Assembly (NCBI GenBank): GCA_902762655.1
Contig: CACWOZ010000006.1
Span: 62,001-126,000, forward strand
Length of the DNA: 64,000 nt
Direction: 5' to 3'
Source: an uncultured Bacteroidia bacterium
Lineage (GTDB): Bacteria; Bacteroidota; Bacteroidia; Bacteroidales; UBA932
This document shows, in pieces, positions 1-64,000 of this stretch. The translations under genes and the position numbers were made by a program. The first letter of the stretch is position 1, and every line of letters starts with the position of its first letter. The notes beneath the pieces were generated by a model that was not told the origin of the DNA, did no database searches, and worked only from the letters and a program-made list of their open reading frames with translations.

Positions 1-863
1 AATGCCTTGACCTGTGAAATAAAACGCGGAATGCAGATTATGCCGAGGATATAGCCTGCAGCCATGCCTATGCCGGGCCAGATGGTGTAACTCTCCGGAT
101 TCGAAAGTCCTTGTTCCTGGGCATAATCCAACACGGTCAGCAGAGCCAGATTCTCCACACCCACATACACGAAGAGCGCAAGGGCCCCGAGCAAGAGATG
201 AGGGAACTGCCAGAGCGAGGTCTTGCCCGCAGCATAGGGGCAATCCTCCTCGTTCTCCTCCCCCTCCGCCTTTATCTCCTCGAGCGGAGCGAAGAAAGTG
301 ATGATGCCGAGCAGGACCACGACCCCGATAATGATTAGCAGCGGCTTATCCAGATCCACCAGTCCCACGGCCTCAATCGGCTTTCGGGTAACTGCCGCGA
401 TAAACACGGAGGGCAGAGCCAGCGCAAGCGAATTGCAGATTCCCATGATGGAGATGCGCTGTGCGGCACTGTCGATGGGCCCAAGTATGGTCACGTAAGG
501 ATTTATGGCCGCCTGAAGCACGGTGTTGGCGGTTCCGCTGATAAAGCAGGCAAGCAGATAAAGAGCGAAACTCTCCATGCGAGCAGCCGGGATGAACAAA
601 GCGAACGCCAGCGCGAACATGAAGAAACTCAAGGACATAGTCCGCTTGTACCCTATCTTGTTTATGATGCTCGAAGCAGGGAAACTGAACACCAGGAACG
701 CGAGAAAAGTGGCCGCGATTACCAGATAGCTCTGGGCGGATGTCAGATTCAGATTGTTTTCGAGGAAAGGCACGAAATAACCGTTGATGCCGGTGGCAAA
801 TCCCACGGTGAAGAACATCATGCCAATGAATGCAAGGGGAACTATGTACTTGTTGCTGCTCAT
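1..863 (-). CDS. FucP/GluP-like MFS sugar permease (partial, 3' end outside window)
   Basis: About 287 codons are visible, starting at the ATG at 861-863, three bases after the kinase gene; the C-terminus lies beyond the left edge. The translation begins MSSNKYIVPLAFIGMMFF and is strongly hydrophobic. A segment reading NTVLQAAINPYVTILGP and a KIGYKR loop are typical of the FucP/GluP proton-sugar symporters of the major facilitator superfamily. An acidic linker (GEENEED) marks the central cytoplasmic loop. As the last visible gene of the murein operon, directly behind the amino-sugar kinase, it most likely carries free MurNAc or a GlcNAc-containing sugar across the inner membrane. Family assignment is firm; the substrate is inferred from context. 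Confidence 0.85.
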   Translation of the reverse strand, partial: MSSNKYIVPLAFIGMMFFTVGFATGINGYFVPFLENNLNLTSAQSYLVIAATFLAFLVFSFPASSIINKIGYKRTMSLSFFMFALAFALFIPAARMESFALYLLACFISGTANTVLQAAINPYVTILGPIDSAAQRISIMGICNSLALALPSVFIAAVTRKPIEAVGLVDLDKPLLIIIGVVVLLGIITFFAPLEEIKAEGEENEEDCPYAAGKTSLWQFPHLLLGALALFVYVGVENLALLTVLDYAQEQGLSNPESYTIWPGIGMAAGYILGIICIPRFISQVKA

Positions 864-866
864 GTG

Positions 867-1715
867 CTAATTGTTAAGATGATACTTGATGAGACCTTCC
901 ATCGGAGCCTTGAGGATGTTACCCATCTTCATGCCGAATTCCGCTACGACCTTTTCCAACAGTGGCCGGAAGTAGTATGCCACCGAGCCCACGGCATTGA
1001 AGGTATATTTTTGATAGTCAGGATAATGGGTAACTATCAACTTGAAAAACAGCCTGAATGCATCGGTCACCAGTTCCGGGAAGTAAGGATCGAAGTCAAG
1101 ATGCTCGTTGATGAACTTGGCATACTGCGCGCAGAAGCGGTTCGGGAAAGGTTTGGTATAGATAACGTCCAAGAGTTCGTCGTTATTCCGACCGAGTTCC
1201 TTGCCGACAAGTTCGTACACATTTGCCGGCATGTTGCGACGGATGTAGTCTGTGATCATGCGCTTGCCGAGGTTGCCGCCGGAGCCCTCGTCACCGAGGA
1301 TGAAACCGCAACTGTCCACGTTGAGGCCCTCGTTGCAGCCGTCATAGAGGCAGGAGTTCGCCCCGGTGCCAAGGATGGCTGCAAAGCCGGGCTTGGTCTG
1401 GAGCAGGGCACGGCACGATGCCAGGGTGTCCATTGCTATGAATACCTTTACCGCTTTTGTGAACACCTCACGGAGGGTCTTCTCCATGAAAGGATACTGG
1501 AGTTCGGTAACCCCGGCACCATAGAAGTAGATTTCATCTACCATATAGGGATCCAGTTCCGCAGGGAGATTCGCGCGGATGTCGGCAACAATCTGGCTGC
1601 CGGTAATATAGTTGGGGTTATAACCCTGGCTGAAGAAGCCAATGCGGGTCGAACCATCGCGGGAAACGCATCCCCACTCGGTCTTTGTAGCCCCGCTGTC
1701 TGCAATTAAAATCAT
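867..1715 (-). CDS. murK: BadF/BadG-type amino-sugar kinase, probable MurNAc kinase
   Basis: A 282-aa ASKHA-fold kinase of the BadF/BadG/BcrA/BcrD group. The N-terminal phosphate-1 motif DSGATKTEW (residues 6-14), the central GTGANS motif and the following LGDEGSGGNLGKRM loop are intact. Bacteroidetes relatives phosphorylate GlcNAc or MurNAc; Tannerella forsythia has a MurK of this type encoded with murT and murQ. Because murQ is in the same operon, the predicted reaction is MurNAc + ATP to MurNAc-6-phosphate in the cytoplasm. The start overlaps the upstream stop by 4 bp (ATGA at 1712-1715), so the two are translationally coupled. GlcNAc kinase activity remains possible; the family does not separate the substrates cleanly. 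Confidence 0.85.
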   Translation of the reverse strand: MILIADSGATKTEWGCVSRDGSTRIGFFSQGYNPNYITGSQIVADIRANLPAELDPYMVDEIYFYGAGVTELQYPFMEKTLREVFTKAVKVFIAMDTLASCRALLQTKPGFAAILGTGANSCLYDGCNEGLNVDSCGFILGDEGSGGNLGKRMITDYIRRNMPANVYELVGKELGRNNDELLDVIYTKPFPNRFCAQYAKFINEHLDFDPYFPELVTDAFRLFFKLIVTHYPDYQKYTFNAVGSVAYYFRPLLEKVVAEFGMKMGNILKAPMEGLIKYHLNN

Positions 1716-2584
1716 AATTCGTTCAAGTCCGGAAGTTCTCCGAGACCATAGCGGAAAAGCACTACGCCCTCGGCCTTGGTGGAATCAGTAAACATACGGC
1801 AATCCTGCAGGATGCGCTCGGCATTCATAGGCACGACATGCTCGGTATCGGTATCCTCGTATGTAGTAAGTCCGGCCCAGACCTTTGCGGGAGCGCCCTT
1901 GGTGGCGAAGTGATCCGCCACCATCTTTGCCCAGGGCCTGCCTCCCTTGCGGTAGCTGTCGCAGTGGAAGTAGATCATAGGCATGAGGATGTCGATGTAC
2001 TGCCCCATCTGGGCGGGATCCTGGCCGTAGTAATACTCGCTGTCCGGTTCGGGCATGAGGGCGGCAGAGAGGATGATCTTGGGATTGGCGGCCTTGGTCG
2101 CCTTGTTGATCTGCCTGCAGAACTCGGTCACGCAGCCGGTGGCGGTGATTTCCTCGGAAGGATTGTGCTTGTGGGCGGTGCCGCCGAATCGGATGTAGTC
2201 AAGATGGATGCCGTCTACGCCATAACCCACATATTTGACCGCACGCTCGATCACCTCGTCGAAGTACTCCTGCTTGTAGCGGTTGAGCGAATCATCCACG
2301 GGGTTGATCCACTTGCCGTCCTTGTAGAAGGCCTGGAACCAGATATGCACCTTCATCCCCTTGGACTGGGCCTCGTGGATGAATGCCAGGGTGGAGTCCA
2401 CGCCATGCTTTTCGAAGGCGACTTCGTGAAGGATGATGTTGTCTATGGCCTTGGCATGCAGGTCGTCGAGATCCACTTCGTTCATGAATTTCGACCAGAG
2501 CCAGATGCCGTTGGTGTTTTCGGGGGCATGCTTGCAGCTCACAATTGTTGCAGCAAGAAAAATAACAGCCAGAATCTTTTTCAT
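1712..2584 (-). CDS. GHL10 (DigH-like) glycoside hydrolase lipoprotein
   Basis: A 290-aa lipoprotein (signal MKKILAVIFLAATIVSC) consisting almost only of a GHL10/DUF187 TIM-barrel. Visible core motifs are VHIWFQAFYKDG, YGVDGIHLDYIRFGG and a late VVLFRYGLGELPDL, which is how this family ends. E. coli DigH (YddW), a member, cuts denuded peptidoglycan glycan strands, so a glycan-strand hydrolase fits this murein operon. It is a shorter paralogue of the protein at 7539-8885, which shares GVHLDYIRFGGTA and GVVLFRYQLGDFPD. Its stop overlaps the kinase start. The lipobox suggests outer-membrane anchoring. Bond specificity cannot be read from sequence. Confidence 0.8.
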   Translation of the reverse strand: MKKILAVIFLAATIVSCKHAPENTNGIWLWSKFMNEVDLDDLHAKAIDNIILHEVAFEKHGVDSTLAFIHEAQSKGMKVHIWFQAFYKDGKWINPVDDSLNRYKQEYFDEVIERAVKYVGYGVDGIHLDYIRFGGTAHKHNPSEEITATGCVTEFCRQINKATKAANPKIILSAALMPEPDSEYYYGQDPAQMGQYIDILMPMIYFHCDSYRKGGRPWAKMVADHFATKGAPAKVWAGLTTYEDTDTEHVVPMNAERILQDCRMFTDSTKAEGVVLFRYGLGELPDLNEL

Positions 2585-2607
2585 ACTATAAAACTACTAA
2601 CCAATTA

Positions 2608-3714
2608 TCAGAAAGGAAGCTCTTTATAGCGTCCGTTGAAGGTTTCCATACCTTTCCAGGCAGGATTTCCCACGGTCGCGGAATTATTGGAAGGATCGCA
2701 TATCCACCAACGGTGACCGTCCCAGAGCTCGGGAATCACATGACCTATAACACCAGAGCTGAAATAGCACTGCCCGTGCATGTAACGAGCGGGAATACCT
2801 GCGGCTCGACACATTGCAAGAGTGGCATGAGTAAGGTCGCAGCAATTGCCGCCCTTGGCTTTGATGGTGCCCACGGAACCCTTGGAGGTATTCATGTAGT
2901 TCTCCCACTCCCATTCATCTCGGGCATATTCAAATATCGCCTTGAGTTTCTGGAACTGGGTCGCGTTTTCGGGGAGTCCGGAAAGAGCAGCATCTTTTGC
3001 GGCGATGACTACAGGGTCGTCGATTGCACAATTGTTGACCTTGCGAAGATAGTCAGAGCCCCAGGTGCATACCTTTTCGGGCAATTGTGAATTATGCTTA
3101 TAGTAATAAAACACGCGGCAGAGGGCTGCACCATAATCGGTGGAGATAAAGTTGCCAATATATTTCACACCATCCTTGAAAGGAGTGTCATAGTTATAGG
3201 TAAAGGTGCTGTCGGCGCCGCGCGAAGGAACAGTGATCTTTCCGAAAGATACGTAATTGGGCATGGAGCCATTCTTTACACCATAGGCATAGGCCTTTTC
3301 GGCCGCCCATGAAAGAGCTTCCAGCGAGATGCTGTCCTGCTCGAAGGTATTGTTCTGCAAGTTTCCACCCCATGTCATGCGGACAGGAACGTCAACCTCT
3401 TCTTTCTCCCAGTTTTCAGGGTCCTCCTGAATCTGTTTGAGGAGCAGGCAAGCTGCAGCGATGTACTGGCCTTTACCATAGAGAATACCCTCGACATTCA
3501 CTGAAGCAGGAAGAAGATCCTTTTCAACAAAGGACTCGTAAGCTTTTGCAAGTTCTTCTACCATATATCCGTTGAAACGGGTAGCGGTGAATTCCTTGCT
3601 GACCTCCTCCTGGCCTTCAGAGTCTTCATTTTTATTGTCGTCATTGTTCTTGTTGCATGCGCAGGCAGCTGCAATCAGACTGCATGCCATAATGGAAAAC
3701 AGAAATTTTCTCAT
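2608..3714 (-). CDS. Transglutaminase-like cysteine peptidase lipoprotein with pseudomurein-binding-like repeats
   Basis: 368 aa from the ATG at 3712-3714, chosen because a lipoprotein signal (MRKFLFSIMACSLIAAAC) starts there; a 21-residue upstream extension in the same frame is not signal-like. Residues 45-100, 130-170 and 190-225 resemble pseudomurein-binding repeats (PMBR), with the NGxxPNYV core seen as KNGSMPNYVSFG and NSQLPEKV. The C-terminal half is a transglutaminase-like domain with a plausible triad C291 (GGNCCDLTHATL), H325 (IGHVIPELWDG) and D340 (WWICDPSNN). The same layout occurs in the pseudomurein endoisopeptidases PeiW and PeiP. Here it may cleave peptide stems or cross-links of cell-wall fragments at the cell surface. 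The PMBR call rests on pattern recognition; the catalytic domain is clearer. Confidence 0.72.
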   Translation of the reverse strand: MRKFLFSIMACSLIAAACACNKNNDDNKNEDSEGQEEVSKEFTATRFNGYMVEELAKAYESFVEKDLLPASVNVEGILYGKGQYIAAACLLLKQIQEDPENWEKEEVDVPVRMTWGGNLQNNTFEQDSISLEALSWAAEKAYAYGVKNGSMPNYVSFGKITVPSRGADSTFTYNYDTPFKDGVKYIGNFISTDYGAALCRVFYYYKHNSQLPEKVCTWGSDYLRKVNNCAIDDPVVIAAKDAALSGLPENATQFQKLKAIFEYARDEWEWENYMNTSKGSVGTIKAKGGNCCDLTHATLAMCRAAGIPARYMHGQCYFSSGVIGHVIPELWDGHRWWICDPSNNSATVGNPAWKGMETFNGRYKELPF

Positions 3715-3777
3715 AGCATTTAATGTTATAATTGGAACCGCGGGGGCGGTCAGGCCCCCACGGTCAAAAACAGGCAA

Positions 3778-6700
3778 TTACTTCACTCCGTAGAGATCGA
3801 AATCGAACTTCTGGCCCTTGAGAGCGCTGTAAACATTTGCATCTACATTATTGTCGAGCAAATATTTATAAATCCTCATCATAACGAGCATTTCGCGCAT
3901 AGGAGAGATGTATCCGACATAAGCACCGTTCTCACCATTGAGATTGAGGGTGCCGGAGGAGGTACCGAATTCCTGGAAGTTGCCAATCATGCCGAGAGGA
4001 CTGGTGTTGCCGTCGTTCTTGATAAGGCCGCGCACGATGTGCCATGCACCAACCTTGATTGCGAAGTTGACATCGACAGCGGTAACTTCCTTTCCACCGT
4101 CCTTGACGAGGTTTCCACCCTCATACCAAGGATGCTTGCCCCACTTGTTGTCGGGGAGTATAGCGGAGATGGGAGCCTCGGACAGAGCCATGGCATCCTT
4201 CAGGGTGTAAGCCTTGTTGCGGTCGGTCATGCCGGGGAGGAAGTCCTCTCCTTCGGCGGTGCACATGTTGAGCAGACCGCGGATAGCGATTTCCCATGCC
4301 TCGTTGGCCTTGATGTCCTTTCCGGGAACCTTCAGGACCCAAGGAGTGTACTTGGGATCGTACTGGTTGTTGCCGAAAGTATAATAATCGCTGTCAGGGT
4401 TGCCCTCGATGGGGATGAAATGAACATTCTCCCAAGCTCCATCCTTGCTCTTCTGGTTACGGACACCGTCTGCATCAACGTTGCCAACTGTGTTCTGCCA
4501 AACGTTGAGGCCCTTTACGAAAGCTCTTGCGAAATCCTTGAGCGAAGCGGTCTCGATTCCGAAGAGTTCGGAACGGATAACAACGTCTGCGCCAAGACCA
4601 TCAGCCTTGTCGAGCTTGTTGTCGAGCATGTACTTGAAGAAGTATGCATAGGTGATGAGAGCACGGCCCGCACTGAAGCAGCCACCGTAGTTGGTAATAG
4701 GATCACGAGGATAGCCGCAGAGGTTGGTGATGACCTTGTCGTGAGTGAACGCCCAGTTGACAGAGCGCTGTGCCCAGTTGTCAAGGATAACAGGATCAAC
4801 CTGTCCGTAAACTTCCTTGCCGTCAACCTTCTTGTAGAGATATCCGCCATTGCTGGTCTCAATCAGAGGGCTGCCGAATGCGAATCCATGGGAATCGGGA
4901 ACAGGAGAATCAAGGGTAACGGGAGTTACCTTGCCGAAGTTGCCGAGTCCGGCCTTTTCGGTCTCATTGCCGTCGAATCCACGGAGAAGCATGTAGCTGC
5001 GAAGACCAACCTCGAGCATGTCGGCGATGTTGTAAAGCTTGCTGCCAACCAGGATCGTGGTATTTGCAGGAACATAGTGTGCATTCTTTACGACATCCTT
5101 GTCGCCGGGTTCAGCGAGCTTGAATGCAGAAAGACGGTTTACATCTCCGATGCTGTTCTCCCAGATATTGACAATCTTGGAATAAGCCTCTGCAAATTCC
5201 CTGATGGTAGGCTTGGTTTCGGTAGCAGTCTCGATTCCGAAGAGTTCGGAACGGATGACAACATCCTCGCCAAGTTTGTCAGCATAGTCAAGGCCATTCT
5301 CAAGCATGTACTTGAAGAAGAATGCATAGGTGAGGAGTGCACGACCCGAGCTGAAGCAACCTCCATAGTTGGTGATAGGATCACGAGGATAGCCGCAGAG
5401 GTTAGTGATGACCTTGTCATGAGTGAACGCCCAGTTGAGGGAGCGCTGCGCCCAGTTGTCAAGGATAACAGGATCAACCTGTCCGTAAACTTCCTTGCCG
5501 TCAACCTTCTTGTAGAGATATCCGCCATTGCTGGTCTCGATCAGAGGGCTGCCAAACGCAAAGTCGTGAGCATCAGGAAGAATAGCATCCATGGAAACGG
5601 GGGTCACCTCAGGGAAGTTGCCCCATCCGGCCTTCTCGGTCTCGTTGCCATCCCATCCGCGGAGAAGCAGGTAGCTGCGGAGAGCGATCTCGAGCATGTC
5701 TGCAGTATTGTAGGTCTTGCCGCCAACGAGAATGGTAAAGTCATTGGGCACATAGTGCGCATCCTCAACGACATCCTTATCAGCATCGGTAGCAAGAGCC
5801 CAGTTGGAGAGACGGTTGATCTTTCCGACATGAGTAGCCCATTGGTCGATAACCTTGATGTATTCCTGAGCGAAGTCCCTGATGGTAGCTGTGTTGGGTT
5901 CGGTGTATTCGATCTGGCTTACCTCGATTTCGAGACCTTCGGTAACGTTGCCGCCCTTGACAATGACCTTGCCGTCGCGGGCCTCGCCGCTGTTCTGTGA
6001 TACAGAAACCTTGATAGTGATGTCACCAGCCTCGCCGGAAGCAGGGTCAACGGTAATCCAGTCAACGGTGGGAGTCGCTGTCCAAGCTTCCTTGGCAGTA
6101 AAGTTGGCTTCCTTCGTAGATTCCTTCCAGTCATAGTTGAGCTTCATGGTCTTGAGCTCGATGTCGGGCATGTCAACACCATAGAGATCATAGTCGAGAT
6201 GAACATCCTTGACTGCATCCCAAACATTTTCGGTAATGTTGTTCTTGAGGAGGTAATCGTAGAAGCGGATCATGATGAGGAAGGTACGCATTGCGGAGAT
6301 GATACCTTCGTACTCACCATAGTTGATAACGCTCTCTCCCTTGCCGAACTGCTGGAAGTTGCCGATGGCAGGAGTGTCGAACTGGGTGCAGCGGGTGAGG
6401 TACCAGCCAAGTTCATGGCAGAGGAACTCAACGGTGCAAGGATTCTTGTCCGAGAAGTTGATGATAGCGCCATCATTGGTGTTCTCATACCAAGGATATG
6501 CATTGAAACCGGTTACTGTAGCATATTCAGCAGGAGTAGGGATAGGCTCAGAGAGGCTCTTGCCATTGCCCATGGTATGAACAAAAGGATTGCGGGAAGG
6601 CTGCATGAGGCTGGAACCCTCGACAGTAACGAGGTCGAGGATACCCTGAGCCGCAACACTCCAGCATTCAGCTGCAGTGTATTCGCGGCCGTCAACAACA

Positions 6701-7491
6701 GGATGCCAGATGGGGAACTTGCCCTCATCATACATTTCGCCATCCTTGTAACCACCGGAGTACTCGATAGGAATGAAGTGTACATTCTGCCATGCAGTCT
6801 TGTTAGAGGTACAGTGCGAACCGTCTGCATCAACGGTACCTACGGTTTTCTCCCAGACGTCAAGATACTTGACAAGTTCGGTAGCGAATGCCTTAAGGGT
6901 AGCGGCAGCTCCCTTGTAATCTGCAGATACGCTCTCGGCAAGTTTGCCGTCAGCTTTGTATCCTGCGAGTGCGCGAGAAATGACGATAGTGGCGCGGTCG
7001 GTCGAGAAAGCGATTGCAGAACCGTTGCGGGTGAAGTTCGTCTGGTTAGGAACCTGAAGGTCAGCAACCATACGTGCAAGCATCCTGCTGGCAACGTTCA
7101 CAAGATCCTCGGTCTCTTCCCCGTTCTTGGGGCCGTTGGTCACCGCAATGGTTTCCTTGTCATAGCTATCCCTTTCGGGGTGAGCTGCAGGCTTGTAAGA
7201 AGGCACTGTGATGTCGCCCTTCTCGCCTTTGCTGATGTTTACCAGTGCCTGGCAGATGGCAAACTGGTACTCAGGAGCATTGAAGTCCTTGCTTCCGACC
7301 TTGAAAGAGTCGGTCAGGCCTTCTCCTTCTTCCCATGACTTGTAAGTGGAAGAAGCTGCATCTACGATTTCTGCAAGTGTCACCTTGGTTCCTGTGGTAT
7401 CACCTGGTACAGGTTCCTTGGTGTCCTTACAGCCGGTGAAGGTCAGTGCAAAAGCAGCGAAGCTCACCAGAAAAAAACGTAATTTTTTCAT
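3778..7491 (-). CDS. Giant modular surface lipoprotein with PMBR-like repeats and a BACON domain
   Basis: A 1237-aa lipoprotein (MKKLRFFLVSFAAFALTFTGC). Residues 37-190 resemble pseudomurein-binding repeats (YKADGKLAESV, VPNQTNF). Four longer modules follow: A about 197-440, B 536-755, C 760-982 and D 983-1237. All share an opening F-A-x(3)-V/Y-x(3)-W-x(4)-G-x-V and an HYVP/HFIP motif followed by a vGgk-Y-x-A-D core. A and D pair with each other (ending YDLYGV and FDLYGV); B and C are near-copies. A BACON beta-sandwich (about 448-530, TVDWITVDPASGEAGD) separates A from B. No catalytic motif is evident; FLCHELGWYL is not a metallopeptidase HExxH. It sits in the murein operon between the GHL10 and transglutaminase genes, so a wall- or glycan-binding scaffold is the simplest role. 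Confidence 0.7.
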   Translation of the reverse strand: MKKLRFFLVSFAAFALTFTGCKDTKEPVPGDTTGTKVTLAEIVDAASSTYKSWEEGEGLTDSFKVGSKDFNAPEYQFAICQALVNISKGEKGDITVPSYKPAAHPERDSYDKETIAVTNGPKNGEETEDLVNVASRMLARMVADLQVPNQTNFTRNGSAIAFSTDRATIVISRALAGYKADGKLAESVSADYKGAAATLKAFATELVKYLDVWEKTVGTVDADGSHCTSNKTAWQNVHFIPIEYSGGYKDGEMYDEGKFPIWHPVVDGREYTAAECWSVAAQGILDLVTVEGSSLMQPSRNPFVHTMGNGKSLSEPIPTPAEYATVTGFNAYPWYENTNDGAIINFSDKNPCTVEFLCHELGWYLTRCTQFDTPAIGNFQQFGKGESVINYGEYEGIISAMRTFLIMIRFYDYLLKNNITENVWDAVKDVHLDYDLYGVDMPDIELKTMKLNYDWKESTKEANFTAKEAWTATPTVDWITVDPASGEAGDITIKVSVSQNSGEARDGKVIVKGGNVTEGLEIEVSQIEYTEPNTATIRDFAQEYIKVIDQWATHVGKINRLSNWALATDADKDVVEDAHYVPNDFTILVGGKTYNTADMLEIALRSYLLLRGWDGNETEKAGWGNFPEVTPVSMDAILPDAHDFAFGSPLIETSNGGYLYKKVDGKEVYGQVDPVILDNWAQRSLNWAFTHDKVITNLCGYPRDPITNYGGCFSSGRALLTYAFFFKYMLENGLDYADKLGEDVVIRSELFGIETATETKPTIREFAEAYSKIVNIWENSIGDVNRLSAFKLAEPGDKDVVKNAHYVPANTTILVGSKLYNIADMLEVGLRSYMLLRGFDGNETEKAGLGNFGKVTPVTLDSPVPDSHGFAFGSPLIETSNGGYLYKKVDGKEVYGQVDPVILDNWAQRSVNWAFTHDKVITNLCGYPRDPITNYGGCFSAGRALITYAYFFKYMLDNKLDKADGLGADVVIRSELFGIETASLKDFARAFVKGLNVWQNTVGNVDADGVRNQKSKDGAWENVHFIPIEGNPDSDYYTFGNNQYDPKYTPWVLKVPGKDIKANEAWEIAIRGLLNMCTAEGEDFLPGMTDRNKAYTLKDAMALSEAPISAILPDNKWGKHPWYEGGNLVKDGGKEVTAVDVNFAIKVGAWHIVRGLIKNDGNTSPLGMIGNFQEFGTSSGTLNLNGENGAYVGYISPMREMLVMMRIYKYLLDNNVDANVYSALKGQKFDFDLYGVK
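4553..4875 (-). repeat. Internal direct repeat, copy in module C
   Basis: This 323-bp stretch of the giant lipoprotein gene matches 5231-5553 without a length change. It encodes the C-terminal half of module C (from NGGYLYKKVDGKEVYGQVDP through GCFSAGRALITYA). The central part, around the GQVDPVILDNWAQRS and NLCGYPRDPITNYGG peptides, is nearly identical at DNA level while the flanks have drifted. This fits tandem duplication of a 226-codon unit with later divergence or local gene conversion. Confidence 0.9.
5231..5553 (-). repeat. Internal direct repeat, copy in module B
   Basis: Second copy of the 323-bp repeat, offset 678 bp (226 codons) from the copy at 4553-4875 and in the same orientation and frame. 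The identical blocks would allow homologous recombination to lose or gain one module without breaking the frame. Confidence 0.9.
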
Positions 7492-7538
7492 AATGCTGTG
7501 TTTTGATTGGTTAATAGATAATATTTAGGTTTTTGGTT

Positions 7539-8885
7539 TTATTTCCAAAGATCATTTATGTCCGGGAAATCACCGAGCTGATAGCGGAAGAGAACGACGC
7601 CTGCGGCGCGTGTTTCTGCAATCAGATCGATATCCTTGCGGAGTGCTTCGGCAGTCATGCCCTTGGTTGCGGAGTCGTATGTCTGAATTCCAGTCCAGCA
7701 GACACCACCGCTCTTGGCAGCCTGATCGGAGTAATAGTTGGAATTGCCCTTGAAGGTGTCGTCAGTCATGTTGTATGAACCATAACGGTAATTCATCGGC
7801 ATGAGGATGTGGATGTACTTTGCCATCTCGGCAGGTTTCTGGCCATAATACTGGCTGGAATTAGCCTCAGGCATGAGGGCGGCCGAAGTAAGCAGCCCTT
7901 CTTCGAAACTATCCGTCGTCTCGCGTATCTCGCGGCAGCAGCGGTTCACGGCAGCCACAGAATTAACTTCGGTAGTCCAATTATGCTTGGATGCAGTGCC
8001 GCCGAAACGGATGTAATCGAGATGTACACCCTTCACACCCCATGTTTCCACATAGCGGCGAGCATCGTTGCGTATCAGCTCGAAGAGTTCTTCCTTGTAA
8101 GTCTTGCTGGTGTCATCGATAGGACTCACCCAGCTGCCGTTCTGGTAGAAGCATTGGAGCCACACATGGGGAACGAGGTCGATTTCTTCGCAGAGATTGA
8201 TAAAGTTGATTGCCTGCTGGCGATAATTCTTATTCTCGAATCCCGCGAAGTTCATCAGTATGTGATCGTAGCCTTTTCTCTTCAGATCACGCATCTTGGC
8301 GCCATTGTCGGCTGTAAGGTCGGAAAGATGCGAACCCCAGGCCCAGACGGCCGTAGGACGGTAATTCGCAGCGTCGAACAGTTTGTTCTCGCTGCCACGG
8401 CTGGAATAAGTTACACGACGCCATTCCCCGCTTGCATCGGGTATGCGCTGCCAACTGCCGAAGTATCCGAGGGAAGGGTCATCATCCTTGCGCTCGAAAC
8501 TGTCGGTGTGGTTGTCGTTGGAACTTCCCAGTACAAGCGTAAAAGCTGCATTTGATGCAATGCCTGTACGAAGTGTACCGTCATCTACCGACAAAACCTT
8601 GCGCTCTCCCGCTGCCAAAGAGCCGGAAAGGGTGGCAATACTCTGTCCTTTGAAGTAGGTGTCGGTAATAAAAAGGCTCAGGCCTTCGAGCGAGATCGTC
8701 TCCTTGGTCGTGTTGAGAATCTCCACCCAGGTGTCGAAGCCTTCCGAATCCTCATGAGGAGCTATCTCATTCAGGATCAAGCCTTCTGCAATGGGCTTTT
8801 TGCTATCTTCCTTTTCTTTATCCTGGCAGGAAACTCCAAGGATAAGGCAAACGGCAAAAGCAAGGATGATGCGTGATACTTTCAT
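7539..8885 (-). CDS. Lamin-tail + GHL10 (DigH-like) glycoside hydrolase lipoprotein
   Basis: A 448-aa lipoprotein (MKVSRIILAFAVCLILGVSC). Residues about 35-165 form a lamin-tail-like beta-sandwich (LILNEIAPH, then WVEILNTTKETISLEG), a domain often found on secreted bacterial enzymes. Residues about 170-448 are a GHL10 barrel with MNFAGFENKNYRQQA, PHVWLQCFYQNGSW, GVKGVHLDYIRFGGTA and GVVLFRYQLGDFPDI. It is the longer paralogue of the protein at 1712-2584. E. coli DigH shows that this family can cut denuded peptidoglycan glycan. It is 6 bp upstream of nothing but murQ in the transcript: the murQ stop and this start are separated by 6 bp, placing it firmly in the murein operon. Confidence 0.8.
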   Translation of the reverse strand: MKVSRIILAFAVCLILGVSCQDKEKEDSKKPIAEGLILNEIAPHEDSEGFDTWVEILNTTKETISLEGLSLFITDTYFKGQSIATLSGSLAAGERKVLSVDDGTLRTGIASNAAFTLVLGSSNDNHTDSFERKDDDPSLGYFGSWQRIPDASGEWRRVTYSSRGSENKLFDAANYRPTAVWAWGSHLSDLTADNGAKMRDLKRKGYDHILMNFAGFENKNYRQQAINFINLCEEIDLVPHVWLQCFYQNGSWVSPIDDTSKTYKEELFELIRNDARRYVETWGVKGVHLDYIRFGGTASKHNWTTEVNSVAAVNRCCREIRETTDSFEEGLLTSAALMPEANSSQYYGQKPAEMAKYIHILMPMNYRYGSYNMTDDTFKGNSNYYSDQAAKSGGVCWTGIQTYDSATKGMTAEALRKDIDLIAETRAAGVVLFRYQLGDFPDINDLWK

Positions 8886-8891
8886 TTCACT

Positions 8892-9722
8892 TTATTTTAA
8901 GATACCCTGTTCTTTCAGATACTCCTCAGCCTTCTTGAGTCCGCCGGTCTTCTTGATGACCTGCTCGCAGTACTCGTAGCTGAGCTGGGGATTACGCTCC
9001 ACCATGGTGCGGGTGAGGCGGTCGATGACCTTATTATTGATAAGGTTTGCGCAGACCATGCGGTTGCCCTCAACGCGGCCCAGACGGACCATGAGGGTGG
9101 TGCTGATCATGTCGCAGAGAAGCTTCTGGGAAGTGCCGGACTTCATGCGGGTGCTTCCGGTGATGAATTCAGGCCCCATGACTACCTCGATTGGATAATC
9201 TACATAGTGGGAGATGGGAGAATCGGGGTTGTTGCAGATGCTGCCGCAAGGGATGCCATGCTCCTTGCAGGCCTTCATAGCCGCAAGCACATAGGGAGTG
9301 TTGCCGCTGGCCGAGATGCCTACCACGATGTCCTTGGGAGTAATGTGGTGCTTCTCGCTGAGAGTCCTCCATCCTTCCTCGACATCATCTTCGGCCTCTT
9401 CGAGGTCGAGCACGAGGTTCTCGTTGCCGCCGGCAAGAACAGCCTGCCAGATTTCAGGATCCACCCCATAAGTATTGGGAACTTCCAGCACGTCCAGTAC
9501 GGCTATTTTTCCACCGGTACCGGCACCAAGCCAGAAGAAACGGCCGCCTGCACGAAGCTGTGCCTCAATGGCGTTTACCAGTTTCTCGATATCGGGAAGC
9601 ACAGCCTCTACAGCGAGGGCCACTTTCTTGTCTTCGTTGTTGATGTCGCGCAGCAATTCTGCCACCGACTTTTTCTCAAGGTGATCATAGAGCGAAGGTT
9701 GCTCTGTCAGTCTTAATGCCAT
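8892..9722 (-). CDS. murQ: N-acetylmuramic acid 6-phosphate etherase
   Basis: A 276-aa SIS-fold enzyme, started at the ATG at 9720-9722 (MALRLTEQPS); an in-frame TTG three codons earlier is less likely. It cleaves the lactyl ether of MurNAc-6-phosphate to GlcNAc-6-phosphate and D-lactate in the cytoplasm. The signature runs WLGAGTGGKIAVLDVLEVPNTYG (broken here by two family positions that normally read GTSGR), then EEAEDD, then SASGNTPYV and GPEFITGSTRMKSGT. The glutamates of LEVPNTYG and EEAEDD match the family's catalytic positions. Slightly shorter than E. coli MurQ (298 aa), as is usual in Bacteroidetes. This is the gene that identifies the operon as MurNAc catabolism. Confidence 0.96.
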   Translation of the reverse strand: MALRLTEQPSLYDHLEKKSVAELLRDINNEDKKVALAVEAVLPDIEKLVNAIEAQLRAGGRFFWLGAGTGGKIAVLDVLEVPNTYGVDPEIWQAVLAGGNENLVLDLEEAEDDVEEGWRTLSEKHHITPKDIVVGISASGNTPYVLAAMKACKEHGIPCGSICNNPDSPISHYVDYPIEVVMGPEFITGSTRMKSGTSQKLLCDMISTTLMVRLGRVEGNRMVCANLINNKVIDRLTRTMVERNPQLSYEYCEQVIKKTGGLKKAEEYLKEQGILK

Positions 9723-9737
9723 AATCCTCAAAAATAG

Positions 9738-11588
9738 TTAAAAATTTTTATATTTTATATTTCCTATCAGTTTTCCATCCCGGAAAGCACCTGCCTTGAC
9801 CGTCTGCTGGCGGTTGATGACAAAAGGCCCCGTATACACGGGCGACTCTCCGGTGGGCGTGCTGCCGTCTAGCGTGAAATGGATTTCAGCATCGGGAGCA
9901 TCCACGCTTATGGTAGCGATCTTGCTGTATGTAGTGTCTTTGTGCAATTCGATGAAAGGATCATAGAAGGCCTTGCAGTAGCCTACGTCAAGCCTGTCGA
10001 GGCGGCCGAGATGTTTCTCGAGCCTGCGGGTGAAGCCGTCCCAGTCCTTGCTGCGGCTGCTCCATCCGGCTTCGGCAATCGCGCACATGCGCGGCCATGC
10101 CATATATTCCACACGGGCAGGCGTAGGCATATACTCGGTCCACACGCAGCCCTCGACTCCGATTATGTACTTCTGCTCTTCAGGAGTCAGTACCTCGGGA
10201 ACAGGATTGTATTCATACATGGTGCGCAGGGTGGTAGGACCGCCCATAGCGAGAGGCTCGCTTTCCGGGTCGGCCTGCCAATAATCCAGATAGTACTTGG
10301 GATAGGGTGCCATCACAACCTCGTGATGCTGCTGGGCGGACTTGATGCCGCCTTCCTCGCCAAGCCAGGACATCACCTTCGCATTGGGAGCAAGACCACC
10401 TTCGAGTATTTCGTCCCACCCGATGATCTGGCGGCCCTTGCTGTTGATGTACTTCTCCATGCGCTGGATGAACCAACTCTGGAGTTCAAATTCATCCTTC
10501 AGCCCCAGTTTCTTGATAAGTGCCTGGCAGTGAGGGCACTGCTTCCAGCTGGTCTTGGGGCATTCATCGCCTCCGATATGTATGAGTTCCGAGGGGAAGA
10601 GTTCGAAGACCTCGTCGAACACATCTTCCAGGAACTTGAATGTCTCTTCCTTGGGGCAATAGACCTGCTTGAAGATTCCCCACTTGGTGGCAGTCTCGTA
10701 GTGGTCTTCGAGTCCGCAGCTGAGTTCGGGGTAGCAGGCTATGGCGGCAAGCGCATGTCCCGGGAGTTCTATCTCCGGGATGATGGTCACATAGCGCTCC
10801 GCCGCATATTTGACGAGTTCGCGGACCTCGTCCTGGGAGTAATATCCTCCGTACGGGGTCCCGTCGTAGAATCCGGAATTGAGCGAACCTATCACGGTTT
10901 CCTTGCGCCACTGGCCTTTTTCGGTCAGAAGCGGATATTTCTTTATCTCAAGGCGCCATCCCTGATCTTCGGTCAGATGCCAGTGGAAACGGTTGACCTT
11001 ATGGAGGGCCATGATGTCGATGTACTTCTTGAGGAAGTCAATACTGAAGAAATGAAGGCAGCAGTCCAGATGCATGCCGCGGTAAGAAAAGCGCGGCGCA
11101 TCTTCTATGGAACAGCACGGCACGTCCCACCTGACGCCCTTCTGGCGGCTGTCGGCGAAAATCGCATCCGGAAGGAGCTGGAAGATAGTCTGGATCGCAT
11201 AGAAGAGTCCTGCACCGTCGGCATACTCTATCAGGAGCCGGCTGGGGCTGATCTGCAGGTTATATGCCTCTTTCTTCCATCCTGCATTGAGAATGAAGAT
11301 ACCTTTCTCAGTTCCGTGGTCCAGGGGGTCATCCTGGATGACGTCCAGCGTGAAGCCGGCCGCTTTCTGCAGGCGCTCGTTCAGGAACGCGACCGAGCGG
11401 AGCATCGCGGAATCGCTGAAATCCACATAGACGGGAGTCTTGCTGTCCAGATGAAATACTCCTTCTGTCTGCTGCACGAATGCCGGTTCAGGGATAACGC
11501 TGATCACCTGTGGAGCCTGCTCCGGGCGGGAGCAGGCAGCCAACAGGATCAGAACCGCTGAAAATATGTGTGGAATCCGGTTCGTCAT
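9738..11588 (-). CDS. GH20 beta-N-acetylhexosaminidase lipoprotein (copy 1)
   Basis: A 616-aa lipoprotein (MTNRIPHIFSAVLILLAAC). Domains in order: GH20b N-terminal domain (about 30-160), GH20 catalytic barrel (about 165-515) and a CHB_HEX_C beta-sandwich (about 545-616, IHFTLDGSTPTGESPVYTG). The catalytic pair is D341-E342 in HIGGDECPKTSWK, and HWHLTEDQGWRLEIKKYP is intact. GH20 enzymes release terminal beta-GlcNAc by substrate-assisted catalysis; in this operon GlcNAc-beta-1,4-MurNAc ends are the likely target. Its start overlaps the stop of the second GH20 by 4 bp (ATGA at 11585-11588), and it lies 15 bp before murQ. Chitin oligosaccharide cleavage is an alternative, but the operon argues for murein. 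Confidence 0.93.
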   Translation of the reverse strand: MTNRIPHIFSAVLILLAACSRPEQAPQVISVIPEPAFVQQTEGVFHLDSKTPVYVDFSDSAMLRSVAFLNERLQKAAGFTLDVIQDDPLDHGTEKGIFILNAGWKKEAYNLQISPSRLLIEYADGAGLFYAIQTIFQLLPDAIFADSRQKGVRWDVPCCSIEDAPRFSYRGMHLDCCLHFFSIDFLKKYIDIMALHKVNRFHWHLTEDQGWRLEIKKYPLLTEKGQWRKETVIGSLNSGFYDGTPYGGYYSQDEVRELVKYAAERYVTIIPEIELPGHALAAIACYPELSCGLEDHYETATKWGIFKQVYCPKEETFKFLEDVFDEVFELFPSELIHIGGDECPKTSWKQCPHCQALIKKLGLKDEFELQSWFIQRMEKYINSKGRQIIGWDEILEGGLAPNAKVMSWLGEEGGIKSAQQHHEVVMAPYPKYYLDYWQADPESEPLAMGGPTTLRTMYEYNPVPEVLTPEEQKYIIGVEGCVWTEYMPTPARVEYMAWPRMCAIAEAGWSSRSKDWDGFTRRLEKHLGRLDRLDVGYCKAFYDPFIELHKDTTYSKIATISVDAPDAEIHFTLDGSTPTGESPVYTGPFVINRQQTVKAGAFRDGKLIGNIKYKNF

Positions 11589-13381
11589 TTCTGGAATTCT
11601 TTTGTTACAACTTTGCCTATAGGCTGGCCCTTACGGAAACCGCGGGCCTTGATTACCGAGCCCCTGTCCACCATGAAGGGCCTGCCGTCGTAGACTGGAG
11701 ACTTCGCGGTGGGAGTGCTGCCGTCCAGGGTGTAACGGATGACAGCCGTGGGATCTTCGATTTCCAGGTTCATCGCCTTGGGGAATTCTATATTGCGGTC
11801 GTAGTCGAAAATCACATCGTAATATACCGGGCAGTACTGTATTCCTTTCCAGTCCAATGTAGCGAGGACCTTTGGCATACGCCTGCGGAAAGATTCCCAG
11901 TCCTTGTTTTCACGGGAAGTCCAGCCCACCTCGGCTGCAGCAACGTTGCGAGGGAAGGCCTGATATTCGGCTGTCTTGTTGTCGGGTACGTATTCCGTCC
12001 AGAGGCAGGTTTCGTAACCGACAATATACTTCTTGCTGAGGTCTGCGAGAGAATCTACTGCAGGATAGTAATTGTAAACTTTCTTCAAGGGCATGAAGAG
12101 GTTCTGGTCGACGCTGTCGGCCATGTCCTCCTGCTTGTTGTCGAGATAGCACCAGCGGTTGGGGGTAAGGATCACGCGGATTCCGCGCTTGATGCCCTTG
12201 ACTGCAGGAGCGTGCCCGCGGTAGGACATTGCGATAGGATCCTCCAGGGCGCCTCCGTCCAGGATTTCATCCCATCCGATGACGGTCTTGCCGTTCTTCC
12301 GGAGAAAGTCCCCCATCCTCTTTACGAAGAAGGTCTGGAGTTCCTCCTCGTTTTCGAGCCCGAGCACTGTCATAAGGTCCTGGCAGTACTTGCTCTCCTT
12401 GTATACGTCTTTGGGCGCCTCGTCCCCTCCTATATGATATATAGGTGATGGAAACAGCTCGAAGAGTTCGGTGAACACATCTTCCAGAAAACGGAAGGTG
12501 GTTGCGGTGGGAGCATAAAGGTTTTTCCAGATGCCCCACCTGGTCTCGACCTCGTAGTGGCGGTCGGGGAAGCAACTGAGTTCGGGGTAGGCGGCGATGG
12601 CGGCGGTGCTGTGCCCGGGAATCTCCACTTCGGGGATAACGGTCACGCAGCGCCTGCGGGCATATTCCACGACCTCGCGTATGTCATCCTTGGTGTAGAA
12701 TCCTCCGTGGGGGATACCGTTGCCAATGCCACTGTGCCAGGCAGTCTCCTTGCGCCAGGCTCCCACCTCGGTGAGCTTGGGATATTTGTCGATCTGGATG
12801 CGCCAGCCCTGGTCTTCGGTGAGATGCCAGTGGAACATATTCTGCTTGTACATCGACATCAGGTCGATGAACTTCATTATCTCTTCTTTTGGGAAGAAGA
12901 AACGGCCGCTGTCGAAGAGCAGCCCGCGATACCAGAATTCGGGTTCGTCGTCTATGGTGCAGCAGGGAGCAAGCAACTTTACAGGTTTCTTAATTGCCTG
13001 AGCGTAAATAACTTCCGGCAGAAGCTGCTTGAAGGTCTGAAGGCCGTAGAATGCTCCGTTCACTTCCGATGCCTCGATCAGTACTTCCGACGGGGTAACG
13101 GTGAGCCGATAGGCTTCCTTGCCGAAACCGGGGCGCTTGCGGAGCACAATCCTGGTCTTGCCGCCGTTCAGGGCGGAGACATGCTTCACCTGGTCCTTGA
13201 AATCGGCAGCGATCTCCTCGAAGGTGGCGTCTTCCACCACAAGGGCTGTATTCTTGTCGAGCCTGAAGAACCCTTCAGACACGGTTACACTCTTGGGAGT
13301 AGGGACTATATTTAGCCCGGATTCCGCGTAAGCGAGGACCCCCGGCAGCACAACCGCCACTATTAAAAACAATCTCTTCAT
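11585..13381 (-). CDS. GH20 beta-N-acetylhexosaminidase, secreted (copy 2)
   Basis: 598 aa with a classical signal peptide (MKRLFLIVAVVLPGVLAYA, no lipobox cysteine), so this copy is probably periplasmic while copy 1 is lipid-anchored. The GH20b domain, the barrel (FWYRGLLFDSGRFF, HWHLTEDQGWRIQIDKYP) and a C-terminal CHB_HEX_C domain (VIRYTLDGSTPTAKSPVYDG) are all present. Catalytic pair D320-E321 in HIGGDEAPKDVYK. The two GH20s are clearly paralogous but diverged, which suggests division of labour between surface and periplasm or between glycan lengths. Its start directly abuts the stop of the ceramidase-like gene (13382). Confidence 0.93.
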   Translation of the reverse strand: MKRLFLIVAVVLPGVLAYAESGLNIVPTPKSVTVSEGFFRLDKNTALVVEDATFEEIAADFKDQVKHVSALNGGKTRIVLRKRPGFGKEAYRLTVTPSEVLIEASEVNGAFYGLQTFKQLLPEVIYAQAIKKPVKLLAPCCTIDDEPEFWYRGLLFDSGRFFFPKEEIMKFIDLMSMYKQNMFHWHLTEDQGWRIQIDKYPKLTEVGAWRKETAWHSGIGNGIPHGGFYTKDDIREVVEYARRRCVTVIPEVEIPGHSTAAIAAYPELSCFPDRHYEVETRWGIWKNLYAPTATTFRFLEDVFTELFELFPSPIYHIGGDEAPKDVYKESKYCQDLMTVLGLENEEELQTFFVKRMGDFLRKNGKTVIGWDEILDGGALEDPIAMSYRGHAPAVKGIKRGIRVILTPNRWCYLDNKQEDMADSVDQNLFMPLKKVYNYYPAVDSLADLSKKYIVGYETCLWTEYVPDNKTAEYQAFPRNVAAAEVGWTSRENKDWESFRRRMPKVLATLDWKGIQYCPVYYDVIFDYDRNIEFPKAMNLEIEDPTAVIRYTLDGSTPTAKSPVYDGRPFMVDRGSVIKARGFRKGQPIGKVVTKEFQK

Positions 13382-14731
13382 TTATTCTGCTGCTATCGTT
13401 TCATTTATGGTCTTTATCACTCCTTCGCGGTAAACCGAAGGCATACGCTCGGAAAGCGGATACGGGGCCTTTATGTAGACATGCATCTGCTCCACTTCAT
13501 ATTCGTAGCCCTTGCGGACTTCGTATGCGCGTGCGGAGGGCAGATAGGAGTTCTGGCCGTTGGTGTAGCCGGCGAAGAAGACCGTCCTGTCGGGGAAGGC
13601 GGCGCGGGCTTCCATCTGATATTCGCAGAAAGGCTCGCCGTCGCTGAAGAAGAACACGACGCCGTCAAGATTGAGCGCGTGGAGATGGTATCTGAGTTTC
13701 GAAGGCACGGGACCTTCTTCGAAACGGCCGAGTATCTCTTCTTCCCAGCCGCGCACGTCATCCGCAAAACGAGGGAATACAGTCTTTGCCGCAGCGGCAA
13801 GGGAATCGGCATGGCGCCGGACGGCCTCGGGAGTGACGACATCTATCTGATAAGGCAGGTCGACGGTTTCGTTCACTATCCTGAGCAGGCCGCGGGACTT
13901 CACCTTTTCGAAAGGAATGCCCACAAGGGCGTCGGCCAGCTCCTTTCCGCACTTTTCGGCGTATGCGGCATCCTTCGGGCCCAAAGCCGGATCCATGTTT
14001 CCCGCGGCACCGGTAAGCTGGAACACTTCCCCGCCCCAGGCCTCGGAAAGATAACGGGCATTAACTCCGGGATAGTCCGAAGAAAGTAGATAACTTGAAG
14101 GCCCCATGCATACCGGATGGCATGCAAGATTCACTATTGAAACCACGGGCTTGCCCTTCTGGAGGAAGCGGGCGACATACACGTCATGATCGACTGGTCC
14201 GCCTTTTTCGCAGCGGTTGCCGTTGATGGCGGTGCGTCCCCTCCCGATTTCGAGGGTGAAGGGCTTTCCTTCCGCCTGGATGGTCTTTACTGCATTTTCG
14301 GTGACAATACCCACCATCCTGTCTTTCCACGCGCGGTTGGGGCCGCCGGGCACGTTGCACCAGCCTCCCGAACGGGGAGCGGAATGGGTGTGGATGTTGT
14401 GCATCAGGATGTTGTCCTTGGCGAGCCCGGACTTCTCCGCGATCATGGTACGGATAGTATCGGAGAGCGCGGGAGAGATTTCCATGAGGTCGTTGGAGAT
14501 GATGCAGACCTTCTGCACGCCGTCGCCGAGCACAAGGCAATGAGTATAAATGTGCTGATGGATTCCGTCGTGCAGGTCGTTTCTGGCTGCGAAGCCTGCG
14601 AGCATGGTATGCTCGTCTTCCGTAGTTGAAATATCTGCCGAGGAATAACTCATCTTCAGCCCTGCGCCTCGGCATCCGGAAAGAATGCCGAGGACTGCGA
14701 GAGCTGCAATCAAAGTATTTCTAATAGACAT
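13382..14731 (-). CDS. Neutral/alkaline ceramidase-like lipoprotein (putative amide hydrolase)
   Basis: A 449-aa lipoprotein (MSIRNTLIAALAVLGILSGC) related to the N-terminal zinc amidase domain of neutral/alkaline ceramidases. Candidate zinc ligands lie in MHNIHTHSAPRSGG and NLACHPVCMGP, and AAGNMDPALG corresponds to the family's GNxGDxxP-type stretch. Eukaryotic and bacterial ceramidases hydrolyse an amide bond; Bacteroidetes homologues inside glycan loci have no proven substrate. Here an N-acyl or amide bond of a murein fragment is an inference. The gene overlaps the susD stop by 11 bp (14721-14731), so it is translationally coupled to the import genes. Confidence 0.78.
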   Translation of the reverse strand: MSIRNTLIAALAVLGILSGCRGAGLKMSYSSADISTTEDEHTMLAGFAARNDLHDGIHQHIYTHCLVLGDGVQKVCIISNDLMEISPALSDTIRTMIAEKSGLAKDNILMHNIHTHSAPRSGGWCNVPGGPNRAWKDRMVGIVTENAVKTIQAEGKPFTLEIGRGRTAINGNRCEKGGPVDHDVYVARFLQKGKPVVSIVNLACHPVCMGPSSYLLSSDYPGVNARYLSEAWGGEVFQLTGAAGNMDPALGPKDAAYAEKCGKELADALVGIPFEKVKSRGLLRIVNETVDLPYQIDVVTPEAVRRHADSLAAAAKTVFPRFADDVRGWEEEILGRFEEGPVPSKLRYHLHALNLDGVVFFFSDGEPFCEYQMEARAAFPDRTVFFAGYTNGQNSYLPSARAYEVRKGYEYEVEQMHVYIKAPYPLSERMPSVYREGVIKTINETIAAE

Positions 14732-16745
14732 ATCCAGGGTTCTGCTCTATTACCTTCTTGGTCTTGTCGATTTCCGTTTGCGGTATAGGCATGAGGTAGT
14801 TAGGATAATCTGCAGGATTCTCTATACCAGGAGTATTGGTGCAGGTGAGATTTCCGGCCTCCGGATAGTTGTTGCGGCCGGAGTTGGGGAACCACTTCTG
14901 GGTAGGAGAGATGGTAAGGCAGGCCTCGCCGTAATCGACAGCATAGGTCTTGCCCTTCCATACATAGTTTACAAGATATGCCACATTGCGACCGTTGTTG
15001 CTGCTGATGTATGCATCACTTTCCTTTGTGTTGGTCCAGTAGTAGTTGCGCTCCTTGTTGACCAGATTGGCAGGCTGGACGCAACGGTAGATGGTATCGG
15101 TCTTGCTTCCCTTCTGCAGCAAGCAGGTACGCATGCCGGCAAAAGGCACGTTCTCATAAGTGGTGGCAATCTTCCAGCGCCTCGTGTCGAAGTAGCGGAA
15201 TGCCTCGAAAGCAAGTTCGATGCGGCGTTCATTGACAACCTCATCCCAAAGGGCTGCACCTGCATCCGTAATCGGAGGCATGCCGACGCGGGCACGCACC
15301 TTGGTGAGATATTCGCGGCAGACATCCTCCTTGCCGGTCATGTAAGCAGCTTCTGCAAGGTTCAGATACATTTCACCAAGACGGAACCAAGGATAAACCA
15401 CGTTGCCTATAAGAGACTCGGAGATATACCTGTCGGGCATGTACCACTTTGTAAGACCGCTGCCACCGGTATTGGTGATATGAATCTGGTCGCTGGCCTT
15501 CTTGGAGGTGCTGGGCTCGGGTTTGCCTTTGTCGAAATCGGCGAGCTCGGTGTTCTCGTAAAGGAGATAAAGCTGAAGTTCAGTCTCGTTGAGGCCACCG
15601 TCCTTGTCTGTCCACTTGTAGATCTTGGTCGGATAGATGATGCACTCTTCGAAACGGGGATCACGATTCTTGAAGGGACGCTTGGGGTCGTAACCGGAGC
15701 CTTCTTCGAAAATCTTCTTTCCGTTCTTCATCTCATAGTCAAGCCACATTGCCTGGGTAGGGTTGAAGCTTTCCCAGCCGCCGCCGCCGAAGTCCATGAG
15801 GGAATAGAGGAGCTGAGCCTTGTGAGGCTGGCCGCTGCTCTGCACGAAATACTTGCCCCAGATGATTTCAGGAGAATTCTCGTCGCGCCAGAATCCGTCG
15901 TATGTGTCGTCGAGGGTGTAAGCTCCGTCAACATCGGCACGGTCACAGATAGCTTTTGCAGCCTTGAACGCATCTTCCCATTTATCCTTGGAATAAGCGC
16001 CACGGAAAATACCGCCGTCGGGGAATGAAGGATCGTTGAACAGAGGAGAAGCTACGATAAGGGTAAGGCGGCTGCGGAGAGCGAGGACGCAATCCTTGTG
16101 AACACGTCCGAGTGAAGTTGCGTTCTTTTCGGGAAGAAGGTCATAAGCTTTGTCGAGATCTTCATTGATGAATGTCACGCAATCATCGAAATTGGCGCGG
16201 GTATTGGTAAATTCTGCACCGAGGTCATCGAAAGGTTTGTCCACGAGAACAACGCCGCCATAACGCTCGATGAGGTTGGTGTAAGCCCATGCACGGAGGA
16301 AGTAGGCTTCTCCGGTAAGGCGGTTCTTGCCCTCCTCGGTCATTGCGGAGCCCTTCTCCTCGACATATCTGAGGAAGTAATTGAGGCGATAGATATACTC
16401 GTACGCACGGTTCCATATATTAAGGAAGGTAGTACGGGTATTGTGTGCCGGACCGCCTTCGTCCTGAGGGATGATGGAACTCGGGGTCATGGAGCCGTCG
16501 GCGATATAACGGGTGGACGTACCGCCATAGCGGAAGAATCCTTCGTCGGAAATACAACCGATATTACCCTCGGTGAAAGGATCCGGCAGAACCGTATAGA
16601 TGGCATTGATATAACTCTCTGCAAGGGCGTCGCTGTTGAACACGGCCTCCTCGGAAAGCTTGTCAAGAGGTTTCTTGTCAAGGAAACCGTCATTGCATGC
16701 GGCAAGCATGGCCGCAGCAGCAAGTATATAGAGTATCTTTTTCAT
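14721..16745 (-). CDS. susD: SusD/RagB-family outer-membrane lipoprotein
   Basis: A 674-aa lipoprotein (MKKILYILAAAAMLAAC followed by NDGFLDKKPLDKLSEEAVF), the usual SusD opening. The tetratricopeptide-type helices and the late motif VVNERRIELAFEAFRYFDTRRW, then YPNYLMPIPQTEIDKTKKVIEQNPGY, are diagnostic. SusD forms the lid of the SusC channel and captures ligand at the cell surface. It lies 11 bp after susC. At 674 aa it is longer than many SusD proteins, and the extra length is spread over the middle of the protein. Confidence 0.95.
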   Translation of the reverse strand: MKKILYILAAAAMLAACNDGFLDKKPLDKLSEEAVFNSDALAESYINAIYTVLPDPFTEGNIGCISDEGFFRYGGTSTRYIADGSMTPSSIIPQDEGGPAHNTRTTFLNIWNRAYEYIYRLNYFLRYVEEKGSAMTEEGKNRLTGEAYFLRAWAYTNLIERYGGVVLVDKPFDDLGAEFTNTRANFDDCVTFINEDLDKAYDLLPEKNATSLGRVHKDCVLALRSRLTLIVASPLFNDPSFPDGGIFRGAYSKDKWEDAFKAAKAICDRADVDGAYTLDDTYDGFWRDENSPEIIWGKYFVQSSGQPHKAQLLYSLMDFGGGGWESFNPTQAMWLDYEMKNGKKIFEEGSGYDPKRPFKNRDPRFEECIIYPTKIYKWTDKDGGLNETELQLYLLYENTELADFDKGKPEPSTSKKASDQIHITNTGGSGLTKWYMPDRYISESLIGNVVYPWFRLGEMYLNLAEAAYMTGKEDVCREYLTKVRARVGMPPITDAGAALWDEVVNERRIELAFEAFRYFDTRRWKIATTYENVPFAGMRTCLLQKGSKTDTIYRCVQPANLVNKERNYYWTNTKESDAYISSNNGRNVAYLVNYVWKGKTYAVDYGEACLTISPTQKWFPNSGRNNYPEAGNLTCTNTPGIENPADYPNYLMPIPQTEIDKTKKVIEQNPGYVY

Positions 16746-16756
16746 ATCTGTGTCTG

Positions 16757-19700
16757 TTAGAAGGTTACTTTTACACCAAAGTTGTAAATCTTGACCTGTG
16801 GATAGGTCTGGTAGCCTTCGTCACTGGTCTCAGGGTCGATGGTCTTGAGCTCGGAGAAGGTGAGGAGGTTGTAACCAGCTGCATAGAGGCGGATGTTCTT
16901 GATGCCAACCTGATGTCCGAAAACACGGCCGGGGATGGAATAACCGATCTCCAGGTTCTTCAGACGCAGGAATGCAGCATTGCGATAGTAATAAGAGGAA
17001 CGATACACACCGCCATTGCCGATATTGGATGCGATACGCGGGTGATCGGTCGTGGTATTATTGAGGTTCCAAGCATTCTTGGCAGCATCATATTCGATAT
17101 TACCGGAAACGGGATCGGTCAGAGGTGCATAGTAGAAACGTGCACGGGCCTGGCCCTGAAGAAGGAGGGAAAGATCCCAGTTCTTCCATTGGAGGTCGCC
17201 GTTGATACCATATACTATCTGAGGAACAGCGGTAAGATCGGAACGGAGACGGTCCTGGGAATCTATGATTCCGTTGTGGTCAAGATCCTTGAAGTAGAAA
17301 TCGCCGAGACCTGCGCCGGCCATCTGGGGATGCTCGGCCATTTCTTCGAAGCTCCTGTTGATACCTTCTACCTGATAGATGAGGGATGCTCCCATGGGAT
17401 GGCCGGTACGGTTCATGTACTGATGTGCCTCATCGTAAGGAGTTTCGTCCATGAATTCGATGGTGTTCTTTGCATACATGATGTTGCCGGTCACATGATA
17501 ACGCATCTGGCCGATCTTGTTCTCATGGTTGATCTGGAACTCGACACCCTTGTTGGAAACTATACCGATGTTTTCGTCAGGAAGATTGGTGGTAAGGCCG
17601 GTGTAGTAAGGCACCGAAGCATTACGGGTGCAAAGGATGTTGGAACGGCGGGTGTGGAACACCTCGAATTCCCATCCGAAGAGGCCGTTGTAGAGGGATC
17701 CGTCGAGACCGAGGTTCCAGGTCTTGGCCACCTCCCAGGTAATGTTGGGGTTGGGAACTCCGTCGGGGATGATGTAGTTGACTTCCTTGCCGTCGTAGAG
17801 TGCACGGTAGGATGTGCTGGTAGAATACTTATAAGTAGAAAGGTACTGGAAAGCATCCACCTGGTCGTTACCCTGCTCACCATAGGAAGCACGCACTTTC
17901 AGGTTGGTGATCCAGGAAAAGTTGTCCTTGATGAAAGGCTCTTCGGAAATACGCCAGCCGATAGATGCACCGGGGAATCTGCCCCAACGCTTGTCGGAAG
18001 GGAAGTTCTCGGAGCCGTCGAAGCGGATGAGGGCCTGGAAGAGATACTTGCTCTTGTAGTCGTATCCGACACGGGCGAAGAAGGAACGGCGTGCAGTTTC
18101 GCTTGCATAACCGCCGATCTTATAGTAAGCTTTATCGGCATTTCCGGCAAAGAACTCGTCGAGGATGTCGGAATCGTACTTCTCGATAGCAGCGTTGAAG
18201 TAATCCCTACGATAGTTGCTCTGCTCCAAACCTGCGAGCGCGGTGACATGATGTCCGTCGAAATCGCGGTCGTAGTTGATATTGGCGTTGAGCGTGACGG
18301 TGTGGTAGTTGTTCTGGCTTTCGTTGAGGGTAGGTGTAGTAAACACGCCGCTGTCCCTTTCGCGATAAGTCTCCGTGATTTCATCATAGGAGTAGCAAGG
18401 CCAGTTCTTCGACCAGTTCTTGTGGAAGTTGTTGTGAACGTCGTATGCAAATACCGCATTTACGGACAAGCCCTTCGTGATGGCATGAAGGTCGTAGTTG
18501 CCGCGGAACGTGGTATTGATGGTGTTATAGGTTGTGTTGTCGTAACCGGTCAGGGACTGCACGAGGGCTGCAGGGTTGGCCCCGGAACGGAGATATCCGT
18601 TAGGATAATAAGGTGCGCTGGAAGCGTAACGCCTTGCAGTGATATAGAAGATACCGTAGCTGTCGGAAGGATAGGCGGAGTAATTCTTGTGCTGCTGGCG
18701 GACATTGAGGTCGAGACCGAGCTTGAAGTCGTCGGTAATCTGGATGTCGATGTTGGAGCGCACATTGTACTGGTTGTAGTTGGTAGCGGACTTGACATAG
18801 ATACCATCTTGATACTGCCCGTTGAACTGCACGAAGTAGCTCACCCTGCCGGCACCGCCCTGAAGGCTGACGCCGTACTTGTGCTGGTTGGAGCGGTCCT
18901 TGATGATGGCGTCGAACCAGTTGGTGTTAGGATAATTGATGAGGTCGTCACCGTCCTTATAGTGCTGGATCTGCTCCTGTGTATAGATGGGGGAAGCACC
19001 GGTAATGGCGCGGGCTGCATTGTAAGCCTCTGCGAAGGTAACAGCATCAGCCATCTTGAGAAGGCGGGTAGGCTGCTGCATACCATAGTCGTATGTGAAG
19101 GTAACGCTCGGCTTGCCGTCAGTGCGTCCGCGCTTGGTGGTCACGAGGATGACACCATTTGCAGAACGCGCACCGTAGATGGCTGCGGAGGCATCCTTCA
19201 GCACGTTCACGCTCTCGATTTCTTCGCCGGTCAGACGGGAGAATTCATCGCCACGTCCGGGCACGCCGTCGATGATGATCAGAGGACTGTTGTTGCCTAG
19301 GGTGGAACGGCCTCGGATATACATTACAGCATCGTCACGGCCAGGCTCACCGGAACGGTTGTTCACGATGACACCGGAGACACGGCCGGCAAGACCCTGG
19401 GAAAGGTTCACCGAAGAGTTCTTGACGAGTGCATCACCGGAGGTGGTGGTGACAGAACCGGTAAGCGTCACCTTGCGTTGGGTACCATATCCGATAGCAA
19501 CCGCCTCTTCGAGGACCATTGCATCGTCTTTGAGTACGAAGTCAATAGCCGTGCGGCCGTCAACTTTGGTAGTCTGCTCCTCGTAACCCATAAGGCTGGC
19601 AACGAGGGTAGCATTGGGCTGGACGCCGGAGATGGCATAACGTCCGGAGGCATCAGTCATTGCACCGTTGGATGTGCCCTGGACATAAACCATGGCCCCG

Positions 19701-19834
19701 ATAAGCGCCTCTCCCTTGGAATCGGAGACAACGCCCTGCACCTTGAGAGTGCGATTCTGGGCAGATGCGGAAAACACTTGCAGCGCCAGCAAAGAGCAGC
19801 TTGCAAGGAGCATCAAGAAAGGTTTAATTCTCAT
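16757..19834 (-). CDS. susC: SusC/RagA-family TonB-dependent outer-membrane channel
   Basis: 1025 aa from the ATG at 19832-19834 (MRIKPFLMLLASCSLLALQVFSASA signal). A 24-codon in-frame extension to 19906 is rejected because a consensus promoter (19877-19907) lies inside it. A carboxypeptidase-regulatory-like domain follows (about 30-110, VQGVVSDSKGEALIGAMVY), then the plug (GLAGRVSGVIV, IRGRSTLGNNSPLIIIDGVPG, VLKDASAAIYGARSANGVILVTT split by a few residues) and a beta-barrel ending in KIYNFGVKVTF. It imports ligand together with SusD using TonB energy. As first gene of the operon it takes the promoter directly. Confidence 0.96.
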   Translation of the reverse strand: MRIKPFLMLLASCSLLALQVFSASAQNRTLKVQGVVSDSKGEALIGAMVYVQGTSNGAMTDASGRYAISGVQPNATLVASLMGYEEQTTKVDGRTAIDFVLKDDAMVLEEAVAIGYGTQRKVTLTGSVTTTSGDALVKNSSVNLSQGLAGRVSGVIVNNRSGEPGRDDAVMYIRGRSTLGNNSPLIIIDGVPGRGDEFSRLTGEEIESVNVLKDASAAIYGARSANGVILVTTKRGRTDGKPSVTFTYDYGMQQPTRLLKMADAVTFAEAYNAARAITGASPIYTQEQIQHYKDGDDLINYPNTNWFDAIIKDRSNQHKYGVSLQGGAGRVSYFVQFNGQYQDGIYVKSATNYNQYNVRSNIDIQITDDFKLGLDLNVRQQHKNYSAYPSDSYGIFYITARRYASSAPYYPNGYLRSGANPAALVQSLTGYDNTTYNTINTTFRGNYDLHAITKGLSVNAVFAYDVHNNFHKNWSKNWPCYSYDEITETYRERDSGVFTTPTLNESQNNYHTVTLNANINYDRDFDGHHVTALAGLEQSNYRRDYFNAAIEKYDSDILDEFFAGNADKAYYKIGGYASETARRSFFARVGYDYKSKYLFQALIRFDGSENFPSDKRWGRFPGASIGWRISEEPFIKDNFSWITNLKVRASYGEQGNDQVDAFQYLSTYKYSTSTSYRALYDGKEVNYIIPDGVPNPNITWEVAKTWNLGLDGSLYNGLFGWEFEVFHTRRSNILCTRNASVPYYTGLTTNLPDENIGIVSNKGVEFQINHENKIGQMRYHVTGNIMYAKNTIEFMDETPYDEAHQYMNRTGHPMGASLIYQVEGINRSFEEMAEHPQMAGAGLGDFYFKDLDHNGIIDSQDRLRSDLTAVPQIVYGINGDLQWKNWDLSLLLQGQARARFYYAPLTDPVSGNIEYDAAKNAWNLNNTTTDHPRIASNIGNGGVYRSSYYYRNAAFLRLKNLEIGYSIPGRVFGHQVGIKNIRLYAAGYNLLTFSELKTIDPETSDEGYQTYPQVKIYNFGVKVTF

Positions 19835-19876
19835 AGATTTGAATATGAATGTGGTTATGATAATTCTTATACACGC

Positions 19877-19907
19877 CAAATTTACATAAATTATTTCGTT
19901 CCGCAAA
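19877..19907 (-). promoter_or_regulatory. Promoter of the susC-led murein operon
   Basis: Read on the minus strand: TTTG (19904-19907), 19 bp, TAAATTTG (19877-19884), an exact match to the Bacteroidetes consensus TTTG-N19-TAnnTTTG. Transcription would start near 19870, giving a leader of about 36 nt before the ATG at 19834. Confidence 0.85.
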
Positions 19908-19925
19908 CACTTTTTTTAAGAAAAA

Positions 19926-19945
19926 GTTTCGTTTTGTTTCGTTTT
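19926..19945. repeat. Perfect tandem 10-bp direct repeat, candidate DeoR operator
   Basis: GTTTCGTTTT occurs twice head to tail between the two divergent promoters. DeoR-family operators (for example E. coli AgaR) are built of repeated TTTCGTTT-like elements at about helical spacing. The regulator gene at 21426 is one gene away. The function is inferred. Confidence 0.5.
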
Positions 19946-19961
19946 AATTATTTTTCAAAAA

Positions 19962-19992
19962 TTTGGCTTTTTAAAGATATTGCGTATCTTTA
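19962..19992 (+). promoter_or_regulatory. Promoter of the GATase-like lipoprotein and deoR genes
   Basis: TTTG (19962-19965), 19 bp, TATCTTTA (19985-19992), one mismatch from consensus. The ATG at 19999 is only 6 nt further on, so the transcript would be leaderless or nearly so. Confidence 0.7.
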
Positions 19993-19998
19993 CGGAGT

Positions 19999-21414
19999 AT
20001 GACACGTAAAACTATATTACCTTGGCTTTTGGCAGCATACTGCGCCTTCCTTGCGTTCTCTTGCACTAAGGAAGAGAACGATAATCAGGGGCAGTCGCTT
20101 GAAGAACTCGACGACGAGAGCATAATGCGCCTTGTCGACGACAATACCATCAACACAGCTTATTATAAAGACATTTTCCTTGACGGCGGATGCGAGCTGA
20201 ATCCCGGCATCAAGGAAAACGGAGTTGTCATCAACGGCCGTCTCCCCTACGCACTCAAGAAGGCGGAGATTACTGACGCCGAGTACTTCCTTTCCACTGT
20301 CGATGATGTAGGAGATGGCTACAAAGAGAGTGACAGGACCCTTCAGAACAGCATATTCTCAGGCTCCGCCGACGACCTTAACGGAGTACTTCTTTATCCC
20401 GACGGGGAGCCCCGATTCAGGATGTTCTACTCCTTCGGAGGTCATTCCGGGCCGCACGGCACTACCCTTGGCACCAGTGGCCGCGAGAACGTGAACACAT
20501 TCTACGCCAACGGAGGTTCATTCGTGGGCTCATGCGCAGGAGCTTATCTGTCCGGCAAATACGCCAACGGCAAACTCTCTTCCTACTACAACATCTGGAA
20601 GGGAGGCAACATGAAAGCCACCGGCGTGGGCAATTCCAGTATAGAGATAGAAATAATGTCCGATATCTTCCAGGAGTACTACGGTCCCAAGTGTTCTGCC
20701 ATCGTAACAGATGTGCGCCACAACGGAGGAGGGTATATGGATGTGAACATGGCTCCGGAAGGCACCGAAATTCTGGGGCGTTTCCTAAACCAGAAAGGCA
20801 AGAACTCGTCTTCTTCCGGATTCTACGGCCAGCCCGGCATATGGGCCTACAAAGATTCCCCTGAATCCGGACGGCTTGTGGTCACAGGATCACATCCCGA
20901 AGATGCGCCATCCGGCGACATACTCAACATGACAGCATCGATGTTCCGCTACGCATGGGATGGAAGCGGAATCGCTAAAGTCAAGGGCATACTCAAGAAT
21001 GGCGAGACAAGATACATGACCAGGAAGACCTCCGACTATAAACCTCAATACACCGCCATCGGAGACCTTCAGTGCCATCACTTCGTAGTCTATCTTCCAA
21101 AAGGCACCAAATCATTGTCAATGAACCTTCAGGGCCGTGGCGACTACGATCTTGAGTTGTATCTAAAGAAAGACGGCTTCGCCTTCCCGGAAAGCGAACC
21201 GGATTACAGATCCAAAGAAGCCGGGAATCATCAGACAATCACTACAGGGGCTCTCGACAAGGGCCTCTGGTACGTCACCGTGCGCTGCGCCTCCACCGTT
21301 ACAGCCACGGACACAATCATCGACAAAGCAGCCGGTCTCGGACACTATTTCGTCTATTCCGGCAACACAGGAGTACTCAACGGAGTGCCTTACGAAATTG
21401 TTGCAACCTGGTAA
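19999..21414 (+). CDS. GATase-like (BPL_N-type) lipoprotein with C-terminal PPC-like domain
   Basis: A 471-aa lipoprotein (MTRKTILPWLLAAYCAFLAFSC). The middle (about 120-330) resembles the class I glutamine-amidotransferase-like fold of the BPL_N group: a nucleophile-elbow motif GGSFVGSCAGAYLSGK carries a candidate cysteine, and VVTGSHPEDAPSGD supplies a candidate histidine and acid. The C-terminal 110 residues look like a bacterial pre-peptidase (PPC) beta-sandwich (FVVYLPKGTKSLSMNL, GDYDLELYLKKDG, GLWYVTVRC). It is transcribed divergently from the murein operon and 11 bp before the DeoR regulator, so it is probably co-regulated. An extracytoplasmic hydrolase acting on an amide or gamma-glutamyl bond is conceivable but unproven. 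Confidence 0.65.
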   Translation: MTRKTILPWLLAAYCAFLAFSCTKEENDNQGQSLEELDDESIMRLVDDNTINTAYYKDIFLDGGCELNPGIKENGVVINGRLPYALKKAEITDAEYFLSTVDDVGDGYKESDRTLQNSIFSGSADDLNGVLLYPDGEPRFRMFYSFGGHSGPHGTTLGTSGRENVNTFYANGGSFVGSCAGAYLSGKYANGKLSSYYNIWKGGNMKATGVGNSSIEIEIMSDIFQEYYGPKCSAIVTDVRHNGGGYMDVNMAPEGTEILGRFLNQKGKNSSSSGFYGQPGIWAYKDSPESGRLVVTGSHPEDAPSGDILNMTASMFRYAWDGSGIAKVKGILKNGETRYMTRKTSDYKPQYTAIGDLQCHHFVVYLPKGTKSLSMNLQGRGDYDLELYLKKDGFAFPESEPDYRSKEAGNHQTITTGALDKGLWYVTVRCASTVTATDTIIDKAAGLGHYFVYSGNTGVLNGVPYEIVATW

Positions 21415-21425
21415 ATACCCTAACC

Positions 21426-22190
21426 ATGACAAGTATAGCCGAACGCCGCAAGTTCATTCTTGACAACATCTTTCAGAACGGTTTCGTGCGCGTAGCCGAC
21501 CTTGCCGATGCTCTGAAAGTTACGCAGACCACCATCCGCAAGGACCTCACTTACCTCGAAGGACAGGGCCTCCTCTACCGCGCATACGGCAGCGCCCTGC
21601 CCACCACCGCCCAGGTGATGGACATCAGCCTCAACACAAAGAAACTCATCAATTTCAAGAAAAAGCAGAAAATCGCCGCCAAGGCAATCTCCATGCTACA
21701 GGAGAACGACTCCATAATTATGGGGGCAGGTTCGACGCTAGAAGTGATGGCCGAACTGCTCAAACCCAAAGGACGCCTGAATGTGGTCACCCCTGCCGTC
21801 AACGTATCCATGGCCCTCGGAGACATGTCGGGCGTGTCGGTCATGCAACTTGGAGGCATCCTGTACGGCAACTCGCTGTGCGTAATCGGTTCAGAAACCA
21901 AGAACCAACTTAAGAACCTGCACTGCAGCAAGATGTTTTTCGGCGTAGATGGGATCGACCCGGAATTCGGCGTCACCTGCGCCACTATCGAAGAGGCAGA
22001 ACTGCTGAATCAGATGACGAAAATATCGAACACTGTCATCGTTCTCGCTGATTCATCAAAGATAGGATACAAGGGTTTCGGCCGCATCTGCGGATGCGAA
22101 GACCTGAACATACTAATAACAGACTCCGGAATTTCCGACGAAGCCCGAAAGGCTATCGAGAATACCGGAGTCCGTGTAGTCGTCGCGTAG
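21426..22190 (+). CDS. DeoR-family transcriptional regulator
   Basis: 254 aa. N-terminal winged HTH (residues 1-57, RRKFILDNIFQNGFVRVADL and TQTTIRKDLTYLEGQGLL) is followed by a DeoR C-terminal sensor domain of isomerase fold (about 75-235; IMGAGSTLEVMAELL, VMQLGGILYGNSLCVIG, KMFFGVDGIDPEFGVTC, VLADSSKIGYKGFGRIC). DeoR proteins usually repress sugar operons and are released by a phosphorylated sugar. Here MurNAc-6-phosphate or GlcNAc-6-phosphate is the logical inducer and the tandem repeat at 19926-19945 the logical site. It lies 11 bp after the lipoprotein gene in one transcript. Regulation of the susC operon is inferred from position. Confidence 0.9.
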   Translation: MTSIAERRKFILDNIFQNGFVRVADLADALKVTQTTIRKDLTYLEGQGLLYRAYGSALPTTAQVMDISLNTKKLINFKKKQKIAAKAISMLQENDSIIMGAGSTLEVMAELLKPKGRLNVVTPAVNVSMALGDMSGVSVMQLGGILYGNSLCVIGSETKNQLKNLHCSKMFFGVDGIDPEFGVTCATIEEAELLNQMTKISNTVIVLADSSKIGYKGFGRICGCEDLNILITDSGISDEARKAIENTGVRVVVA

Positions 22191-22197
22191 GAGAATC

Positions 22198-22368
22198 TTA
22201 CTCCTCGGAGATAGCTCCCATGGGGCATGCTCCGGCGCAAGTGCCGCAACTGATGCACACATCGGGATCGATGGAGTAAACATCTCCCTCGTGGATAGCG
22301 CCGGTAGGGCATTCGCCCATGCAGGTTCCACAAGCAACGCAACTGTCAGGTGAAATTTTGTAAGCCAT
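22198..22368 (-). CDS. 2[4Fe-4S] ferredoxin
   Basis: 56 aa from the ATG at 22366-22368 (MAYKISPDSC). Two CxxCxxCxxxCP clusters are intact: CVACGTCMGECPTGAI and CISCGTCAGACPMGAI. It is a small low-potential electron carrier of anaerobic metabolism (clostridial type). It is monocistronic, convergent with deoR (7 bp between stops), with its own consensus promoter. An upstream in-frame extension to 22401 would overlap that promoter and is not used. Confidence 0.95.
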   Translation of the reverse strand: MAYKISPDSCVACGTCMGECPTGAIHEGDVYSIDPDVCISCGTCAGACPMGAISEE

Positions 22369-22398
22369 ATCTTTCGTTAAAGTTTTATATCTCGGACG

Positions 22399-22429
22399 CA
22401 AAGGTAAGGTTTTTGTTATAAATTTGCAA
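22399..22429 (-). promoter_or_regulatory. Ferredoxin promoter, overlapping the divergent DUF1573 promoter
   Basis: Minus strand: TTG (22427-22429), 20 bp, TACCTTTG (22399-22406). The leader would be roughly 25 nt. Its upstream half overlaps the plus-strand -7 box at 22419-22426, so the two divergent promoters may compete for polymerase. Confidence 0.7.
22419..22426 (+). promoter_or_regulatory. -7 box of the DUF1573 gene
   Basis: TAAATTTG ends only 4 nt before the ATG at 22431, implying a leaderless transcript. No clear -33 TTTG is seen at 19-20 bp upstream. Confidence 0.5.
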
Positions 22430-22430
22430 T

Positions 22431-22778
22431 ATGAAATTATTATTGATCATACTGAGCGTGCTGATAGGGGGCCGTGCGGATTTCGACCGCACAGTCCACG
22501 ACTTCGGCACCATCTCTCAGGCAGACGGTCCGCAGTCCTGCGTATTCACAGTCACCAACACCGGCGACGAGCCGCTCACCATACTTTCCGCAATCACTTC
22601 CTGTGGCTGCACAAACGTGAAGTGGACCCGTTCCAGCCTTGAAAAAGGGCAGAAAGGCACCATCGAGGTGACCTATGCCAACGAAGACGGTCCCTTCCCC
22701 TTCGACAAAACCGTCACCGTATATCTCTCAGATATAAGAAAACCCGTCATCCTGCACCTGCGAGGAGTGGTGAAATAG
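22431..22778 (+). CDS. DUF1573 domain secreted protein
   Basis: 115 aa: a short hydrophobic signal (MKLLLIILSVLIGGRA) and one DUF1573 Ig-like domain (FDRTVHDFGTISQADGP, FTVTNTGDEPL, the family's SCGCT at ITSCGCTNVKW, KGTIEVTYANEDGPFPFDKTV broken by a few residues). DUF1573 proteins are common in Bacteroidetes envelopes; their function is unknown. It stands alone before parE, 24 bp away, each with its own -7-like box. Confidence 0.88.
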   Translation: MKLLLIILSVLIGGRADFDRTVHDFGTISQADGPQSCVFTVTNTGDEPLTILSAITSCGCTNVKWTRSSLEKGQKGTIEVTYANEDGPFPFDKTVTVYLSDIRKPVILHLRGVVK

Positions 22779-22790
22779 CAGATTTTTTGT

Positions 22791-22798
22791 TATTTTTG
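22791..22798 (+). promoter_or_regulatory. -7 box of parE
   Basis: TATTTTTG lies 4 nt before the parE ATG at 22803. This is the same close spacing as for DUF1573. No good -33 element is visible, so confidence is moderate. Confidence 0.45.
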
Positions 22799-22802
22799 TG
22801 GA

Positions 22803-24716
22803 ATGGCAGTGAGTACGACAAACTATACCGACGACAACATACGCACCCTGGAAGGCGTCCAGCACGTCAGGATGCGTCCTGGCATGTATATCGGCCGTCT
22901 TGGGAACGGAAACAACCCCGGCGACGGTATCTACGTGCTTCTCAAGGAAATAATTGACAATTCAGTCGACGAGTTCGCGATGGGCTTCGGGAAACAGATC
23001 ATCGTGGATATCACCGAAGATAATAAAGTTACCGTGCGTGACTTCGGCCGCGGCATCCCTCTGGATTCCGTGGTCAAGGCCGTCAGCATCCTCAACACCG
23101 GTGGTAAATTCGACGACAAAGTCTTCAAGAAGAGTGTCGGTCTGAACGGCGTGGGCACAAAGGCCGTGAACGCCCTTTCGGAATCCTTCTACGTCTGCTC
23201 ATTCCGCGACGGAGAATCCTCCTGGGCCCGCTTCGAGCGAGGAGAACTCAAGGACAGCGGCAAGGATGTATCCCCCAAGGAGAAGAACGGCACCATGGTC
23301 ACCTTCTATCCCGACCCGATGATGTTCGGAAAGTTCGCCTACAATATGGGATATGTGGAGACAATGGTCAAAAACTACTCCTATCTGAAGAAAGGCCTCA
23401 CCCTCGTACTCAACGGCACACCATACAAGTCTGAGAACGGCCTTCTGGACCTCGTCAACGAAAATCTCTCCGAAGAGCCCCTCTACCCGCCCATCCACCT
23501 GGAAGGCGAAGACATTGAAATCGTGCTCAGCCACGGGCGCGACTACGGAGAGAATATCTCCTCTTTCGTGAACGGGCAGAACACCCGGGACGGAGGCACC
23601 CATCTCGCCGCCTACCGCGAGGCCATCGCCAAGACCCTGAAGGATTTCTTCAAGAAGAATTACGCCCCCGAAGATTGCCGCCAAGGCATCGTGGGTGCCA
23701 TTTCGATTCAGATACAGGAGCCGAACTTCGAAGGTCAGACCAAGACCAAACTCGGGTCCAACTACATGTGGGAGAAGCAGACCCACGACGAGCACGGCAC
23801 GCTCAAACTCGACGTAGGCCCGACCATCCGCAGTTACGTAAACTCCTTCGTGGCGCAGGAACTTGACAACTACCTCCGCATACACAAGGAGATAGTTCCC
23901 GTTATCGAAGAGAAGATCAAGGACTCCCAGCGCGAGCGCGAGGAGATTTCCGGCATACAGAAGAAAACCCGCGAGCGCAACAAGAAGGCGAACGTCTATA
24001 ACAAGAAACTGCGCGACTGCCGCTACCATTACAACGACAAGGTTACCGAGAAGACGCAGGAAGATATCGAGCGCAGCAGCATCTTCATCACCGAGGGTGA
24101 CTCCGCAAGCGGAACCATAACGAAGGCCCGCAATGCCAACTACCAGGCGGTGTTCAGCCTGCGCGGCAAGCCCATCAACTCCTACAAGGAGAGCCGCAAG
24201 AAGGTGGCGGAGAATGAAGAACTCAACCTCCTTATCTCCGCACTCGGAGTAGAGGACGACCTGGAGAACCTCCGATACAACAACATAATCATCGCAACTG
24301 ATGCCGATAATGATGGTATGCACATCCGCATGCTGGTCTGCACTTTCTTCATGAAATACTATCCGGACCTCATCCGCCGCGGCCACGTGCATATACTGCA
24401 GACTCCCCTCTTCCGCGTACGCAACAAGACAGCCAACCGCTACTGCTACTCGATCGAAGAGAAGGAACAGGCCATCGCCGACCTCAAGAACAAAGTGGAG
24501 ATCACCCGGTTCAAGGGTCTCGGTGAGATTTCCTCCGATGAATTCGCCGACTTCATAGGCGAAGACATGCACCTCGACGAAGTCTCGCTTGCCGAAGAGG
24601 AATCCATCCCCCAGATCATGGAATTCTATATGGGAGACAACACTATCGAGCGCCAGGTGTGGCTCAGGCACAATCTCAAAAGCGAGAAAGAACTCGAAGA
24701 CGTGGATATTTCGTAA
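22803..24716 (+). CDS. parE: DNA topoisomerase IV subunit B (ParE-type)
   Basis: 637 aa, GyrB/ParE family. The GHKL ATPase domain is N-terminal (MRPGMYIGRLG, EIIDNSVDEF, RDFGRGIPLD, SVGLNGVGTKAVNALSE), followed by the transducer domain and a TOPRIM domain (ITEGDSASGTITKARN, then IIIATDADNDGMHIRML) and the C-terminal LRHNLKSEKELEDVDIS tail. With ParA/ParC-type A subunit (not in the window) it would decatenate replicated chromosomes. The length and the lack of a GyrB insert fit the Bacteroidetes ParE branch. Its stop TAA shares its last base with the next ATG (24716). Confidence 0.9.
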   Translation: MAVSTTNYTDDNIRTLEGVQHVRMRPGMYIGRLGNGNNPGDGIYVLLKEIIDNSVDEFAMGFGKQIIVDITEDNKVTVRDFGRGIPLDSVVKAVSILNTGGKFDDKVFKKSVGLNGVGTKAVNALSESFYVCSFRDGESSWARFERGELKDSGKDVSPKEKNGTMVTFYPDPMMFGKFAYNMGYVETMVKNYSYLKKGLTLVLNGTPYKSENGLLDLVNENLSEEPLYPPIHLEGEDIEIVLSHGRDYGENISSFVNGQNTRDGGTHLAAYREAIAKTLKDFFKKNYAPEDCRQGIVGAISIQIQEPNFEGQTKTKLGSNYMWEKQTHDEHGTLKLDVGPTIRSYVNSFVAQELDNYLRIHKEIVPVIEEKIKDSQREREEISGIQKKTRERNKKANVYNKKLRDCRYHYNDKVTEKTQEDIERSSIFITEGDSASGTITKARNANYQAVFSLRGKPINSYKESRKKVAENEELNLLISALGVEDDLENLRYNNIIIATDADNDGMHIRMLVCTFFMKYYPDLIRRGHVHILQTPLFRVRNKTANRYCYSIEEKEQAIADLKNKVEITRFKGLGEISSDEFADFIGEDMHLDEVSLAEEESIPQIMEFYMGDNTIERQVWLRHNLKSEKELEDVDIS

Positions 24717-25297
24717 TGAAGAAGAACCGCACATCATACAGCAAGGGCTGGTCCCGCTTCTGCGGGTGGCTCCTGCGGCGCATGGGTTGGACCGCCGTGG
24801 GCGGCCCAATCCCCGAAAACAAGGCCATAGTGCTCGGAGTGCCTCATACTTCTTTCTGGGATTTCGTAGTGTCATATCTCTTTTACACCTCATTCGGCGA
24901 AGTTGCGCATGTGATGATCAAGAAAGAACTCTTTTTCTGGCCTCTCGGGGCCATACTCCGCGCCTGCGGATGCATCCCGGTGGACCGCAGTAACGCCTCC
25001 ACCCTGGTGCGCAGTCTCATCGAGCATATGGAACGGGATGATGTTTTCAAACTTGCAATCGCCCCTGAAGGCACCCGTAAGCCTGTAAAGCGCTGGAAAG
25101 CCGGAGCACTAAAGATTGCGGGCGAGACGGGAGTTCCGGTTTATGCCGGCTATTTTGACTGGGGCAAAAAGCGCGTCAGTTGCGGAGAGAAACTCGAGTT
25201 GAGCGGCGATATAGCCGCCGACATGGCCATGATACAGAAATACTACGAGAACTTGCATCTGGTCGGCAAACATAAAGAGAAATACATAACCGGATAA
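24716..25297 (+). CDS. PlsC-family 1-acylglycerol-3-phosphate acyltransferase-like protein
   Basis: 193 aa, started at the ATG overlapping the parE stop (TAATG at 24714-24718); an extension into parE is out of character. It carries the acyltransferase motif HX4D as HTSFWDF, and APEGTRKPV as the substrate-binding PEGT motif. It is a shorter, soluble-looking version of the family. With the acyl-CoA ligase 7 bp downstream it could act in phospholipid assembly or acyl-chain salvage at the inner membrane. Confidence 0.85.
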   Translation: MKKNRTSYSKGWSRFCGWLLRRMGWTAVGGPIPENKAIVLGVPHTSFWDFVVSYLFYTSFGEVAHVMIKKELFFWPLGAILRACGCIPVDRSNASTLVRSLIEHMERDDVFKLAIAPEGTRKPVKRWKAGALKIAGETGVPVYAGYFDWGKKRVSCGEKLELSGDIAADMAMIQKYYENLHLVGKHKEKYITG

Positions 25298-25304
25298 AAC
25301 TACT

Positions 25305-27002
25305 ATGAGAAAGTACAAGCATCCCTACCGCATCAGGAATGTATTCGTACGCATGAATCCCATGCGTCTGCTTCCAGGCAGGCACAGAGACCGCTATCCA
25401 AATACTCTGCGCGAACTCTTCGAAGAATCCGCAGAGAAATACCAGAAACGCAAACTCAGTTGCTATGTAGACGGCAGCAACCTTTATACATACAGGCGTT
25501 TTCGCGATGTATGCGACCAGCAGTCCCAGAGGCTTTCACGCTTTGGCGTGAGCGCCGGAGACAAAGTAGCCATCCTCTCGCAGAACATGCCCAACTGGAC
25601 TGTGGCATTCTTCACTGCAACCGCTTTCGGAAGGGTTGCCATCCCCATCCTTCCGGACAGTTCCGAGAACGAGATAACAAACATCCTCAACCACTCCGAG
25701 AGCAAGGTCCTCTTCGTTTCCAAGAGACTGCTCCCCAAGATAAGTCAGGAGTGTATGGACAAGTTGGTGCTGGTCATCGACATCGAGACTCTGGAGATTA
25801 TAAAGAAGGAGAAGGATGCCTTCCAGTGTGACGGTTGGGTACGCACCCCCTCCCCCGATGAACTGGCGGCCATCATCTATACTTCCGGCACTACAGGAAA
25901 GGCCAAGGGCGTCATGCTCAGCCACCGAAACCTTTGCCATAACATCATGGAGTCGCACAAGGCAGAGCGCTGCTTCAAGAAAGACCGCTTCATGTCCATC
26001 CTCCCCATGGCTCATGCTTATGAGATGGCCATCGGATGCCTCTACCCTATTTATGTGGGAGCATGCGTGTATTACCTCAGCAAGCCGGCATCTCCCAGCG
26101 TGCTTATGCCCGCGATGAAGAAAATACGCCCGACGGTGATGTGCGCCGTGCCTCTGATTATAGAGAAAGTATACCGCAAGAGCATAGTCCCAACCGTGGA
26201 CAACAGCCGAACTCTAACCTGGATGCATAAAAACTTCCCCTGGCTGTTTTACCGCCTGGTCGGAGGGCGTCTTTACAAGAGTTTCGGCGGAAAGTTGCAT
26301 TTCTTCGGAGTCGGGGGCAGCAAACTCGATCCCACGGTGGAAGCCTTCCTGAAAAAGTGCCACTTCCCCTACGCCATTGGATACGGCCTTACCGAATGCG
26401 CGCCACTGGTGTGCAACGCGATGGTTGGCCGCACCGTGGTAGGTTCCATCGGCATAGCTTCCTTCAAGGTGGAGGTACGTCTGAACGATGTGAATCCCGA
26501 GACCGGCGAGGGCGAGATTGTATGCCGCGGCGACAATGTGATGCTCGGCTACTACAAGGATCCGGAGCGTACCATGCAGGTGATCGACGATGACGGCTGG
26601 TTCCATACCAACGACGTGGCCGTGCAGGACAAGTACGGCAATTTCTTCATCAAGGGCCGCCTTAACAACACCATCCTGGGGCCTTCCGGCGAAAATATCT
26701 ATCCGGAAGAGATCGAACAGGTGATAAACAACGAGGCGGGTGTCAGCGAGAGCCTTGTCGTCGAGCGCGACGGCAAACTTGTCGCCCTGGTGAAGTTCGA
26801 AGACAATGTGCTTGACTGGAATCTGGAGGGGGAAGAGAAGTTCTACGAGCAACTGGAGGAAATGCAGAAAAATCTTCGGGAACGTATCAACAAGCTTCTG
26901 GGCAAGAACTCGCAGGTGAGCGAAGTCGATGCCATGAAGGAGCCTTTCGAGAAAAACGCAACACAGAAGATCAGGAGGTTCTTGTATAAAAACAAGAAGT
27001 AG
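25305..27002 (+). CDS. Long-chain acyl-CoA synthetase (AMP-binding)
   Basis: A 565-aa ANL-superfamily adenylating enzyme. Core motifs: IIYTSGTTGKAKGVMLSHRNL (P-loop; trimmed to the signature), IGYGLTECAPLV (A5), WFHTNDVAVQDKYGNFFIKGR (A7-A8) and a C-terminal NATQKIRRFLYK region with the catalytic lysine segment. It would activate a fatty acid to acyl-AMP, then acyl-CoA or acyl-ACP. The gene follows the acyltransferase with 7 bp spacing, so the pair probably channels acyl groups. An acyl-ACP synthetase role is equally possible. Confidence 0.88.
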   Translation: MRKYKHPYRIRNVFVRMNPMRLLPGRHRDRYPNTLRELFEESAEKYQKRKLSCYVDGSNLYTYRRFRDVCDQQSQRLSRFGVSAGDKVAILSQNMPNWTVAFFTATAFGRVAIPILPDSSENEITNILNHSESKVLFVSKRLLPKISQECMDKLVLVIDIETLEIIKKEKDAFQCDGWVRTPSPDELAAIIYTSGTTGKAKGVMLSHRNLCHNIMESHKAERCFKKDRFMSILPMAHAYEMAIGCLYPIYVGACVYYLSKPASPSVLMPAMKKIRPTVMCAVPLIIEKVYRKSIVPTVDNSRTLTWMHKNFPWLFYRLVGGRLYKSFGGKLHFFGVGGSKLDPTVEAFLKKCHFPYAIGYGLTECAPLVCNAMVGRTVVGSIGIASFKVEVRLNDVNPETGEGEIVCRGDNVMLGYYKDPERTMQVIDDDGWFHTNDVAVQDKYGNFFIKGRLNNTILGPSGENIYPEEIEQVINNEAGVSESLVVERDGKLVALVKFEDNVLDWNLEGEEKFYEQLEEMQKNLRERINKLLGKNSQVSEVDAMKEPFEKNATQKIRRFLYKNKK

Positions 27003-27009
27003 CAGACAG

Positions 27010-27074
27010 GACTGAATACAATAATCCCCCGCTTCGCAGAAAAAATGCTCAACGGGGGATTATTGTATTCAGTC
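27010..27074. terminator. Perfect 22-bp inverted repeat between convergent genes
   Basis: Arms 27010-27031 and 27053-27074 are perfectly complementary over 22 bp with a 21-nt loop. It lies 7 bp after the acyl-CoA ligase stop and 10 bp before the rplI stop on the other strand. A bidirectional terminator is the simplest role, although the stem is longer than usual and no strong U-tract follows on either strand. Confidence 0.75.
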
Positions 27075-27084
27075 GGTCAAAGAC

Positions 27085-27534
27085 TTACTCTGCGTTCTCG
27101 GCAATTACCTCGACATTGACATCGGCAACGATCTTCTTGTAGACCTTTACCTTGCCTTCGAATGTGCCGACTTCCTTGATTTCAGGAACGGTAACGTCTT
27201 TCTTGTCGACCTCGACACCGGCGGCAACGAGAGCCTCGGCTACCATGGCAGCAGTAACTGCGCCATAGAGTTTGCCGGTCTCGGCAACCTTGACGGTAAT
27301 CTTCACAGGGGTAGCGGCGATCTTGGCGGCCTTTGCCTCTGCGTCGGCAACAAGTTTGGCTTCCTTGTGGGCGCGCTGACGGACGGTCTCCTCGTACTGC
27401 TTGATGGCAGACTTGGTGCCGAGGGTAGCGAATCCCTGGGGAATCAGATAATTGAGAGCATATCCGCTCTTAACTTCCACGAGTTCTCCGGCCTCTCCGA
27501 GACCTACGACTTCTTTCTTGAGGATGATCTTCAT
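27085..27534 (-). CDS. rplI: 50S ribosomal protein L9
   Basis: 149 aa. The N-terminal L9 signature is clear (MKIILKKEVVGLGEAGELVEVKSGYALNYLIPQGFA, seen as consecutive family blocks), followed by the connecting helix and the C-terminal domain. It binds 23S rRNA at the base of the L1 stalk. It is the last gene of the rpsF-rpsR-rplI operon, 9 bp after rpsR. Confidence 0.98.
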   Translation of the reverse strand: MKIILKKEVVGLGEAGELVEVKSGYALNYLIPQGFATLGTKSAIKQYEETVRQRAHKEAKLVADAEAKAAKIAATPVKITVKVAETGKLYGAVTAAMVAEALVAAGVEVDKKDVTVPEIKEVGTFEGKVKVYKKIVADVNVEVIAENAE

Positions 27535-27543
27535 AGGACAGGA

Positions 27544-27810
27544 TTATTTAAGGAGGTCAGTAACATAAGGAAGCAGGGCGAGGCTGCGGGCGCGCTTGAC
27601 GGCCTGGGCAACCTTGCGCTGGAACTTGAGGGAAGTACCGGTGATGCGGCGGGGAAGAATCTTACCCTGCTCATTGAGGAACTTCTTCAGGAACTCAGGA
27701 TCCTTGTAATCTACATACTTGATGCCTGCCTTCTTGAAACGGCAGTATTTCTTCTTGCGAACCTCTACGGTAGGAGGGTTCAGATAGCGTACATTATCAT
27801 TCTGTGCCAT
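27544..27810 (-). CDS. rpsR: 30S ribosomal protein S18
   Basis: 88 aa, S18 family: [35 protein letters not shown] and [19 protein letters not shown] are all recognisable. It binds the small-subunit platform as a heterodimer with S6, whose gene lies 3 bp upstream. No ssb gene lies between rpsF and rpsR, as is normal in Bacteroidetes. Confidence 0.98.
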
Positions 27811-27813
27811 GGA

Positions 27814-28248
27814 TTAGTCCTCCTTGGTTTCTACAGGTTCAACATCATACTCGGTGACATCTTCCACCTCTTCTGCCTTGGGAGCCTCTGCTGCGGGAGC
27901 AGGAGCGTTCTTCTTGGCAGCCTTCATCTCGCGGCGATGCTCTGCATAAGCGACAGCATCTTTGTCGAGAGCGACGGTGAGGAAGCGAAGGATCCTTTCG
28001 TCACGCTTGTACTGGATTTCGAGATTTGCTACGAATTCGGGCTCAGCCTTGAATTCGATCAGGTAATAGAAACCTGATGTCTTATGCTGGATGGGATAAG
28101 CCAACTGCTTCAGACCCCAATCCTCTTCGTACACGATTTCTCCACCATTGCTCTTGATGAAGTCGGTGTACTTGGCAACCGCTTCCTTCATCTGGGCGTC
28201 AGACAAAACGGGAGTTGCAATGAAAACGGTTTCGTACTGTTTTAACAT
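27814..28248 (-). CDS. rpsF: 30S ribosomal protein S6
   Basis: 144 aa. The S6 ferredoxin-like domain occupies residues 1-100 (MLKQYETVFIATPVLSD, GLKQLAYPIQHKTSGFYYL, DERILRFLTVALDKDA). An extended alanine/proline and acidic tail (about 105-144) resembles the tails of other Bacteroidetes S6 proteins. First gene of the operon, with its own promoter and a hairpin in the leader. Confidence 0.98.
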   Translation of the reverse strand: MLKQYETVFIATPVLSDAQMKEAVAKYTDFIKSNGGEIVYEEDWGLKQLAYPIQHKTSGFYYLIEFKAEPEFVANLEIQYKRDERILRFLTVALDKDAVAYAEHRREMKAAKKNAPAPAAEAPKAEEVEDVTEYDVEPVETKED

Positions 28249-28274
28249 TTTGATTAATAATTAGTTATAAATAA

Positions 28275-28303
28275 AGCCCTTAAGGGAGTTTCCCAAAAGG
28301 GCT
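28275..28303 (-). promoter_or_regulatory. Leader hairpin upstream of rpsF
   Basis: On the minus strand the leader starts with an outer stem AGCCCTT/AAGGGCT enclosing an inner GGGAAACTCCC hairpin, just after the -7 box. Many phyla regulate rpsF through an S6:S18-binding leader. The CCG element of that motif is not obvious here, so a regulatory role is only possible. Confidence 0.5.
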
Positions 28304-28304
28304 G

Positions 28305-28335
28305 CAAATATAGGAAATTTTGCTCAGAATTGCAA
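28305..28335 (-). promoter_or_regulatory. rpsF promoter
   Basis: Minus strand TTG (28333-28335), 20 bp, TATATTTG (28305-28312), a good Bacteroidetes match. The -33 end touches the stop codon of the lipocalin-like gene upstream. The leader is about 50 nt. Confidence 0.75.
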
Positions 28336-29223
28336 TTATTTCTTCTTAGTCAGCGTTACTTCTGGCAAATAAAGTTTGCCATTTTCAATGTATATGTAAA
28401 TGGTGCGATCATATTCGGAATCGTAACTGAACCAATTATCCGTCTCGAAAGTAACAGGATCCACATCGACATATATATATTCATTCTTCTGGGTCTCTCG
28501 GTTATACTGTATGAACTTGAAAGAATTATAAGACATTTTCTCGTTGAGAGTGAGGACATTTCCCTTCAGAGACCATGTACCGGTATCCTTGCGGACAGAT
28601 AGACCGCACTCGGCTTCTTCCTGGGGCCATACGCTGTAATATGAAAATCCGTCATTTGTAAAGATATAGCGGTCGACTACACCATTTTCATACTTGTTTT
28701 CCCAGGTTCCAATCAGATCGGAAGACTTGAACTTGAAATCGGCTCCTTCTTTGAAAACGAGCAAGGGTTCCCCCTCATTGCCGCGGAAATGATCGGAATT
28801 ATCAATCAGGAAATCGCCTGACCATCTCCAATATGCAATTCCGTCACCGCTACTGACCACCGTCACCTTGCGGGGGCCTTCCCACTGTTGATCGCTCAAA
28901 GGCCTTTCGACCAATTCCTTGGTGTTGTAATCCTCCTCGTAGAACTTCTTGGGAGTCATGGTGATGACGTTGCCCGATACGGAATACGAGCCCGTATCCT
29001 TCAGCCTGCCGCTGGCGCCGATCCACATCCACTCGTAACTGCCGTCCTTTTTAAAGGTCGCGTCAAAATAGTGGTACTCATCGCCCCTGAACTGCCAGGT
29101 TCCGACGATACTGTTATCTCCTTCACCATTGCCGGGGCCATCGTTGTTTTTTTCACATGAAACGATCGAGAAAGCCGCAAGGGCAGCAATAGTAATTGCC
29201 AGAATGCTAAGAATCTTTTTCAT
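28336..29223 (-). CDS. Lipocalin-like lipoprotein of unknown function
   Basis: A 295-aa lipoprotein (MKKILSILAITIAALAAFSIVSC). Two similar beta-rich halves each begin with a lipocalin-like IVGTWQF / LIGTWENKY strand and contain a TGSYSVSGNVITM / TGTWSLKGNVLTL strand, so it looks like a tandem pair of lipocalin-like barrels. No ligand can be predicted. It stands alone between nrdG and rpsF, with a promoter embedded in an inverted repeat. Confidence 0.7.
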   Translation of the reverse strand: MKKILSILAITIAALAAFSIVSCEKNNDGPGNGEGDNSIVGTWQFRGDEYHYFDATFKKDGSYEWMWIGASGRLKDTGSYSVSGNVITMTPKKFYEEDYNTKELVERPLSDQQWEGPRKVTVVSSGDGIAYWRWSGDFLIDNSDHFRGNEGEPLLVFKEGADFKFKSSDLIGTWENKYENGVVDRYIFTNDGFSYYSVWPQEEAECGLSVRKDTGTWSLKGNVLTLNEKMSYNSFKFIQYNRETQKNEYIYVDVDPVTFETDNWFSYDSEYDRTIYIYIENGKLYLPEVTLTKKK

Positions 29224-29229
29224 TACGAT

Positions 29230-29278
29230 AAACTGTTGGTTTTCGCAAATGTACGCATTGCGCGTGCGCCAACAGTTT
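29230..29278 (-). promoter_or_regulatory. Promoter inside an inverted repeat, candidate operator
   Basis: AAACTGTTGG (29230-29239) and CCAACAGTTT (29269-29278) are perfect 10-bp complements. The minus-strand -7 box TACATTTG (29246-29253) sits between them. The arrangement could be an operator or a long hairpin at the 5' end of the lipocalin-like gene. Confidence 0.55.
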
Positions 29279-29313
29279 CGTTTCGTAAAAATATCCTTTC
29301 AATTCGTACGCAG

Positions 29314-29784
29314 TCAGACATTGGGGTCTATCCCCTTGCGCCAGAAACGGAAGGTTATGTCTTCTTTGTGATAATACAGACGCTGGTTGGTGGTTCGTTC
29401 GTTCAGGGGGCCGCATTCGGGACGGTATGGGCCGACCTTCACATAGTCGAAGGCGTCCCAGATGGCGGGCTCGACATCTTCGCGGCCGGAGTACAGCGCA
29501 ATCTCCATCACGGGATGAGCGGTACGGATGTGTCCGGCAAGGGAAAGAAGCGCCTCAGGGTCGCGCCCCTCCCCCAGAAAAAGGAAACAGTTCACTCCGA
29601 AATTGTCGGCTATAAGAGCATCCACGACCGCAGGCGTCAGTTCCTCACCAATGTCAAGTTTCAGAAACGGGGAATGGCATCCTACGCAATTTCCCCGGCA
29701 GTTGCTGATATCGACTGCCAGGGAAACACGGTCCGGAATCTCCTCAAGGACCACGGACGTCATTTTAGGCACGTACTTGATCAT
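29314..29784 (-). CDS. nrdG: Anaerobic ribonucleoside-triphosphate reductase activating protein
   Basis: A 156-aa radical-SAM activase. The cluster motif is CRGNCVGC (CxxxCxxC) near residue 30, followed by FLGEGRDPEALLSLA and YVKVGPYRPECG. It generates the glycyl radical on NrdD using SAM and a reduced [4Fe-4S] cluster. It follows nrdD by 82 bp, which hold a large hairpin. Size and order are typical for Bacteroidales. Confidence 0.94.
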   Translation of the reverse strand: MIKYVPKMTSVVLEEIPDRVSLAVDISNCRGNCVGCHSPFLKLDIGEELTPAVVDALIADNFGVNCFLFLGEGRDPEALLSLAGHIRTAHPVMEIALYSGREDVEPAIWDAFDYVKVGPYRPECGPLNERTTNQRLYYHKEDITFRFWRKGIDPNV

Positions 29785-29795
29785 ATTGTTTCGGT

Positions 29796-29857
29796 GGAGA
29801 AGGCAATGCCCGCAGCGACACTTTTTTTCAGTGAGCTGCGGGCCTTTTGCCTTCTCC
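29796..29857 (-). promoter_or_regulatory. Large intercistronic hairpin between nrdD and nrdG
   Basis: Arms of 11 bp (GGAGAAGGCAA, 29796-29806, with 29847-29857) and 9 bp (GCCCGCAGC, 29808-29816, with 29835-29843) stack with a small asymmetric bulge. The apical part (CACTG...AGTG) may extend it. It starts 10 nt after the nrdD stop and could act as a partial terminator or stabiliser lowering nrdG relative to nrdD. Confidence 0.7.
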
Positions 29858-29866
29858 GCAGTGAAT

Positions 29867-32053
29867 CTATTTTTCAGTGTAATACCTGTGGAAAGCCTCC
29901 TCCTGACGCATTTCGCTGAACGAAGAAATCCTCTTCAGATAACCGATGACGCGGGTGAGGTAGTCTAGATTCTTGCTGCCGCACTTGGGGCACACAGTAA
30001 GGGTATCCTTGCTGATGTATCCGCAGTCGTTGCAGACGGTGTTGCGGCAGTTGAAGGTGAAGTAGTTGGTGCCGTAGTGGGCTGCTGTATTCAGCAACTG
30101 CCTGTACTGCTCCTTGCTCAGGTGCTCGGCGATGTTCATGTGAAGGGCTGAACCGCCGTCGAGATACTTCACGTACTCCTCGCCGTGCAACTTGAACTTA
30201 TCGATCATGCTCAGGCTGTCATCCTCAGGGTTGTAGAAATAGGAGGAATACATGTTATGCTTGGGAGATACGAAGTACCCGTCCTTGCGGTCCCAGTTGT
30301 AGTTCTTGCCGGAGAGGTTCTCGCCGGGAACGAACTCGGTGTTGAACATTGCATCCTTGGTGCGGTCCTTACGGTTGCTCTTGTTGATGGTCTCGAGCAG
30401 ATTGTTCACGAACTCCTTGTACTCGTCGTTGGGAGATATCTCCAGTCCGAGGAACTCGGCGGCATCGGTCAGACCGTTCACGCCGACGGTGAGATACTGA
30501 CGCTTCATGTCGATGAAACCGGCACGGTAGACATCTAGCATCTCGGCCTTGAGGAAGTCCTTGATAATCTCGTTGAAAGCGATCTGATACTTGTGCACGC
30601 GCTCCGTCTCAGCTGTGATAGCGTTGCTGATGTACTTATAAAGGACTTTCTTGTCGTAGTTACCCTGCTCAAGCGGCTTACCCATTTCAAGGTCTATACG
30701 TTTCTCCTTCTTGAAGTAATCACGGGCAGCATCCTGGATCAGACGGTTAAGGTTGATGGTCATCACAGACTTCGATCCGGTGGATACGGAAGCGGTACCC
30801 ATGGAATACTGGTGAGTGTTGTGATTGTGCTCTTCGTCCGAATTGTCGAGGTCCTTCAGGGAATTGCGCAGACGGCAGCAGCTGGAGAGGCTGTCGGGAC
30901 TGTTGGACAGATAGCAGAAGAAACTGTGTCCCTTGCTCCACATCTCTGCGGTGAAATCCGCATAATCCTTGTCGGCGAAATCGTCGCCTCCGTCGGTAAG
31001 CAGGGCCATGGTCTCGACAGGGAAGGTGAGGATGTATTTGTTGCGCTCTTCATTGAACCAGTTCATGAAGTGCTTCTGGAGCCAGTCGAGGGTCTCCCAC
31101 TTGGCAGGAGTGCCATCCGGGAAACGGAAGTCGCCGAACACGCCCTCGAAGTAAGGTTTGTCGAAATAACCGATGTTCCAGAACACTGTCTGGTAGCCGC
31201 GGTTACCGGCAGGCATGTTCATGGAGTGGACGACCTGCTGGAAGCAGTTGTCGATAACCTTGGTGAGGGTACGCTGCTTTGCATTATTCTCCACCACCTC
31301 GTCGAGACGGGACAGGTAGTCATCGCCATAGTCCTTGCGGATGAAATAATCGAGATAGATGAGGAACTCGGGAGTCGCCACCGCTCCCATGAACTGTGAC
31401 GAGATGGAATACACCAGGTTGATGAACTCTCCGCAGAAGCTCTTGAGGTCGGTGGGTGCCACGGATACTCCACCAAGTTCGCGCAGGCCGCTCACCAGGA
31501 AAGGATACATGGTGATAGCCACGCAGTAAGGATAACCGGGTGTGCCGCTCTCGTCGTGTTTGTAGAGCACATGGGATTCCAGGTCCTTTATATATTGCTC
31601 GGCAAGAGCGGAACCATAGAGGTTCTTGATCTTGTCCTGCATGATATAGCGGTTCTGCTTGATATTATTCTCCTTATAGAGTTCCTGGCCGAGCGTCACG
31701 ATGTTCTTCCGGGTGACGTTGGCATTGGCGTCGAACTTGGATCCGGTAGCAGCATTGGAAGCCTTGATATAATCCTTGATGAAGTCCCTCTTCTTGCGGA
31801 GGTCCTTACCATCATCGAATTTCTGGATATACTCCAGTGCGGCCTTTTTGTTAATGGACATCAGGGAGTCGACCACCTGGCGGCGGATCTCCTGACTCGT
31901 CATGTTGTTGTAAATATAAAGGTTGTCGGTAATGGATACCACGACCTCTTCGGGGCAGCGCTGGCCCGTAGATTTATAGGTCTGGCGAATACCTTTCTTC
32001 AATTTCTCAAGATCGAACTCCTCAACGGTTCCATTTGTTTTCCTAACGTCCAT
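29867..32053 (-). CDS. nrdD: Anaerobic (class III) ribonucleoside-triphosphate reductase
   Basis: 728 aa. It has an N-terminal ATP-cone (about 1-90), the ten-stranded barrel (with SLSSCCRLRN and the SMGTASVSTGSKSVMTINLNRL region as family blocks), a C-terminal zinc site (CNDCGY and CPKCG) and the glycyl-radical motif RVIGYL with G704. It reduces ribonucleotides to deoxyribonucleotides under anaerobiosis after activation by NrdG. The presence of class III RNR marks an anaerobic lifestyle. Its 5' leader contains a small ORF and a hairpin followed by a U-run. Confidence 0.97.
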   Translation of the reverse strand: MDVRKTNGTVEEFDLEKLKKGIRQTYKSTGQRCPEEVVVSITDNLYIYNNMTSQEIRRQVVDSLMSINKKAALEYIQKFDDGKDLRKKRDFIKDYIKASNAATGSKFDANANVTRKNIVTLGQELYKENNIKQNRYIMQDKIKNLYGSALAEQYIKDLESHVLYKHDESGTPGYPYCVAITMYPFLVSGLRELGGVSVAPTDLKSFCGEFINLVYSISSQFMGAVATPEFLIYLDYFIRKDYGDDYLSRLDEVVENNAKQRTLTKVIDNCFQQVVHSMNMPAGNRGYQTVFWNIGYFDKPYFEGVFGDFRFPDGTPAKWETLDWLQKHFMNWFNEERNKYILTFPVETMALLTDGGDDFADKDYADFTAEMWSKGHSFFCYLSNSPDSLSSCCRLRNSLKDLDNSDEEHNHNTHQYSMGTASVSTGSKSVMTINLNRLIQDAARDYFKKEKRIDLEMGKPLEQGNYDKKVLYKYISNAITAETERVHKYQIAFNEIIKDFLKAEMLDVYRAGFIDMKRQYLTVGVNGLTDAAEFLGLEISPNDEYKEFVNNLLETINKSNRKDRTKDAMFNTEFVPGENLSGKNYNWDRKDGYFVSPKHNMYSSYFYNPEDDSLSMIDKFKLHGEEYVKYLDGGSALHMNIAEHLSKEQYRQLLNTAAHYGTNYFTFNCRNTVCNDCGYISKDTLTVCPKCGSKNLDYLTRVIGYLKRISSFSEMRQEEAFHRYYTEK

Positions 32054-32065
32054 AATATCAATAGG

Positions 32066-32143
32066 TTATAAGGTTTTATCAATTAATATTGTCCTGGTCT
32101 GGGGCAAAAAATTCCGAGTTGCTGTCACAACCCGAATCATCAT
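32066..32143 (-). CDS. Possible 25-codon leader ORF upstream of nrdD
   Basis: An ATG-to-TAA reading frame encoding MMIRVVTATRNFLPQTRTIL and five more residues lies wholly within the nrdD leader and ends 12 nt before the nrdD ATG. An AGGA-like sequence precedes it. Its codons overlap the hairpin at 32111-32137, the layout of a translation-coupled attenuator. Whether it is translated cannot be judged from one sequence. Confidence 0.35.
   Translation of the reverse strand: MMIRVVTATRNFLPQTRTILIDKTL
32106..32137 (-). terminator. Candidate attenuator hairpin in the nrdD leader
   Basis: On the minus strand ATTCGGGTTG pairs with CAACTCGGAAT (one G-U pair, one bulged G), followed at once by a run of six T. 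This looks like an intrinsic terminator placed between the nrdD promoter and the nrdD start, so it could allow conditional read-through. Confidence 0.5.
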
Positions 32144-32163
32144 TTTAGCGTCCTTTTCGCAAA

Positions 32164-32195
32164 CAAAGTTACAAAAAGAGGATGCACTTTGTCAA
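32164..32195 (-). promoter_or_regulatory. nrdD promoter
   Basis: Minus strand TTGAC (32191-32195) and TAACTTTG (32164-32171) with 19 bp between. The -33 element lies in the loop of the pepD terminator. The leader to nrdD is about 105 nt. Confidence 0.7.
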
Positions 32196-32204
32196 TGCAT
32201 CCTC
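32173..32204 (-). terminator. Intrinsic terminator after pepD
   Basis: A perfect 9-bp stem (GAGGATGCA with TGCATCCTC, arms 32178-32186 and 32196-32204) with a 9-nt loop is followed on the minus strand by five T. It lies 38 bp after the pepD stop. Confidence 0.85.
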
Positions 32205-32241
32205 AGGAAAAGTTATCAACAGTTAACTAACAACCGTGTTC

Positions 32242-33693
32242 CTATCGCACTGGAACAGCCTCCAGCACGGCAACGAGGAAATCCCATGCCTTCTGGACGG
32301 AAGGGATGAAACAACGCTCGTCGGGTGAATGAGGACTCTTCAGGGTAGGACCGAAGGAGATCATGTCGAGGCCAGGGTATATGCCGCCGATGATGCCGCA
32401 TTCGAGGCCGGCGTGTATTGCCATGACCTCGGGTTCCTTACCGTACAGCTTCTTGTAGGATTCCTTCATCACCTTGAGAATCTGGCTCTTGTCGTCCGGC
32501 GCCCATCCGGAATAGCCCCCCACGAAACGGGTAGAAATGCCGGCATTGTTCAGTACGGCAGCTATCTTGCGGGAGAGGGCGACCTTGGCACTGTCGATGA
32601 AGCTGCGCATGAGTGTAACCACGGAAACCTTGCCGTCGGCAATCTTCACGATTGCGAGGTTGTTGGAAGTCTCCACCGTGCCTGGCATGGTCTGCGACAT
32701 GCGCTCCACTCCGTCGGGGCAGGCAAGCACGGCGTTCACCAGCTTGCGAGCCTCATCTTCCTTAACATAGCCTTTGCGGACATCGGTTGGAACGAAGAGA
32801 ATCTTCATATCCGGGTCGGTATGGCGGAATTCGTCAAAAATCTCGCGGCCGGCCTTTTTTACAACGCGTGCAACCTTTGCAGGATCCTTCACATAAAGCA
32901 GGGCTTCGGCCTCGCGGGGGATAGCGTTCCGCATGTTTCCGCCTGCAAACTCGACCAGTTTGGAGTCGGTCTTGGCAAGGATCTGGTCCACAAGGCGGGC
33001 GGCGATGCGGTTGGCATTGGCACGGCATAGGATGATATCCATGCCGGAATGACCTCCCTGGCAGCCCTTAATCTGCAATGAATAAGCCTCATAGCCCTTT
33101 GGACGGCGCACCTTGGTGTACCGGCCGGAGCCCTCGGTATCCAAGCCTCCGGCGCAGCCCACATAGAGTTCGCCCTCGGTCTCGGAATCGAGATTGATGA
33201 GTATCTCACCTTTGAGGACGCCTGGCTGGAGTTTGTTCGCTCCGGTCATGCCGGTTTCCTCGTCGTAGGTAATCAGGACCTCCACGGGACCGTGCTTGAG
33301 GTCTTTGCTCTCGGCAACGGCCATCGCCATGGCAACGCCCATGCCGTCATCGGCACCGAGGGTCGTGCCCTTGGCCTTGACCCACTCCCCGTCGATCCAG
33401 GTTTCAATGGGATCGGTCAGGAAGTCGTGTTCCACATCTCCTCTCTTCTGGGGGACCATATCCATATGGCCCTGGAGGATGACGGTCTTGCGGTTCTCGT
33501 AACCCGGGGTTGCGGGAACCTTCATTATAACATTTCCGGTAGCGTCTGCGAATGTTTCCACTCCATGCTTCTTCCCCCAGTCAAGAAGGAATGCGCGCAC
33601 TTTTTCCTCATGCTTCGAGGGACGCGGCTGACGTGTAAGTTGGTAGAAATTGTTCCAGACGTGTGCGGGTTTCAAATCACGAATATCAGACAT
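32242..33693 (-). CDS. pepD: Aminoacyl-histidine dipeptidase (M20 family)
   Basis: 483 aa, M20C metallopeptidase. Metal-ligand motifs are in order: LQGHMDMVPQ, TTLGADDGMGVAMAM, TYDEETGMTGA, NLDSETEGELYVGCAGG and the C-terminal HAGLECGIIGG. It hydrolyses dipeptides in the cytoplasm, classically Xaa-His. It is the third gene of lpxL-DUF4831-pepD (11-bp gap) and lies opposite a peptide transporter gene, so the divergent region may serve peptide uptake and use. Confidence 0.94.
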   Translation of the reverse strand: MSDIRDLKPAHVWNNFYQLTRQPRPSKHEEKVRAFLLDWGKKHGVETFADATGNVIMKVPATPGYENRKTVILQGHMDMVPQKRGDVEHDFLTDPIETWIDGEWVKAKGTTLGADDGMGVAMAMAVAESKDLKHGPVEVLITYDEETGMTGANKLQPGVLKGEILINLDSETEGELYVGCAGGLDTEGSGRYTKVRRPKGYEAYSLQIKGCQGGHSGMDIILCRANANRIAARLVDQILAKTDSKLVEFAGGNMRNAIPREAEALLYVKDPAKVARVVKKAGREIFDEFRHTDPDMKILFVPTDVRKGYVKEDEARKLVNAVLACPDGVERMSQTMPGTVETSNNLAIVKIADGKVSVVTLMRSFIDSAKVALSRKIAAVLNNAGISTRFVGGYSGWAPDDKSQILKVMKESYKKLYGKEPEVMAIHAGLECGIIGGIYPGLDMISFGPTLKSPHSPDERCFIPSVQKAWDFLVAVLEAVPVR

Positions 33694-33704
33694 AGTATTA
33701 TCGT

Positions 33705-34700
33705 TTATTTGGTTTTAAGTATCGGGTATGCGGCGATGATGCCGAGCTGATAGACCGGCACGCGGGTTTGCAGGAGGGTGGAAATACCATCGGTAAGACG
33801 CACGTTGCAGATGGCCGGAATACGGTAGTTGATTACCTGCACAGGTTTGGCCTTGCTGTCAAGTGCAGGGGCTGGTGCCACGTCCTCGACCGTAAGCTGC
33901 ACGAAATAAGGTTTCCCGGACACATTGTCTGCAGGCACGAGGCCTTCCTCGTCGGACATGCGGAAGGCGACATAGGTCTGATTCTTATTCGAAGCAGGAA
34001 TCACCTCGAAGGAAGCGGACTGGGAGCCATATTCACTATAGCCGGTGAAGAGGGTAAGATAGTCCTGCTCGAGTTTATTCAAGGCGTCGATTGTAGCCTT
34101 CATAGCCTCGCCGCTGTAAGTCGCATCGGTATCCCCCACAAGGATCTTGTACTTGTTCTCGCGTATTTCGAATATCTTGTCGGCTACTTCCTTTGCCTTG
34201 ACCTCGGTGGTTTTCTCTACAATCACCTGCTGGCGGACTGCATGATTGTCGGCATTATAAAGGGTGCTGGTCCGCTCTGTCAGATTGGATGGGATACCTT
34301 TGTCGGAGAAGCCCGTACCCTTCCCTACCGGATACTTCCAGCCCTTGTCCGGGGTGTATGCCCCGGCGGGACCGGAAACCAGTCCCTGACTTGTCAGTTG
34401 CAGATATACCGCCTGGCTCTGGGCATTCACCTGATATGTAAAGCGCTGGCTCTGGTCGGCCTCTACGGCGGGCACCATCTTGACCGAGGTCACGGTGTAG
34501 GTTACCCTGTCGTACAACTCGGCATTGATGCCCAGATACTTCTGAGCGTAGCGGGCGTAAGGCCCTGCAAAGAAACTTTCCTTCTGCGCATCCACGTTGA
34601 AGACCAGCACGGTCTGTGGCATGGAATACGACACGCTGCTCTGGGCCCTCCCCGCCAGGGAAAGCAGCAGCGCAGCGGCTATGACAAGATACTTTTTCAT
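33705..34700 (-). CDS. DUF4831 family secreted protein
   Basis: 331 aa from the ATG at 34698-34700, where a signal peptide starts (MKKYLVIAAALLLSLAGRAQS); a 54-residue in-frame extension runs back into the acyltransferase gene and is rejected. The body matches the Bacteroidetes DUF4831 type (YARKYLGI-like AQKYLGINAELYDRVTY, NKYKILVGDTDATYSGEAM, VINYRIPAICNVRL). Function unknown; probably periplasmic. It is separated by 1 bp from the lipid A acyltransferase gene, which hints at an envelope role. Confidence 0.8.
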   Translation of the reverse strand: MKKYLVIAAALLLSLAGRAQSSVSYSMPQTVLVFNVDAQKESFFAGPYARYAQKYLGINAELYDRVTYTVTSVKMVPAVEADQSQRFTYQVNAQSQAVYLQLTSQGLVSGPAGAYTPDKGWKYPVGKGTGFSDKGIPSNLTERTSTLYNADNHAVRQQVIVEKTTEVKAKEVADKIFEIRENKYKILVGDTDATYSGEAMKATIDALNKLEQDYLTLFTGYSEYGSQSASFEVIPASNKNQTYVAFRMSDEEGLVPADNVSGKPYFVQLTVEDVAPAPALDSKAKPVQVINYRIPAICNVRLTDGISTLLQTRVPVYQLGIIAAYPILKTK

Positions 34701-34701
34701 A

Positions 34702-35634
34702 CTATTTCCAACGTTTGTGAGTCCAGAGATAGTTCCAAGGCTGTTCCTTGATATCCTTCTCCAACTCTGCGTAATACATTTCCATGATGCGCTCGGGAGT
34801 AAAATCCGCCGCATTGCCGCAGATCGGCACGAACTCCACGCTATAGCGCCCGGGCCCGGCATCTTTCCAGCGGAGATAACTCACGCTCATGCCGAACTTG
34901 TTGGCAAGGGCCGCCCCGCCGGTCATAGCCATGGTTTCCTGATTCAGGAACCTGCCCACATTATGTTTGGTGGCAATGCCGTACGGATACTGGTCCGTAG
35001 GAAAGATATAGACAAACTTCTCCTTCCGGTGGGTGATGGCGAAGCGGAACACCTCGGTGGCTTCCAGATAGCCGTTGAAACCTGTGTCCTTGATAGAGTT
35101 GCAGCGGTTGTCCGCAATTACACGGTCCCAAAGCCTGCTCTTCAGACGGCGGTACACCACTCCGATTTCGGAAAAGTCTGATGCAAGGGGGACATCCGCT
35201 TTGTGATTGTAACTGAACCATCCCCCGAGCAATTCCCAGTTTCCGGCATGACTTGTGAGCACCATCATGTTGGTGCTGTTGGCATACACCTCGTTGAAAG
35301 TCTCCGGGTTGACTATATCCACAATGCCGGAATCGTTCAGGCGCTTACGCCCGGGGGCGTTCTTGCAGCCTCCGAACCAGATAGCTTCGGCCATAAGGCG
35401 TCCGAGATGATCGTAACACTGCCTGGAAAGGGCCTGCAACTGCTTGTATTTGAGCTCGGGAAAACTGCGTGCGAGGTTGATCATTACCACATCCCTGCGA
35501 TAGTGCACGACAACCCTCAGGAACCACGAAAAAAAGCGGCCCCATCCCAGATGGAATCTGAGAGGCAGACGCGCGATAAGCCCGAGAAACGACTCAACCA
35601 GCACTACACCTATAGATTTCTTTTCCTGTTCCAT
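34702..35634 (-). CDS. Lipid A biosynthesis lauroyl/myristoyl acyltransferase (LpxL/HtrB type)
   Basis: 310 aa from the ATG at 35632-35634 (MEQEKKSIGVV); TTG codons just upstream are less likely. The LABLAT acyltransferase family is shown by the catalytic HX4E in TSHAGNWELLG, an N-terminal membrane-associated stretch (VESFLGLIARLP), and the late YTWTHKRWK-like ending NYLWTHKRWK. It adds a secondary acyl chain to lipid A at the inner membrane. First gene of lpxL-DUF4831-pepD. Confidence 0.9.
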   Translation of the reverse strand: MEQEKKSIGVVLVESFLGLIARLPLRFHLGWGRFFSWFLRVVVHYRRDVVMINLARSFPELKYKQLQALSRQCYDHLGRLMAEAIWFGGCKNAPGRKRLNDSGIVDIVNPETFNEVYANSTNMMVLTSHAGNWELLGGWFSYNHKADVPLASDFSEIGVVYRRLKSRLWDRVIADNRCNSIKDTGFNGYLEATEVFRFAITHRKEKFVYIFPTDQYPYGIATKHNVGRFLNQETMAMTGGAALANKFGMSVSYLRWKDAGPGRYSVEFVPICGNAADFTPERIMEMYYAELEKDIKEQPWNYLWTHKRWK

Positions 35635-35640
35635 AGCCAA

Positions 35641-35648
35641 CAAATATA
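35641..35648 (-). promoter_or_regulatory. -7 box of the lpxL-like operon
   Basis: TATATTTG on the minus strand ends 6 nt before the ATG at 35634, so the transcript is probably leaderless or has a few bases of leader. Confidence 0.5.
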
Positions 35649-35674
35649 GCGAAATATATTTACATAATAATTAT

Positions 35675-35682
35675 TATCTTTG
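35675..35682 (+). promoter_or_regulatory. -7 box of the POT transporter operon
   Basis: TATCTTTG, 30 nt before the ATG at 35713. The -33 element is poor. It is divergent from the lpxL-like promoter within 27 bp. Confidence 0.55.
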
Positions 35683-35712
35683 TAGGATTGGAAACTATTA
35701 ACGATTCGTACA

Positions 35713-37395
35713 ATGTTCAAAGGACAACCTAAAGGTCTCTTCGCCCTCGCCCTCGCCAATACCGGTGAGCGCTTTGGCTACTACACCATGCTGGCCATCT
35801 TCCTGCTCTTCCTGCAGGCCAAATTCGGCTTCTCCGCCGCTGCGGCAGGCCAGTTTTATGCCATTTTCCTGGCAGCAGTCTATTTCATGCCCGTGATCGG
35901 CGGCTGGCTCGCCGACAAGATCGGCTTCGGTAAGTGCGTTATCACCGGCGTCTGCGTGATGTTCCTCGGATATCTCTGCCTCGCCATCCCCACCGATGCG
36001 TTCGCTGCACGCGGGTTCGCTCTCGCCTTGATGATAGGTGCGCTGCTGATGATCGCGGTTGGAACCGGCCTTTTCAAAGGAAATCTGCAGGTGCTTGTGG
36101 GCAATCTCTACGATGATCCCAAGTATTCTGCAAAACGCGATTCCGCCTTCAGTCTCTTCTACATGGCAATCAACATCGGCGCAATGTTCGCTCCCACAGC
36201 AGCCACGGCCCTTACCAACAGACACCTGGCAAGTGCGGGACTGATCTACAAGGCCGACATCCCTTCCCTTGCGCACCAGTATCTTGACGGCACCCTCGCC
36301 GATCCCGGCATCCTCGAAGGCCTCAAGGCCACAATGCCCGGGGCAGAGATCGCAAATATGGACCTCGGCGCTTTCAGCCAATATTATATCAACCATCTCT
36401 CCACCGCTTATAACCTCGGATTCGCAGTGGCATGCGTGTCACTAATCGTCTCCATCGCAATATACCTCGGATGCCGCAGCTGGTTCAAGCATGCGGACGT
36501 CAACGCCAAGCAAGCCAAGGCCGGCGAGGGTGCTCCCGTGCAGGAACTCACTCCCAAGCAGACCAAGGACCGCATCACAGCCCTCATCTGGGTATTCGCA
36601 GTGGTCATCTTCTTCTGGATGGCATTCCACCAGAACGGATCGTCCCTCACCTACTTCGCCCGCGACTACACTCAAAGCACGGTCGAAGGCCCTCTCAAGC
36701 TCGGATTCAACATCTGGGCGCTGGCCCTGATCGCCGTGTCGGTGTATACTCTCTTCAGCACCTTCCAGTCCGAAACCAACAGGGGCAAGGGCATCAGCGC
36801 CGTTGTCACCGCCGCACTCTGGATCGGCGCATACGCCCTGTATAAGGGAATGGATCCCATGATCCACATCCTTCCCCAGCAGTTCCAGCAGTTCAATCCT
36901 TTCTTCGTAGTGGCCCTCACCCCCATATCCATGGCCATTTTCGCCGCTCTGGCAGCCAAGGGCAAGGAGCCTTCCGCCCCCAAGAAGATAGGTCTCGGAA
37001 TGTTCGTGGCAGCAGTGGGATACCTCATTATGCTTGCAGCATCCAAAGGCCAACCCGCACCTTCCGAACTGGTTAGCGTAGGCGGAGTGTCCCCCGACCC
37101 CGTAGTGCCTACCTACCTGATTTCTACATATCTTGTGCTGACTTTCGCCGAACTCCTGCTCTCCCCAATGGGCATATCGTTCGTATCGAAGGTCGCACCT
37201 CCCAAATACAAGGGCCTGATGATGGGTCTGTGGTTCGCCGCCACCGCGGTTGGCAACTACCTCAGTTCCATTCCTTCCATGCTCTGGAACAACGTACCCC
37301 TTTGGGTTAACTGGAGCGTGCTGATGGTCCTCTGCATCATTTCCGGACTCGTGATGTTCTCGATGCTCCGCAAGCTCGAAGCAGCCACAGCATAA
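35713..37395 (+). CDS. POT/PTR2 proton-dependent oligopeptide transporter
   Basis: 560 aa, many hydrophobic segments. The family signature GERFGYYTMLAIFLLFLQ near the N-terminus, the loop GGWLADKIGFGKCVI and NAGAMFAP-like NIGAMFAPTAATAL are present, as is a late GLWFAATAVGNYLSS helix. It imports di- and tripeptides with protons across the inner membrane. The length exceeds the 12-TM core and fits the Bacteroidetes POT branch with an extra central loop. It heads the operon POT-TIGR02757-zeta-like-tldD-tldE. Confidence 0.93.
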   Translation: MFKGQPKGLFALALANTGERFGYYTMLAIFLLFLQAKFGFSAAAAGQFYAIFLAAVYFMPVIGGWLADKIGFGKCVITGVCVMFLGYLCLAIPTDAFAARGFALALMIGALLMIAVGTGLFKGNLQVLVGNLYDDPKYSAKRDSAFSLFYMAINIGAMFAPTAATALTNRHLASAGLIYKADIPSLAHQYLDGTLADPGILEGLKATMPGAEIANMDLGAFSQYYINHLSTAYNLGFAVACVSLIVSIAIYLGCRSWFKHADVNAKQAKAGEGAPVQELTPKQTKDRITALIWVFAVVIFFWMAFHQNGSSLTYFARDYTQSTVEGPLKLGFNIWALALIAVSVYTLFSTFQSETNRGKGISAVVTAALWIGAYALYKGMDPMIHILPQQFQQFNPFFVVALTPISMAIFAALAAKGKEPSAPKKIGLGMFVAAVGYLIMLAASKGQPAPSELVSVGGVSPDPVVPTYLISTYLVLTFAELLLSPMGISFVSKVAPPKYKGLMMGLWFAATAVGNYLSSIPSMLWNNVPLWVNWSVLMVLCIISGLVMFSMLRKLEAATA

Positions 37396-37400
37396 CAATT

Positions 37401-38138
37401 ATGGACCAACTTGTTGCCGACAAACTGATCGCTTGGGCTGAGCGCTATAACAATCCCCGTTATTTCGAGGAGGATCCGATAGCGTTCCCCCGCCGTTTCT
37501 GCAATATGATGACCACCATTCAGCCTGTCCTCGGTTTCGAGGGGGGCGAATGGCGGCCTTCGCTGCAGGACGTGGAAATCGCAGCCGTGTTCTCCGCCCA
37601 CTTCGCATGGGGGCGCAGGGCGATGATAGTGCGGGACTGCAGCCGTCTCTTCGACGAAATGATGTGGCGTCCTTTCGATTATGTCATGGCGGGAGACTGG
37701 CGCTGCGACAACTCTTCCATCCACCGCACGGTGAAGTGGAGCGAAGTCGCCGCCATCTGCAAGAGATTGAAAGCGTTTTACTCATCAGCCAGTTCGCTGG
37801 AGAGCCTTTCGGCTGATGAAATGCGAGTAATTATCTACGGTCAGAAACCAGACCCGAAAGCGGCCAACAAGAAGATATGGATGATGCGGCGCTGGATGAT
37901 ACGCGACGACGGACGCGTAGACCTGGGCCTGTGGAAGAATTCCGACAAGCGGGATCTGGTTATTCCCCTGGATGTCCATGTGTACCGCCAGGCCACGGAA
38001 CTTGGGCTTACCAGACGCCGGTCCAAGGACATAGTCACCGCCCGCGACATCACCGACTCTTTCCGGGAGATTTTCCCGGATGACCCCGCGAAGGGCGACT
38101 TTGCGCTCTTCGGTTATGGAGTGAACTCAAATGCCTAG
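37401..38138 (+). CDS. TIGR02757 (DUF2400) family protein
   Basis: 245 aa, with the conserved Bacteroidetes/epsilon pattern KIWMMRRWMIRDDGRVDLGLW, VIPLDVHVYRQATELGLTRR and DDPAKGDFALFGYGVN (given as consecutive blocks). The family is distantly related to helix-hairpin-helix DNA glycosylases, but its function is not established. It begins 5 bp after the transporter and overlaps the zeta-like kinase by 8 bp. Confidence 0.9.
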   Translation: MDQLVADKLIAWAERYNNPRYFEEDPIAFPRRFCNMMTTIQPVLGFEGGEWRPSLQDVEIAAVFSAHFAWGRRAMIVRDCSRLFDEMMWRPFDYVMAGDWRCDNSSIHRTVKWSEVAAICKRLKAFYSSASSLESLSADEMRVIIYGQKPDPKAANKKIWMMRRWMIRDDGRVDLGLWKNSDKRDLVIPLDVHVYRQATELGLTRRRSKDIVTARDITDSFREIFPDDPAKGDFALFGYGVNSNA

Positions 38139-38718
38139 AATGTATATCATCTCCGGATGCAACGGCTCCGGAAAGACAACCGCCTCCTATACCCTCCTGC
38201 CGGAGATGCTGGAATGCACCCAGTTCGTAAACTCCGACGAGTTTGCGAAGAGCCTTTCACCCTTCAACCCTTCCGAGGCATCGGTCTCGGCGAGTCGCTA
38301 CATGCTCCAGAAGATATACTATCTGCTCAGCAACCACATGGACTTCTGCGTGGAGACGACCCTCGCAACGCGTTCCCTGATGGGCATCATAAACGACGCG
38401 AAATCCAGAGGCTACTCCGTAAGCATCCTGTATTTCTGGCTGAAGTCGCCGGAAATGGCGATAGCACGGGTGAAAAACAGGGTGGAGGCCGGCGGGCACA
38501 ATATTCCGGAAAATGTAGTCCGTCGCCGCTACTACATGGGGCTCAACTACTTTTTTGAGAAATACGCCCCGATATGCGACCGATGGATCCTGGCCGATAA
38601 TTCAGTCAGTCCTTTTACGGTCGTAGCCGAAGGTTCCCCTGCCGGAATAAAAGTCAAGGACAAGGAAAAATACGACATTATCCTGCATCTCGCCTATCCC
38701 GATGAAAACGAAGAATGA
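38131..38718 (+). CDS. Zeta-toxin-like P-loop kinase
   Basis: 195 aa. The Walker A motif is SGCNGSGKTTASY, followed by FVNSDEFAKSLSPF (substrate acid), FCVETTLATRSLM and VRRRYYMGLNYFF with conserved arginines. This is the Bacteroidetes zeta-like group; true zeta toxins phosphorylate UDP-GlcNAc or related nucleotide sugars, but chromosomal homologues without an epsilon antitoxin usually have unknown targets. It overlaps the gene before (8 bp) and tldD after (17 bp), so it is embedded in the operon and no antitoxin gene is adjacent. Confidence 0.78.
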   Translation: MPRMYIISGCNGSGKTTASYTLLPEMLECTQFVNSDEFAKSLSPFNPSEASVSASRYMLQKIYYLLSNHMDFCVETTLATRSLMGIINDAKSRGYSVSILYFWLKSPEMAIARVKNRVEAGGHNIPENVVRRRYYMGLNYFFEKYAPICDRWILADNSVSPFTVVAEGSPAGIKVKDKEKYDIILHLAYPDENEE

Positions 38719-40174
38719 TTTTGCCTGCATATTCGGTGTTACCGACACCCAGTTGCAGGCCCTCGTCAGCGAGGGCCTGCGCGGTGGCGGAGACTGGTGC
38801 GACCTCTTTTTCGAAGATACCTCCTATACCGAACTGATGCTGCGTGACGGGGAGGTAAGCACCGGCGGTTCACATATCGATTATGGTTGCGGAATCCGCG
38901 TGCTATGCGGAGAAAAAACCGGCTATGCCTATGCCGAGAGCACTGACTACCCGGCCCTGCTTACCGCCGCCCGCAGCGCCTCGTCCATTTCGGTGGCGGC
39001 TAAATCATTGACAATCAATCAGAAGAGCCCCTATGCCTTCCGTCAAAGCCCGGAAGGCATCACCCCTCATTCACCTGACAATAAGGCACTTGAGCGCCAC
39101 TTCTACCCCATGCGCGAAGACTGGCGCGAGGCTGATGCAGCCCGGTTTGTGCCGGTCCTGCGAAAGCTGGAAAGCCTCATCCGGGCAAAAGATAGCAGCG
39201 TGCACAAGGTCATAGCGATGCTAAGTTACCAGGTGAGCGACATCATGATGTACAACTCCCTCGGGGAACTCTCCACCGACACCCGTCCCGTGGGCAGCAT
39301 TTCCGTCACGGTCATTTTCGTACGCGGCGGCAGGACAGAGATGAACAATGCATCCAGGAGTTTCCGTGCCGGAGTGGAGATGATCGGTGACACACTTCTA
39401 GAAGAAATCGCCGCCAATGTGACAGCAGGCATGGACGAGCGCTTCGAGGCACGTCGTCCCAAGGGAGGGAAAATGCCTGTCGTGATGGCGGCAGGGGCTT
39501 CGGGAATTCTGCTGCACGAGGCTATGGGGCATGCTTTCGAGGCGGATTTCAACCGCAAGGGGCAGAGTATCTTCGCCAATAAAATAGGCAAGCGGGTGGC
39601 ATCCAAGGGTATCAACATCCTGGATGATGCCACTATTCCGGGCAATCGAGGATCCCTGAATGTTGATGACGAGGGCATCCCAGGGCAGAAAACATATATG
39701 GTGGAAGACGGCATACTGAATAGTTATCTTCACGACCGCATCAGCGCTGCTTTCTACGGGGTATCTCCCACCGGAAACGGCCGGCGCGAGTCCTTCCGCT
39801 ACAATCCGATCCCGCGCATGCGCTGCACCTACATGGAAAGCGGGAACGACGGGAGCATGGAAGACCTTATCTCCGGCGTTAAGAAGGGCATCTTCGTAGA
39901 CCAGTTCAGCAATGGAGAGGTCAAGATAGGCGAAGGGGACTTCACCTTCTATGTCAAGAGCGGACGTCTGATAGAAAACGGCCGGCTGACAATGCCGGTG
40001 AAAGATATCAACATAGTAGGAAACGGCCCGAAGGCTCTTGCCGACATAGTGGCGGTGGCTTCGGACCTCAAGATAGACGACAGCACCTGGACATGCGGCA
40101 AGGAGCAGAGCGCTCCCGTGAGCTGCGGTATCCCCAGCGTGCTGGTGAAGAAATTGACCGTAGGAGGAGACTGA
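38702..40174 (+). CDS. tldD: TldD metalloprotease subunit
   Basis: A 490-aa TldD/PmbA family protein. The active-site HEAMGHAFEAD contains the HExxxH zinc motif that marks TldD rather than TldE; IDNEGTP-like NVDDEGIPGQKTYMVEDG and SGRLIENGRLTMPVKDINI are also typical. With TldE it forms a heterodimeric peptidase that degrades unfolded peptides and matures some RiPPs such as microcin B17. It overlaps the zeta-like gene by 17 bp and is followed by tldE after 1 bp. Confidence 0.95.
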   Translation: MKTKNDFACIFGVTDTQLQALVSEGLRGGGDWCDLFFEDTSYTELMLRDGEVSTGGSHIDYGCGIRVLCGEKTGYAYAESTDYPALLTAARSASSISVAAKSLTINQKSPYAFRQSPEGITPHSPDNKALERHFYPMREDWREADAARFVPVLRKLESLIRAKDSSVHKVIAMLSYQVSDIMMYNSLGELSTDTRPVGSISVTVIFVRGGRTEMNNASRSFRAGVEMIGDTLLEEIAANVTAGMDERFEARRPKGGKMPVVMAAGASGILLHEAMGHAFEADFNRKGQSIFANKIGKRVASKGINILDDATIPGNRGSLNVDDEGIPGQKTYMVEDGILNSYLHDRISAAFYGVSPTGNGRRESFRYNPIPRMRCTYMESGNDGSMEDLISGVKKGIFVDQFSNGEVKIGEGDFTFYVKSGRLIENGRLTMPVKDINIVGNGPKALADIVAVASDLKIDDSTWTCGKEQSAPVSCGIPSVLVKKLTVGGD

Positions 40175-40175
40175 C

Positions 40176-41609
40176 ATGCTGGAGAATGAGGAAAAACAAT
40201 TGACGAGAGACTGCCTTGCAATGGCTCTGGAAGCGGGTGCCGCGAAAGCCCGTGCGAGTTTGAGCAAGAACACCATGAACATTGTGGCCACCCTCGACGG
40301 AGAGGTGGACAAGGTGACCGGGTGCCTTGACCGCAGCATCAGCCTCAACCTTTTCGTAGACGGGCGCTACGGCACCTTCTCTACCAACAAACTCGACCGG
40401 GAATCGCTCCGCACCTTTATCGTCAAGGCTGTGGATACCACCCGGATGCTGGCCACGGACACCTGCCGGGACCTTCCGGATCCCAATCGTACTGCCAAAG
40501 ACGCTATAACCGGTGGAGAACTAGGCATCTGCGATCCTGCCTGGAGCAGTGTGACTCCGGATCAGCGGATAGCTTTTGCCTTGGAGAACAGCGCACACTG
40601 TGGGCTTGCTGACGGATGTGTTGCTCCGGCGAAGTTTTTTGAGCCGGCCTCGTGCGTGGCGGTAGCGAGACGGAACAACAACTCCGTCAGCAGAGCGCAG
40701 GGCTGGAAACTGATTTCCGAGGAGGGCGAGTATTCCGATTCGGAGTATTTCAACTTCGTAGTGGATACTCAGGGGCTGGAGGTCCTGCACAGTGAAACAT
40801 CCTTCGAATTCTTCACCGAACTCACCATACAGGATTCCAGAGGTCACAAATACAGCGGAGGATGGTGGGAGGCAGCTCCACTGCTGAAAGATTTCCATCC
40901 CGAAAAGGTTGCTGCGGCTGCTCTGGAAGAAGCCGTAATGCAGATCGGCCCCAAGGCATGCCCTGGAGGAAAGTATCGCGCCGTTATCGACAGCGAAGTG
41001 TCGCAGAAGGTCCTGAATCCCATTCTGAGTGCTCTCAATGCTTTCAGCATACAGCAGAAGAACTCCTTCCTGACGGATACCCTTGGCAAGCAGATTTTTC
41101 CTGCAGGGCTCGACATCATGGACATGCCTCGCATTCCCGGCGAAGCCTGCGGCAAGATGTTCGATTCGGAAGGAGTAGCAACTTCCAACCATTATATTGT
41201 CAAAGACGGTGTAGTGCAGGAGTATTTCGTGAACACATACATGTCGAACAAACTCGGCATCGCTCCCACGATCGAAGATGCCACAAGGCCATTCATTCCC
41301 GCGTTCAAGAGAGATGATTTCCCTGCGAAAGCGGACCGCCAAAGCCTGATGGCAGCCTGCGGCGACGGGATACTTATTACGGACTTCTGCGGCGGGAACA
41401 GCAACCCGGCTACGGGAGATTTCTCGTACGCCATACAAGGTTACCGCTTCAAGGAAGGGAAGATAGTGCATCCTGTGCGCGAAATGCTTATTACCGGCAA
41501 TATCGTGACACTTTGGTCGCAACTCCTCGCGGCCGGCGCCGACGCCCGCCGCTGCCGGGCCAAACTCACCCCTACCCTGGCGTTCGACAACGTCGACTTC
41601 AGCGGATAG
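40176..41609 (+). CDS. tldE: TldE/PmbA metalloprotease subunit
   Basis: A 477-aa partner of TldD that lacks the HExxxH motif. The C-terminal family block is present (GNSNPATGDFSYAIQGYRFKEG in pieces, then VREMLITGNIV). The N-terminus holds the DGEVDKVTGCLDRSISLNLF stretch. It is required with TldD for activity. The pair is standard in Bacteroidetes, and no RiPP precursor is visible nearby. Confidence 0.94.
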   Translation: MLENEEKQLTRDCLAMALEAGAAKARASLSKNTMNIVATLDGEVDKVTGCLDRSISLNLFVDGRYGTFSTNKLDRESLRTFIVKAVDTTRMLATDTCRDLPDPNRTAKDAITGGELGICDPAWSSVTPDQRIAFALENSAHCGLADGCVAPAKFFEPASCVAVARRNNNSVSRAQGWKLISEEGEYSDSEYFNFVVDTQGLEVLHSETSFEFFTELTIQDSRGHKYSGGWWEAAPLLKDFHPEKVAAAALEEAVMQIGPKACPGGKYRAVIDSEVSQKVLNPILSALNAFSIQQKNSFLTDTLGKQIFPAGLDIMDMPRIPGEACGKMFDSEGVATSNHYIVKDGVVQEYFVNTYMSNKLGIAPTIEDATRPFIPAFKRDDFPAKADRQSLMAACGDGILITDFCGGNSNPATGDFSYAIQGYRFKEGKIVHPVREMLITGNIVTLWSQLLAAGADARRCRAKLTPTLAFDNVDFSG

Positions 41610-41616
41610 CGGCAGC

Positions 41617-41696
41617 CCGTATGCAAAAAGGCCCGATTTGCATACGGAGAGCAGGAGAAACGAGCAGTTGTATGCAAAATGGGCTGTTTTGCATAC
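41617..41696. repeat. Two tandem palindromic units between tldE and slyD
   Basis: Unit 1 (41617-41647) pairs CCGTATGCAAA with TTTGCATACGG, 11 bp. Unit 2 (41670-41696) pairs GTATGCAAAA with TTTTGCATAC, 10 bp. The units repeat every 51 bp and share a GGAGAG-purine tail. The loops AAGGCCCGA and TGGGCTG contain complementary GCCC and GGGC. They resemble REP/BIME-type intergenic palindromes and may also serve as the tldE terminator. Confidence 0.8.
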
Positions 41697-41746
41697 GGAG
41701 AGAAGGAAAAACAAAAAGAAATATAATTGAATAGAAATACAAGAAA

Positions 41747-42349
41747 ATGAGAATCGAGAAGAACAAAGTCGTAGCAGTCGCATACTGCCTCACTGTAGAA
41801 GGAAAGCAAGTGGACAAATCCCCCGAGGGACAACCTCTGGAGTACATCCACGGGACACATATGATGATTCCCGGATTCGAAAAGGGCCTCGAAGGCCATG
41901 AACCCGGCGAAAAGTTCAGCATCACCGTCAGCCCCGAAGAAGGCTACGGCACCGTGAATCCTCAGTTGAAGTTCGACATTCCGAAGAGTTCCTTCGAAGT
42001 TGGCGGAGTGCTCCGCGAAGACCTGCTGAAGATAGGCACCATCGTTCCCATGTTCAACCAGAACGGTCAGGTCGTCCAGGGTACAGTGGCCGAGGTTAAG
42101 GAAAACACCGTTACCATGGACTTCAACCACCAGCTTGCAGGCAAGACCCTGAACTTCGAGGTAGAAGTCGTTTCGGTCCGCGACGCCACCAAGAAGGAAC
42201 TGGACGAAGGCCTGCACGGGGAGTATCTGCCTCTGGAAGAGGAGGAGCATCACTGCTGCCACGGAAAAGGCAACTGCCACAAACACGAAGGCGAAGGCGA
42301 GTGCTGCCACAAGGGTGACGGCGAATGCTGCAAAGACAAGGAACAATGA
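41747..42349 (+). CDS. slyD: SlyD-like FKBP peptidyl-prolyl isomerase with metal-binding tail
   Basis: 200 aa. FKBP domain (YCLTVEGKQVDKSPEGQPL, IHGTHMMIPGFEKGLEGH, VSPEEGYG) split by the insert-in-flap chaperone domain (about 75-125), then back to the isomerase core. The last 37 residues are very rich in Cys and His (HHCCHGKGNCHKH, GECCHKGDGECC), as in E. coli SlyD, which delivers nickel. Cytosolic chaperone and isomerase. Its stop overlaps the next start by 4 bp (ATGA at 42346-42349). Confidence 0.94.
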   Translation: MRIEKNKVVAVAYCLTVEGKQVDKSPEGQPLEYIHGTHMMIPGFEKGLEGHEPGEKFSITVSPEEGYGTVNPQLKFDIPKSSFEVGGVLREDLLKIGTIVPMFNQNGQVVQGTVAEVKENTVTMDFNHQLAGKTLNFEVEVVSVRDATKKELDEGLHGEYLPLEEEEHHCCHGKGNCHKHEGEGECCHKGDGECCKDKEQ

Positions 42350-43410
42350 AAACAGCAGTAGTCGTACTCAACTGGAACACAAAAGATTACCTCAGATGGT
42401 TCCTCCCAGGGCTGATTGCATCATGCAAGCGGCTCGGAGCTTCTGCAGACGGCTCTCCCGAAGCCGAAGTCATTGTCGCCGACAGCGGCTCGGATGACGG
42501 CTCCCGGGTTGTTCTTGCAAGCGAGTTCCCCGAAGTCAGGACAATTCTGCTGGACAAGAACTACGGCTTCACAGGAGGATACCTGAAAGCCTTCGAGGCC
42601 CTTCGCGACCGGAATTACGACTACTATGTATTGATTAACTCTGATGTCGAAGTCAGCGAAGACTGGCTGTATCTTCTCACAAAATGGATGGACAGCCATC
42701 CGGACTGCGGCATCTGCGGGCCCAAGCTTCACGGGCTTCTGCGCGAAGGCGGCGAACTCATCCGTACCGGCCGCTTCGAGTATGCCGGAGCCGGAGGAGG
42801 CCTTATGGACCGCTTCGGGTTCCCGTACTGTCGCGGGCGCATCCGCAAAAAGGTGGAAGAGGACCATGGGCAATACGACAATTGCGATCCGGACGTGCTT
42901 TGGGTGACCGGGGCCTGCCTAATGATACGCAGCAGCCTCTGGTGGCAATTAGGCGGCCTGGACAGCAGGTTCTTCGCCCATATGGAAGAAATCGACCTCT
43001 GTTGGAGAGCCCAACTTGCAGGGTGGAAGGTCCAGGTTGTGCCGGAAGCGCTTGTCTGGCATCTCGGCGGAGGCACTTTGCAGGCGGCATCCCCTTTCAA
43101 ACTGAAGCTGAACTGGCGCAATAACCTCCTGCTGCTGGAGAATAACCTCGCATACACTTATATCGCACAGGGGATGCCGGTGGCAAAAGCGAAGAGGAAA
43201 GCTGCCCGGTTCATCCGTTTCCGCGTATTTTTGGATAATTGTGCAAGAATTGTTTATTTTTGCACAGGGAAGGCCGAGTATTCGAAGGCGGTCAAACAGG
43301 CCCACGAAGAATGGCGGGAACTTCGTACGCAAGGCGTCCGTTATCCTGCACCGGCCGTAAACGCCAGCATACGCGGAATTACCCGCAGGAGCATTATTTT
43401 CAGATACTGA
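42346..43410 (+). CDS. Family 2 glycosyltransferase
   Basis: 354 aa from the ATG overlapping the slyD stop. It has a GT-A fold: VVLNWNTKDYLRWFLPGL, the DXD-type INSDVEVSEDW and the acceptor-side GGLDSRFFAHMEEIDLCWRA block, close to rhamnosyltransferase-type GT2 enzymes. The donor and acceptor are unknown. The association with slyD is unusual and probably only operonic. An AT-rich patch near 43240-43260 interrupts the otherwise GC-rich codon use. Confidence 0.88.
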   Translation: MKTAVVVLNWNTKDYLRWFLPGLIASCKRLGASADGSPEAEVIVADSGSDDGSRVVLASEFPEVRTILLDKNYGFTGGYLKAFEALRDRNYDYYVLINSDVEVSEDWLYLLTKWMDSHPDCGICGPKLHGLLREGGELIRTGRFEYAGAGGGLMDRFGFPYCRGRIRKKVEEDHGQYDNCDPDVLWVTGACLMIRSSLWWQLGGLDSRFFAHMEEIDLCWRAQLAGWKVQVVPEALVWHLGGGTLQAASPFKLKLNWRNNLLLLENNLAYTYIAQGMPVAKAKRKAARFIRFRVFLDNCARIVYFCTGKAEYSKAVKQAHEEWRELRTQGVRYPAPAVNASIRGITRRSIIFRY

Positions 43411-43412
43411 TT

Positions 43413-44774
43413 ATGAGAATCGTCATTCAAGGAGCAGGAGCCGTCGGCTCACACCTGGCAAAGATGCTCAGGGACGAAGGTAACGACATCACTATCATCG
43501 ACAACGATGAAGCACGCCTCACGAAACTTACATCATCCATAGATGTAAGAGCCGTCCAGGGCAACCCTTCCTCGACCTTGATACTCAAGAAAGCCGGGGT
43601 AGACAAGTGCGACCTTTTCATTGCCGTCTATCCTTCCACCCAGCAGGAGACCAATATCGTGGGTGCTCTTCTGGCAAAACGTCTGGGGGCCGACAAGGTG
43701 CTTGCAAGGGTGAATGACGAAGAGTATCTCTCCCCTGACAACAAATTGATGTTCAACGAACTGGGCATCGAACTACTGTTTTACCCGGAGCGCATCGCAG
43801 CCGACGAAATCGTGTCCCAGTTGAAGCGAACGACATCTTCCGAAACCATGGAATTCGCCCACGGGCAACTGCAGATATCACTCTTCAAACTTGACGAGAA
43901 CTCCCCGCTGCTCGACCTTAAACTTTCAGAGTTCACCGAACAGCTGAGCAAGGAGGAACGCGAGCAATTCCGCATCATCGCTATCTCCAGAAGCAACAGC
44001 ACCATCATTCCCGGGGCAGGAACAGTCTTCCAATACAACGACATGGTATTCACCTTCTCCCGCCAGGAGGGTGTAAGCCTTCTAGTCAAGTACTTCGGAC
44101 AGAGCACCTTGCAGGTCCAGAAGGTCATGATTGTCGGAGGAAACGAAATTGCAGCCATGCTCGCCGCTGAGTTGCATCTGCTCGGAATAAAGGTGAAACT
44201 GATTGAAATCGATCATGAACGCTGCCTGAAACTCAGCGAGAAACTCGATGACGACATCGAAGTGGTTAACGGAGACGGACGCAATTCCGACCTCCTTTAT
44301 GACGAGGGCATCAACGAATGCGAAGCCTTCGTGGCCCTCACAGGCAGCGACGAAACCAATGTGCTCACCTGCGTGGTTGCAAAAAAGATGGGAGTCCCCC
44401 GCACCGTTGCGGAGGTAGAAAATACCGAATATATACGCCTTGCGGAAGAGATGGGGGTAGATTATGTAATCAACAAGAAACTCATCACCGCCGCCAACAT
44501 CTACCGCTTCACCCTGGGCGGAAAAGCCAGATTCGTGAAATATATGCGGGGCTCGAACGCAGAAGTCATCGAATACACGGCCGAAGAAGGCAGCCCCATC
44601 ACCAAGAAGGCCATCAAGGACATCTCCTTCCCTAACGGAGCCATCATCGGCGGCATACTTCGCGGGCAGGATGCCTTCATAGCGGTAGGAGACACTCTGA
44701 TTCAGGCAGGTGACCGCGTCGCGGTATTCGCAGTGCCCGACAGCGTGAAAGCCGTAGACAAGTTATTCCGATAA
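43413..44774 (+). CDS. trkA: Trk potassium-uptake regulatory subunit TrkA
   Basis: 453 aa from the ATG at 43413 (MRIVIQGAGAVGSHLAKML). It has two RCK/TrkA-N Rossmann units, the first with an intact GAGAVG and the second (from about 230) with VGGNEIA, each followed by a TrkA-C domain. It binds NAD(H) and gates the TrkH channel. No trkH is found here, although Bacteroidetes trkA is often next to trkH; the following gene encodes a DUF389 membrane protein. Confidence 0.94.
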   Translation: MRIVIQGAGAVGSHLAKMLRDEGNDITIIDNDEARLTKLTSSIDVRAVQGNPSSTLILKKAGVDKCDLFIAVYPSTQQETNIVGALLAKRLGADKVLARVNDEEYLSPDNKLMFNELGIELLFYPERIAADEIVSQLKRTTSSETMEFAHGQLQISLFKLDENSPLLDLKLSEFTEQLSKEEREQFRIIAISRSNSTIIPGAGTVFQYNDMVFTFSRQEGVSLLVKYFGQSTLQVQKVMIVGGNEIAAMLAAELHLLGIKVKLIEIDHERCLKLSEKLDDDIEVVNGDGRNSDLLYDEGINECEAFVALTGSDETNVLTCVVAKKMGVPRTVAEVENTEYIRLAEEMGVDYVINKKLITAANIYRFTLGGKARFVKYMRGSNAEVIEYTAEEGSPITKKAIKDISFPNGAIIGGILRGQDAFIAVGDTLIQAGDRVAVFAVPDSVKAVDKLFR

Positions 44775-44783
44775 CGCAGTATT

Positions 44784-46166
44784 ATGAAATTCAAAGACTG
44801 GTTCACCTCATATATGCGGGACACCGCAAATCTTACCGGGCAGCTCGACGTAGACAAGGCGGCCGCAAACATACGCAGCAATATCTATTTCCGCGGCCCC
44901 AACGTCTGGATTCTCGCATTCTCGATAATCATCGCTTCCGTAGGCCTCAACGTCAACTCCACGGCGGTGATTATCGGAGCCATGCTCATCTCGCCAGTCA
45001 TGGGGCCTATCATAGGAATGGGGCTCGGACTGGGTATCAATGACACCAAACTGCTTGGAGACAGTTTCCGCAACCTGCTGGTAATGGTCATTATAAGTCT
45101 GGTGGCATCCTCTCTCTTCTTTCTGCTATCCCCACTCAATCTGGCCAATCCCACTGAGTTGGAAGCCCGCACATCCCCATCCATCTACGATGTTCTGATC
45201 GCCCTCTTCGGCGGTTTTGCGGGCATATTGGAGCATGCGCGCAAGGAAAAAGGCACGGTAATGTCGGGAGTCGCCATCGCAACCGCCCTCATGCCTCCGC
45301 TATGCACCGCAGGCTTCGGCATCGCGAAAGGCAACTGGCACTTCTTCGGCGGGGCCATGTACCTCTTTACTATCAACGCGATCTTCATCATGTTCGCCAC
45401 TTATCTGGCCTGCAAGTACCTGCACTTCCACCAGAAGAGTTTCACCGATGAGCAGACCGCCCGCCGTACCCGCAGCATTATCACGGCTGTGGTCGTGCTG
45501 GTCACCGTACCCAGCATCTGGTCGGCCTTCATAATGATACGCAACAACAACTTCTCAACCAACGCCCAGAATTTCGTCAGCGAGAACAGGATGTATGCCC
45601 GCAGCTACATCTACGACTACAAGATTGAGAACGGACGCAAGCGCAACATAACCCTGTATCTCTCCGGAGAGGCTCTCAGTGAGGACGAGAAATTGCAGCT
45701 GATAGAACTCGCCGGTGCCTACGGCATCAAGGGCAATGAATTGAAACTCAAGGAGAACGCCTATGCTTCCGAGGACAGCGAATCCAAGAAACTCGTCGAA
45801 GGCATCTACGAGCGCTTCGACCGCCAGCTTGAGACCAAGGAGAACGAGATTCTCGCCCTGCAGGCAACTCTGGACTCCCTCAACGGACGCCGGATCCCCT
45901 ACGAGCAGATAACCGCCGAGACAATTGCACAGTATCCTTCCGTAAAGAGCCTGCATCTCTCTCGCGGTGCAACCGTTTCCGCCGACAGTACCCGTACCGA
46001 CGTAGTCCTGGCCATCGCCTACTGCTCTTCCAACCTGCCCGTTTCGGACCGCGCACGGCTCGAAAACTGGCTCCGCGTCCGCCTCGGCAGCCCTACACTC
46101 ACCCTTATGACAGTCAACACTCCAGCCGCCGAACAGCGTGCCACGCAAACAGCTGGCAATCAATAA
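44784..46166 (+). CDS. DUF389 (TIGR00341-type) membrane protein
   Basis: A 460-aa inner-membrane protein. Six or so hydrophobic segments in residues 40-250 carry the DUF389 core (VNSTAVIIGAMLISPVMGPIIGMGLGLG in consecutive blocks; ATALMPPLCTAGFGIAKGNW). A C-terminal soluble part (250-460) is probably periplasmic. The function of the family is unknown. It is 9 bp after trkA, where trkH would be expected, so a link to ion homeostasis is conceivable. Confidence 0.88.
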   Translation: MKFKDWFTSYMRDTANLTGQLDVDKAAANIRSNIYFRGPNVWILAFSIIIASVGLNVNSTAVIIGAMLISPVMGPIIGMGLGLGINDTKLLGDSFRNLLVMVIISLVASSLFFLLSPLNLANPTELEARTSPSIYDVLIALFGGFAGILEHARKEKGTVMSGVAIATALMPPLCTAGFGIAKGNWHFFGGAMYLFTINAIFIMFATYLACKYLHFHQKSFTDEQTARRTRSIITAVVVLVTVPSIWSAFIMIRNNNFSTNAQNFVSENRMYARSYIYDYKIENGRKRNITLYLSGEALSEDEKLQLIELAGAYGIKGNELKLKENAYASEDSESKKLVEGIYERFDRQLETKENEILALQATLDSLNGRRIPYEQITAETIAQYPSVKSLHLSRGATVSADSTRTDVVLAIAYCSSNLPVSDRARLENWLRVRLGSPTLTLMTVNTPAAEQRATQTAGNQ

Positions 46167-46200
46167 CTTACTTAAAATAAGTCTGAGCAAAACGCATAGG

Positions 46201-46220
46201 CCATTTTAGCTAAAACAATG
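46201..46220 (+). promoter_or_regulatory. Palindrome abutting the GH127-like start codon
   Basis: TTTTAGCTAAAA (46204-46215) is a perfect 12-bp palindrome, extended imperfectly to CCATT/AATGG so that it overlaps the ATG. It may be an operator; no -7 box of the usual type is seen before this gene. Confidence 0.35.
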
Positions 46221-48218
46221 GTAATCAAGAAGTTACAAATCACGCTGATTTGCATAATCTGCGCAGCCTGCAGCCAGCCGAAGATAGAGCAGCGCTATAT
46301 CCCGCTGGATCTCGGGCAGATAAAACCAGAGGGATGGCTGAAGGATTGGGCGGAGGATGCCGCCAATGGTATCACCGGCCACCTCGACGAGTATGAGCAG
46401 GTATTTGAATACGGATGGCTGGGGCGCGATATCAGTGCACGCCAGAGCGACGGCGACGGCGTGATCAGCAGCACCGGATGGCTGCTTGAGCAAAGCGCCT
46501 ACTGGCTGGACGGTGCCCTGAAACTGGGATTCCAACTCAAAGACAGCAATCTCATAGCCAAGACCTCACGCAGGCTGGACGGAGTAGTGGACGGAGTCCT
46601 CGCCAGCGAAAACAATACTTTCATATGGTGGAAGCCGGATTCGATAGTGATGGAGGAGAACGGTGATGCAGGCAAAGGCTCGTTTAACAACTGGGCCCAC
46701 GGCCTGATGGGGCGCTGCCTGGTCTCGTACTGGCAGGCCACGCACGACGAACGCATCCTGAAGGCACTGGAGAAGGTTTATTCCTCGGGATATTACCTCA
46801 AACCACCTCAGGAAGATATCTATGCTAAGGATGCCGGTCTCACCCAGGGCATGGTCCGCGGAGCGGTCAATCTGGACGCGATGAGCGAAACATACATGCT
46901 CACCGGCAACGGCAAAATCCTGCAGGCCATGCTGGATTATGCTGCCGAATCCTCCCAGAAAGACGAGGAGAGGCGCCTGTTATCGAAGCAGGGCCGCCAC
47001 GACAGCAACTGGGGTGACGCCACAATCCACGGTGTGACTTTCAACGAGGTAGCCCGAGTGCCCGCCCTGCTCTCGCTATGGACCGGCAGCAGCGAAGAAC
47101 TCGAAGCCTCTATACATCTCCTTGAATGGGGCGACAGATACAACGGACTCCCCTACGGCCTTGTCTCGGCCGAGGAATGGCTGAGCGGCATAGGGCCATA
47201 CAGGTTCACCGAGACCTGTGACATCCCCGCAGCGATGTGGACCAAGACATGGATGCTGCGCATCACGGGTCAGTCCCGCTGGGCCGACCAGGTCGAGCGC
47301 GCCTTCCTCAATGCCGGTCCCGTGCCGGTCAGCAGGGACTTCAAGACGATGAGTTACTACCAGTGCCCCAACCGTATCGACGAGAATACTCCCCAGGCGC
47401 CCCCCATCCCCGGGCCCGGCAGGCAGATCGTCTATACTCCCACCGGCAACAAGACACTTTGCTGCGTAGGCAGCAGCAACTGGATTATTCCCAACTATGT
47501 GCAGAACATGTGGATGCGCGCTGCGGGCGGTGGCCTGGCCTGCGTGCTCTACGGACCGTGCAGCGTGCGTGCGGACGGACTGGAGCTGCTCTGCGAAACA
47601 GACTTTCCCTTCAAGGATGAGCAAACGGTCATGGTCAAGGCAGAGAAGGCTGTCCGCATGCCTGTCTACTTCCGCATTCCCGGATGGTGCAAGGGCATGA
47701 GTGTCAGCATCAACGGGAAAGCCACCGAAGGAGATTACTACGAAGGATTCCTGCGCATCTACCGCAAATGGGAAGACGGGGATGTCATCGATATAAATCT
47801 TCCCATGGAGGCAAAGGTTTATACGGTCGAGGACAACTGCTATCCGCAGGATCCTTATTTCACCGAGCCCCATTGGGGACGCATCAATACAGCGGCACTG
47901 GACACCACCGCAGGCAGGAAATACACCTGCGTGGACTACGGTCCTCTGCTCTACTCGCTGCCTCTGTATGATATTGACGAGAATCTGGTTGTGCCCGGGC
48001 AGGAATCAGACTGCACGCTGGCGCTGGAAGATGCTTCGCAGATAGAGGTAATCTCCGCAAAGGAGATGCCTGCGCGCTGGGGCTGGAGGATAGAAGACGT
48101 GCCAACCGTGCTGAAGGTGCCCGCCATCCTGGAAGGGCGCGAAACGACCGTCACCTTGGTGCCCTACAACTGCACGAAGTTCAGAGTGTCTATGTTCCCG
48201 GAAAAAGATAATTTTTAA
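46218..48218 (+). CDS. GH127-like (DUF1680) glycoside hydrolase lipoprotein
   Basis: A 666-aa lipoprotein (MVIKKLQITLICIICAAC). It is an (alpha/alpha)6 barrel protein of the DUF1680 superfamily. Zinc/cysteine catalytic residues of GH127 beta-L-arabinofuranosidase have counterparts: E332 and C334 in TETCDIPAAMW, and C415-C416 in TLCCVGSSNW. This suggests a retaining beta-L-arabinofuranosidase-type enzyme. No SusCD or other glycosidase is nearby. It sits 51 bp after the DUF389 gene and 13 bp before the SPFH gene; substrate cannot be named. Confidence 0.85.
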   Translation: MVIKKLQITLICIICAACSQPKIEQRYIPLDLGQIKPEGWLKDWAEDAANGITGHLDEYEQVFEYGWLGRDISARQSDGDGVISSTGWLLEQSAYWLDGALKLGFQLKDSNLIAKTSRRLDGVVDGVLASENNTFIWWKPDSIVMEENGDAGKGSFNNWAHGLMGRCLVSYWQATHDERILKALEKVYSSGYYLKPPQEDIYAKDAGLTQGMVRGAVNLDAMSETYMLTGNGKILQAMLDYAAESSQKDEERRLLSKQGRHDSNWGDATIHGVTFNEVARVPALLSLWTGSSEELEASIHLLEWGDRYNGLPYGLVSAEEWLSGIGPYRFTETCDIPAAMWTKTWMLRITGQSRWADQVERAFLNAGPVPVSRDFKTMSYYQCPNRIDENTPQAPPIPGPGRQIVYTPTGNKTLCCVGSSNWIIPNYVQNMWMRAAGGGLACVLYGPCSVRADGLELLCETDFPFKDEQTVMVKAEKAVRMPVYFRIPGWCKGMSVSINGKATEGDYYEGFLRIYRKWEDGDVIDINLPMEAKVYTVEDNCYPQDPYFTEPHWGRINTAALDTTAGRKYTCVDYGPLLYSLPLYDIDENLVVPGQESDCTLALEDASQIEVISAKEMPARWGWRIEDVPTVLKVPAILEGRETTVTLVPYNCTKFRVSMFPEKDNF

Positions 48219-48231
48219 TAATATTCCCAAA

Positions 48232-49059
48232 ATGAAAAAAGCATCCATCATCTCTATCAGCGTAACGGTAGTAGTATTGGCAATCATGGCTGCCTGCTGC
48301 ACCACCATCGACTCCGCATCGGTGGGCATCCGTTTCAAGAAGTGGTCTTCGAACGAGCAGCTCCGCGGCGGAGTGGAAGGTACCTGCCACGGCTGGGTAT
48401 GGTACAATCCAATCACTGAAAGCATCTTCGAGTATCCTACATACATCCAGCGTGTAACCTACGAACCCTTTACCGTCAACCCGAAGGATGCCGCAATCTT
48501 CAGCATGACTCCTACCCTCGCTTACCAGATTGACGAAGCGAAGGCTGTGGATATTTTCGTGAAATACCGCAAACCGGTCAAGGAACTCGAGATGGGATAT
48601 ATAAACACCTGTATATTCGAGGCTTACCGCACCTGCGCGAACAATTACACATCCGACGAACTGATGGCCAACCGCGCCAAGTTCGAAACGGAGGTGCGCG
48701 CCCGCCTCGACGAGAGTATGAACCAGGAAGGATTCATCGTGCGCGAGTTCACCACCAAGATCGACCCTCCGGCATCTCTGACCGAAGCCATCAATGCCAA
48801 GAACGAGGCTGTGCAGAACGCCCTGAAGGCCGAGAACAAGGTGAAGGAAGCCGAGGCGGAGGCCAAGATCGCCATCGCCAAGGCGAAGGGAGAGGCCGAA
48901 GCCATGAAGATCCAGGGTGACGGCGAAGCCTACTACAACCGCGTCGTGGCAGCATCGCTCAACAGCCTCCTCGTGCAGCAATATGCCATCGAGAAATGGG
49001 ACGGCAAACTCCCCACCTACAACGGCGGCAACACTACGCCGTTCGTTAATCTGAAGTAG
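48232..49059 (+). CDS. SPFH/Band 7 (prohibitin-like) protein
   Basis: 275 aa with an N-terminal hydrophobic anchor (ISISVTVVVLAIMAACC) that could also be read as a lipobox. A Band 7 domain covers about 30-190 (RVTYEPFTVNPKDAA, RLDESMNQEGFIVREF), followed by a charged coiled coil (KAENKVKEAEAEAKIAIAKA and following residues) typical of prohibitin/stomatin proteins. It would form membrane-associated oligomers. It is convergent with the antitoxin-like gene, with 1 bp between the stops. Confidence 0.88.
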   Translation: MKKASIISISVTVVVLAIMAACCTTIDSASVGIRFKKWSSNEQLRGGVEGTCHGWVWYNPITESIFEYPTYIQRVTYEPFTVNPKDAAIFSMTPTLAYQIDEAKAVDIFVKYRKPVKELEMGYINTCIFEAYRTCANNYTSDELMANRAKFETEVRARLDESMNQEGFIVREFTTKIDPPASLTEAINAKNEAVQNALKAENKVKEAEAEAKIAIAKAKGEAEAMKIQGDGEAYYNRVVAASLNSLLVQQYAIEKWDGKLPTYNGGNTTPFVNLK

Positions 49060-49060
49060 G

Positions 49061-49681
49061 TCAAAGCGTGAGTCCAAGGACTGAACGCAGGTTCCGGACG
49101 TTCTCTGTCCCGGCATTCGCAAGATCCAGTCTTCTTTGCTCATACGCACGGATCGTACGGATAGGTATCCCGCTTCGTTCAGACAATTCCTGCTGACTAA
49201 GGCCCGCATTCTTGCGGGCTTTTTTCAGCGAAAAATGTACGGCAGCTTCGGCGAGCTTCTCCTCGGCATATCGCAGAGAACGGGACAAATCAGCCTCATG
49301 CAATGTAGGGTATATTGAACGAAGGTCTGAAATCCCGACACCCCCATCTTCGAGTTCAGCAAAACTCCTATTCAAATACCATTGCAGATAAGCGAGAGTC
49401 CATCCTGTCCAGTACTCAGGACTGCCGATATCTATTTCTGCATTTTCGACAGGCAGGCTGTCACCGGTATCAACGGCAACCTTCAGCGCCAGTTCGGTCC
49501 CGGACAGTCCGCACAGATACCTCGGATTCCTTCTCGAGAACTGATCGGCCACACCACTTGCGAGGAAACGGGCCCAGAACAATTCCAGATCCTGTCCACA
49601 AATCCTGACGGCATAATCCAGCATTGCTCCAATGCCAGACATAGCGTCTTCCAGATAACAGTTATTGTAAGCGCGGATCAT
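49061..49681 (-). CDS. XRE-type HTH protein, candidate antitoxin
   Basis: 206 aa from the ATG at 49679-49681, which overlaps the DUF3990 gene by 20 bp; a longer in-frame extension would run antisense through that gene and is rejected. The last 55 residues are an XRE helix-turn-helix (KARKNAGLSQQELSERSGIP, IRTIRAYEQRRLDL). The first 150 residues form a separate alpha-helical domain (MLDYAVRICGQDLELFWARFLA, WTGWTLAYLQWYLNRSFAEL) that probably neutralises the partner. The order toxin first, antitoxin second, and the promoter palindrome at 50337 support an autoregulated pair. Function is inferred. Confidence 0.78.
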   Translation of the reverse strand: MIRAYNNCYLEDAMSGIGAMLDYAVRICGQDLELFWARFLASGVADQFSRRNPRYLCGLSGTELALKVAVDTGDSLPVENAEIDIGSPEYWTGWTLAYLQWYLNRSFAELEDGGVGISDLRSIYPTLHEADLSRSLRYAEEKLAEAAVHFSLKKARKNAGLSQQELSERSGIPIRTIRAYEQRRLDLANAGTENVRNLRSVLGLTL

Positions 49682-50333
49682 TATTCTGCCATTTTTCCCT
49701 GATAATATCAACAATATAAACCGCGTCAACAAGCGGAGTCTCCTGTTGTATAGTGCTGAACGCCTCCCGCGCGGCCTCGTCTCGAGCCATACGCCTGGGA
49801 AACCAGGCATCGCGTGTTGCCGGCGCAGCGCCAAGATAGAATAGCGCCTCGAAAGCCCCGGCACTGCGGATTACGACTTGCTCACCCAATCTGCCAAGAT
49901 GCATGGCGCGGCTCAACTGCTCAAGTGTAAGAGTATTGTTCAGGAACGCCCTTGCAAACGAGAAATAAGAATCGTCCGCCCGGTAGCCTGTCAGGATGTC
50001 GCAACCTTTGTAGTCCGGCAGGAAGTTGTCAAGGATATACTTTTTCGCCTGCCGAGGAAGGGATGCAGTAATATCGAAAATACGATTCTCAAGAAGGACC
50101 GCCAGCCAATTCAAAATATGATACTTACGGCTGTTCAGATTGATTATTGCCAACCCTGCGTCGTCCAGTTCATATTTGTTGGCAAACCCGGTGTAATGGT
50201 CGGTACAGGCCCATTCATAGGCCAGTTCGAGGTTCTTTGTACAATAGAACCCCGGGCCATAGTCATTCGCAGGATTGCCTCCGCTCAATACCGGCCGGCT
50301 TATTATTCTGTCTGATCCATGATACAGTTCCAC
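49662..50333 (-). CDS. DUF3990 protein, ADP-ribosyltransferase-like candidate toxin
   Basis: 223 aa starting at GTG (50331-50333). Motifs of DUF3990, related to the ART fold: LYHGSDRII at the N-terminus (candidate NAD-binding His), DYGPGFYCTKNLELAYEWA (candidate Tyr), GCDILTGYRADDSYFSFARAF in blocks, and LGEQVVIRSAGAFEALFYLG with the candidate Glu. Residues correspond to an H-Y-E/Q-type ART triad, but activity is unproven. It is followed by an overlapping XRE gene, and NAD-using ART-like toxins paired with Xre antitoxins (the RES-Xre systems) are known. The upstream GTG start lies 4 nt from its -7 box. Confidence 0.75.
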   Translation of the reverse strand: MELYHGSDRIISRPVLSGGNPANDYGPGFYCTKNLELAYEWACTDHYTGFANKYELDDAGLAIINLNSRKYHILNWLAVLLENRIFDITASLPRQAKKYILDNFLPDYKGCDILTGYRADDSYFSFARAFLNNTLTLEQLSRAMHLGRLGEQVVIRSAGAFEALFYLGAAPATRDAWFPRRMARDEAAREAFSTIQQETPLVDAVYIVDIIREKWQNNDPRLQ

Positions 50334-50336
50334 GCC

Positions 50337-50366
50337 GCAAAAGTAACATTAAAATGTCACTTTTGC
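50337..50366 (-). promoter_or_regulatory. Promoter-operator palindrome of the toxin-antitoxin-like pair
   Basis: GCAAAAGTAACATT (50337-50350) and AATGTCACTTTTGC (50353-50366) are complementary at 13 of 14 positions with a 2-nt centre. On the minus strand one arm contains the -7 box TACTTTTG (50338-50345), and a TTTG lies 20 bp further up at the edge of the other arm (about 50366-50369). An autoregulating XRE dimer would cover the whole promoter. It also contains the stop codon of the upstream gene. Confidence 0.75.
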
Positions 50367-51484
50367 AAATAATATGGCTCCCGGCACTCTTCAGGCAGGT
50401 CAAACTGGAAAACGGATGTTACTACACCCTTTTCCTTGCGGGCATTCCCAGAATGGAATTCCAGATACAGGCGGCCGTTACGGACTTTAACGCTCTCAAT
50501 CTCCGCTTTGCCGTCACGGGCGATTTCAAAGCGGTCCAGCGCATCGCGGTCTTCCGGAAGTTTCACAAAGCGGCGGCTGAGCACATTACCATCATAGTCA
50601 AAGACAGTAAGTGCAGCCTTACCGCAATAAGGGTCACGGCCGCTCCCTCCTTCTATGAAAAGTATCCTGTCTCCATACACCTCGAATCCCTGCCAGGCAT
50701 AATAGCAGACATCACGCCAGGTTTTCCCCTTATTAGTGGTGCCGAAATCTGCCAGAGGAGTGAGTTTGCGCAGATCGTGAGCAAGGATACTGGGAGTCAG
50801 TTCAAATTCCTCGGCTTCCGGAGCTCCGTCTCCTCCTCGCCGATGTGTGTTCAAGACTATGGTATCGAGAGGCAGAGCCATAGCTTCGCTGAGCCGATAG
50901 ACTCTAATCGAGCGGCTGTGGTCTCCCCTTCCGGGGAGATGAGCACTTACCCCAAGCAGGTCATGTTCCTTATCCAACGATACATTCACATCGCCGATGT
51001 GGTCTACGAAGAACCATTCTATCGAAGGGTCTTCCGGATACAGGGCCTTGCCGTCCTCGAATTTTACACGGGCGATAGCCTGGGCGCCCCAATAGGAGCG
51101 TGGTGCCCGTTTTTCGGCGTAATCCCCTATCCACACGTATGTGCCGTCATCGGCATCCTCCACGCTCATCCCGGTAGGATGTCCGCAGTAATACAGGTCC
51201 ATCGAGCCGTAAGTTTCCGTAGAGAAACCTTCCGGACGCGGGGGCAGTTTGGTGATAGAGACATAAGACATGGAAGGAAGCATGATGGCGGCATAATACA
51301 GATTCCCATCTTTGTCAATATCGAACTGCTGGGTACCTCCAAGGGTATCGTGGGTGATATGAGTGAGATCGAAGATGTTTCTCTCCGAAATGCTCTCATA
51401 GAACTGTCCCAGCGGCCTCCGGGAGCAGCAGACAACTCCCAGAAGCAGCATAGAGGCAATAAGGTATCTAATCGTTCTTTTCAT
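50357..51484 (-). CDS. Beta-propeller-like lipoprotein (short paralogue)
   Basis: A 375-aa lipoprotein (MKRTIRYLIASMLLLGVVCC). It is a paralogue of 59181-60575: both share GG..QQFDIDKDG.(L/I)YYA, SGHxTGMSVEDAxDGTY, GRVKFEDGK, MALPL and ICYYAWQGF.VY. Repeated beta-strand blocks suggest a propeller. The FDIDKDG...GHPTGMSVE-type pattern is faintly like helveticin J-type proteins; this is a weak impression. Last gene of the lipoprotein operon; its start overlaps the upstream gene by 17 bp, and its stop lies in the toxin promoter palindrome. Confidence 0.65.
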   Translation of the reverse strand: MKRTIRYLIASMLLLGVVCCSRRPLGQFYESISERNIFDLTHITHDTLGGTQQFDIDKDGNLYYAAIMLPSMSYVSITKLPPRPEGFSTETYGSMDLYYCGHPTGMSVEDADDGTYVWIGDYAEKRAPRSYWGAQAIARVKFEDGKALYPEDPSIEWFFVDHIGDVNVSLDKEHDLLGVSAHLPGRGDHSRSIRVYRLSEAMALPLDTIVLNTHRRGGDGAPEAEEFELTPSILAHDLRKLTPLADFGTTNKGKTWRDVCYYAWQGFEVYGDRILFIEGGSGRDPYCGKAALTVFDYDGNVLSRRFVKLPEDRDALDRFEIARDGKAEIESVKVRNGRLYLEFHSGNARKEKGVVTSVFQFDLPEECREPYYLQK

Positions 51485-53234
51485 TCAGGTATTCATCAAG
51501 TATAGGAGGGCAGGTGTGGCCGCCATAACCTCTGGCAACACCCTTCATCTGTTCTTCTGCGCAATAAATGCCGACCAGTTCCCTGTAGGCATCGTCAAGC
51601 ACTGCATTATGCAACTGTCTGGTGGAATAGAGCTGGTCGTCTATAACGGCACGCAGTTTCAGCACGCGCCAGCGCCAGGAGGACCTCATGGAAGGCAGCA
51701 TCTCCGATTCCATCTTCTCTGCCAGGGCAAGATTTTCGGCACAGACCTTTTGACGGCGCGCCAGTTCCCCGGCAGGTCCGTTAACAATATAACTCTTTAC
51801 AAAGTAATCGTTTTCCGTACCTTCCACATAAGTTTCGTGAGTATCTTCCAGAATATGGATGAATGTCAAGAAATCATCTTCATTGCATCCGGGGAACTCA
51901 TAGCGGGCATATTCACGCAAAAGGTCGTCAGCGTGCAGCGAGGGGCTTTTATAAAGCCCGTTCACAACAAACTTGTTCAGGTCCTCGAACAGGCCCTCGG
52001 AATAAAGCTGACAACCGCTCGAAACGCTTTCCGCCTGACGGAACAGTCTCTCGAAACGGGCAGGAGTGGCAATTGCGCCGAAACTACCCCAGGGATAACG
52101 TCCCCACATGCTGATTTCGGGGAATGTGATGAGTCTGACACCTTCCGGCAGGGGATGTTCAAGGGGATAATGCGGAAAATCCCCGTGAGAATCGGTTACG
52201 ATATAATCTACCCAGTCCTGATTTTTGAGGAATTCATAGAACAGTTCCCAGTCTGCATCGTCGAAGCACCAGGTGGACACAAGTTTCAGGCATCCGGGGA
52301 AAGCCTCGTCAAAAAGATGGCGGTAACGCTCTATGAGTTTGACATATCCCTTACCTCCCCACGGGCTGCACAAAGGGCAACCGCAACCGCCCTCGTCGTA
52401 AGGCCAGAACTCAATTCCAGATATGGGATGCCCGGCCAATTGGTTTATATGATCTTTCTTTACGTCGAGCAGATAATCCATTGCTCCTGGAATTTCCGGG
52501 CAGACACACCACTCATTACCGCCTCGTCTCCAGTCGGTGTTGAGCGTCGCGCGAAACGCTTCCGGCATATCGGAAGGCGCGACATTTCCTCCCCCGGACA
52601 CCGTGAGGTCCATATCCAATTCCCTGACCCTGAATGCCAGAGCGTAGGAAACTGCAGCAAAATCAGCCTTGTCAGCATTTGTGGCATGCGCAGCATCAAC
52701 AGCAGGGTAATTCAGTATGGTATGTACAGCATTCATTCCCCACAGCGCCATATCATCGATATAGCGAAGCATTTGTTCAGCCGGAGCACGGTGATACCAG
52801 TTGTCGAAATGACGTCCGAAATATACCTCGCGAAAGGGCTTGGCCGGAGCGAAGGTCAGAACCGTATCCTGCAGGCGGAAGGTGTTCTCTCCGTAAGAAA
52901 TGGCCCGGAGCAATTCCCCGGCGCCTGCAACTACGGAACGGAAACGCGCACCGCGCACGACAGCCTTACCACCACGCACATTGATTTCAGCACGCTCCCC
53001 CTCCAAAGAAGGGTCGATAAGGAACTTGACCTTCAAGGTCGCGGCACTGCCGGAAAATGGCGTTCGTTCTTCTATGCGTGAACTGAAAAGATCTGCAACG
53101 AATGTCTGCGAAGCCGGCAATGCACCCACATCACATTTCACGGCAGAATACTCCTTTCCGGAATGCCCCGCAGGCTTGCAGGACACTCCGGAAAGAAGTA
53201 AAGCCATTACCAGAAAGGATGCAAATCTATTCAT
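51468..53234 (-). CDS. Unclassified TIM-barrel lipoprotein, probable glycoside hydrolase
   Basis: A 588-aa lipoprotein (MNRFASFLVMALLLSGVSC). The N-terminal 130 residues resemble the GH20b/GH67-type alpha-beta domain that precedes hexosaminidase and glucuronidase barrels (AEINVRGGKAVVRGARF, GAGELLRAISYG). The barrel follows (REVYFGRHFDNWYHRAP, DDMALWGMNAVHT). EFWPYDEGGCGCPLCSPWGG is a striking cysteine/acid motif that may hold a catalytic acid or bind metal. A helical C-terminal domain completes it. No exact GH family is recognised. Overlaps its neighbours by 8 and 17 bp. Confidence 0.6.
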   Translation of the reverse strand: MNRFASFLVMALLLSGVSCKPAGHSGKEYSAVKCDVGALPASQTFVADLFSSRIEERTPFSGSAATLKVKFLIDPSLEGERAEINVRGGKAVVRGARFRSVVAGAGELLRAISYGENTFRLQDTVLTFAPAKPFREVYFGRHFDNWYHRAPAEQMLRYIDDMALWGMNAVHTILNYPAVDAAHATNADKADFAAVSYALAFRVRELDMDLTVSGGGNVAPSDMPEAFRATLNTDWRRGGNEWCVCPEIPGAMDYLLDVKKDHINQLAGHPISGIEFWPYDEGGCGCPLCSPWGGKGYVKLIERYRHLFDEAFPGCLKLVSTWCFDDADWELFYEFLKNQDWVDYIVTDSHGDFPHYPLEHPLPEGVRLITFPEISMWGRYPWGSFGAIATPARFERLFRQAESVSSGCQLYSEGLFEDLNKFVVNGLYKSPSLHADDLLREYARYEFPGCNEDDFLTFIHILEDTHETYVEGTENDYFVKSYIVNGPAGELARRQKVCAENLALAEKMESEMLPSMRSSWRWRVLKLRAVIDDQLYSTRQLHNAVLDDAYRELVGIYCAEEQMKGVARGYGGHTCPPILDEYLNEKND

Positions 53235-56200
53235 AGACTACAAGTTCAACCTTGATAGAGCTAAGATAATATGCATCCGAAGCCTTTGAACGGCCTATGC
53301 CTATTCTCTGGCCGGGTTCCACGACAAGTTCCTCCGTAAACGTGCCCCACACATTCAATTTGATTTCTCCCGTCGAGACAGTAGAGACAGGTCCGTCGGA
53401 GAGGAAATACGGTTTTCCGTCAACAGTAGCGGCATCCTTTGCAAAGACACCTAAAGTAACCGTAGCATTGCCATTATAGTTGCCGGCCGCTTCGTATGTC
53501 ACACGCACCCGTGCCTTCTGCTTCAGGCAATTCAATTCCGGAGAAACGACATATCCGTTATTCTGCACACGGAGGTAACCGCAACCGCTTGGCTGGGCGC
53601 TGGCCTGGCCACGCCAGGAAGCAAGGCTTGAAGAAGCCAGCCATTTTGCTCCGTTTGTACCTTCTGCAGCGCCCCAAACTCCGTTGAGCAGGTTAAGGAC
53701 ACCTGTACTCGTCAGGCCCGATGTAGCAGTCTGTACGGTAAACGGTCCTCCGGTATAACTTGCAAGATGGTTGAATCCTACAAGCTTACGCGGGAAATCT
53801 CCGCAGCCCCAGAGCATTTCGTCGAAGTCCTGGGCAAGAATAACATCTCCTGCAGCAGCCTGAGCGGACATCACTCCATTGAGATCCTTTTTGGTCGTTG
53901 TGTATTTTTCAACGGAAGAATCATCACCGCTGGAAATCTTTACCCAGTAATCTGTGCCTGGCGTCAAAGCCGAGAACACATACCCGGGGCAATATCCCGA
54001 TGGGAACTTTCCGCTGCTTGCTCCTACGCTGATGGCATCGTAGACAGGAGTTTCGCAAGCGGCATCCTTGTAAATACCGAAAGTCCAGGCAGAGGCTATA
54101 TCAGTTGCCGGCGTAGCAAAATCCGTGGAACTCCAGCGCACGGCAATCTGAGTATTGTGGATGAATTCAGCTTTCTGTTTGATCTTTGCCTCAGGCTCCG
54201 GAGGTGTGCTGCCTCCGATGGACACCACTTCAATCTTCACATCACTCAAGTAGATCTCGAACGCCGTTCCGTTCACTTTGGTGCCGATTCCGATCCGGCC
54301 GCCTGCAGGGACATCGACCTCTGCTTCGAAAGACTTCCATTCGTCTTTAGGCAAGGTCAGGGCCTTGGTTTCGGAAGATGGTGCAGAAGTAATGTATGCA
54401 CCGTCACCGGCGACAGCAGCATCCGCAGGGAATACCGCAATCCAGCATTCCTGGGCAGCATCTTTCTTCGCTCCGGCAAGCACGCTCACCTTCACTTTCG
54501 CATTATCTTCCAGGCAAGTCAGGGCCGGAGTTACCATATAGCCCGTGGAACTGCTTCCGCCAAAGCGGACTGCACCACCCACGGTGGTAAAGAAGGTATT
54601 CGAACGAGCGGCACTCTTCCAATAGTAAGAAGCCCAGCCAAACAGTGGCTTTTCATGCAGCCAGGCATAACCGGTGGTGGTCGCAGCTTGATGGGCATTA
54701 GTGAGAATGCCACGGTCCTGGGTCAAGTTCGCAGCAAGCTTATTGTTCGCCGACTGGTCCGGAGTTCCGAACGCATCGTTCCAGTTATTGATATCCACGC
54801 CTGTGAGATACATCACAGGATCTCCTGCTCCCCAGAGCAGAGAATTGAAACTCTCGTGAAGGATCACATCACCGGTGGAGGCCTTGGCGGTCTTTACAAA
54901 GTCGGGATCGGAAGCCGCAGTACTGTACTTGGCGACAGAGCCCTTGCCGTCGGAAGAACGAGCCACTTTAACCCAGTAGTCTGTTGCTGCAGAAAGGCCG
55001 CTGAATACGTGTCCGGGCTGTTTCCCGCCATAATTCGCCGCTTTTGCGGCTGTAGTCCACTCCCACATCTTCTGGGAACAGGATTCATCTTTGTAAATAC
55101 CGAAAGTATATCCCTCTGCAAGATCTGCTGTAAGATCCTCGAAGTTGCTTACGCTCCAGCGGAGAGCAATCTGGCTGTCATTGACCCAGACTTTTTGCTG
55201 AACAACAGGATCGGGCTCGGGTGCCACATAGTCGGTCTCCAGCAATTCCACCTTCATATCATTGAGCCAAGCCTGCTGCAATGTTCCTACCGGAGTACCT
55301 ATTCCGATGCGACCCCCGGCAGGTAGAGTGAGTTCAGCGCTATATTCTTTCCATTCCGTATTGCTGAGTGTAATACCCTCTGATACGGAAAGCGGCTCGA
55401 CTTCCCCGGTCTTGATATAGAACGGATTGCTTTCTACTGTCACCGATGAGGGGAAAGCTGCCACATAAATTTTGTGATTCGCCGTAGCGGTCGCCGCGGT
55501 AAATGTCACCTTGACCTTGTTGGAACTGCCCTTAACGCCCTCGATTGAAGGGGTTACAAGAAATCCCGAGGTGCTGCTGCCGCCGAAACGGACAATACCG
55601 CACAGGGTGGTAGGGTTGCTGAGTTTACTCATGTACCCAAGCCAACCCACAAGTGATGTGGTAGCATAGTATGCAGCTGCACCAGCCTGCAGTCCGCTGT
55701 GAGAGTGCAGGAACATGTTCAGGTCGTTGGTAACTGCTGTTGTCATCTTGTTGTTGGTCGACTTTTCAGGGGTGCCTAACGCCGAAGAATAATTAACCAA
55801 AGTGACACCGGAGAGTTTTCGGAGAGGATCGCCGCCACCCCACATGAGTTCGTTGAAATTCTGGCTGAGCACTACGTCTCCTGCCTTTGCGGCCGTAGTC
55901 ATTATGAAGTTCGGATCCTCAGCCAAAGTTGTATACTTGTATACGGATTCGGCGCCAGAACTTATGGAAACCTTGACCCAGTAGTCGGTCGAAGGTGCAA
56001 GTCCGGAGAACACGTGTCCCGGATTGCTGCCTCCGAAGGTCGCCGCGTTGGCGGCAGTGCTCCATTCCCACATCTTCTGGTTGCAAGCCTCATCTTTATA
56101 AATGCCAAAAGTATAGGCCTCTGCCAGATCAGCAGTAAGATCTTTGTATTCAGATACACTCCAGGTCAATCCTACCTGAGTATCATTGATGAAAACGAGG

Positions 56201-57984
56201 TGCTGGAGAAAGGGGGCGGACTTCACTTTTACGCTTTCAGACCACTCCGACTTTGACTTGCCGACCTGCGCCTGGATGCGTACTTCATATTCCACATCCT
56301 TTTCGAAAGGAGTGACGGTCGCCTTTGTATCTGCGATAAGATGAGGGAAATCGGTCCAGTCTGCAGCACCGGTCTTTCGATACTGGATAGCATATGTTGC
56401 GGCCTTGGGAACTGCATCCCATGAGACTAGCGCACCGCCTACGGCCGGCATGGCCGATTTAATGACAGGTTTTGCAAGGACAACCTCCGTCTCACCGTAT
56501 TTCAGAAGCTTCACGCAGATGTTGTCCAGGATGAAACGCATCTGTCCGGAATATCCGGCAGGGCGGTTTCCGCCAAGTCCTATCCTTGCTCCTGCAGGGA
56601 AGTTTTCAATCTCGACCGTGTAATGCTTATATTCATAGCCCGGTTCGATATCGAATGCAGATGTGATGTATGATCCCCCGTCAGCTATGGTTACGACATT
56701 GTTTGCCGTGCTGAAAGTGGAATTGGAGATAACCTCGACCTTGAAATCCTGCCTGTCGCGGATGTATGCGGGCATGGCATCGAAACTAAGTTCGACGGTA
56801 CCTACCTCGGACATATTGGTAATAGGAGGTGTCACTATCTCCCCTACCAAATTGCTGGATCCGAGCAGGATTTGTCCTGCCTTGGCACCAACCTGGAGTT
56901 TATTGCCGTTTTCGCAAACCTGTCCCCAAGTGGCCAGTCTGGTGGAAGGAATCAGTTTCTGTATCGTCGAGAATAGCACCATGGAAGTGCCTGATGTCAC
57001 AGGATAGAATCCATTTTCGGCGTCTATTTCAACCTCGCCCGAAGCCCTCGCCTCTGCGAAGGAAGATACATTGATGCGCTGCATCGTATTATAGCCGTTT
57101 GCAACAGGCCAGGCCTGTCCGCCCCAAAGCAATTCGTCGAAATCTTCATAAAGAAGCACATCTCCGACCATGGCAGGACTCGTGCCAACCTGTACAACCT
57201 GCGATTCCGCTGTCCTGGCCTTGAATAGTGCACTCTTTAGCGTTGAAACAGAGTCCTTCACCTCAACCCAGTAGTCTTTCCCACTGTCAAGACCTGTAAA
57301 TACGAAAGCGGGGAAAGAAATGTCTGCAGAACCGGCGAGATAGTTTCCCTCGAAGAAACTCCTGTCAATCCCCCATGCCACATCCAGGTCGGTACCTGCC
57401 TCATCCTTGTAAAGCGCTATGTGATAGCCACGCTTCACATCCTGGGCAAGTTCTTCGAACCCAGTTACAGACCATGCTACGGTAATGGTTCCTGCAGAAG
57501 CATTCAGCAGACGGATTTCAGGTTCCACAGTAGGAGCAATCCCTCCTTCTACCGGTCCGCGTCCGACCTCTATCACTGTCGGGAGTCCGGATTTGTCCAC
57601 AATGTAGACCCAATCGGAAGAGCCCTTGCTGAAATCGGCTCGGATACGCACATAATAGCGCTCGAACTGTGCGAGATCGAAGAACACATAAGCATCGTTC
57701 CGGCGGGGAGCGTATGACATTACCGTCTTGGATATCTCCCCTTCAGTGATGTCTTCATCCTGATTCTTCACCAATTGCACCGTATAGGATGCCGCCCCGT
57801 TGCGGTACGCATCCTCACTGTCCCACACCACCGCTATGGATTCGGAAGAAGATGCCGAAGCGTCGTAGCGCAGATATGCGGGAGCAACAATTTCGCCTTC
57901 AACCACGTCTGGCTGAACTTCCTTAGGGCTGCCGCATGCAAACATAAGCAGACCTGCAAATGTATATGTAAGAATCTTTTTCAT
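53227..57984 (-). CDS. 1585-aa multidomain FN3 surface lipoprotein
   Basis: A lipoprotein (MKKILTYTFAGLLMFAC) built of about six FN3 domains and four larger jelly-roll-like modules. FN3 domains lie near 35-135, 150-255, 505-600, 605-690, 940-1030 and 1280-1370. The modules (about 270-500, 705-930, 1040-1265 and 1390-1585) each start with GDV.L.(E/Q)(D/N/S)F(D/N)E/SLLWG and end with PAGGRIGIG. FN3 copies repeat Y-x-FGIYKDE-x-C and PGHVFSGL-x(4)-DYWVKV. The N-terminal third is homologous to the 504-aa protein at 61412. No catalytic residues are evident; a polymer-binding adhesin or scaffold fits. Stop overlaps the next start by 8 bp. Confidence 0.72.
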   Translation of the reverse strand: MKKILTYTFAGLLMFACGSPKEVQPDVVEGEIVAPAYLRYDASASSSESIAVVWDSEDAYRNGAASYTVQLVKNQDEDITEGEISKTVMSYAPRRNDAYVFFDLAQFERYYVRIRADFSKGSSDWVYIVDKSGLPTVIEVGRGPVEGGIAPTVEPEIRLLNASAGTITVAWSVTGFEELAQDVKRGYHIALYKDEAGTDLDVAWGIDRSFFEGNYLAGSADISFPAFVFTGLDSGKDYWVEVKDSVSTLKSALFKARTAESQVVQVGTSPAMVGDVLLYEDFDELLWGGQAWPVANGYNTMQRINVSSFAEARASGEVEIDAENGFYPVTSGTSMVLFSTIQKLIPSTRLATWGQVCENGNKLQVGAKAGQILLGSSNLVGEIVTPPITNMSEVGTVELSFDAMPAYIRDRQDFKVEVISNSTFSTANNVVTIADGGSYITSAFDIEPGYEYKHYTVEIENFPAGARIGLGGNRPAGYSGQMRFILDNICVKLLKYGETEVVLAKPVIKSAMPAVGGALVSWDAVPKAATYAIQYRKTGAADWTDFPHLIADTKATVTPFEKDVEYEVRIQAQVGKSKSEWSESVKVKSAPFLQHLVFINDTQVGLTWSVSEYKDLTADLAEAYTFGIYKDEACNQKMWEWSTAANAATFGGSNPGHVFSGLAPSTDYWVKVSISSGAESVYKYTTLAEDPNFIMTTAAKAGDVVLSQNFNELMWGGGDPLRKLSGVTLVNYSSALGTPEKSTNNKMTTAVTNDLNMFLHSHSGLQAGAAAYYATTSLVGWLGYMSKLSNPTTLCGIVRFGGSSTSGFLVTPSIEGVKGSSNKVKVTFTAATATANHKIYVAAFPSSVTVESNPFYIKTGEVEPLSVSEGITLSNTEWKEYSAELTLPAGGRIGIGTPVGTLQQAWLNDMKVELLETDYVAPEPDPVVQQKVWVNDSQIALRWSVSNFEDLTADLAEGYTFGIYKDESCSQKMWEWTTAAKAANYGGKQPGHVFSGLSAATDYWVKVARSSDGKGSVAKYSTAASDPDFVKTAKASTGDVILHESFNSLLWGAGDPVMYLTGVDINNWNDAFGTPDQSANNKLAANLTQDRGILTNAHQAATTTGYAWLHEKPLFGWASYYWKSAARSNTFFTTVGGAVRFGGSSSTGYMVTPALTCLEDNAKVKVSVLAGAKKDAAQECWIAVFPADAAVAGDGAYITSAPSSETKALTLPKDEWKSFEAEVDVPAGGRIGIGTKVNGTAFEIYLSDVKIEVVSIGGSTPPEPEAKIKQKAEFIHNTQIAVRWSSTDFATPATDIASAWTFGIYKDAACETPVYDAISVGASSGKFPSGYCPGYVFSALTPGTDYWVKISSGDDSSVEKYTTTKKDLNGVMSAQAAAGDVILAQDFDEMLWGCGDFPRKLVGFNHLASYTGGPFTVQTATSGLTSTGVLNLLNGVWGAAEGTNGAKWLASSSLASWRGQASAQPSGCGYLRVQNNGYVVSPELNCLKQKARVRVTYEAAGNYNGNATVTLGVFAKDAATVDGKPYFLSDGPVSTVSTGEIKLNVWGTFTEELVVEPGQRIGIGRSKASDAYYLSSIKVELVVYE

Positions 57985-57987
57985 ACT

Positions 57988-59184
57988 TTAGAACGTTTTA
58001 AGCCACGCATGCATATCTGAAGGGAAGTTAGACCAGTTCACCGTAGTATGTCCTCCGGTATCGTGCGGGTCGTCGAGGACATCGACGCCTGCAGCCTGAA
58101 GGGCCTTGACGTACACAGGGCCGTTGTATTTCTGGGGAACCACCGTATCATCGTAGGAATAAGCCACGAATGCACGGGGGGTATCTGCGGTCACTATCTT
58201 CTCAAGGGAGAAACTGTCGACATCTTCCTGGGAACGGTTGTAGCCGAGGAAGTGCAGTACCGAACCCTCGTGGGATCTTGCGATATCCATGCTTATCACA
58301 GGATAGAGCAGTATCTGGTAATCCACCTTGTCCCTGTTACGGATGGCTGTCAGCCCGGCGAGATGACCGCCTGCGGAGCGTCCGACCGTGCCAAGTTGAG
58401 TGTATCCACCCCAGCGGGAAGCATTTGCCCGCATGATGGCTACGGCATCGTCGGCATCCTGGATTACAAGGTCGTGACGGCCTATCAGTTCATTGATGGG
58501 AAGGGTGTAATTGAGAAGGGCCATGGTGATACCTTGTCCTTCCCAGGTCTCCACATCTTTGGTTCCCAATGAACTGTATCCGCCGCCGGGGCAGAAAATC
58601 AGCGCCTTGGTATTTCCTGAATATGGATAGGATATCTCAAGGAAAGAGTCGGCACCTGCAGTATGCACGCGAGTCTTTCCATTTTCCGATATGGAATAGG
58701 AAGGTACCAGCACATAACGGGTGTCATGACTCTTCATTGTTCCGTCCGTACTTTGTATGGAAAGAGGAATCAGGAAAGGTTTCTCGCTCTCCACTGCATG
58801 TACGGATGCCTGGTCGATATCAAGTTTGAGCACCGCCGTTGTTTGCCCGGCCTTAAGTTCGGCTGTTCCAAGAGTGTACATTGCCTTGTCGAGAGGCTGT
58901 GCAACAGCGGCATATTTGTAATTATAGGCCCTGCAATACTCGCTGGCATTGGCAGGAACGAACAGTGTTATGGTCTTGTCTTCCGATGGGGCAATGGCCG
59001 CCTTCACTTCAAAACTCAATGCATCCTCTGCGCCAAGATAGCGGAGTGTGTCGGCAGTGAACGAAAGGACATACTCTCCTTTCGCGGCCGCCTGCTCCTG
59101 GGATGCGGTATTCTGTTTTTCGCAACTCGAGGCCGTCAGGGCCAGGAATGCACATAAGATAAGTATAGTCTTTTTCATGATCAT
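57988..59184 (-). CDS. Alpha/beta-hydrolase esterase lipoprotein
   Basis: 398 aa, lipoprotein signal MIMKKTILILCAFLALTASSC. An N-terminal beta-sandwich of the DUF1735 type (about 35-160) is followed by an alpha/beta-hydrolase domain. The oxyanion motif FCPGGGYSSLG, nucleophile GRSAGGHLAG, acid in YSYDDTVVP and histidine in TGGHTTVNW form a complete esterase set. It would remove acyl groups from a surface polymer. Its ATG overlaps the stop of the propeller gene (ATGA at 59181-59184). Confidence 0.85.
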   Translation of the reverse strand: MIMKKTILILCAFLALTASSCEKQNTASQEQAAAKGEYVLSFTADTLRYLGAEDALSFEVKAAIAPSEDKTITLFVPANASEYCRAYNYKYAAVAQPLDKAMYTLGTAELKAGQTTAVLKLDIDQASVHAVESEKPFLIPLSIQSTDGTMKSHDTRYVLVPSYSISENGKTRVHTAGADSFLEISYPYSGNTKALIFCPGGGYSSLGTKDVETWEGQGITMALLNYTLPINELIGRHDLVIQDADDAVAIMRANASRWGGYTQLGTVGRSAGGHLAGLTAIRNRDKVDYQILLYPVISMDIARSHEGSVLHFLGYNRSQEDVDSFSLEKIVTADTPRAFVAYSYDDTVVPQKYNGPVYVKALQAAGVDVLDDPHDTGGHTTVNWSNFPSDMHAWLKTF

Positions 59185-60575
59185 TCAGGCAAATCATATT
59201 TGAAAACATTGCCACGGACGGCATTGGAGCCCTTGTATCCCCATGAATTGAATCCGAGATAGAGTTTCCCGTTCCATGCCTTCACCCCTTCCGATTCCAT
59301 TGCACCGGTTTCCGTAATTCCGAAACGAGACAGTTCAGAAGCATTCTGGACGACACGCACGAATGAACGAGGTTCATATAGAGTTCCATCGAAATTCCAG
59401 ATAGTGAGGGCTGCCCGAGACCCTCCCATGTTCTTGACGGCAGTTCCTTCCACGAAGTAGACCTTCCCATCATACACATCGAATCCCTGCCATGCGTAGT
59501 AGCATATATCGTCGGGTGTTTTACCCTTGTTGGGAGTGCCGACTTCCGCTACCGGAGTAAGTTTCAGCACGTTGCGGGCCTTGATAGTAGGTGTATGTTT
59601 GATCTCAGACTTGTCCGGAGCACCATCGCCGCCGTAGGTGCGCTCCTTCAGAGTGCAGTCTTCCAGAGGCAGTGCCATGACTTCGCTGAGTTTGTACATC
59701 CGGATACGGCGGCTGGTTCCGTCATTTCCGGTACCATACTGGGGATCGTGGAAACAGAATGCGATGATATCATGGTCCGGATCGACCGCCACGTTCATTG
59801 TACTCAAGGTATTTCCAAGCCAGAAGTGCTCGATGGACGGATCGTCCGGTGCGACCTTCTTGCCATCCTCGAACTTCACACGGCCAATCGTCTGCATCCC
59901 CCAGTACTCCTTAAACTGGCTCGAACTCTCGTTCGTGTTCTTGCCTGCATACTCGGGGATCCAAAGATATGTCCCGTCAGCGGCATCTTCCACGCTCATA
60001 CCGGTAAGGTGGCCTGAATAATAGAAGGTCATTGTGGCCTCTACCTTGTCGGAACCGCCCTTCGAAGGAACGACCTTGTCTACCAGGATCTTATAATATT
60101 CGGCACTCGAAGTGGCATAATAAATACTGCCATCCTTGTCGATATCGAACTGCTGGAATCCGGCACTGCCCGTAAGCAGGTGTCCCATATCGTACATGTT
60201 CTCTGCCGTAAAGGCAGCGTCGACGCCTGTGATGGACTGACCATCCCGGACCGTCACCTTCAGTGTGGCGGACATGCTTCCGTAAGCCGCCTTCACATTG
60301 GCCACGCCCTTGTTCAATCCCCTCAGTATGCCTTCTGTAACCGACAAAACCTCAGGAGCGTCACAAGACCACTCAAGATCGCTGTTGTTCACCAGATCTT
60401 TCTGCCCTCCGGATACGGAGAACACTTCAAGTTGCTTGAAACTCCCAAGTTGCAGCAGCATTTCGTTCATGTCGAAAGTAAGGGAATCCCCTTTTACCGG
60501 GTCTTCCTTGCTCCCACAGGCAACAATCCAGACCGGGATTGCTGCAAGCAACAGTATATGGATAATCTTTTTCAT
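59181..60575 (-). CDS. BIG2-like + beta-propeller lipoprotein (long paralogue)
   Basis: A 464-aa lipoprotein (MKKIIHILLLAAIPVWIVAC). Residues about 35-110 form a BIG2/Ig-like domain (LEWSCDAPEVLSVTEGILRG, GVANVKAAYGSMSATLKVTV). The remaining 350 residues are homologous to the whole 375-aa protein at 50357 (FQQFDIDKDGSIYYA, SGHLTGMSVEDAADGTYLWI, GRVKFEDGKKVAPDDPSIEH). The role is unknown. The gene lies 6 bp from the GDPD gene and overlaps the esterase by 4 bp. The two paralogues at opposite ends of the operon may be partners. Confidence 0.65.
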   Translation of the reverse strand: MKKIIHILLLAAIPVWIVACGSKEDPVKGDSLTFDMNEMLLQLGSFKQLEVFSVSGGQKDLVNNSDLEWSCDAPEVLSVTEGILRGLNKGVANVKAAYGSMSATLKVTVRDGQSITGVDAAFTAENMYDMGHLLTGSAGFQQFDIDKDGSIYYATSSAEYYKILVDKVVPSKGGSDKVEATMTFYYSGHLTGMSVEDAADGTYLWIPEYAGKNTNESSSQFKEYWGMQTIGRVKFEDGKKVAPDDPSIEHFWLGNTLSTMNVAVDPDHDIIAFCFHDPQYGTGNDGTSRRIRMYKLSEVMALPLEDCTLKERTYGGDGAPDKSEIKHTPTIKARNVLKLTPVAEVGTPNKGKTPDDICYYAWQGFDVYDGKVYFVEGTAVKNMGGSRAALTIWNFDGTLYEPRSFVRVVQNASELSRFGITETGAMESEGVKAWNGKLYLGFNSWGYKGSNAVRGNVFKYDLPE

Positions 60576-60581
60576 TGTCTG

Positions 60582-61403
60582 TTAGTAAATTACATTCAAC
60601 CAGGGGGTTTTCTTGGCGGCAAATTTCTTCACCTCTACAGGGATATCAGTGCACATGAAATCCGCTCCCAGATATGCACCCAGCACGAAGTCGTTTACGC
60701 TCTGCCCTGGCCATAGGCTAACGGTAAGTCCTTCCTTGTGAGCCTTAGTGACAGATGCACGGCTGCTGCCTTCCATCACAGCGCCAATGCGGCTGATGCC
60801 CATCGCCTTGCAAAGTGCTATGGTTTCGTCGTTGAGAGGCTTGCCTGTAATAAGAAGCAGATCCACTCCTGGATGCATCTGCTGCAGATAACGCAATCCC
60901 CTGTAATCGGCCGAAGTGAACACGAATTCCGCGTCGGCAGGTTTGGCAGCCATGACAGCAGAGTACAGTTTTTCGCAATATTCACGGAGTCTGGGTTCCG
61001 GGTAAAGATCCACAGGGGTAGTCTTGAGTTCAAACTCTACATACAGGCCCTTCATAGGCTTGAGGAACTCGAGCAGTTCATCGAGTGTGAGCATTTTGTT
61101 GCCTTTTTTTGTATCCAGCGCGTGGATTTCCTCCCAGGTTTTTTCCTCAACTATGCCTGATCCGTTGGTAGTACGGTCGAGTGCTGAGTCGTGGGTTATT
61201 ATCAACTTTCCATCCCTAGTCATACGGATATCGGTTTCGAATCCCCGGTATCCTGCCTTGGCGCTCGCCTGGAAAGCCTGAAGGGTATTCTCGTCATGCT
61301 CCATACGCCCTCCGCGATGCGAGAATACGCGAATTGTCTGAGTCTGTGCACATGCTGCCAAAGCAAGCAGCAGGGCAGATGCTATGGTAATGATTCTTCT
61401 CAT
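60582..61403 (-). CDS. Glycerophosphodiester phosphodiesterase lipoprotein
   Basis: 273 aa from the ATG at 61401-61403 (MRRIITIASALLLALAAC signal and lipobox); a TTG-initiated 4-residue extension is ignored. A GDPD-fold TIM barrel with the full catalytic pattern: SHRGG, DENTLQAF, GFETDIRMTRDG and ITHDSALDRTTN. It splits glycerophosphodiesters to glycerol-3-phosphate and an alcohol. As a surface-exposed or periplasmic lipoprotein it could act on phospholipid headgroups or on glycerol-phosphate polymers such as teichoic acid; the rest of the operon favours a polymer. Confidence 0.9.
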   Translation of the reverse strand: MRRIITIASALLLALAACAQTQTIRVFSHRGGRMEHDENTLQAFQASAKAGYRGFETDIRMTRDGKLIITHDSALDRTTNGSGIVEEKTWEEIHALDTKKGNKMLTLDELLEFLKPMKGLYVEFELKTTPVDLYPEPRLREYCEKLYSAVMAAKPADAEFVFTSADYRGLRYLQQMHPGVDLLLITGKPLNDETIALCKAMGISRIGAVMEGSSRASVTKAHKEGLTVSLWPGQSVNDFVLGAYLGADFMCTDIPVEVKKFAAKKTPWLNVIY

Positions 61404-61411
61404 CTCGATTA

Positions 61412-62926
61412 TCAATTATAGGATATAACCTTTACTTGGATGTCATCCACGAATACACGGATGTACTTGCCGGCTTTCATGGCAGGATCCCCGCCGATGC
61501 CGATCTTCGTACCTGGAGTCACATTTTCGAAGGTCGCCGTATAGGTTTTCATTTCAGGCTTGGCTTCCATGACTATGTTCTTTGTAACGGTTTTCGAAGG
61601 ATCCTTGACCACCTGACGGTTCGTCGCGTTGTATGAGGAGTTATCCAATGCCTCTACAATCAGATGCGGCTGGTCATTACCGGGATCCACAAGTTGTGCC
61701 TTGAAACTGACTTCTACCGTAGCCGTGCCGGACAGATTCTCCAATGCCGGGGTGATAATCTCGGCCGTCGCAGAAGCATTTCCGAGTTTGAGCACGCCGC
61801 AACGGTGGCAGAGGGCCCCGATAACATTGTTTTCGTTGCACCATCCCCATGTGTCGAGGCGTGTAGTCTTGAGAGGATTCTGCATGGTATCGAAAAGTCT
61901 GCCTTCATTTCCGCATCCTGTTACAAACTGCTTGTTCACCGTCGTGGGATTCACTCCTGTTGCCGGGTAAATACCTGCCAGGTTCCCTCTGGATGCAGTA
62001 TTGAAACCGGCAGCGTTCTCATTGTCGAGAATCGAGCCATAATAGACGAGCTCACTGAAATCCTCGAACAAGGCGACTTCGCCGGCAGCGACCGCTCCCG
62101 ATCCGGAGACAACCACTCTGGAAGGGTCGGTGTGAGCTTTGAGAGCTTCGCTCACCAACACTTCATCGGGGTCGCTTTCATCGGTGACACGGAACCAGTA
62201 ATCAGTGTCGCTCTGCAGGCCGGAGAATATGAACCTGGGAGGGAAATTCATCGAAAAGACTCCCGCTGTAGCCACAGGATCGATAATCCACGACACCACC
62301 AGGTCTGTGCATGCCTCATCGCGGAAGAGTTCAATGTTGTAACTCTGCTTGAGATCCGTGGAGATGTGCTGCCATTCAGTAGATGAGAATGCGAAGGTCA
62401 AAGTCGATTCCGTCACTCTTATCAGTTTTGAATAGGCGCCCGTAGCGTCCGTCACGGGGCCGTCAAAGATGCCGAATCCCACCATGACCACGGCTGGGTC
62501 CTTGCTGTATTCCCCATACAGATAACTCCAGTCGGAGAATTTCCCACCCGGGTAATTGGCGCGTCCTCGAACATAATAACGGGACTCCGACTCCAGGCCA
62601 TTGAATATCACGGCTCCCGGGGTGTCTGAATCCGATGTTGCGAAAGTACGGGAGAACTCGGCATCATATACGTTGCCGGCCCCCTCGTTCAGGCGTCTGA
62701 CGAGTTGTATCGTGAAAGATGCCGCCCCCTTGCGCATGGCAGGGCGCGGATCCCAGTACACAGCAAGCGCCGTCGATGTAGAACTGCCGTCATCGTAGCG
62801 CATTCCCACGACACCAGGCAGGTCCTCGTTTTTGCCTGCATCGCCATAGGCGCTTTCGTGCGAACACGACAGCACGACGGCGGCTGCAGCCACCAAAACT
62901 AAAGGAAACTTGATTGAAAAATGCAT
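61412..62926 (-). CDS. 504-aa FN3 surface lipoprotein
   Basis: A lipoprotein (MHFSIKFPLVLVAAAAVVLSC), first gene of the seven-gene operon. Two FN3-like domains (about 40-140 and 155-260: VYWDPRPAMRKGAASFTIQLV, IFSGLQSDTDYWFRVTDES) precede one jelly-roll-like module (about 280-504, EVALFEDFSELVYYG to TKIGIGGDPAMKAGKYIRVFVDD). It is a paralogue of the N-terminal 500 residues of the 1585-aa protein. Probably a surface ligand-binding protein; no catalytic motif. Confidence 0.7.
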   Translation of the reverse strand: MHFSIKFPLVLVAAAAVVLSCSHESAYGDAGKNEDLPGVVGMRYDDGSSTSTALAVYWDPRPAMRKGAASFTIQLVRRLNEGAGNVYDAEFSRTFATSDSDTPGAVIFNGLESESRYYVRGRANYPGGKFSDWSYLYGEYSKDPAVVMVGFGIFDGPVTDATGAYSKLIRVTESTLTFAFSSTEWQHISTDLKQSYNIELFRDEACTDLVVSWIIDPVATAGVFSMNFPPRFIFSGLQSDTDYWFRVTDESDPDEVLVSEALKAHTDPSRVVVSGSGAVAAGEVALFEDFSELVYYGSILDNENAAGFNTASRGNLAGIYPATGVNPTTVNKQFVTGCGNEGRLFDTMQNPLKTTRLDTWGWCNENNVIGALCHRCGVLKLGNASATAEIITPALENLSGTATVEVSFKAQLVDPGNDQPHLIVEALDNSSYNATNRQVVKDPSKTVTKNIVMEAKPEMKTYTATFENVTPGTKIGIGGDPAMKAGKYIRVFVDDIQVKVISYN

Positions 62927-63010
62927 AAGCAGGTCTTCTTTGGGAAGGAAGCCCGCTCACTTTGGATTGATTCTGTCCCCTGCTTTAACGCGCAGGATAC
63001 GCTGACACTG

Positions 63011-63041
63011 CAAATGTAGCAATTAGTTTTTATTTTGCAAA
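63011..63041 (-). promoter_or_regulatory. Promoter of the seven-lipoprotein operon
   Basis: Minus strand TTTG (63038-63041), 19 bp, TACATTTG (63011-63018): an exact consensus match. Predicted leader about 78 nt, containing a CCTGC/GCAGG stem-loop. It is divergent from the promoter at 63053-63083. Confidence 0.85.
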
Positions 63042-63052
63042 TGTTCTTTTTG

Positions 63053-63083
63053 TTTTGTTGAAATCAATTATTGCCTATTTTTG
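63053..63083 (+). promoter_or_regulatory. Promoter of the 135-aa protein gene
   Basis: TTTTG (63053-63057), 18 bp, TATTTTTG (63076-63083), with the ATG 17 nt downstream at 63101. Back-to-back with the lipoprotein-operon promoter. Confidence 0.7.
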
Positions 63084-63100
63084 TAAAAACAGATTGAAGT

Positions 63101-63508
63101 ATGGAGATACCGAAGGGAAACTCACGGGAGGAAGTCAGAGCCCGCAGACAAATCATCAAAGATTATTACGCAAAGTGGATTGCAAAACATCCGGACAAAA
63201 AAGTCTGGAATCCTTCGCTTTGTGCATTCATTCACATAAAGTTCTGTTCAATTAACGAAACTTCCGGACGCGCAGCACTTTCGTATGAATCAACAAGTCA
63301 AGTTTTCAATTTGTCAGCGATATTAGCAGGTGCTAAACTGACAAAAAGGATGCCTCCGAAGAAAGGAGACAAAAACCAATCGGTCTATTCGGAAATACTG
63401 ATCCTCAAAACACCTTCGGCCATACTGGTCGTTGGCAAGCACAAAAACAGTGGAGAATACATACAATATTGCATTTCAGGGAAATACAAAAAAAATAAAA
63501 GCCGCTGA
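63101..63508 (+). CDS. Small basic protein of unknown function
   Basis: 135 aa, lysine-rich, no signal or membrane segment. It starts MEIPKGNSREEVRARRQIIK; the middle (SINETSGRAALSYESTSQVF, LSAILAGAKLT) and end (ILVVGKHKNSGEYIQYCISG) faintly recall the small nuclease-like domains (LPD3 type) seen on mobile elements of Bacteroides. That likeness is weak. It has its own promoter and terminator and is AT-richer than its surroundings, which suggests recent arrival. Confidence 0.6.
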   Translation: MEIPKGNSREEVRARRQIIKDYYAKWIAKHPDKKVWNPSLCAFIHIKFCSINETSGRAALSYESTSQVFNLSAILAGAKLTKRMPPKKGDKNQSVYSEILILKTPSAILVVGKHKNSGEYIQYCISGKYKKNKSR

Positions 63509-63521
63509 GGCAGCGACTTTT
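63497..63521 (+). terminator. Hairpin terminator overlapping the stop of the 135-aa gene
   Basis: AAAAGCCGCTG (63497-63507) pairs with CAGCGACTTTT (63511-63521) with one mismatch and a 3-nt loop. The stop codon TGA at 63506-63508 lies in the stem. A tract of A before and T after would let it work in both directions, serving also the convergent gene. Confidence 0.7.
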
Positions 63522-63607
63522 CGGGGCTCGCATCAAGTTTACTTGAGAGGGTTGTCATCCCTTCATATCGAATTCCCCATAACGAATCCAATTGCAAATG
63601 TAATCAA

Positions 63608-64000
63608 TTATTTTGATTCTGCAAGTTTTTGTTGCTGCTGCAAACCCCGCAGCAGCAGCATCCAGCGGACGGAAGGGCGGTTGCCGGGATATACCAGAAA
63701 AGCATCGTCGGGATGAGCGGATGAAGCGCGCCCGTCAAGAAGCACTTCCGCAGGCCAGGAATTATATTGGAGGACCTGTCCGAGAAGATTTTTCACTCCG
63801 TTCAAAATGACAATATCCCCGTCAAAGCCGCAGGAACGCAGGAATGCAATCCAGGCATCCCTGACATCGGAATACTCCGCCGAAGTGCCATCCAACCTGT
63901 CAAGCCACACCACCATCGGGCGATATGCATCCGTTGTTTTCATACCAAGGTCTGATTCCGGGATATAAATTTTCCGCATACCCGCCGATGAGAGACGCTC
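63608..64000 (-). CDS. DUF4091-like protein, C-terminal part (5' end outside window)
   Basis: The frame is open to the right edge; an ATG at 63977-63979 exists but the protein almost certainly begins further out (residues ERLSSAG precede it). The visible 130 residues contain YNSWPAEVLLDGRASS and DDAFLVYPGNRPSVRWMLLLRGLQ, the usual ending of DUF4091 proteins, which form the C-terminal part of putative secreted glycoside hydrolases. Between GFDG and YNSWP, where relatives have only a few residues, this copy has an insert DIVILNGVKNLLG that matches a common dispersed DNA repeat. Confidence 0.65.
   Translation of the reverse strand, partial: ERLSSAGMRKIYIPESDLGMKTTDAYRPMVVWLDRLDGTSAEYSDVRDAWIAFLRSCGFDGDIVILNGVKNLLGQVLQYNSWPAEVLLDGRASSAHPDDAFLVYPGNRPSVRWMLLLRGLQQQQKLAESK
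63784..63812 (-). repeat. Relic of a widespread TGTCATTCTGA-type dispersed repeat inside a gene
   Basis: On the minus strand this segment reads TGTCATTTTGAACGGAGTGA and continues AAAATCTTC, which closely matches the dispersed repeat TGTCATTCTGAGCGAAGCGA-AGAATCT seen in many bacteria. It is in frame and encodes VILNGVKNL, breaking up a conserved DUF4091 segment. Confidence 0.6.

Follow-up and report, generated by a model that had tools for sequence, protein, structure and literature searches.

Which polymer is dismantled by a locus that unites, in one PUL-type operon, import across the outer membrane, hydrolases at the cell surface and a cytoplasmic step of the MurQ/MurK families? The operon was found in a window (the whole stretch of DNA analysed) of 64,000 nucleotides from a Cryptobacteroides-like member of the Bacteroidales, a gut bacterium related to Bacteroides. 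The first-pass annotation had recognised this combination of functions, and had proposed peptidoglycan as the substrate. The reading favoured here, with a probability of roughly 0.5, is that of a cell-wall utilisation PUL whose surface arm acts on archaeal pseudomurein, alone or with murein. The features are listed below.

16757 to 19834, minus strand: SusC/RagA TonB-linked outer-membrane transporter (TIGR04056, 877.9 bits, cut-off 368)
14721 to 16745, minus strand: SusD-family lipoprotein (PF07980, 160 bits)
13382 to 14731, minus strand: ceramidase-like lipoprotein, putative amidase (PF04734, 40.4 bits, cut-off 32.1, residues 30-151 only)
11585 to 13381, minus strand: GH20 beta-N-acetylhexosaminidase a (PF00728, 354.5 bits)
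9738 to 11588, minus strand: GH20 beta-N-acetylhexosaminidase b (PF00728, 407.2 bits)
8892 to 9731, minus strand: MurQ-family protein of a derived clade ("MurQ2"), with E83 and E114 kept (NF003915, 289.8 bits, cut-off 168)
7539 to 8885, minus strand: larger GHL10/DUF4015-type protein with a lamin-tail-like domain (LTD), LTD and DUF4015 both below cut-off
3778 to 7491, minus strand: 1,237-aa lipoprotein with a BACON domain (39 bits) and modules related to pseudomurein-binding repeats
2608 to 3714, minus strand: PeiP-like transglutaminase-fold cysteine peptidase with N-terminal pseudomurein-binding-type repeats (Transglut_core, 61.6 bits)
1712 to 2584, minus strand: smaller DUF4015/GHL10-type glycosidase (PF13200, 33.6 bits, cut-off 27)
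867 to 1715, minus strand: MurK/NagK-type sugar kinase with a seemingly altered sugar pocket (solved kinases of the type at 5e-59 to 5e-52)
1 to 863, minus strand, running past the window (L003:16673-17863): NagP/GluP-like MFS permease, the twelfth gene
L003:11021-16704, after the permease: C45 hydrolase, GltS-like symporter, M20+C1 peptidase
19877 to 19907, minus strand: Bacteroidetes-type promoter motif, exact match, 42 bp upstream of the susC start
21426 to 22190, plus strand: DeoR-family (AgaR-like) regulator, near the operon

Gene coordinates confirm the annotated minus-strand run of 12 co-oriented genes at positions 1 to 19834, with gaps of -11 to 63 bp (successively 11, -11, 0, -4, 6, 6, 47, 63, 23, -4 and 3 bp, the peptidase start being taken as the ATG at 3714). 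The operon had been called complete, but the permease gene crosses the window edge and three further genes follow on L003, so that the total rises to 15 genes and about 25.8 kb. All 15 are found together also in three genomes of the same genus (G068, G038 and G081), a joint recurrence above chance. The promoter motif TTTG-N19-TAnnTTTG, which we take to be the Bacteroidetes consensus, has five matches in the window against 0.41 expected. Only the one upstream of susC belongs to the operon; the other four lie outside it, and L003, which carries the remaining operon part, has no match, in keeping with the earlier statement that the run lacks notable internal promoters. The locus qualifies as a PUL, susC and susD being adjacent and glycan-active enzymes co-oriented with them. 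Homologues of the regulator are located near the operon in G068, G038, G051, G044, G081 and G896, in the first five not always divergent from susC, and at the other end of the operon in G892, a genome from another genus of the same family.

Pfam and NCBIfam support the earlier assignments of SusC, SusD, the two GH20s and the ceramidase-like, MurQ-family and Transglut_core proteins. Of the two annotated GHL10 glycosidases, the smaller scores above cut-off and has no significant match among phage records, while the larger has only a weak assignment here (DUF4015 E 0.0074, short of the cut-off); its G081 homologue is above cut-off for both LTD and DUF4015. The annotated sugar permease is an MFS permease by Pfam and NCBIfam, but a NagP/GluP-like one, unlike MurT; NagP is its nearest model, yet the score is far below cut-off. 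The largest gene, 3778-7491, is omitted from the first-pass gene list.

Pseudomurein is indicated by the peptidase and the 1,237-aa protein. The former had been described as transglutaminase-like, and its Transglut_core domain agrees, but its best phage match, Drs3, and its best fold match, PeiP, point to pseudomurein rather than to peptidoglycan. Among 50,697 phage records the sole significant match is the "pseudomurein-binding repeat protein" of Methanobacterium virus Drs3 (39.6%, 147 aa, E 1e-23; two records, one virus). Weaker matches to vir075, vir080, an Acinetobacter phage and some unnamed phages fall short of significance (E 0.02 to 0.9), and were rejected. A profile built from 42 operon peptidases gives 140.6 bits with the Drs3 protein, and 18.9-45.7 bits with nine other transglutaminase-type proteins of the genus. 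A Foldseek search of the PDB with the peptidase finds nothing below E 0.001 except two PeiP chains (best 4.6e-7). TM-scores are low (0.13-0.34) across the Foldseek matches of this peptidase and of the 1,237-aa protein. The Cys, His, Asp triad is retained, and the repeats match the Drs3 repeat domain with a hhalign probability of 93.8, eight control families reaching 0.8 or less. PeiP stands first only in fold: the best solved sequence relative is 3isr, a bacterial transglutaminase-type protein, which in a single-sequence PDB search comes just behind the designed protein 8pjv. Searching the PDB with sequence profiles of the peptidase brought up neither PeiP nor PeiW, and Pfam PF12386 (peptidase C71) is absent from its matches at E up to 10. 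The Drs3 sequence retrieves from the PDB 3isr (1.9e-5), PeiP (0.0028) and PeiW (0.1). No relative emerged from viral contigs, whether Drs3 or the alignment of peptidases served as the query, and a PHROGs search gave a best E of only 0.028.

In an order-wide search of 295 genomes at E 1e-15 the peptidase was found in this genome only; G892 has a relative at 35%. Peptidase matches in G046, G068 and G038 each contain one stop, plausibly located upstream of where translation really begins, given that their open frames span 361-373 aa. The Pfam pseudomurein-binding repeat (PMBR) model scores the peptidase at 25.5 bits in the genome scan and 21.3 in the protein scan (cut-off 24.9). At E 0.001 it matches four of 151 genus genomes, every time within this peptidase, and its sensitivity is low: three of nine peptidase-bearing genomes are among those four matches, and none of eight homologous proteins in a separate set is recognised.

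Over its first third, the 1,237-aa protein matches the binding repeats of the pseudomurein type as well. Its first module is aligned by hhalign to the peptidase repeat domain at a probability of 98.9, and to that of Drs3 at 82.1; for the later modules no match to the repeats of Drs3 is seen (0.3-9.8). Foldseek relates residues 30-445 to PeiP (E 8.5e-4), and then to PeiR and PeiP at E 0.23-0.48. The protein has no Pfam PMBR match, and no significant match among phage records.

PeiP, PeiW, PeiR and the Drs3 protein share with the operon peptidase an arrangement in which pseudomurein-binding-type repeats are followed by a transglutaminase-fold Cys-His-Asp domain. The operon peptidase is encoded in a bacterial PUL and not in a virus, carries a lipoprotein-type signal and has no Pfam C71 match. 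Pseudomurein degraders named in the accessible portions of the literature are viral or methanogen proteins, and an extract of PMC2989375 describes the polymer as resistant to lysozyme and other bacterial hydrolases.

The main alternative, less likely but possible, is that the surface system strips bacterial peptidoglycan. MurNAc or muramyl peptides would then enter the cytoplasm and be phosphorylated, MurQ2 would convert them into GlcNAc-6-P and lactate, and modules of pseudomurein type would have been recruited for murein. The peptidase and the repeats speak against it. PMB domains, according to an excerpt of PMC3124540, bind bacterial cells treated with lysozyme as well, which counts against the pseudomurein reading. 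No canonical murein hydrolase family (NlpC/P60, M23, amidase, lysozyme-type, SLT, NamZ) was detected by Pfam at E 0.001 in any of the 15 genes, though GHL10-type or unknown proteins could substitute. DigH is reportedly a GHL10 glycosidase acting on murein. Cwp19, as presented in the available part of PMC6016235, is a murein lytic transglycosylase of GHL10 type; it is akin to the operon enzymes, whose match is to DUF4015.

The two cytoplasmic enzymes bear on this alternative from both sides. The kinase has no Pfam match, and its sole NCBIfam match is NagK, far below cut-off. The MurK-type label of the first-pass annotation holds in that solved MurK-type kinases, those of T. forsythia included, are matched and small residues are retained at 134-135, but not for the positions of MurNAc recognition: all 36 operon kinases have M94, D133, S134 and C135, against T94 and S133-P134-L135 in T. 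forsythia MurK. The changed positions are those linked to MurNAc recognition in the consulted sections of PMC10465942, which also report that T. forsythia K1058, with Arg at 133, still phosphorylates MurNAc; MurNAc binding by the operon kinase is therefore conceivable.

MurQ2 is similarly two-sided, being of the annotated family, with its catalytic glutamates, but in a derived clade with changed residues. It passes the subfamily model NF003915 and retains in 36 of 36 sequences E83 and E114, the two glutamates that are catalytic in E. coli MurQ. Four other positions, which probably lie near the active site, are altered: 73 (G in 36/36, S in 67/68 other MurQs), 86 (N in 36/36, P in 66/68), 105 (N in 35/36, A in 67/68) and 107 (V in 34/36, R in only 56/68 of the others). 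Their roles are proposed from conservation, no paper on MurQ active-site residues having been found. Short matches, matches with a stop and duplicates were excluded before MurQs and kinases were counted; one of 41 initially "canonical" MurQs (L130) turned out to be of MurQ2 type. MurQ2 falls under the cut-offs of PRK12570 and TIGR00274 (237.8 bits, cut-off 302), but the canonical-type MurQ of the same genome (C1) also fails the latter (279.5), and this score was accordingly dropped as a sign of a new substrate.

The pockets of both enzymes are predicted to differ from those of MurNAc enzymes, and MurNAc is at most a candidate substrate, given the changed recognition positions of the kinase and the derived clade of MurQ2. 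Plain peptidoglycan recycling was set aside, because the genome has, besides the canonical-type MurQ, a second kinase (C2, 31% identical), and the operon MurQ belongs to a different clade. These additional copies weigh also against murein as the food.

MurQ2 loci occur in related genera (G815, G833, G848, G917, G787) and in another family (G389). The ceramidase-like protein, MurQ2 and the kinase are present in all six, adjoining SusCD in five, a GH20 in five and the MFS permease in four. The repeat protein and the PeiP-like peptidase had no match in the stretches read, which is a weak point of the pseudomurein reading and favours murein, as the core is kept without pseudomurein-type modules. 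An S13 carboxypeptidase near the G833 locus was left out of the locus content, since genes there were called by ORF length alone.

The G389 stretch, in which MurQ2, kinase, MFS permease and ceramidase-like protein are found and nothing matches the operon GH20s, would also suit a quite unlikely third reading. Here the PUL would serve some other glycan that contains GlcNAc (chitin oligomers, host N-glycan or an exopolysaccharide decorated with peptide or acyl groups), and MurQ2 would play a different sugar-phosphate role. The two GH20s of the operon and the distant NagP and NagK likenesses of permease and kinase are in line with it; the PeiP-like peptidase, the repeats, the second repeat protein, the peptidases and the glutamate-type carrier are left unexplained.

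Taken together, a cell-wall-type polymer agrees with the first-pass annotation, and MurQ and the GHL10-type enzymes fit its peptidoglycan, but the peptidase and the 1,237-aa protein favour pseudomurein. By homology, the 1,237-aa lipoprotein and the peptidase repeat domain would anchor the cell on the polymer, and the peptidase would cleave isopeptide links; in pseudomurein the bond cut by endoisopeptidases is Ala-epsilon-Lys. Family membership suggests that the ceramidase-like, C45 and M20 enzymes release amino acids from acyl-peptides, and that the C1-type peptidase trims L-peptides. GHL10-type enzymes and GH20s, assigned as families, may cut the glycan and liberate GlcNAc; SusCD would import oligomers, MFS and GltS-like carriers would take up amino sugar and glutamate, and kinase and MurQ2 would channel a sugar into GlcNAc-6-P. 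Pseudomurein contains, in the portion of PMC4592898 at hand, L-amino acids only, with GlcNAc or GalNAc, which the C1 peptidase, the GltS-like carrier and the GH20s fit.

The known MurQ substrate is MurNAc-6-P, which pseudomurein does not contain, and this counts against the pseudomurein reading; no route for N-acetyltalosaminuronic acid was seen. It is unlikely, though chemically conceivable, that the bacterium feeds on archaeal walls by an operon that dismantles pseudomurein and in which the MurQ family has been adapted to the archaeal glycan. In a uronic-acid-(1,3)-GlcNAc disaccharide, O3 of GlcNAc is substituted with a carboxylated group, as in MurNAc; phosphorylation of this GlcNAc at O6 would fall to the kinase, and MurQ2 would strip the 3-O-linked sugar by the same beta-elimination, yielding GlcNAc-6-P.

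T. forsythia murTKQ, in the sections available of PMC5790795 and PMC10465942, similarly encodes, within a single operon, a kinase of the MurK family along with a MurQ-family protein. There MurT is of sodium-symporter type, whereas the present operon has an MFS permease, adds SusCD, hydrolases and peptidases, and shows altered residues in kinase and MurQ. Bacteroidetes SusCD-type PULs share with it SusC/SusD, hydrolases, an inner-membrane carrier, a nearby regulator and one promoter motif, but its content differs: it has peptidases, amidase-like enzymes, repeats of cell-wall type, and a kinase paired with MurQ. No bacterial PUL for murein or pseudomurein was met among the matches listed in open-access titles and abstract openings, a scope outside which most subscription journals fall.

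If the pseudomurein reading is correct, gut bacteria feed on methanogen walls, and the locus is a source of new methanogen-lysing enzymes and binding modules relevant to methane control; should murein be the substrate, it would still be an unusually full peptidoglycan PUL. As its surface proteins resemble viral enzymes bursting methanogens, the bacterium may feed on the walls of methanogens in the rumen, either in place of bacterial walls or in addition to them. Among the 41 operon loci, in raw counts with no habitat background rate, a ruminant is named in the title of 14 and RUG codes are carried by 13.

The operon belongs to a draft genome of 2.18 Mb (36 contigs), in which the window corresponds to C6:62001-126000. 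Twelve minus-strand genes, spaced by -11 to 63 bp, occupy the window from 19834 to its edge. The MFS gene extends past the edge into the neighbouring stretch L003. Three genes follow it, encoding in turn a C45 hydrolase, a symporter resembling GltS (58 bits with the gltS model, cut-off 311) and a fused M20+C1 peptidase. The next listed same-strand ORF is 325 bp away. The operon, considered complete at twelve genes in the first-pass annotation, hence comprises 15 genes in about 25.8 kb. A single Bacteroidetes-type promoter motif is found at the operon, 42 bp upstream of susC. None was found elsewhere in it, as the other four matches in the window lie outside the operon, and L003 has none. Sigma-70-like and terminator-like sites are about as numerous as expected by chance, or fewer. 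The genes discussed below are:

867-1715, minus strand, MurK/NagK-type kinase
2608-3714, minus strand, PeiP-like transglutaminase-fold peptidase
3778-7491, minus strand, 1,237-aa lipoprotein (repeat protein)
8892-9731, minus strand, MurQ

A G+C-rich hairpin-like sequence (3742-3759) separates the repeat protein and peptidase genes, and a similar one is found at the same junction in G038. The MFS and C45 genes are about 0.4 kb apart, and the gap includes a 51-bp tandem repeat in 2.5 copies (L003:16298-16427); in G023 and G046 the two genes overlap by a few bases. The gene for a 471-aa BPL_N-like protein (19999-21414) separates the operon from the DeoR gene. A homologue was found in G081, none in the G068 stretch. 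Past the far end of the operon, L003:3945-8789 encodes a 671-aa GHL10 protein and a GH2 exo-glucosaminidase-like protein.

From sequence comparisons and predicted structures we infer all functions assigned to the operon, whose substrate may be archaeal pseudomurein, alone or with murein (probability about 0.5). The literature basis consists of parts of PMC10465942, PMC4592898, PMC3124540, PMC11532034, PMC6189367, PMC11915815, PMC6016235, PMC5790795, PMC12996149 and PMC2989375.

Pseudomurein is suggested by the PeiP-like peptidase, whose closest match comes from a methanogen virus, and by a second protein hosting related modules. The peptidase fits Transglut_core (61.6 bits). With PMBR, the pseudomurein-binding repeat (cut-off 24.9), it scores 25.5 bits when the genome is scanned and 21.3 when the protein is. 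PMBR exceeded the cut-off in none of 14 control genomes. At E 0.001 it was matched in 4/151 genus genomes, in 2 above cut-off, always within this peptidase. Because only three of the nine genomes with a strong peptidase match are among the four, the model overlooks most homologues. Searched against 50,697 phage records, the peptidase has one significant match, in Methanobacterium virus Drs3, covering the C-terminal 147 residues, the final four being identical. A profile of 42 operon peptidases scores Drs3 at 140.6 bits, against 18.9-45.7 for nine other genus transglutaminase-type proteins; the reverse search gave 89.9 bits against at most 31.6. The repeat parts match by profile comparison only (probability 93.8; at most 0.8 for eight control families). 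When the AlphaFold2 model (pLDDT 68.7) was searched against known structures, PeiP ranked first (E 4.6e-7, TM 0.25-0.28); 3isr followed at E 2.9e-3, and PeiR was 12th (E 0.15). The PeiP fold match is support short of proof, because the nearest solved protein by sequence profile is 3isr, which is bacterial. According to PMC11532034, methanogen surface proteins too join transglutaminase-type domains to such repeats.

The 1,237-aa protein features a BACON domain; Pfam PMBR was found neither in it nor in the homologues examined. Its first module matches the repeat domains of the peptidase (probability 98.9) and Drs3 (82.1). Later modules score 93, 93, 95 and 31 with the peptidase domain, and do not match Drs3 repeats (0.3-9.8). 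PeiP is the only structure matching the model of residues 30-445 (pLDDT 75.3) below 0.001 (E 8.5e-4); PeiR, PeiP and PeiR rank second to fourth (0.23-0.48). In G046 a copy of the smaller glycosidase is fused to a sequence resembling this protein (L026:7552-9819, 755 aa). The fusion would be in keeping with substrate binding by this protein.

Pseudomurein would also suit the glutamate-type carrier and the peptidase-type enzymes, presumed from their families to act on L-peptides, and no canonical murein hydrolase family was found in Pfam scans of all 15 genes. Murein, the substrate initially proposed, is a tenable if less probable candidate, favoured by the GHL10 proteins and by the families to which MurQ and the kinase belong. 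The pockets of both, unlike those of MurNAc enzymes, are counted for pseudomurein. In a tree of 104 sequences, the operon MurQ groups within a 36-member clade, MurQ2 (FastTree local support 0.976). E83 and E114 are kept in 36/36 members and in 68/68 other MurQs. G73, N86 and L110 are invariant in the clade and N105 occurs in 35/36, versus S (67/68), P (66/68), V (61/68) and A (67/68), respectively, in the others; position 107 is V in 34/36 and R in 56/68. The solved kinases nearest to the operon kinase are 1zxo and 1zbs, then MurK-type entries. All 36 operon kinases carry M94, D133, S134 and C135, and their N-acetyl pocket has N34 and Y35; Y35, M94, D133 and S134 are common to seven kinases from more distant loci. 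PMC10465942 ties positions including 94 and 133-135 to MurNAc recognition, and expects large charged side chains at the latter three to clash with MurNAc; K1058, having Arg at 133, nonetheless acts on it. The acid near the lactyl group would make MurNAc a less likely kinase substrate, though a possible one, because residues 134 and 135 are small and K1058 works with Arg133.

MurQ2, the kinase and a ceramidase-like protein are also associated in G815, G833, G848, G917 and G787 (same family) and in G389 (another family). SusCD adjoins in all except G787, GH20 is found in all except G389, and MFS was seen in G833, G917, G787 and G389. The G815 locus carries in addition a GH18+GHL10 protein and an AAT+C1 fusion, the G389 locus an aminotransferase. 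Neither the repeat protein nor the peptidase was matched in the stretches read of these six loci, so the core is more widely spread than the pseudomurein-type modules. No other point speaks as strongly for murein or for a third polymer, another glycan, which is an unlikely substrate. The G389 locus (L149:4736-16663) is a small PUL; besides MurQ2, a ceramidase-like protein, kinase and MFS, it encodes an aminotransferase of the DegT type, which apparently has a twin-arginine signal.

Two uncultured Bacteroidales MAGs carry the peptidase gene at 99-100% identity; a more distant relative (45%) is found in Candidatus Cryptobacteroides intestinipullorum. The host is here termed Cryptobacteroides-like. 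Among 101 genus genomes, 17 feature some peptidase match, strong in 9 (E < 1e-40), and 63 some MurQ match, operon-type in 9 (at least 68% identity). Eight genomes belong to both sets of nine; the remaining two are cut by contig ends. All 15 genes are found together in G068, G038 and G081, in altered order in the last; in G044 MurQ and kinase adjoin the locus on the opposite strand. A scan of named genomes yielded 41 loci, many truncated at a flank or at the end of a contig, hosting the repeat protein (38), the larger GHL10-type protein (35), kinase (35), MFS (34), MurQ (30), GltS (23), M20+C1 fusion (20), SusD (11) and SusC (6). Titles name a ruminant in 14 (two on one contig), horse faeces in one, poultry in one and no host in 12; 13 carry RUG codes, used for rumen genomes. 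Taken without the genus background, the ruminant share is suggestive only. In a goat omasum genome two such loci (L097 and L113) lie close together on one contig.
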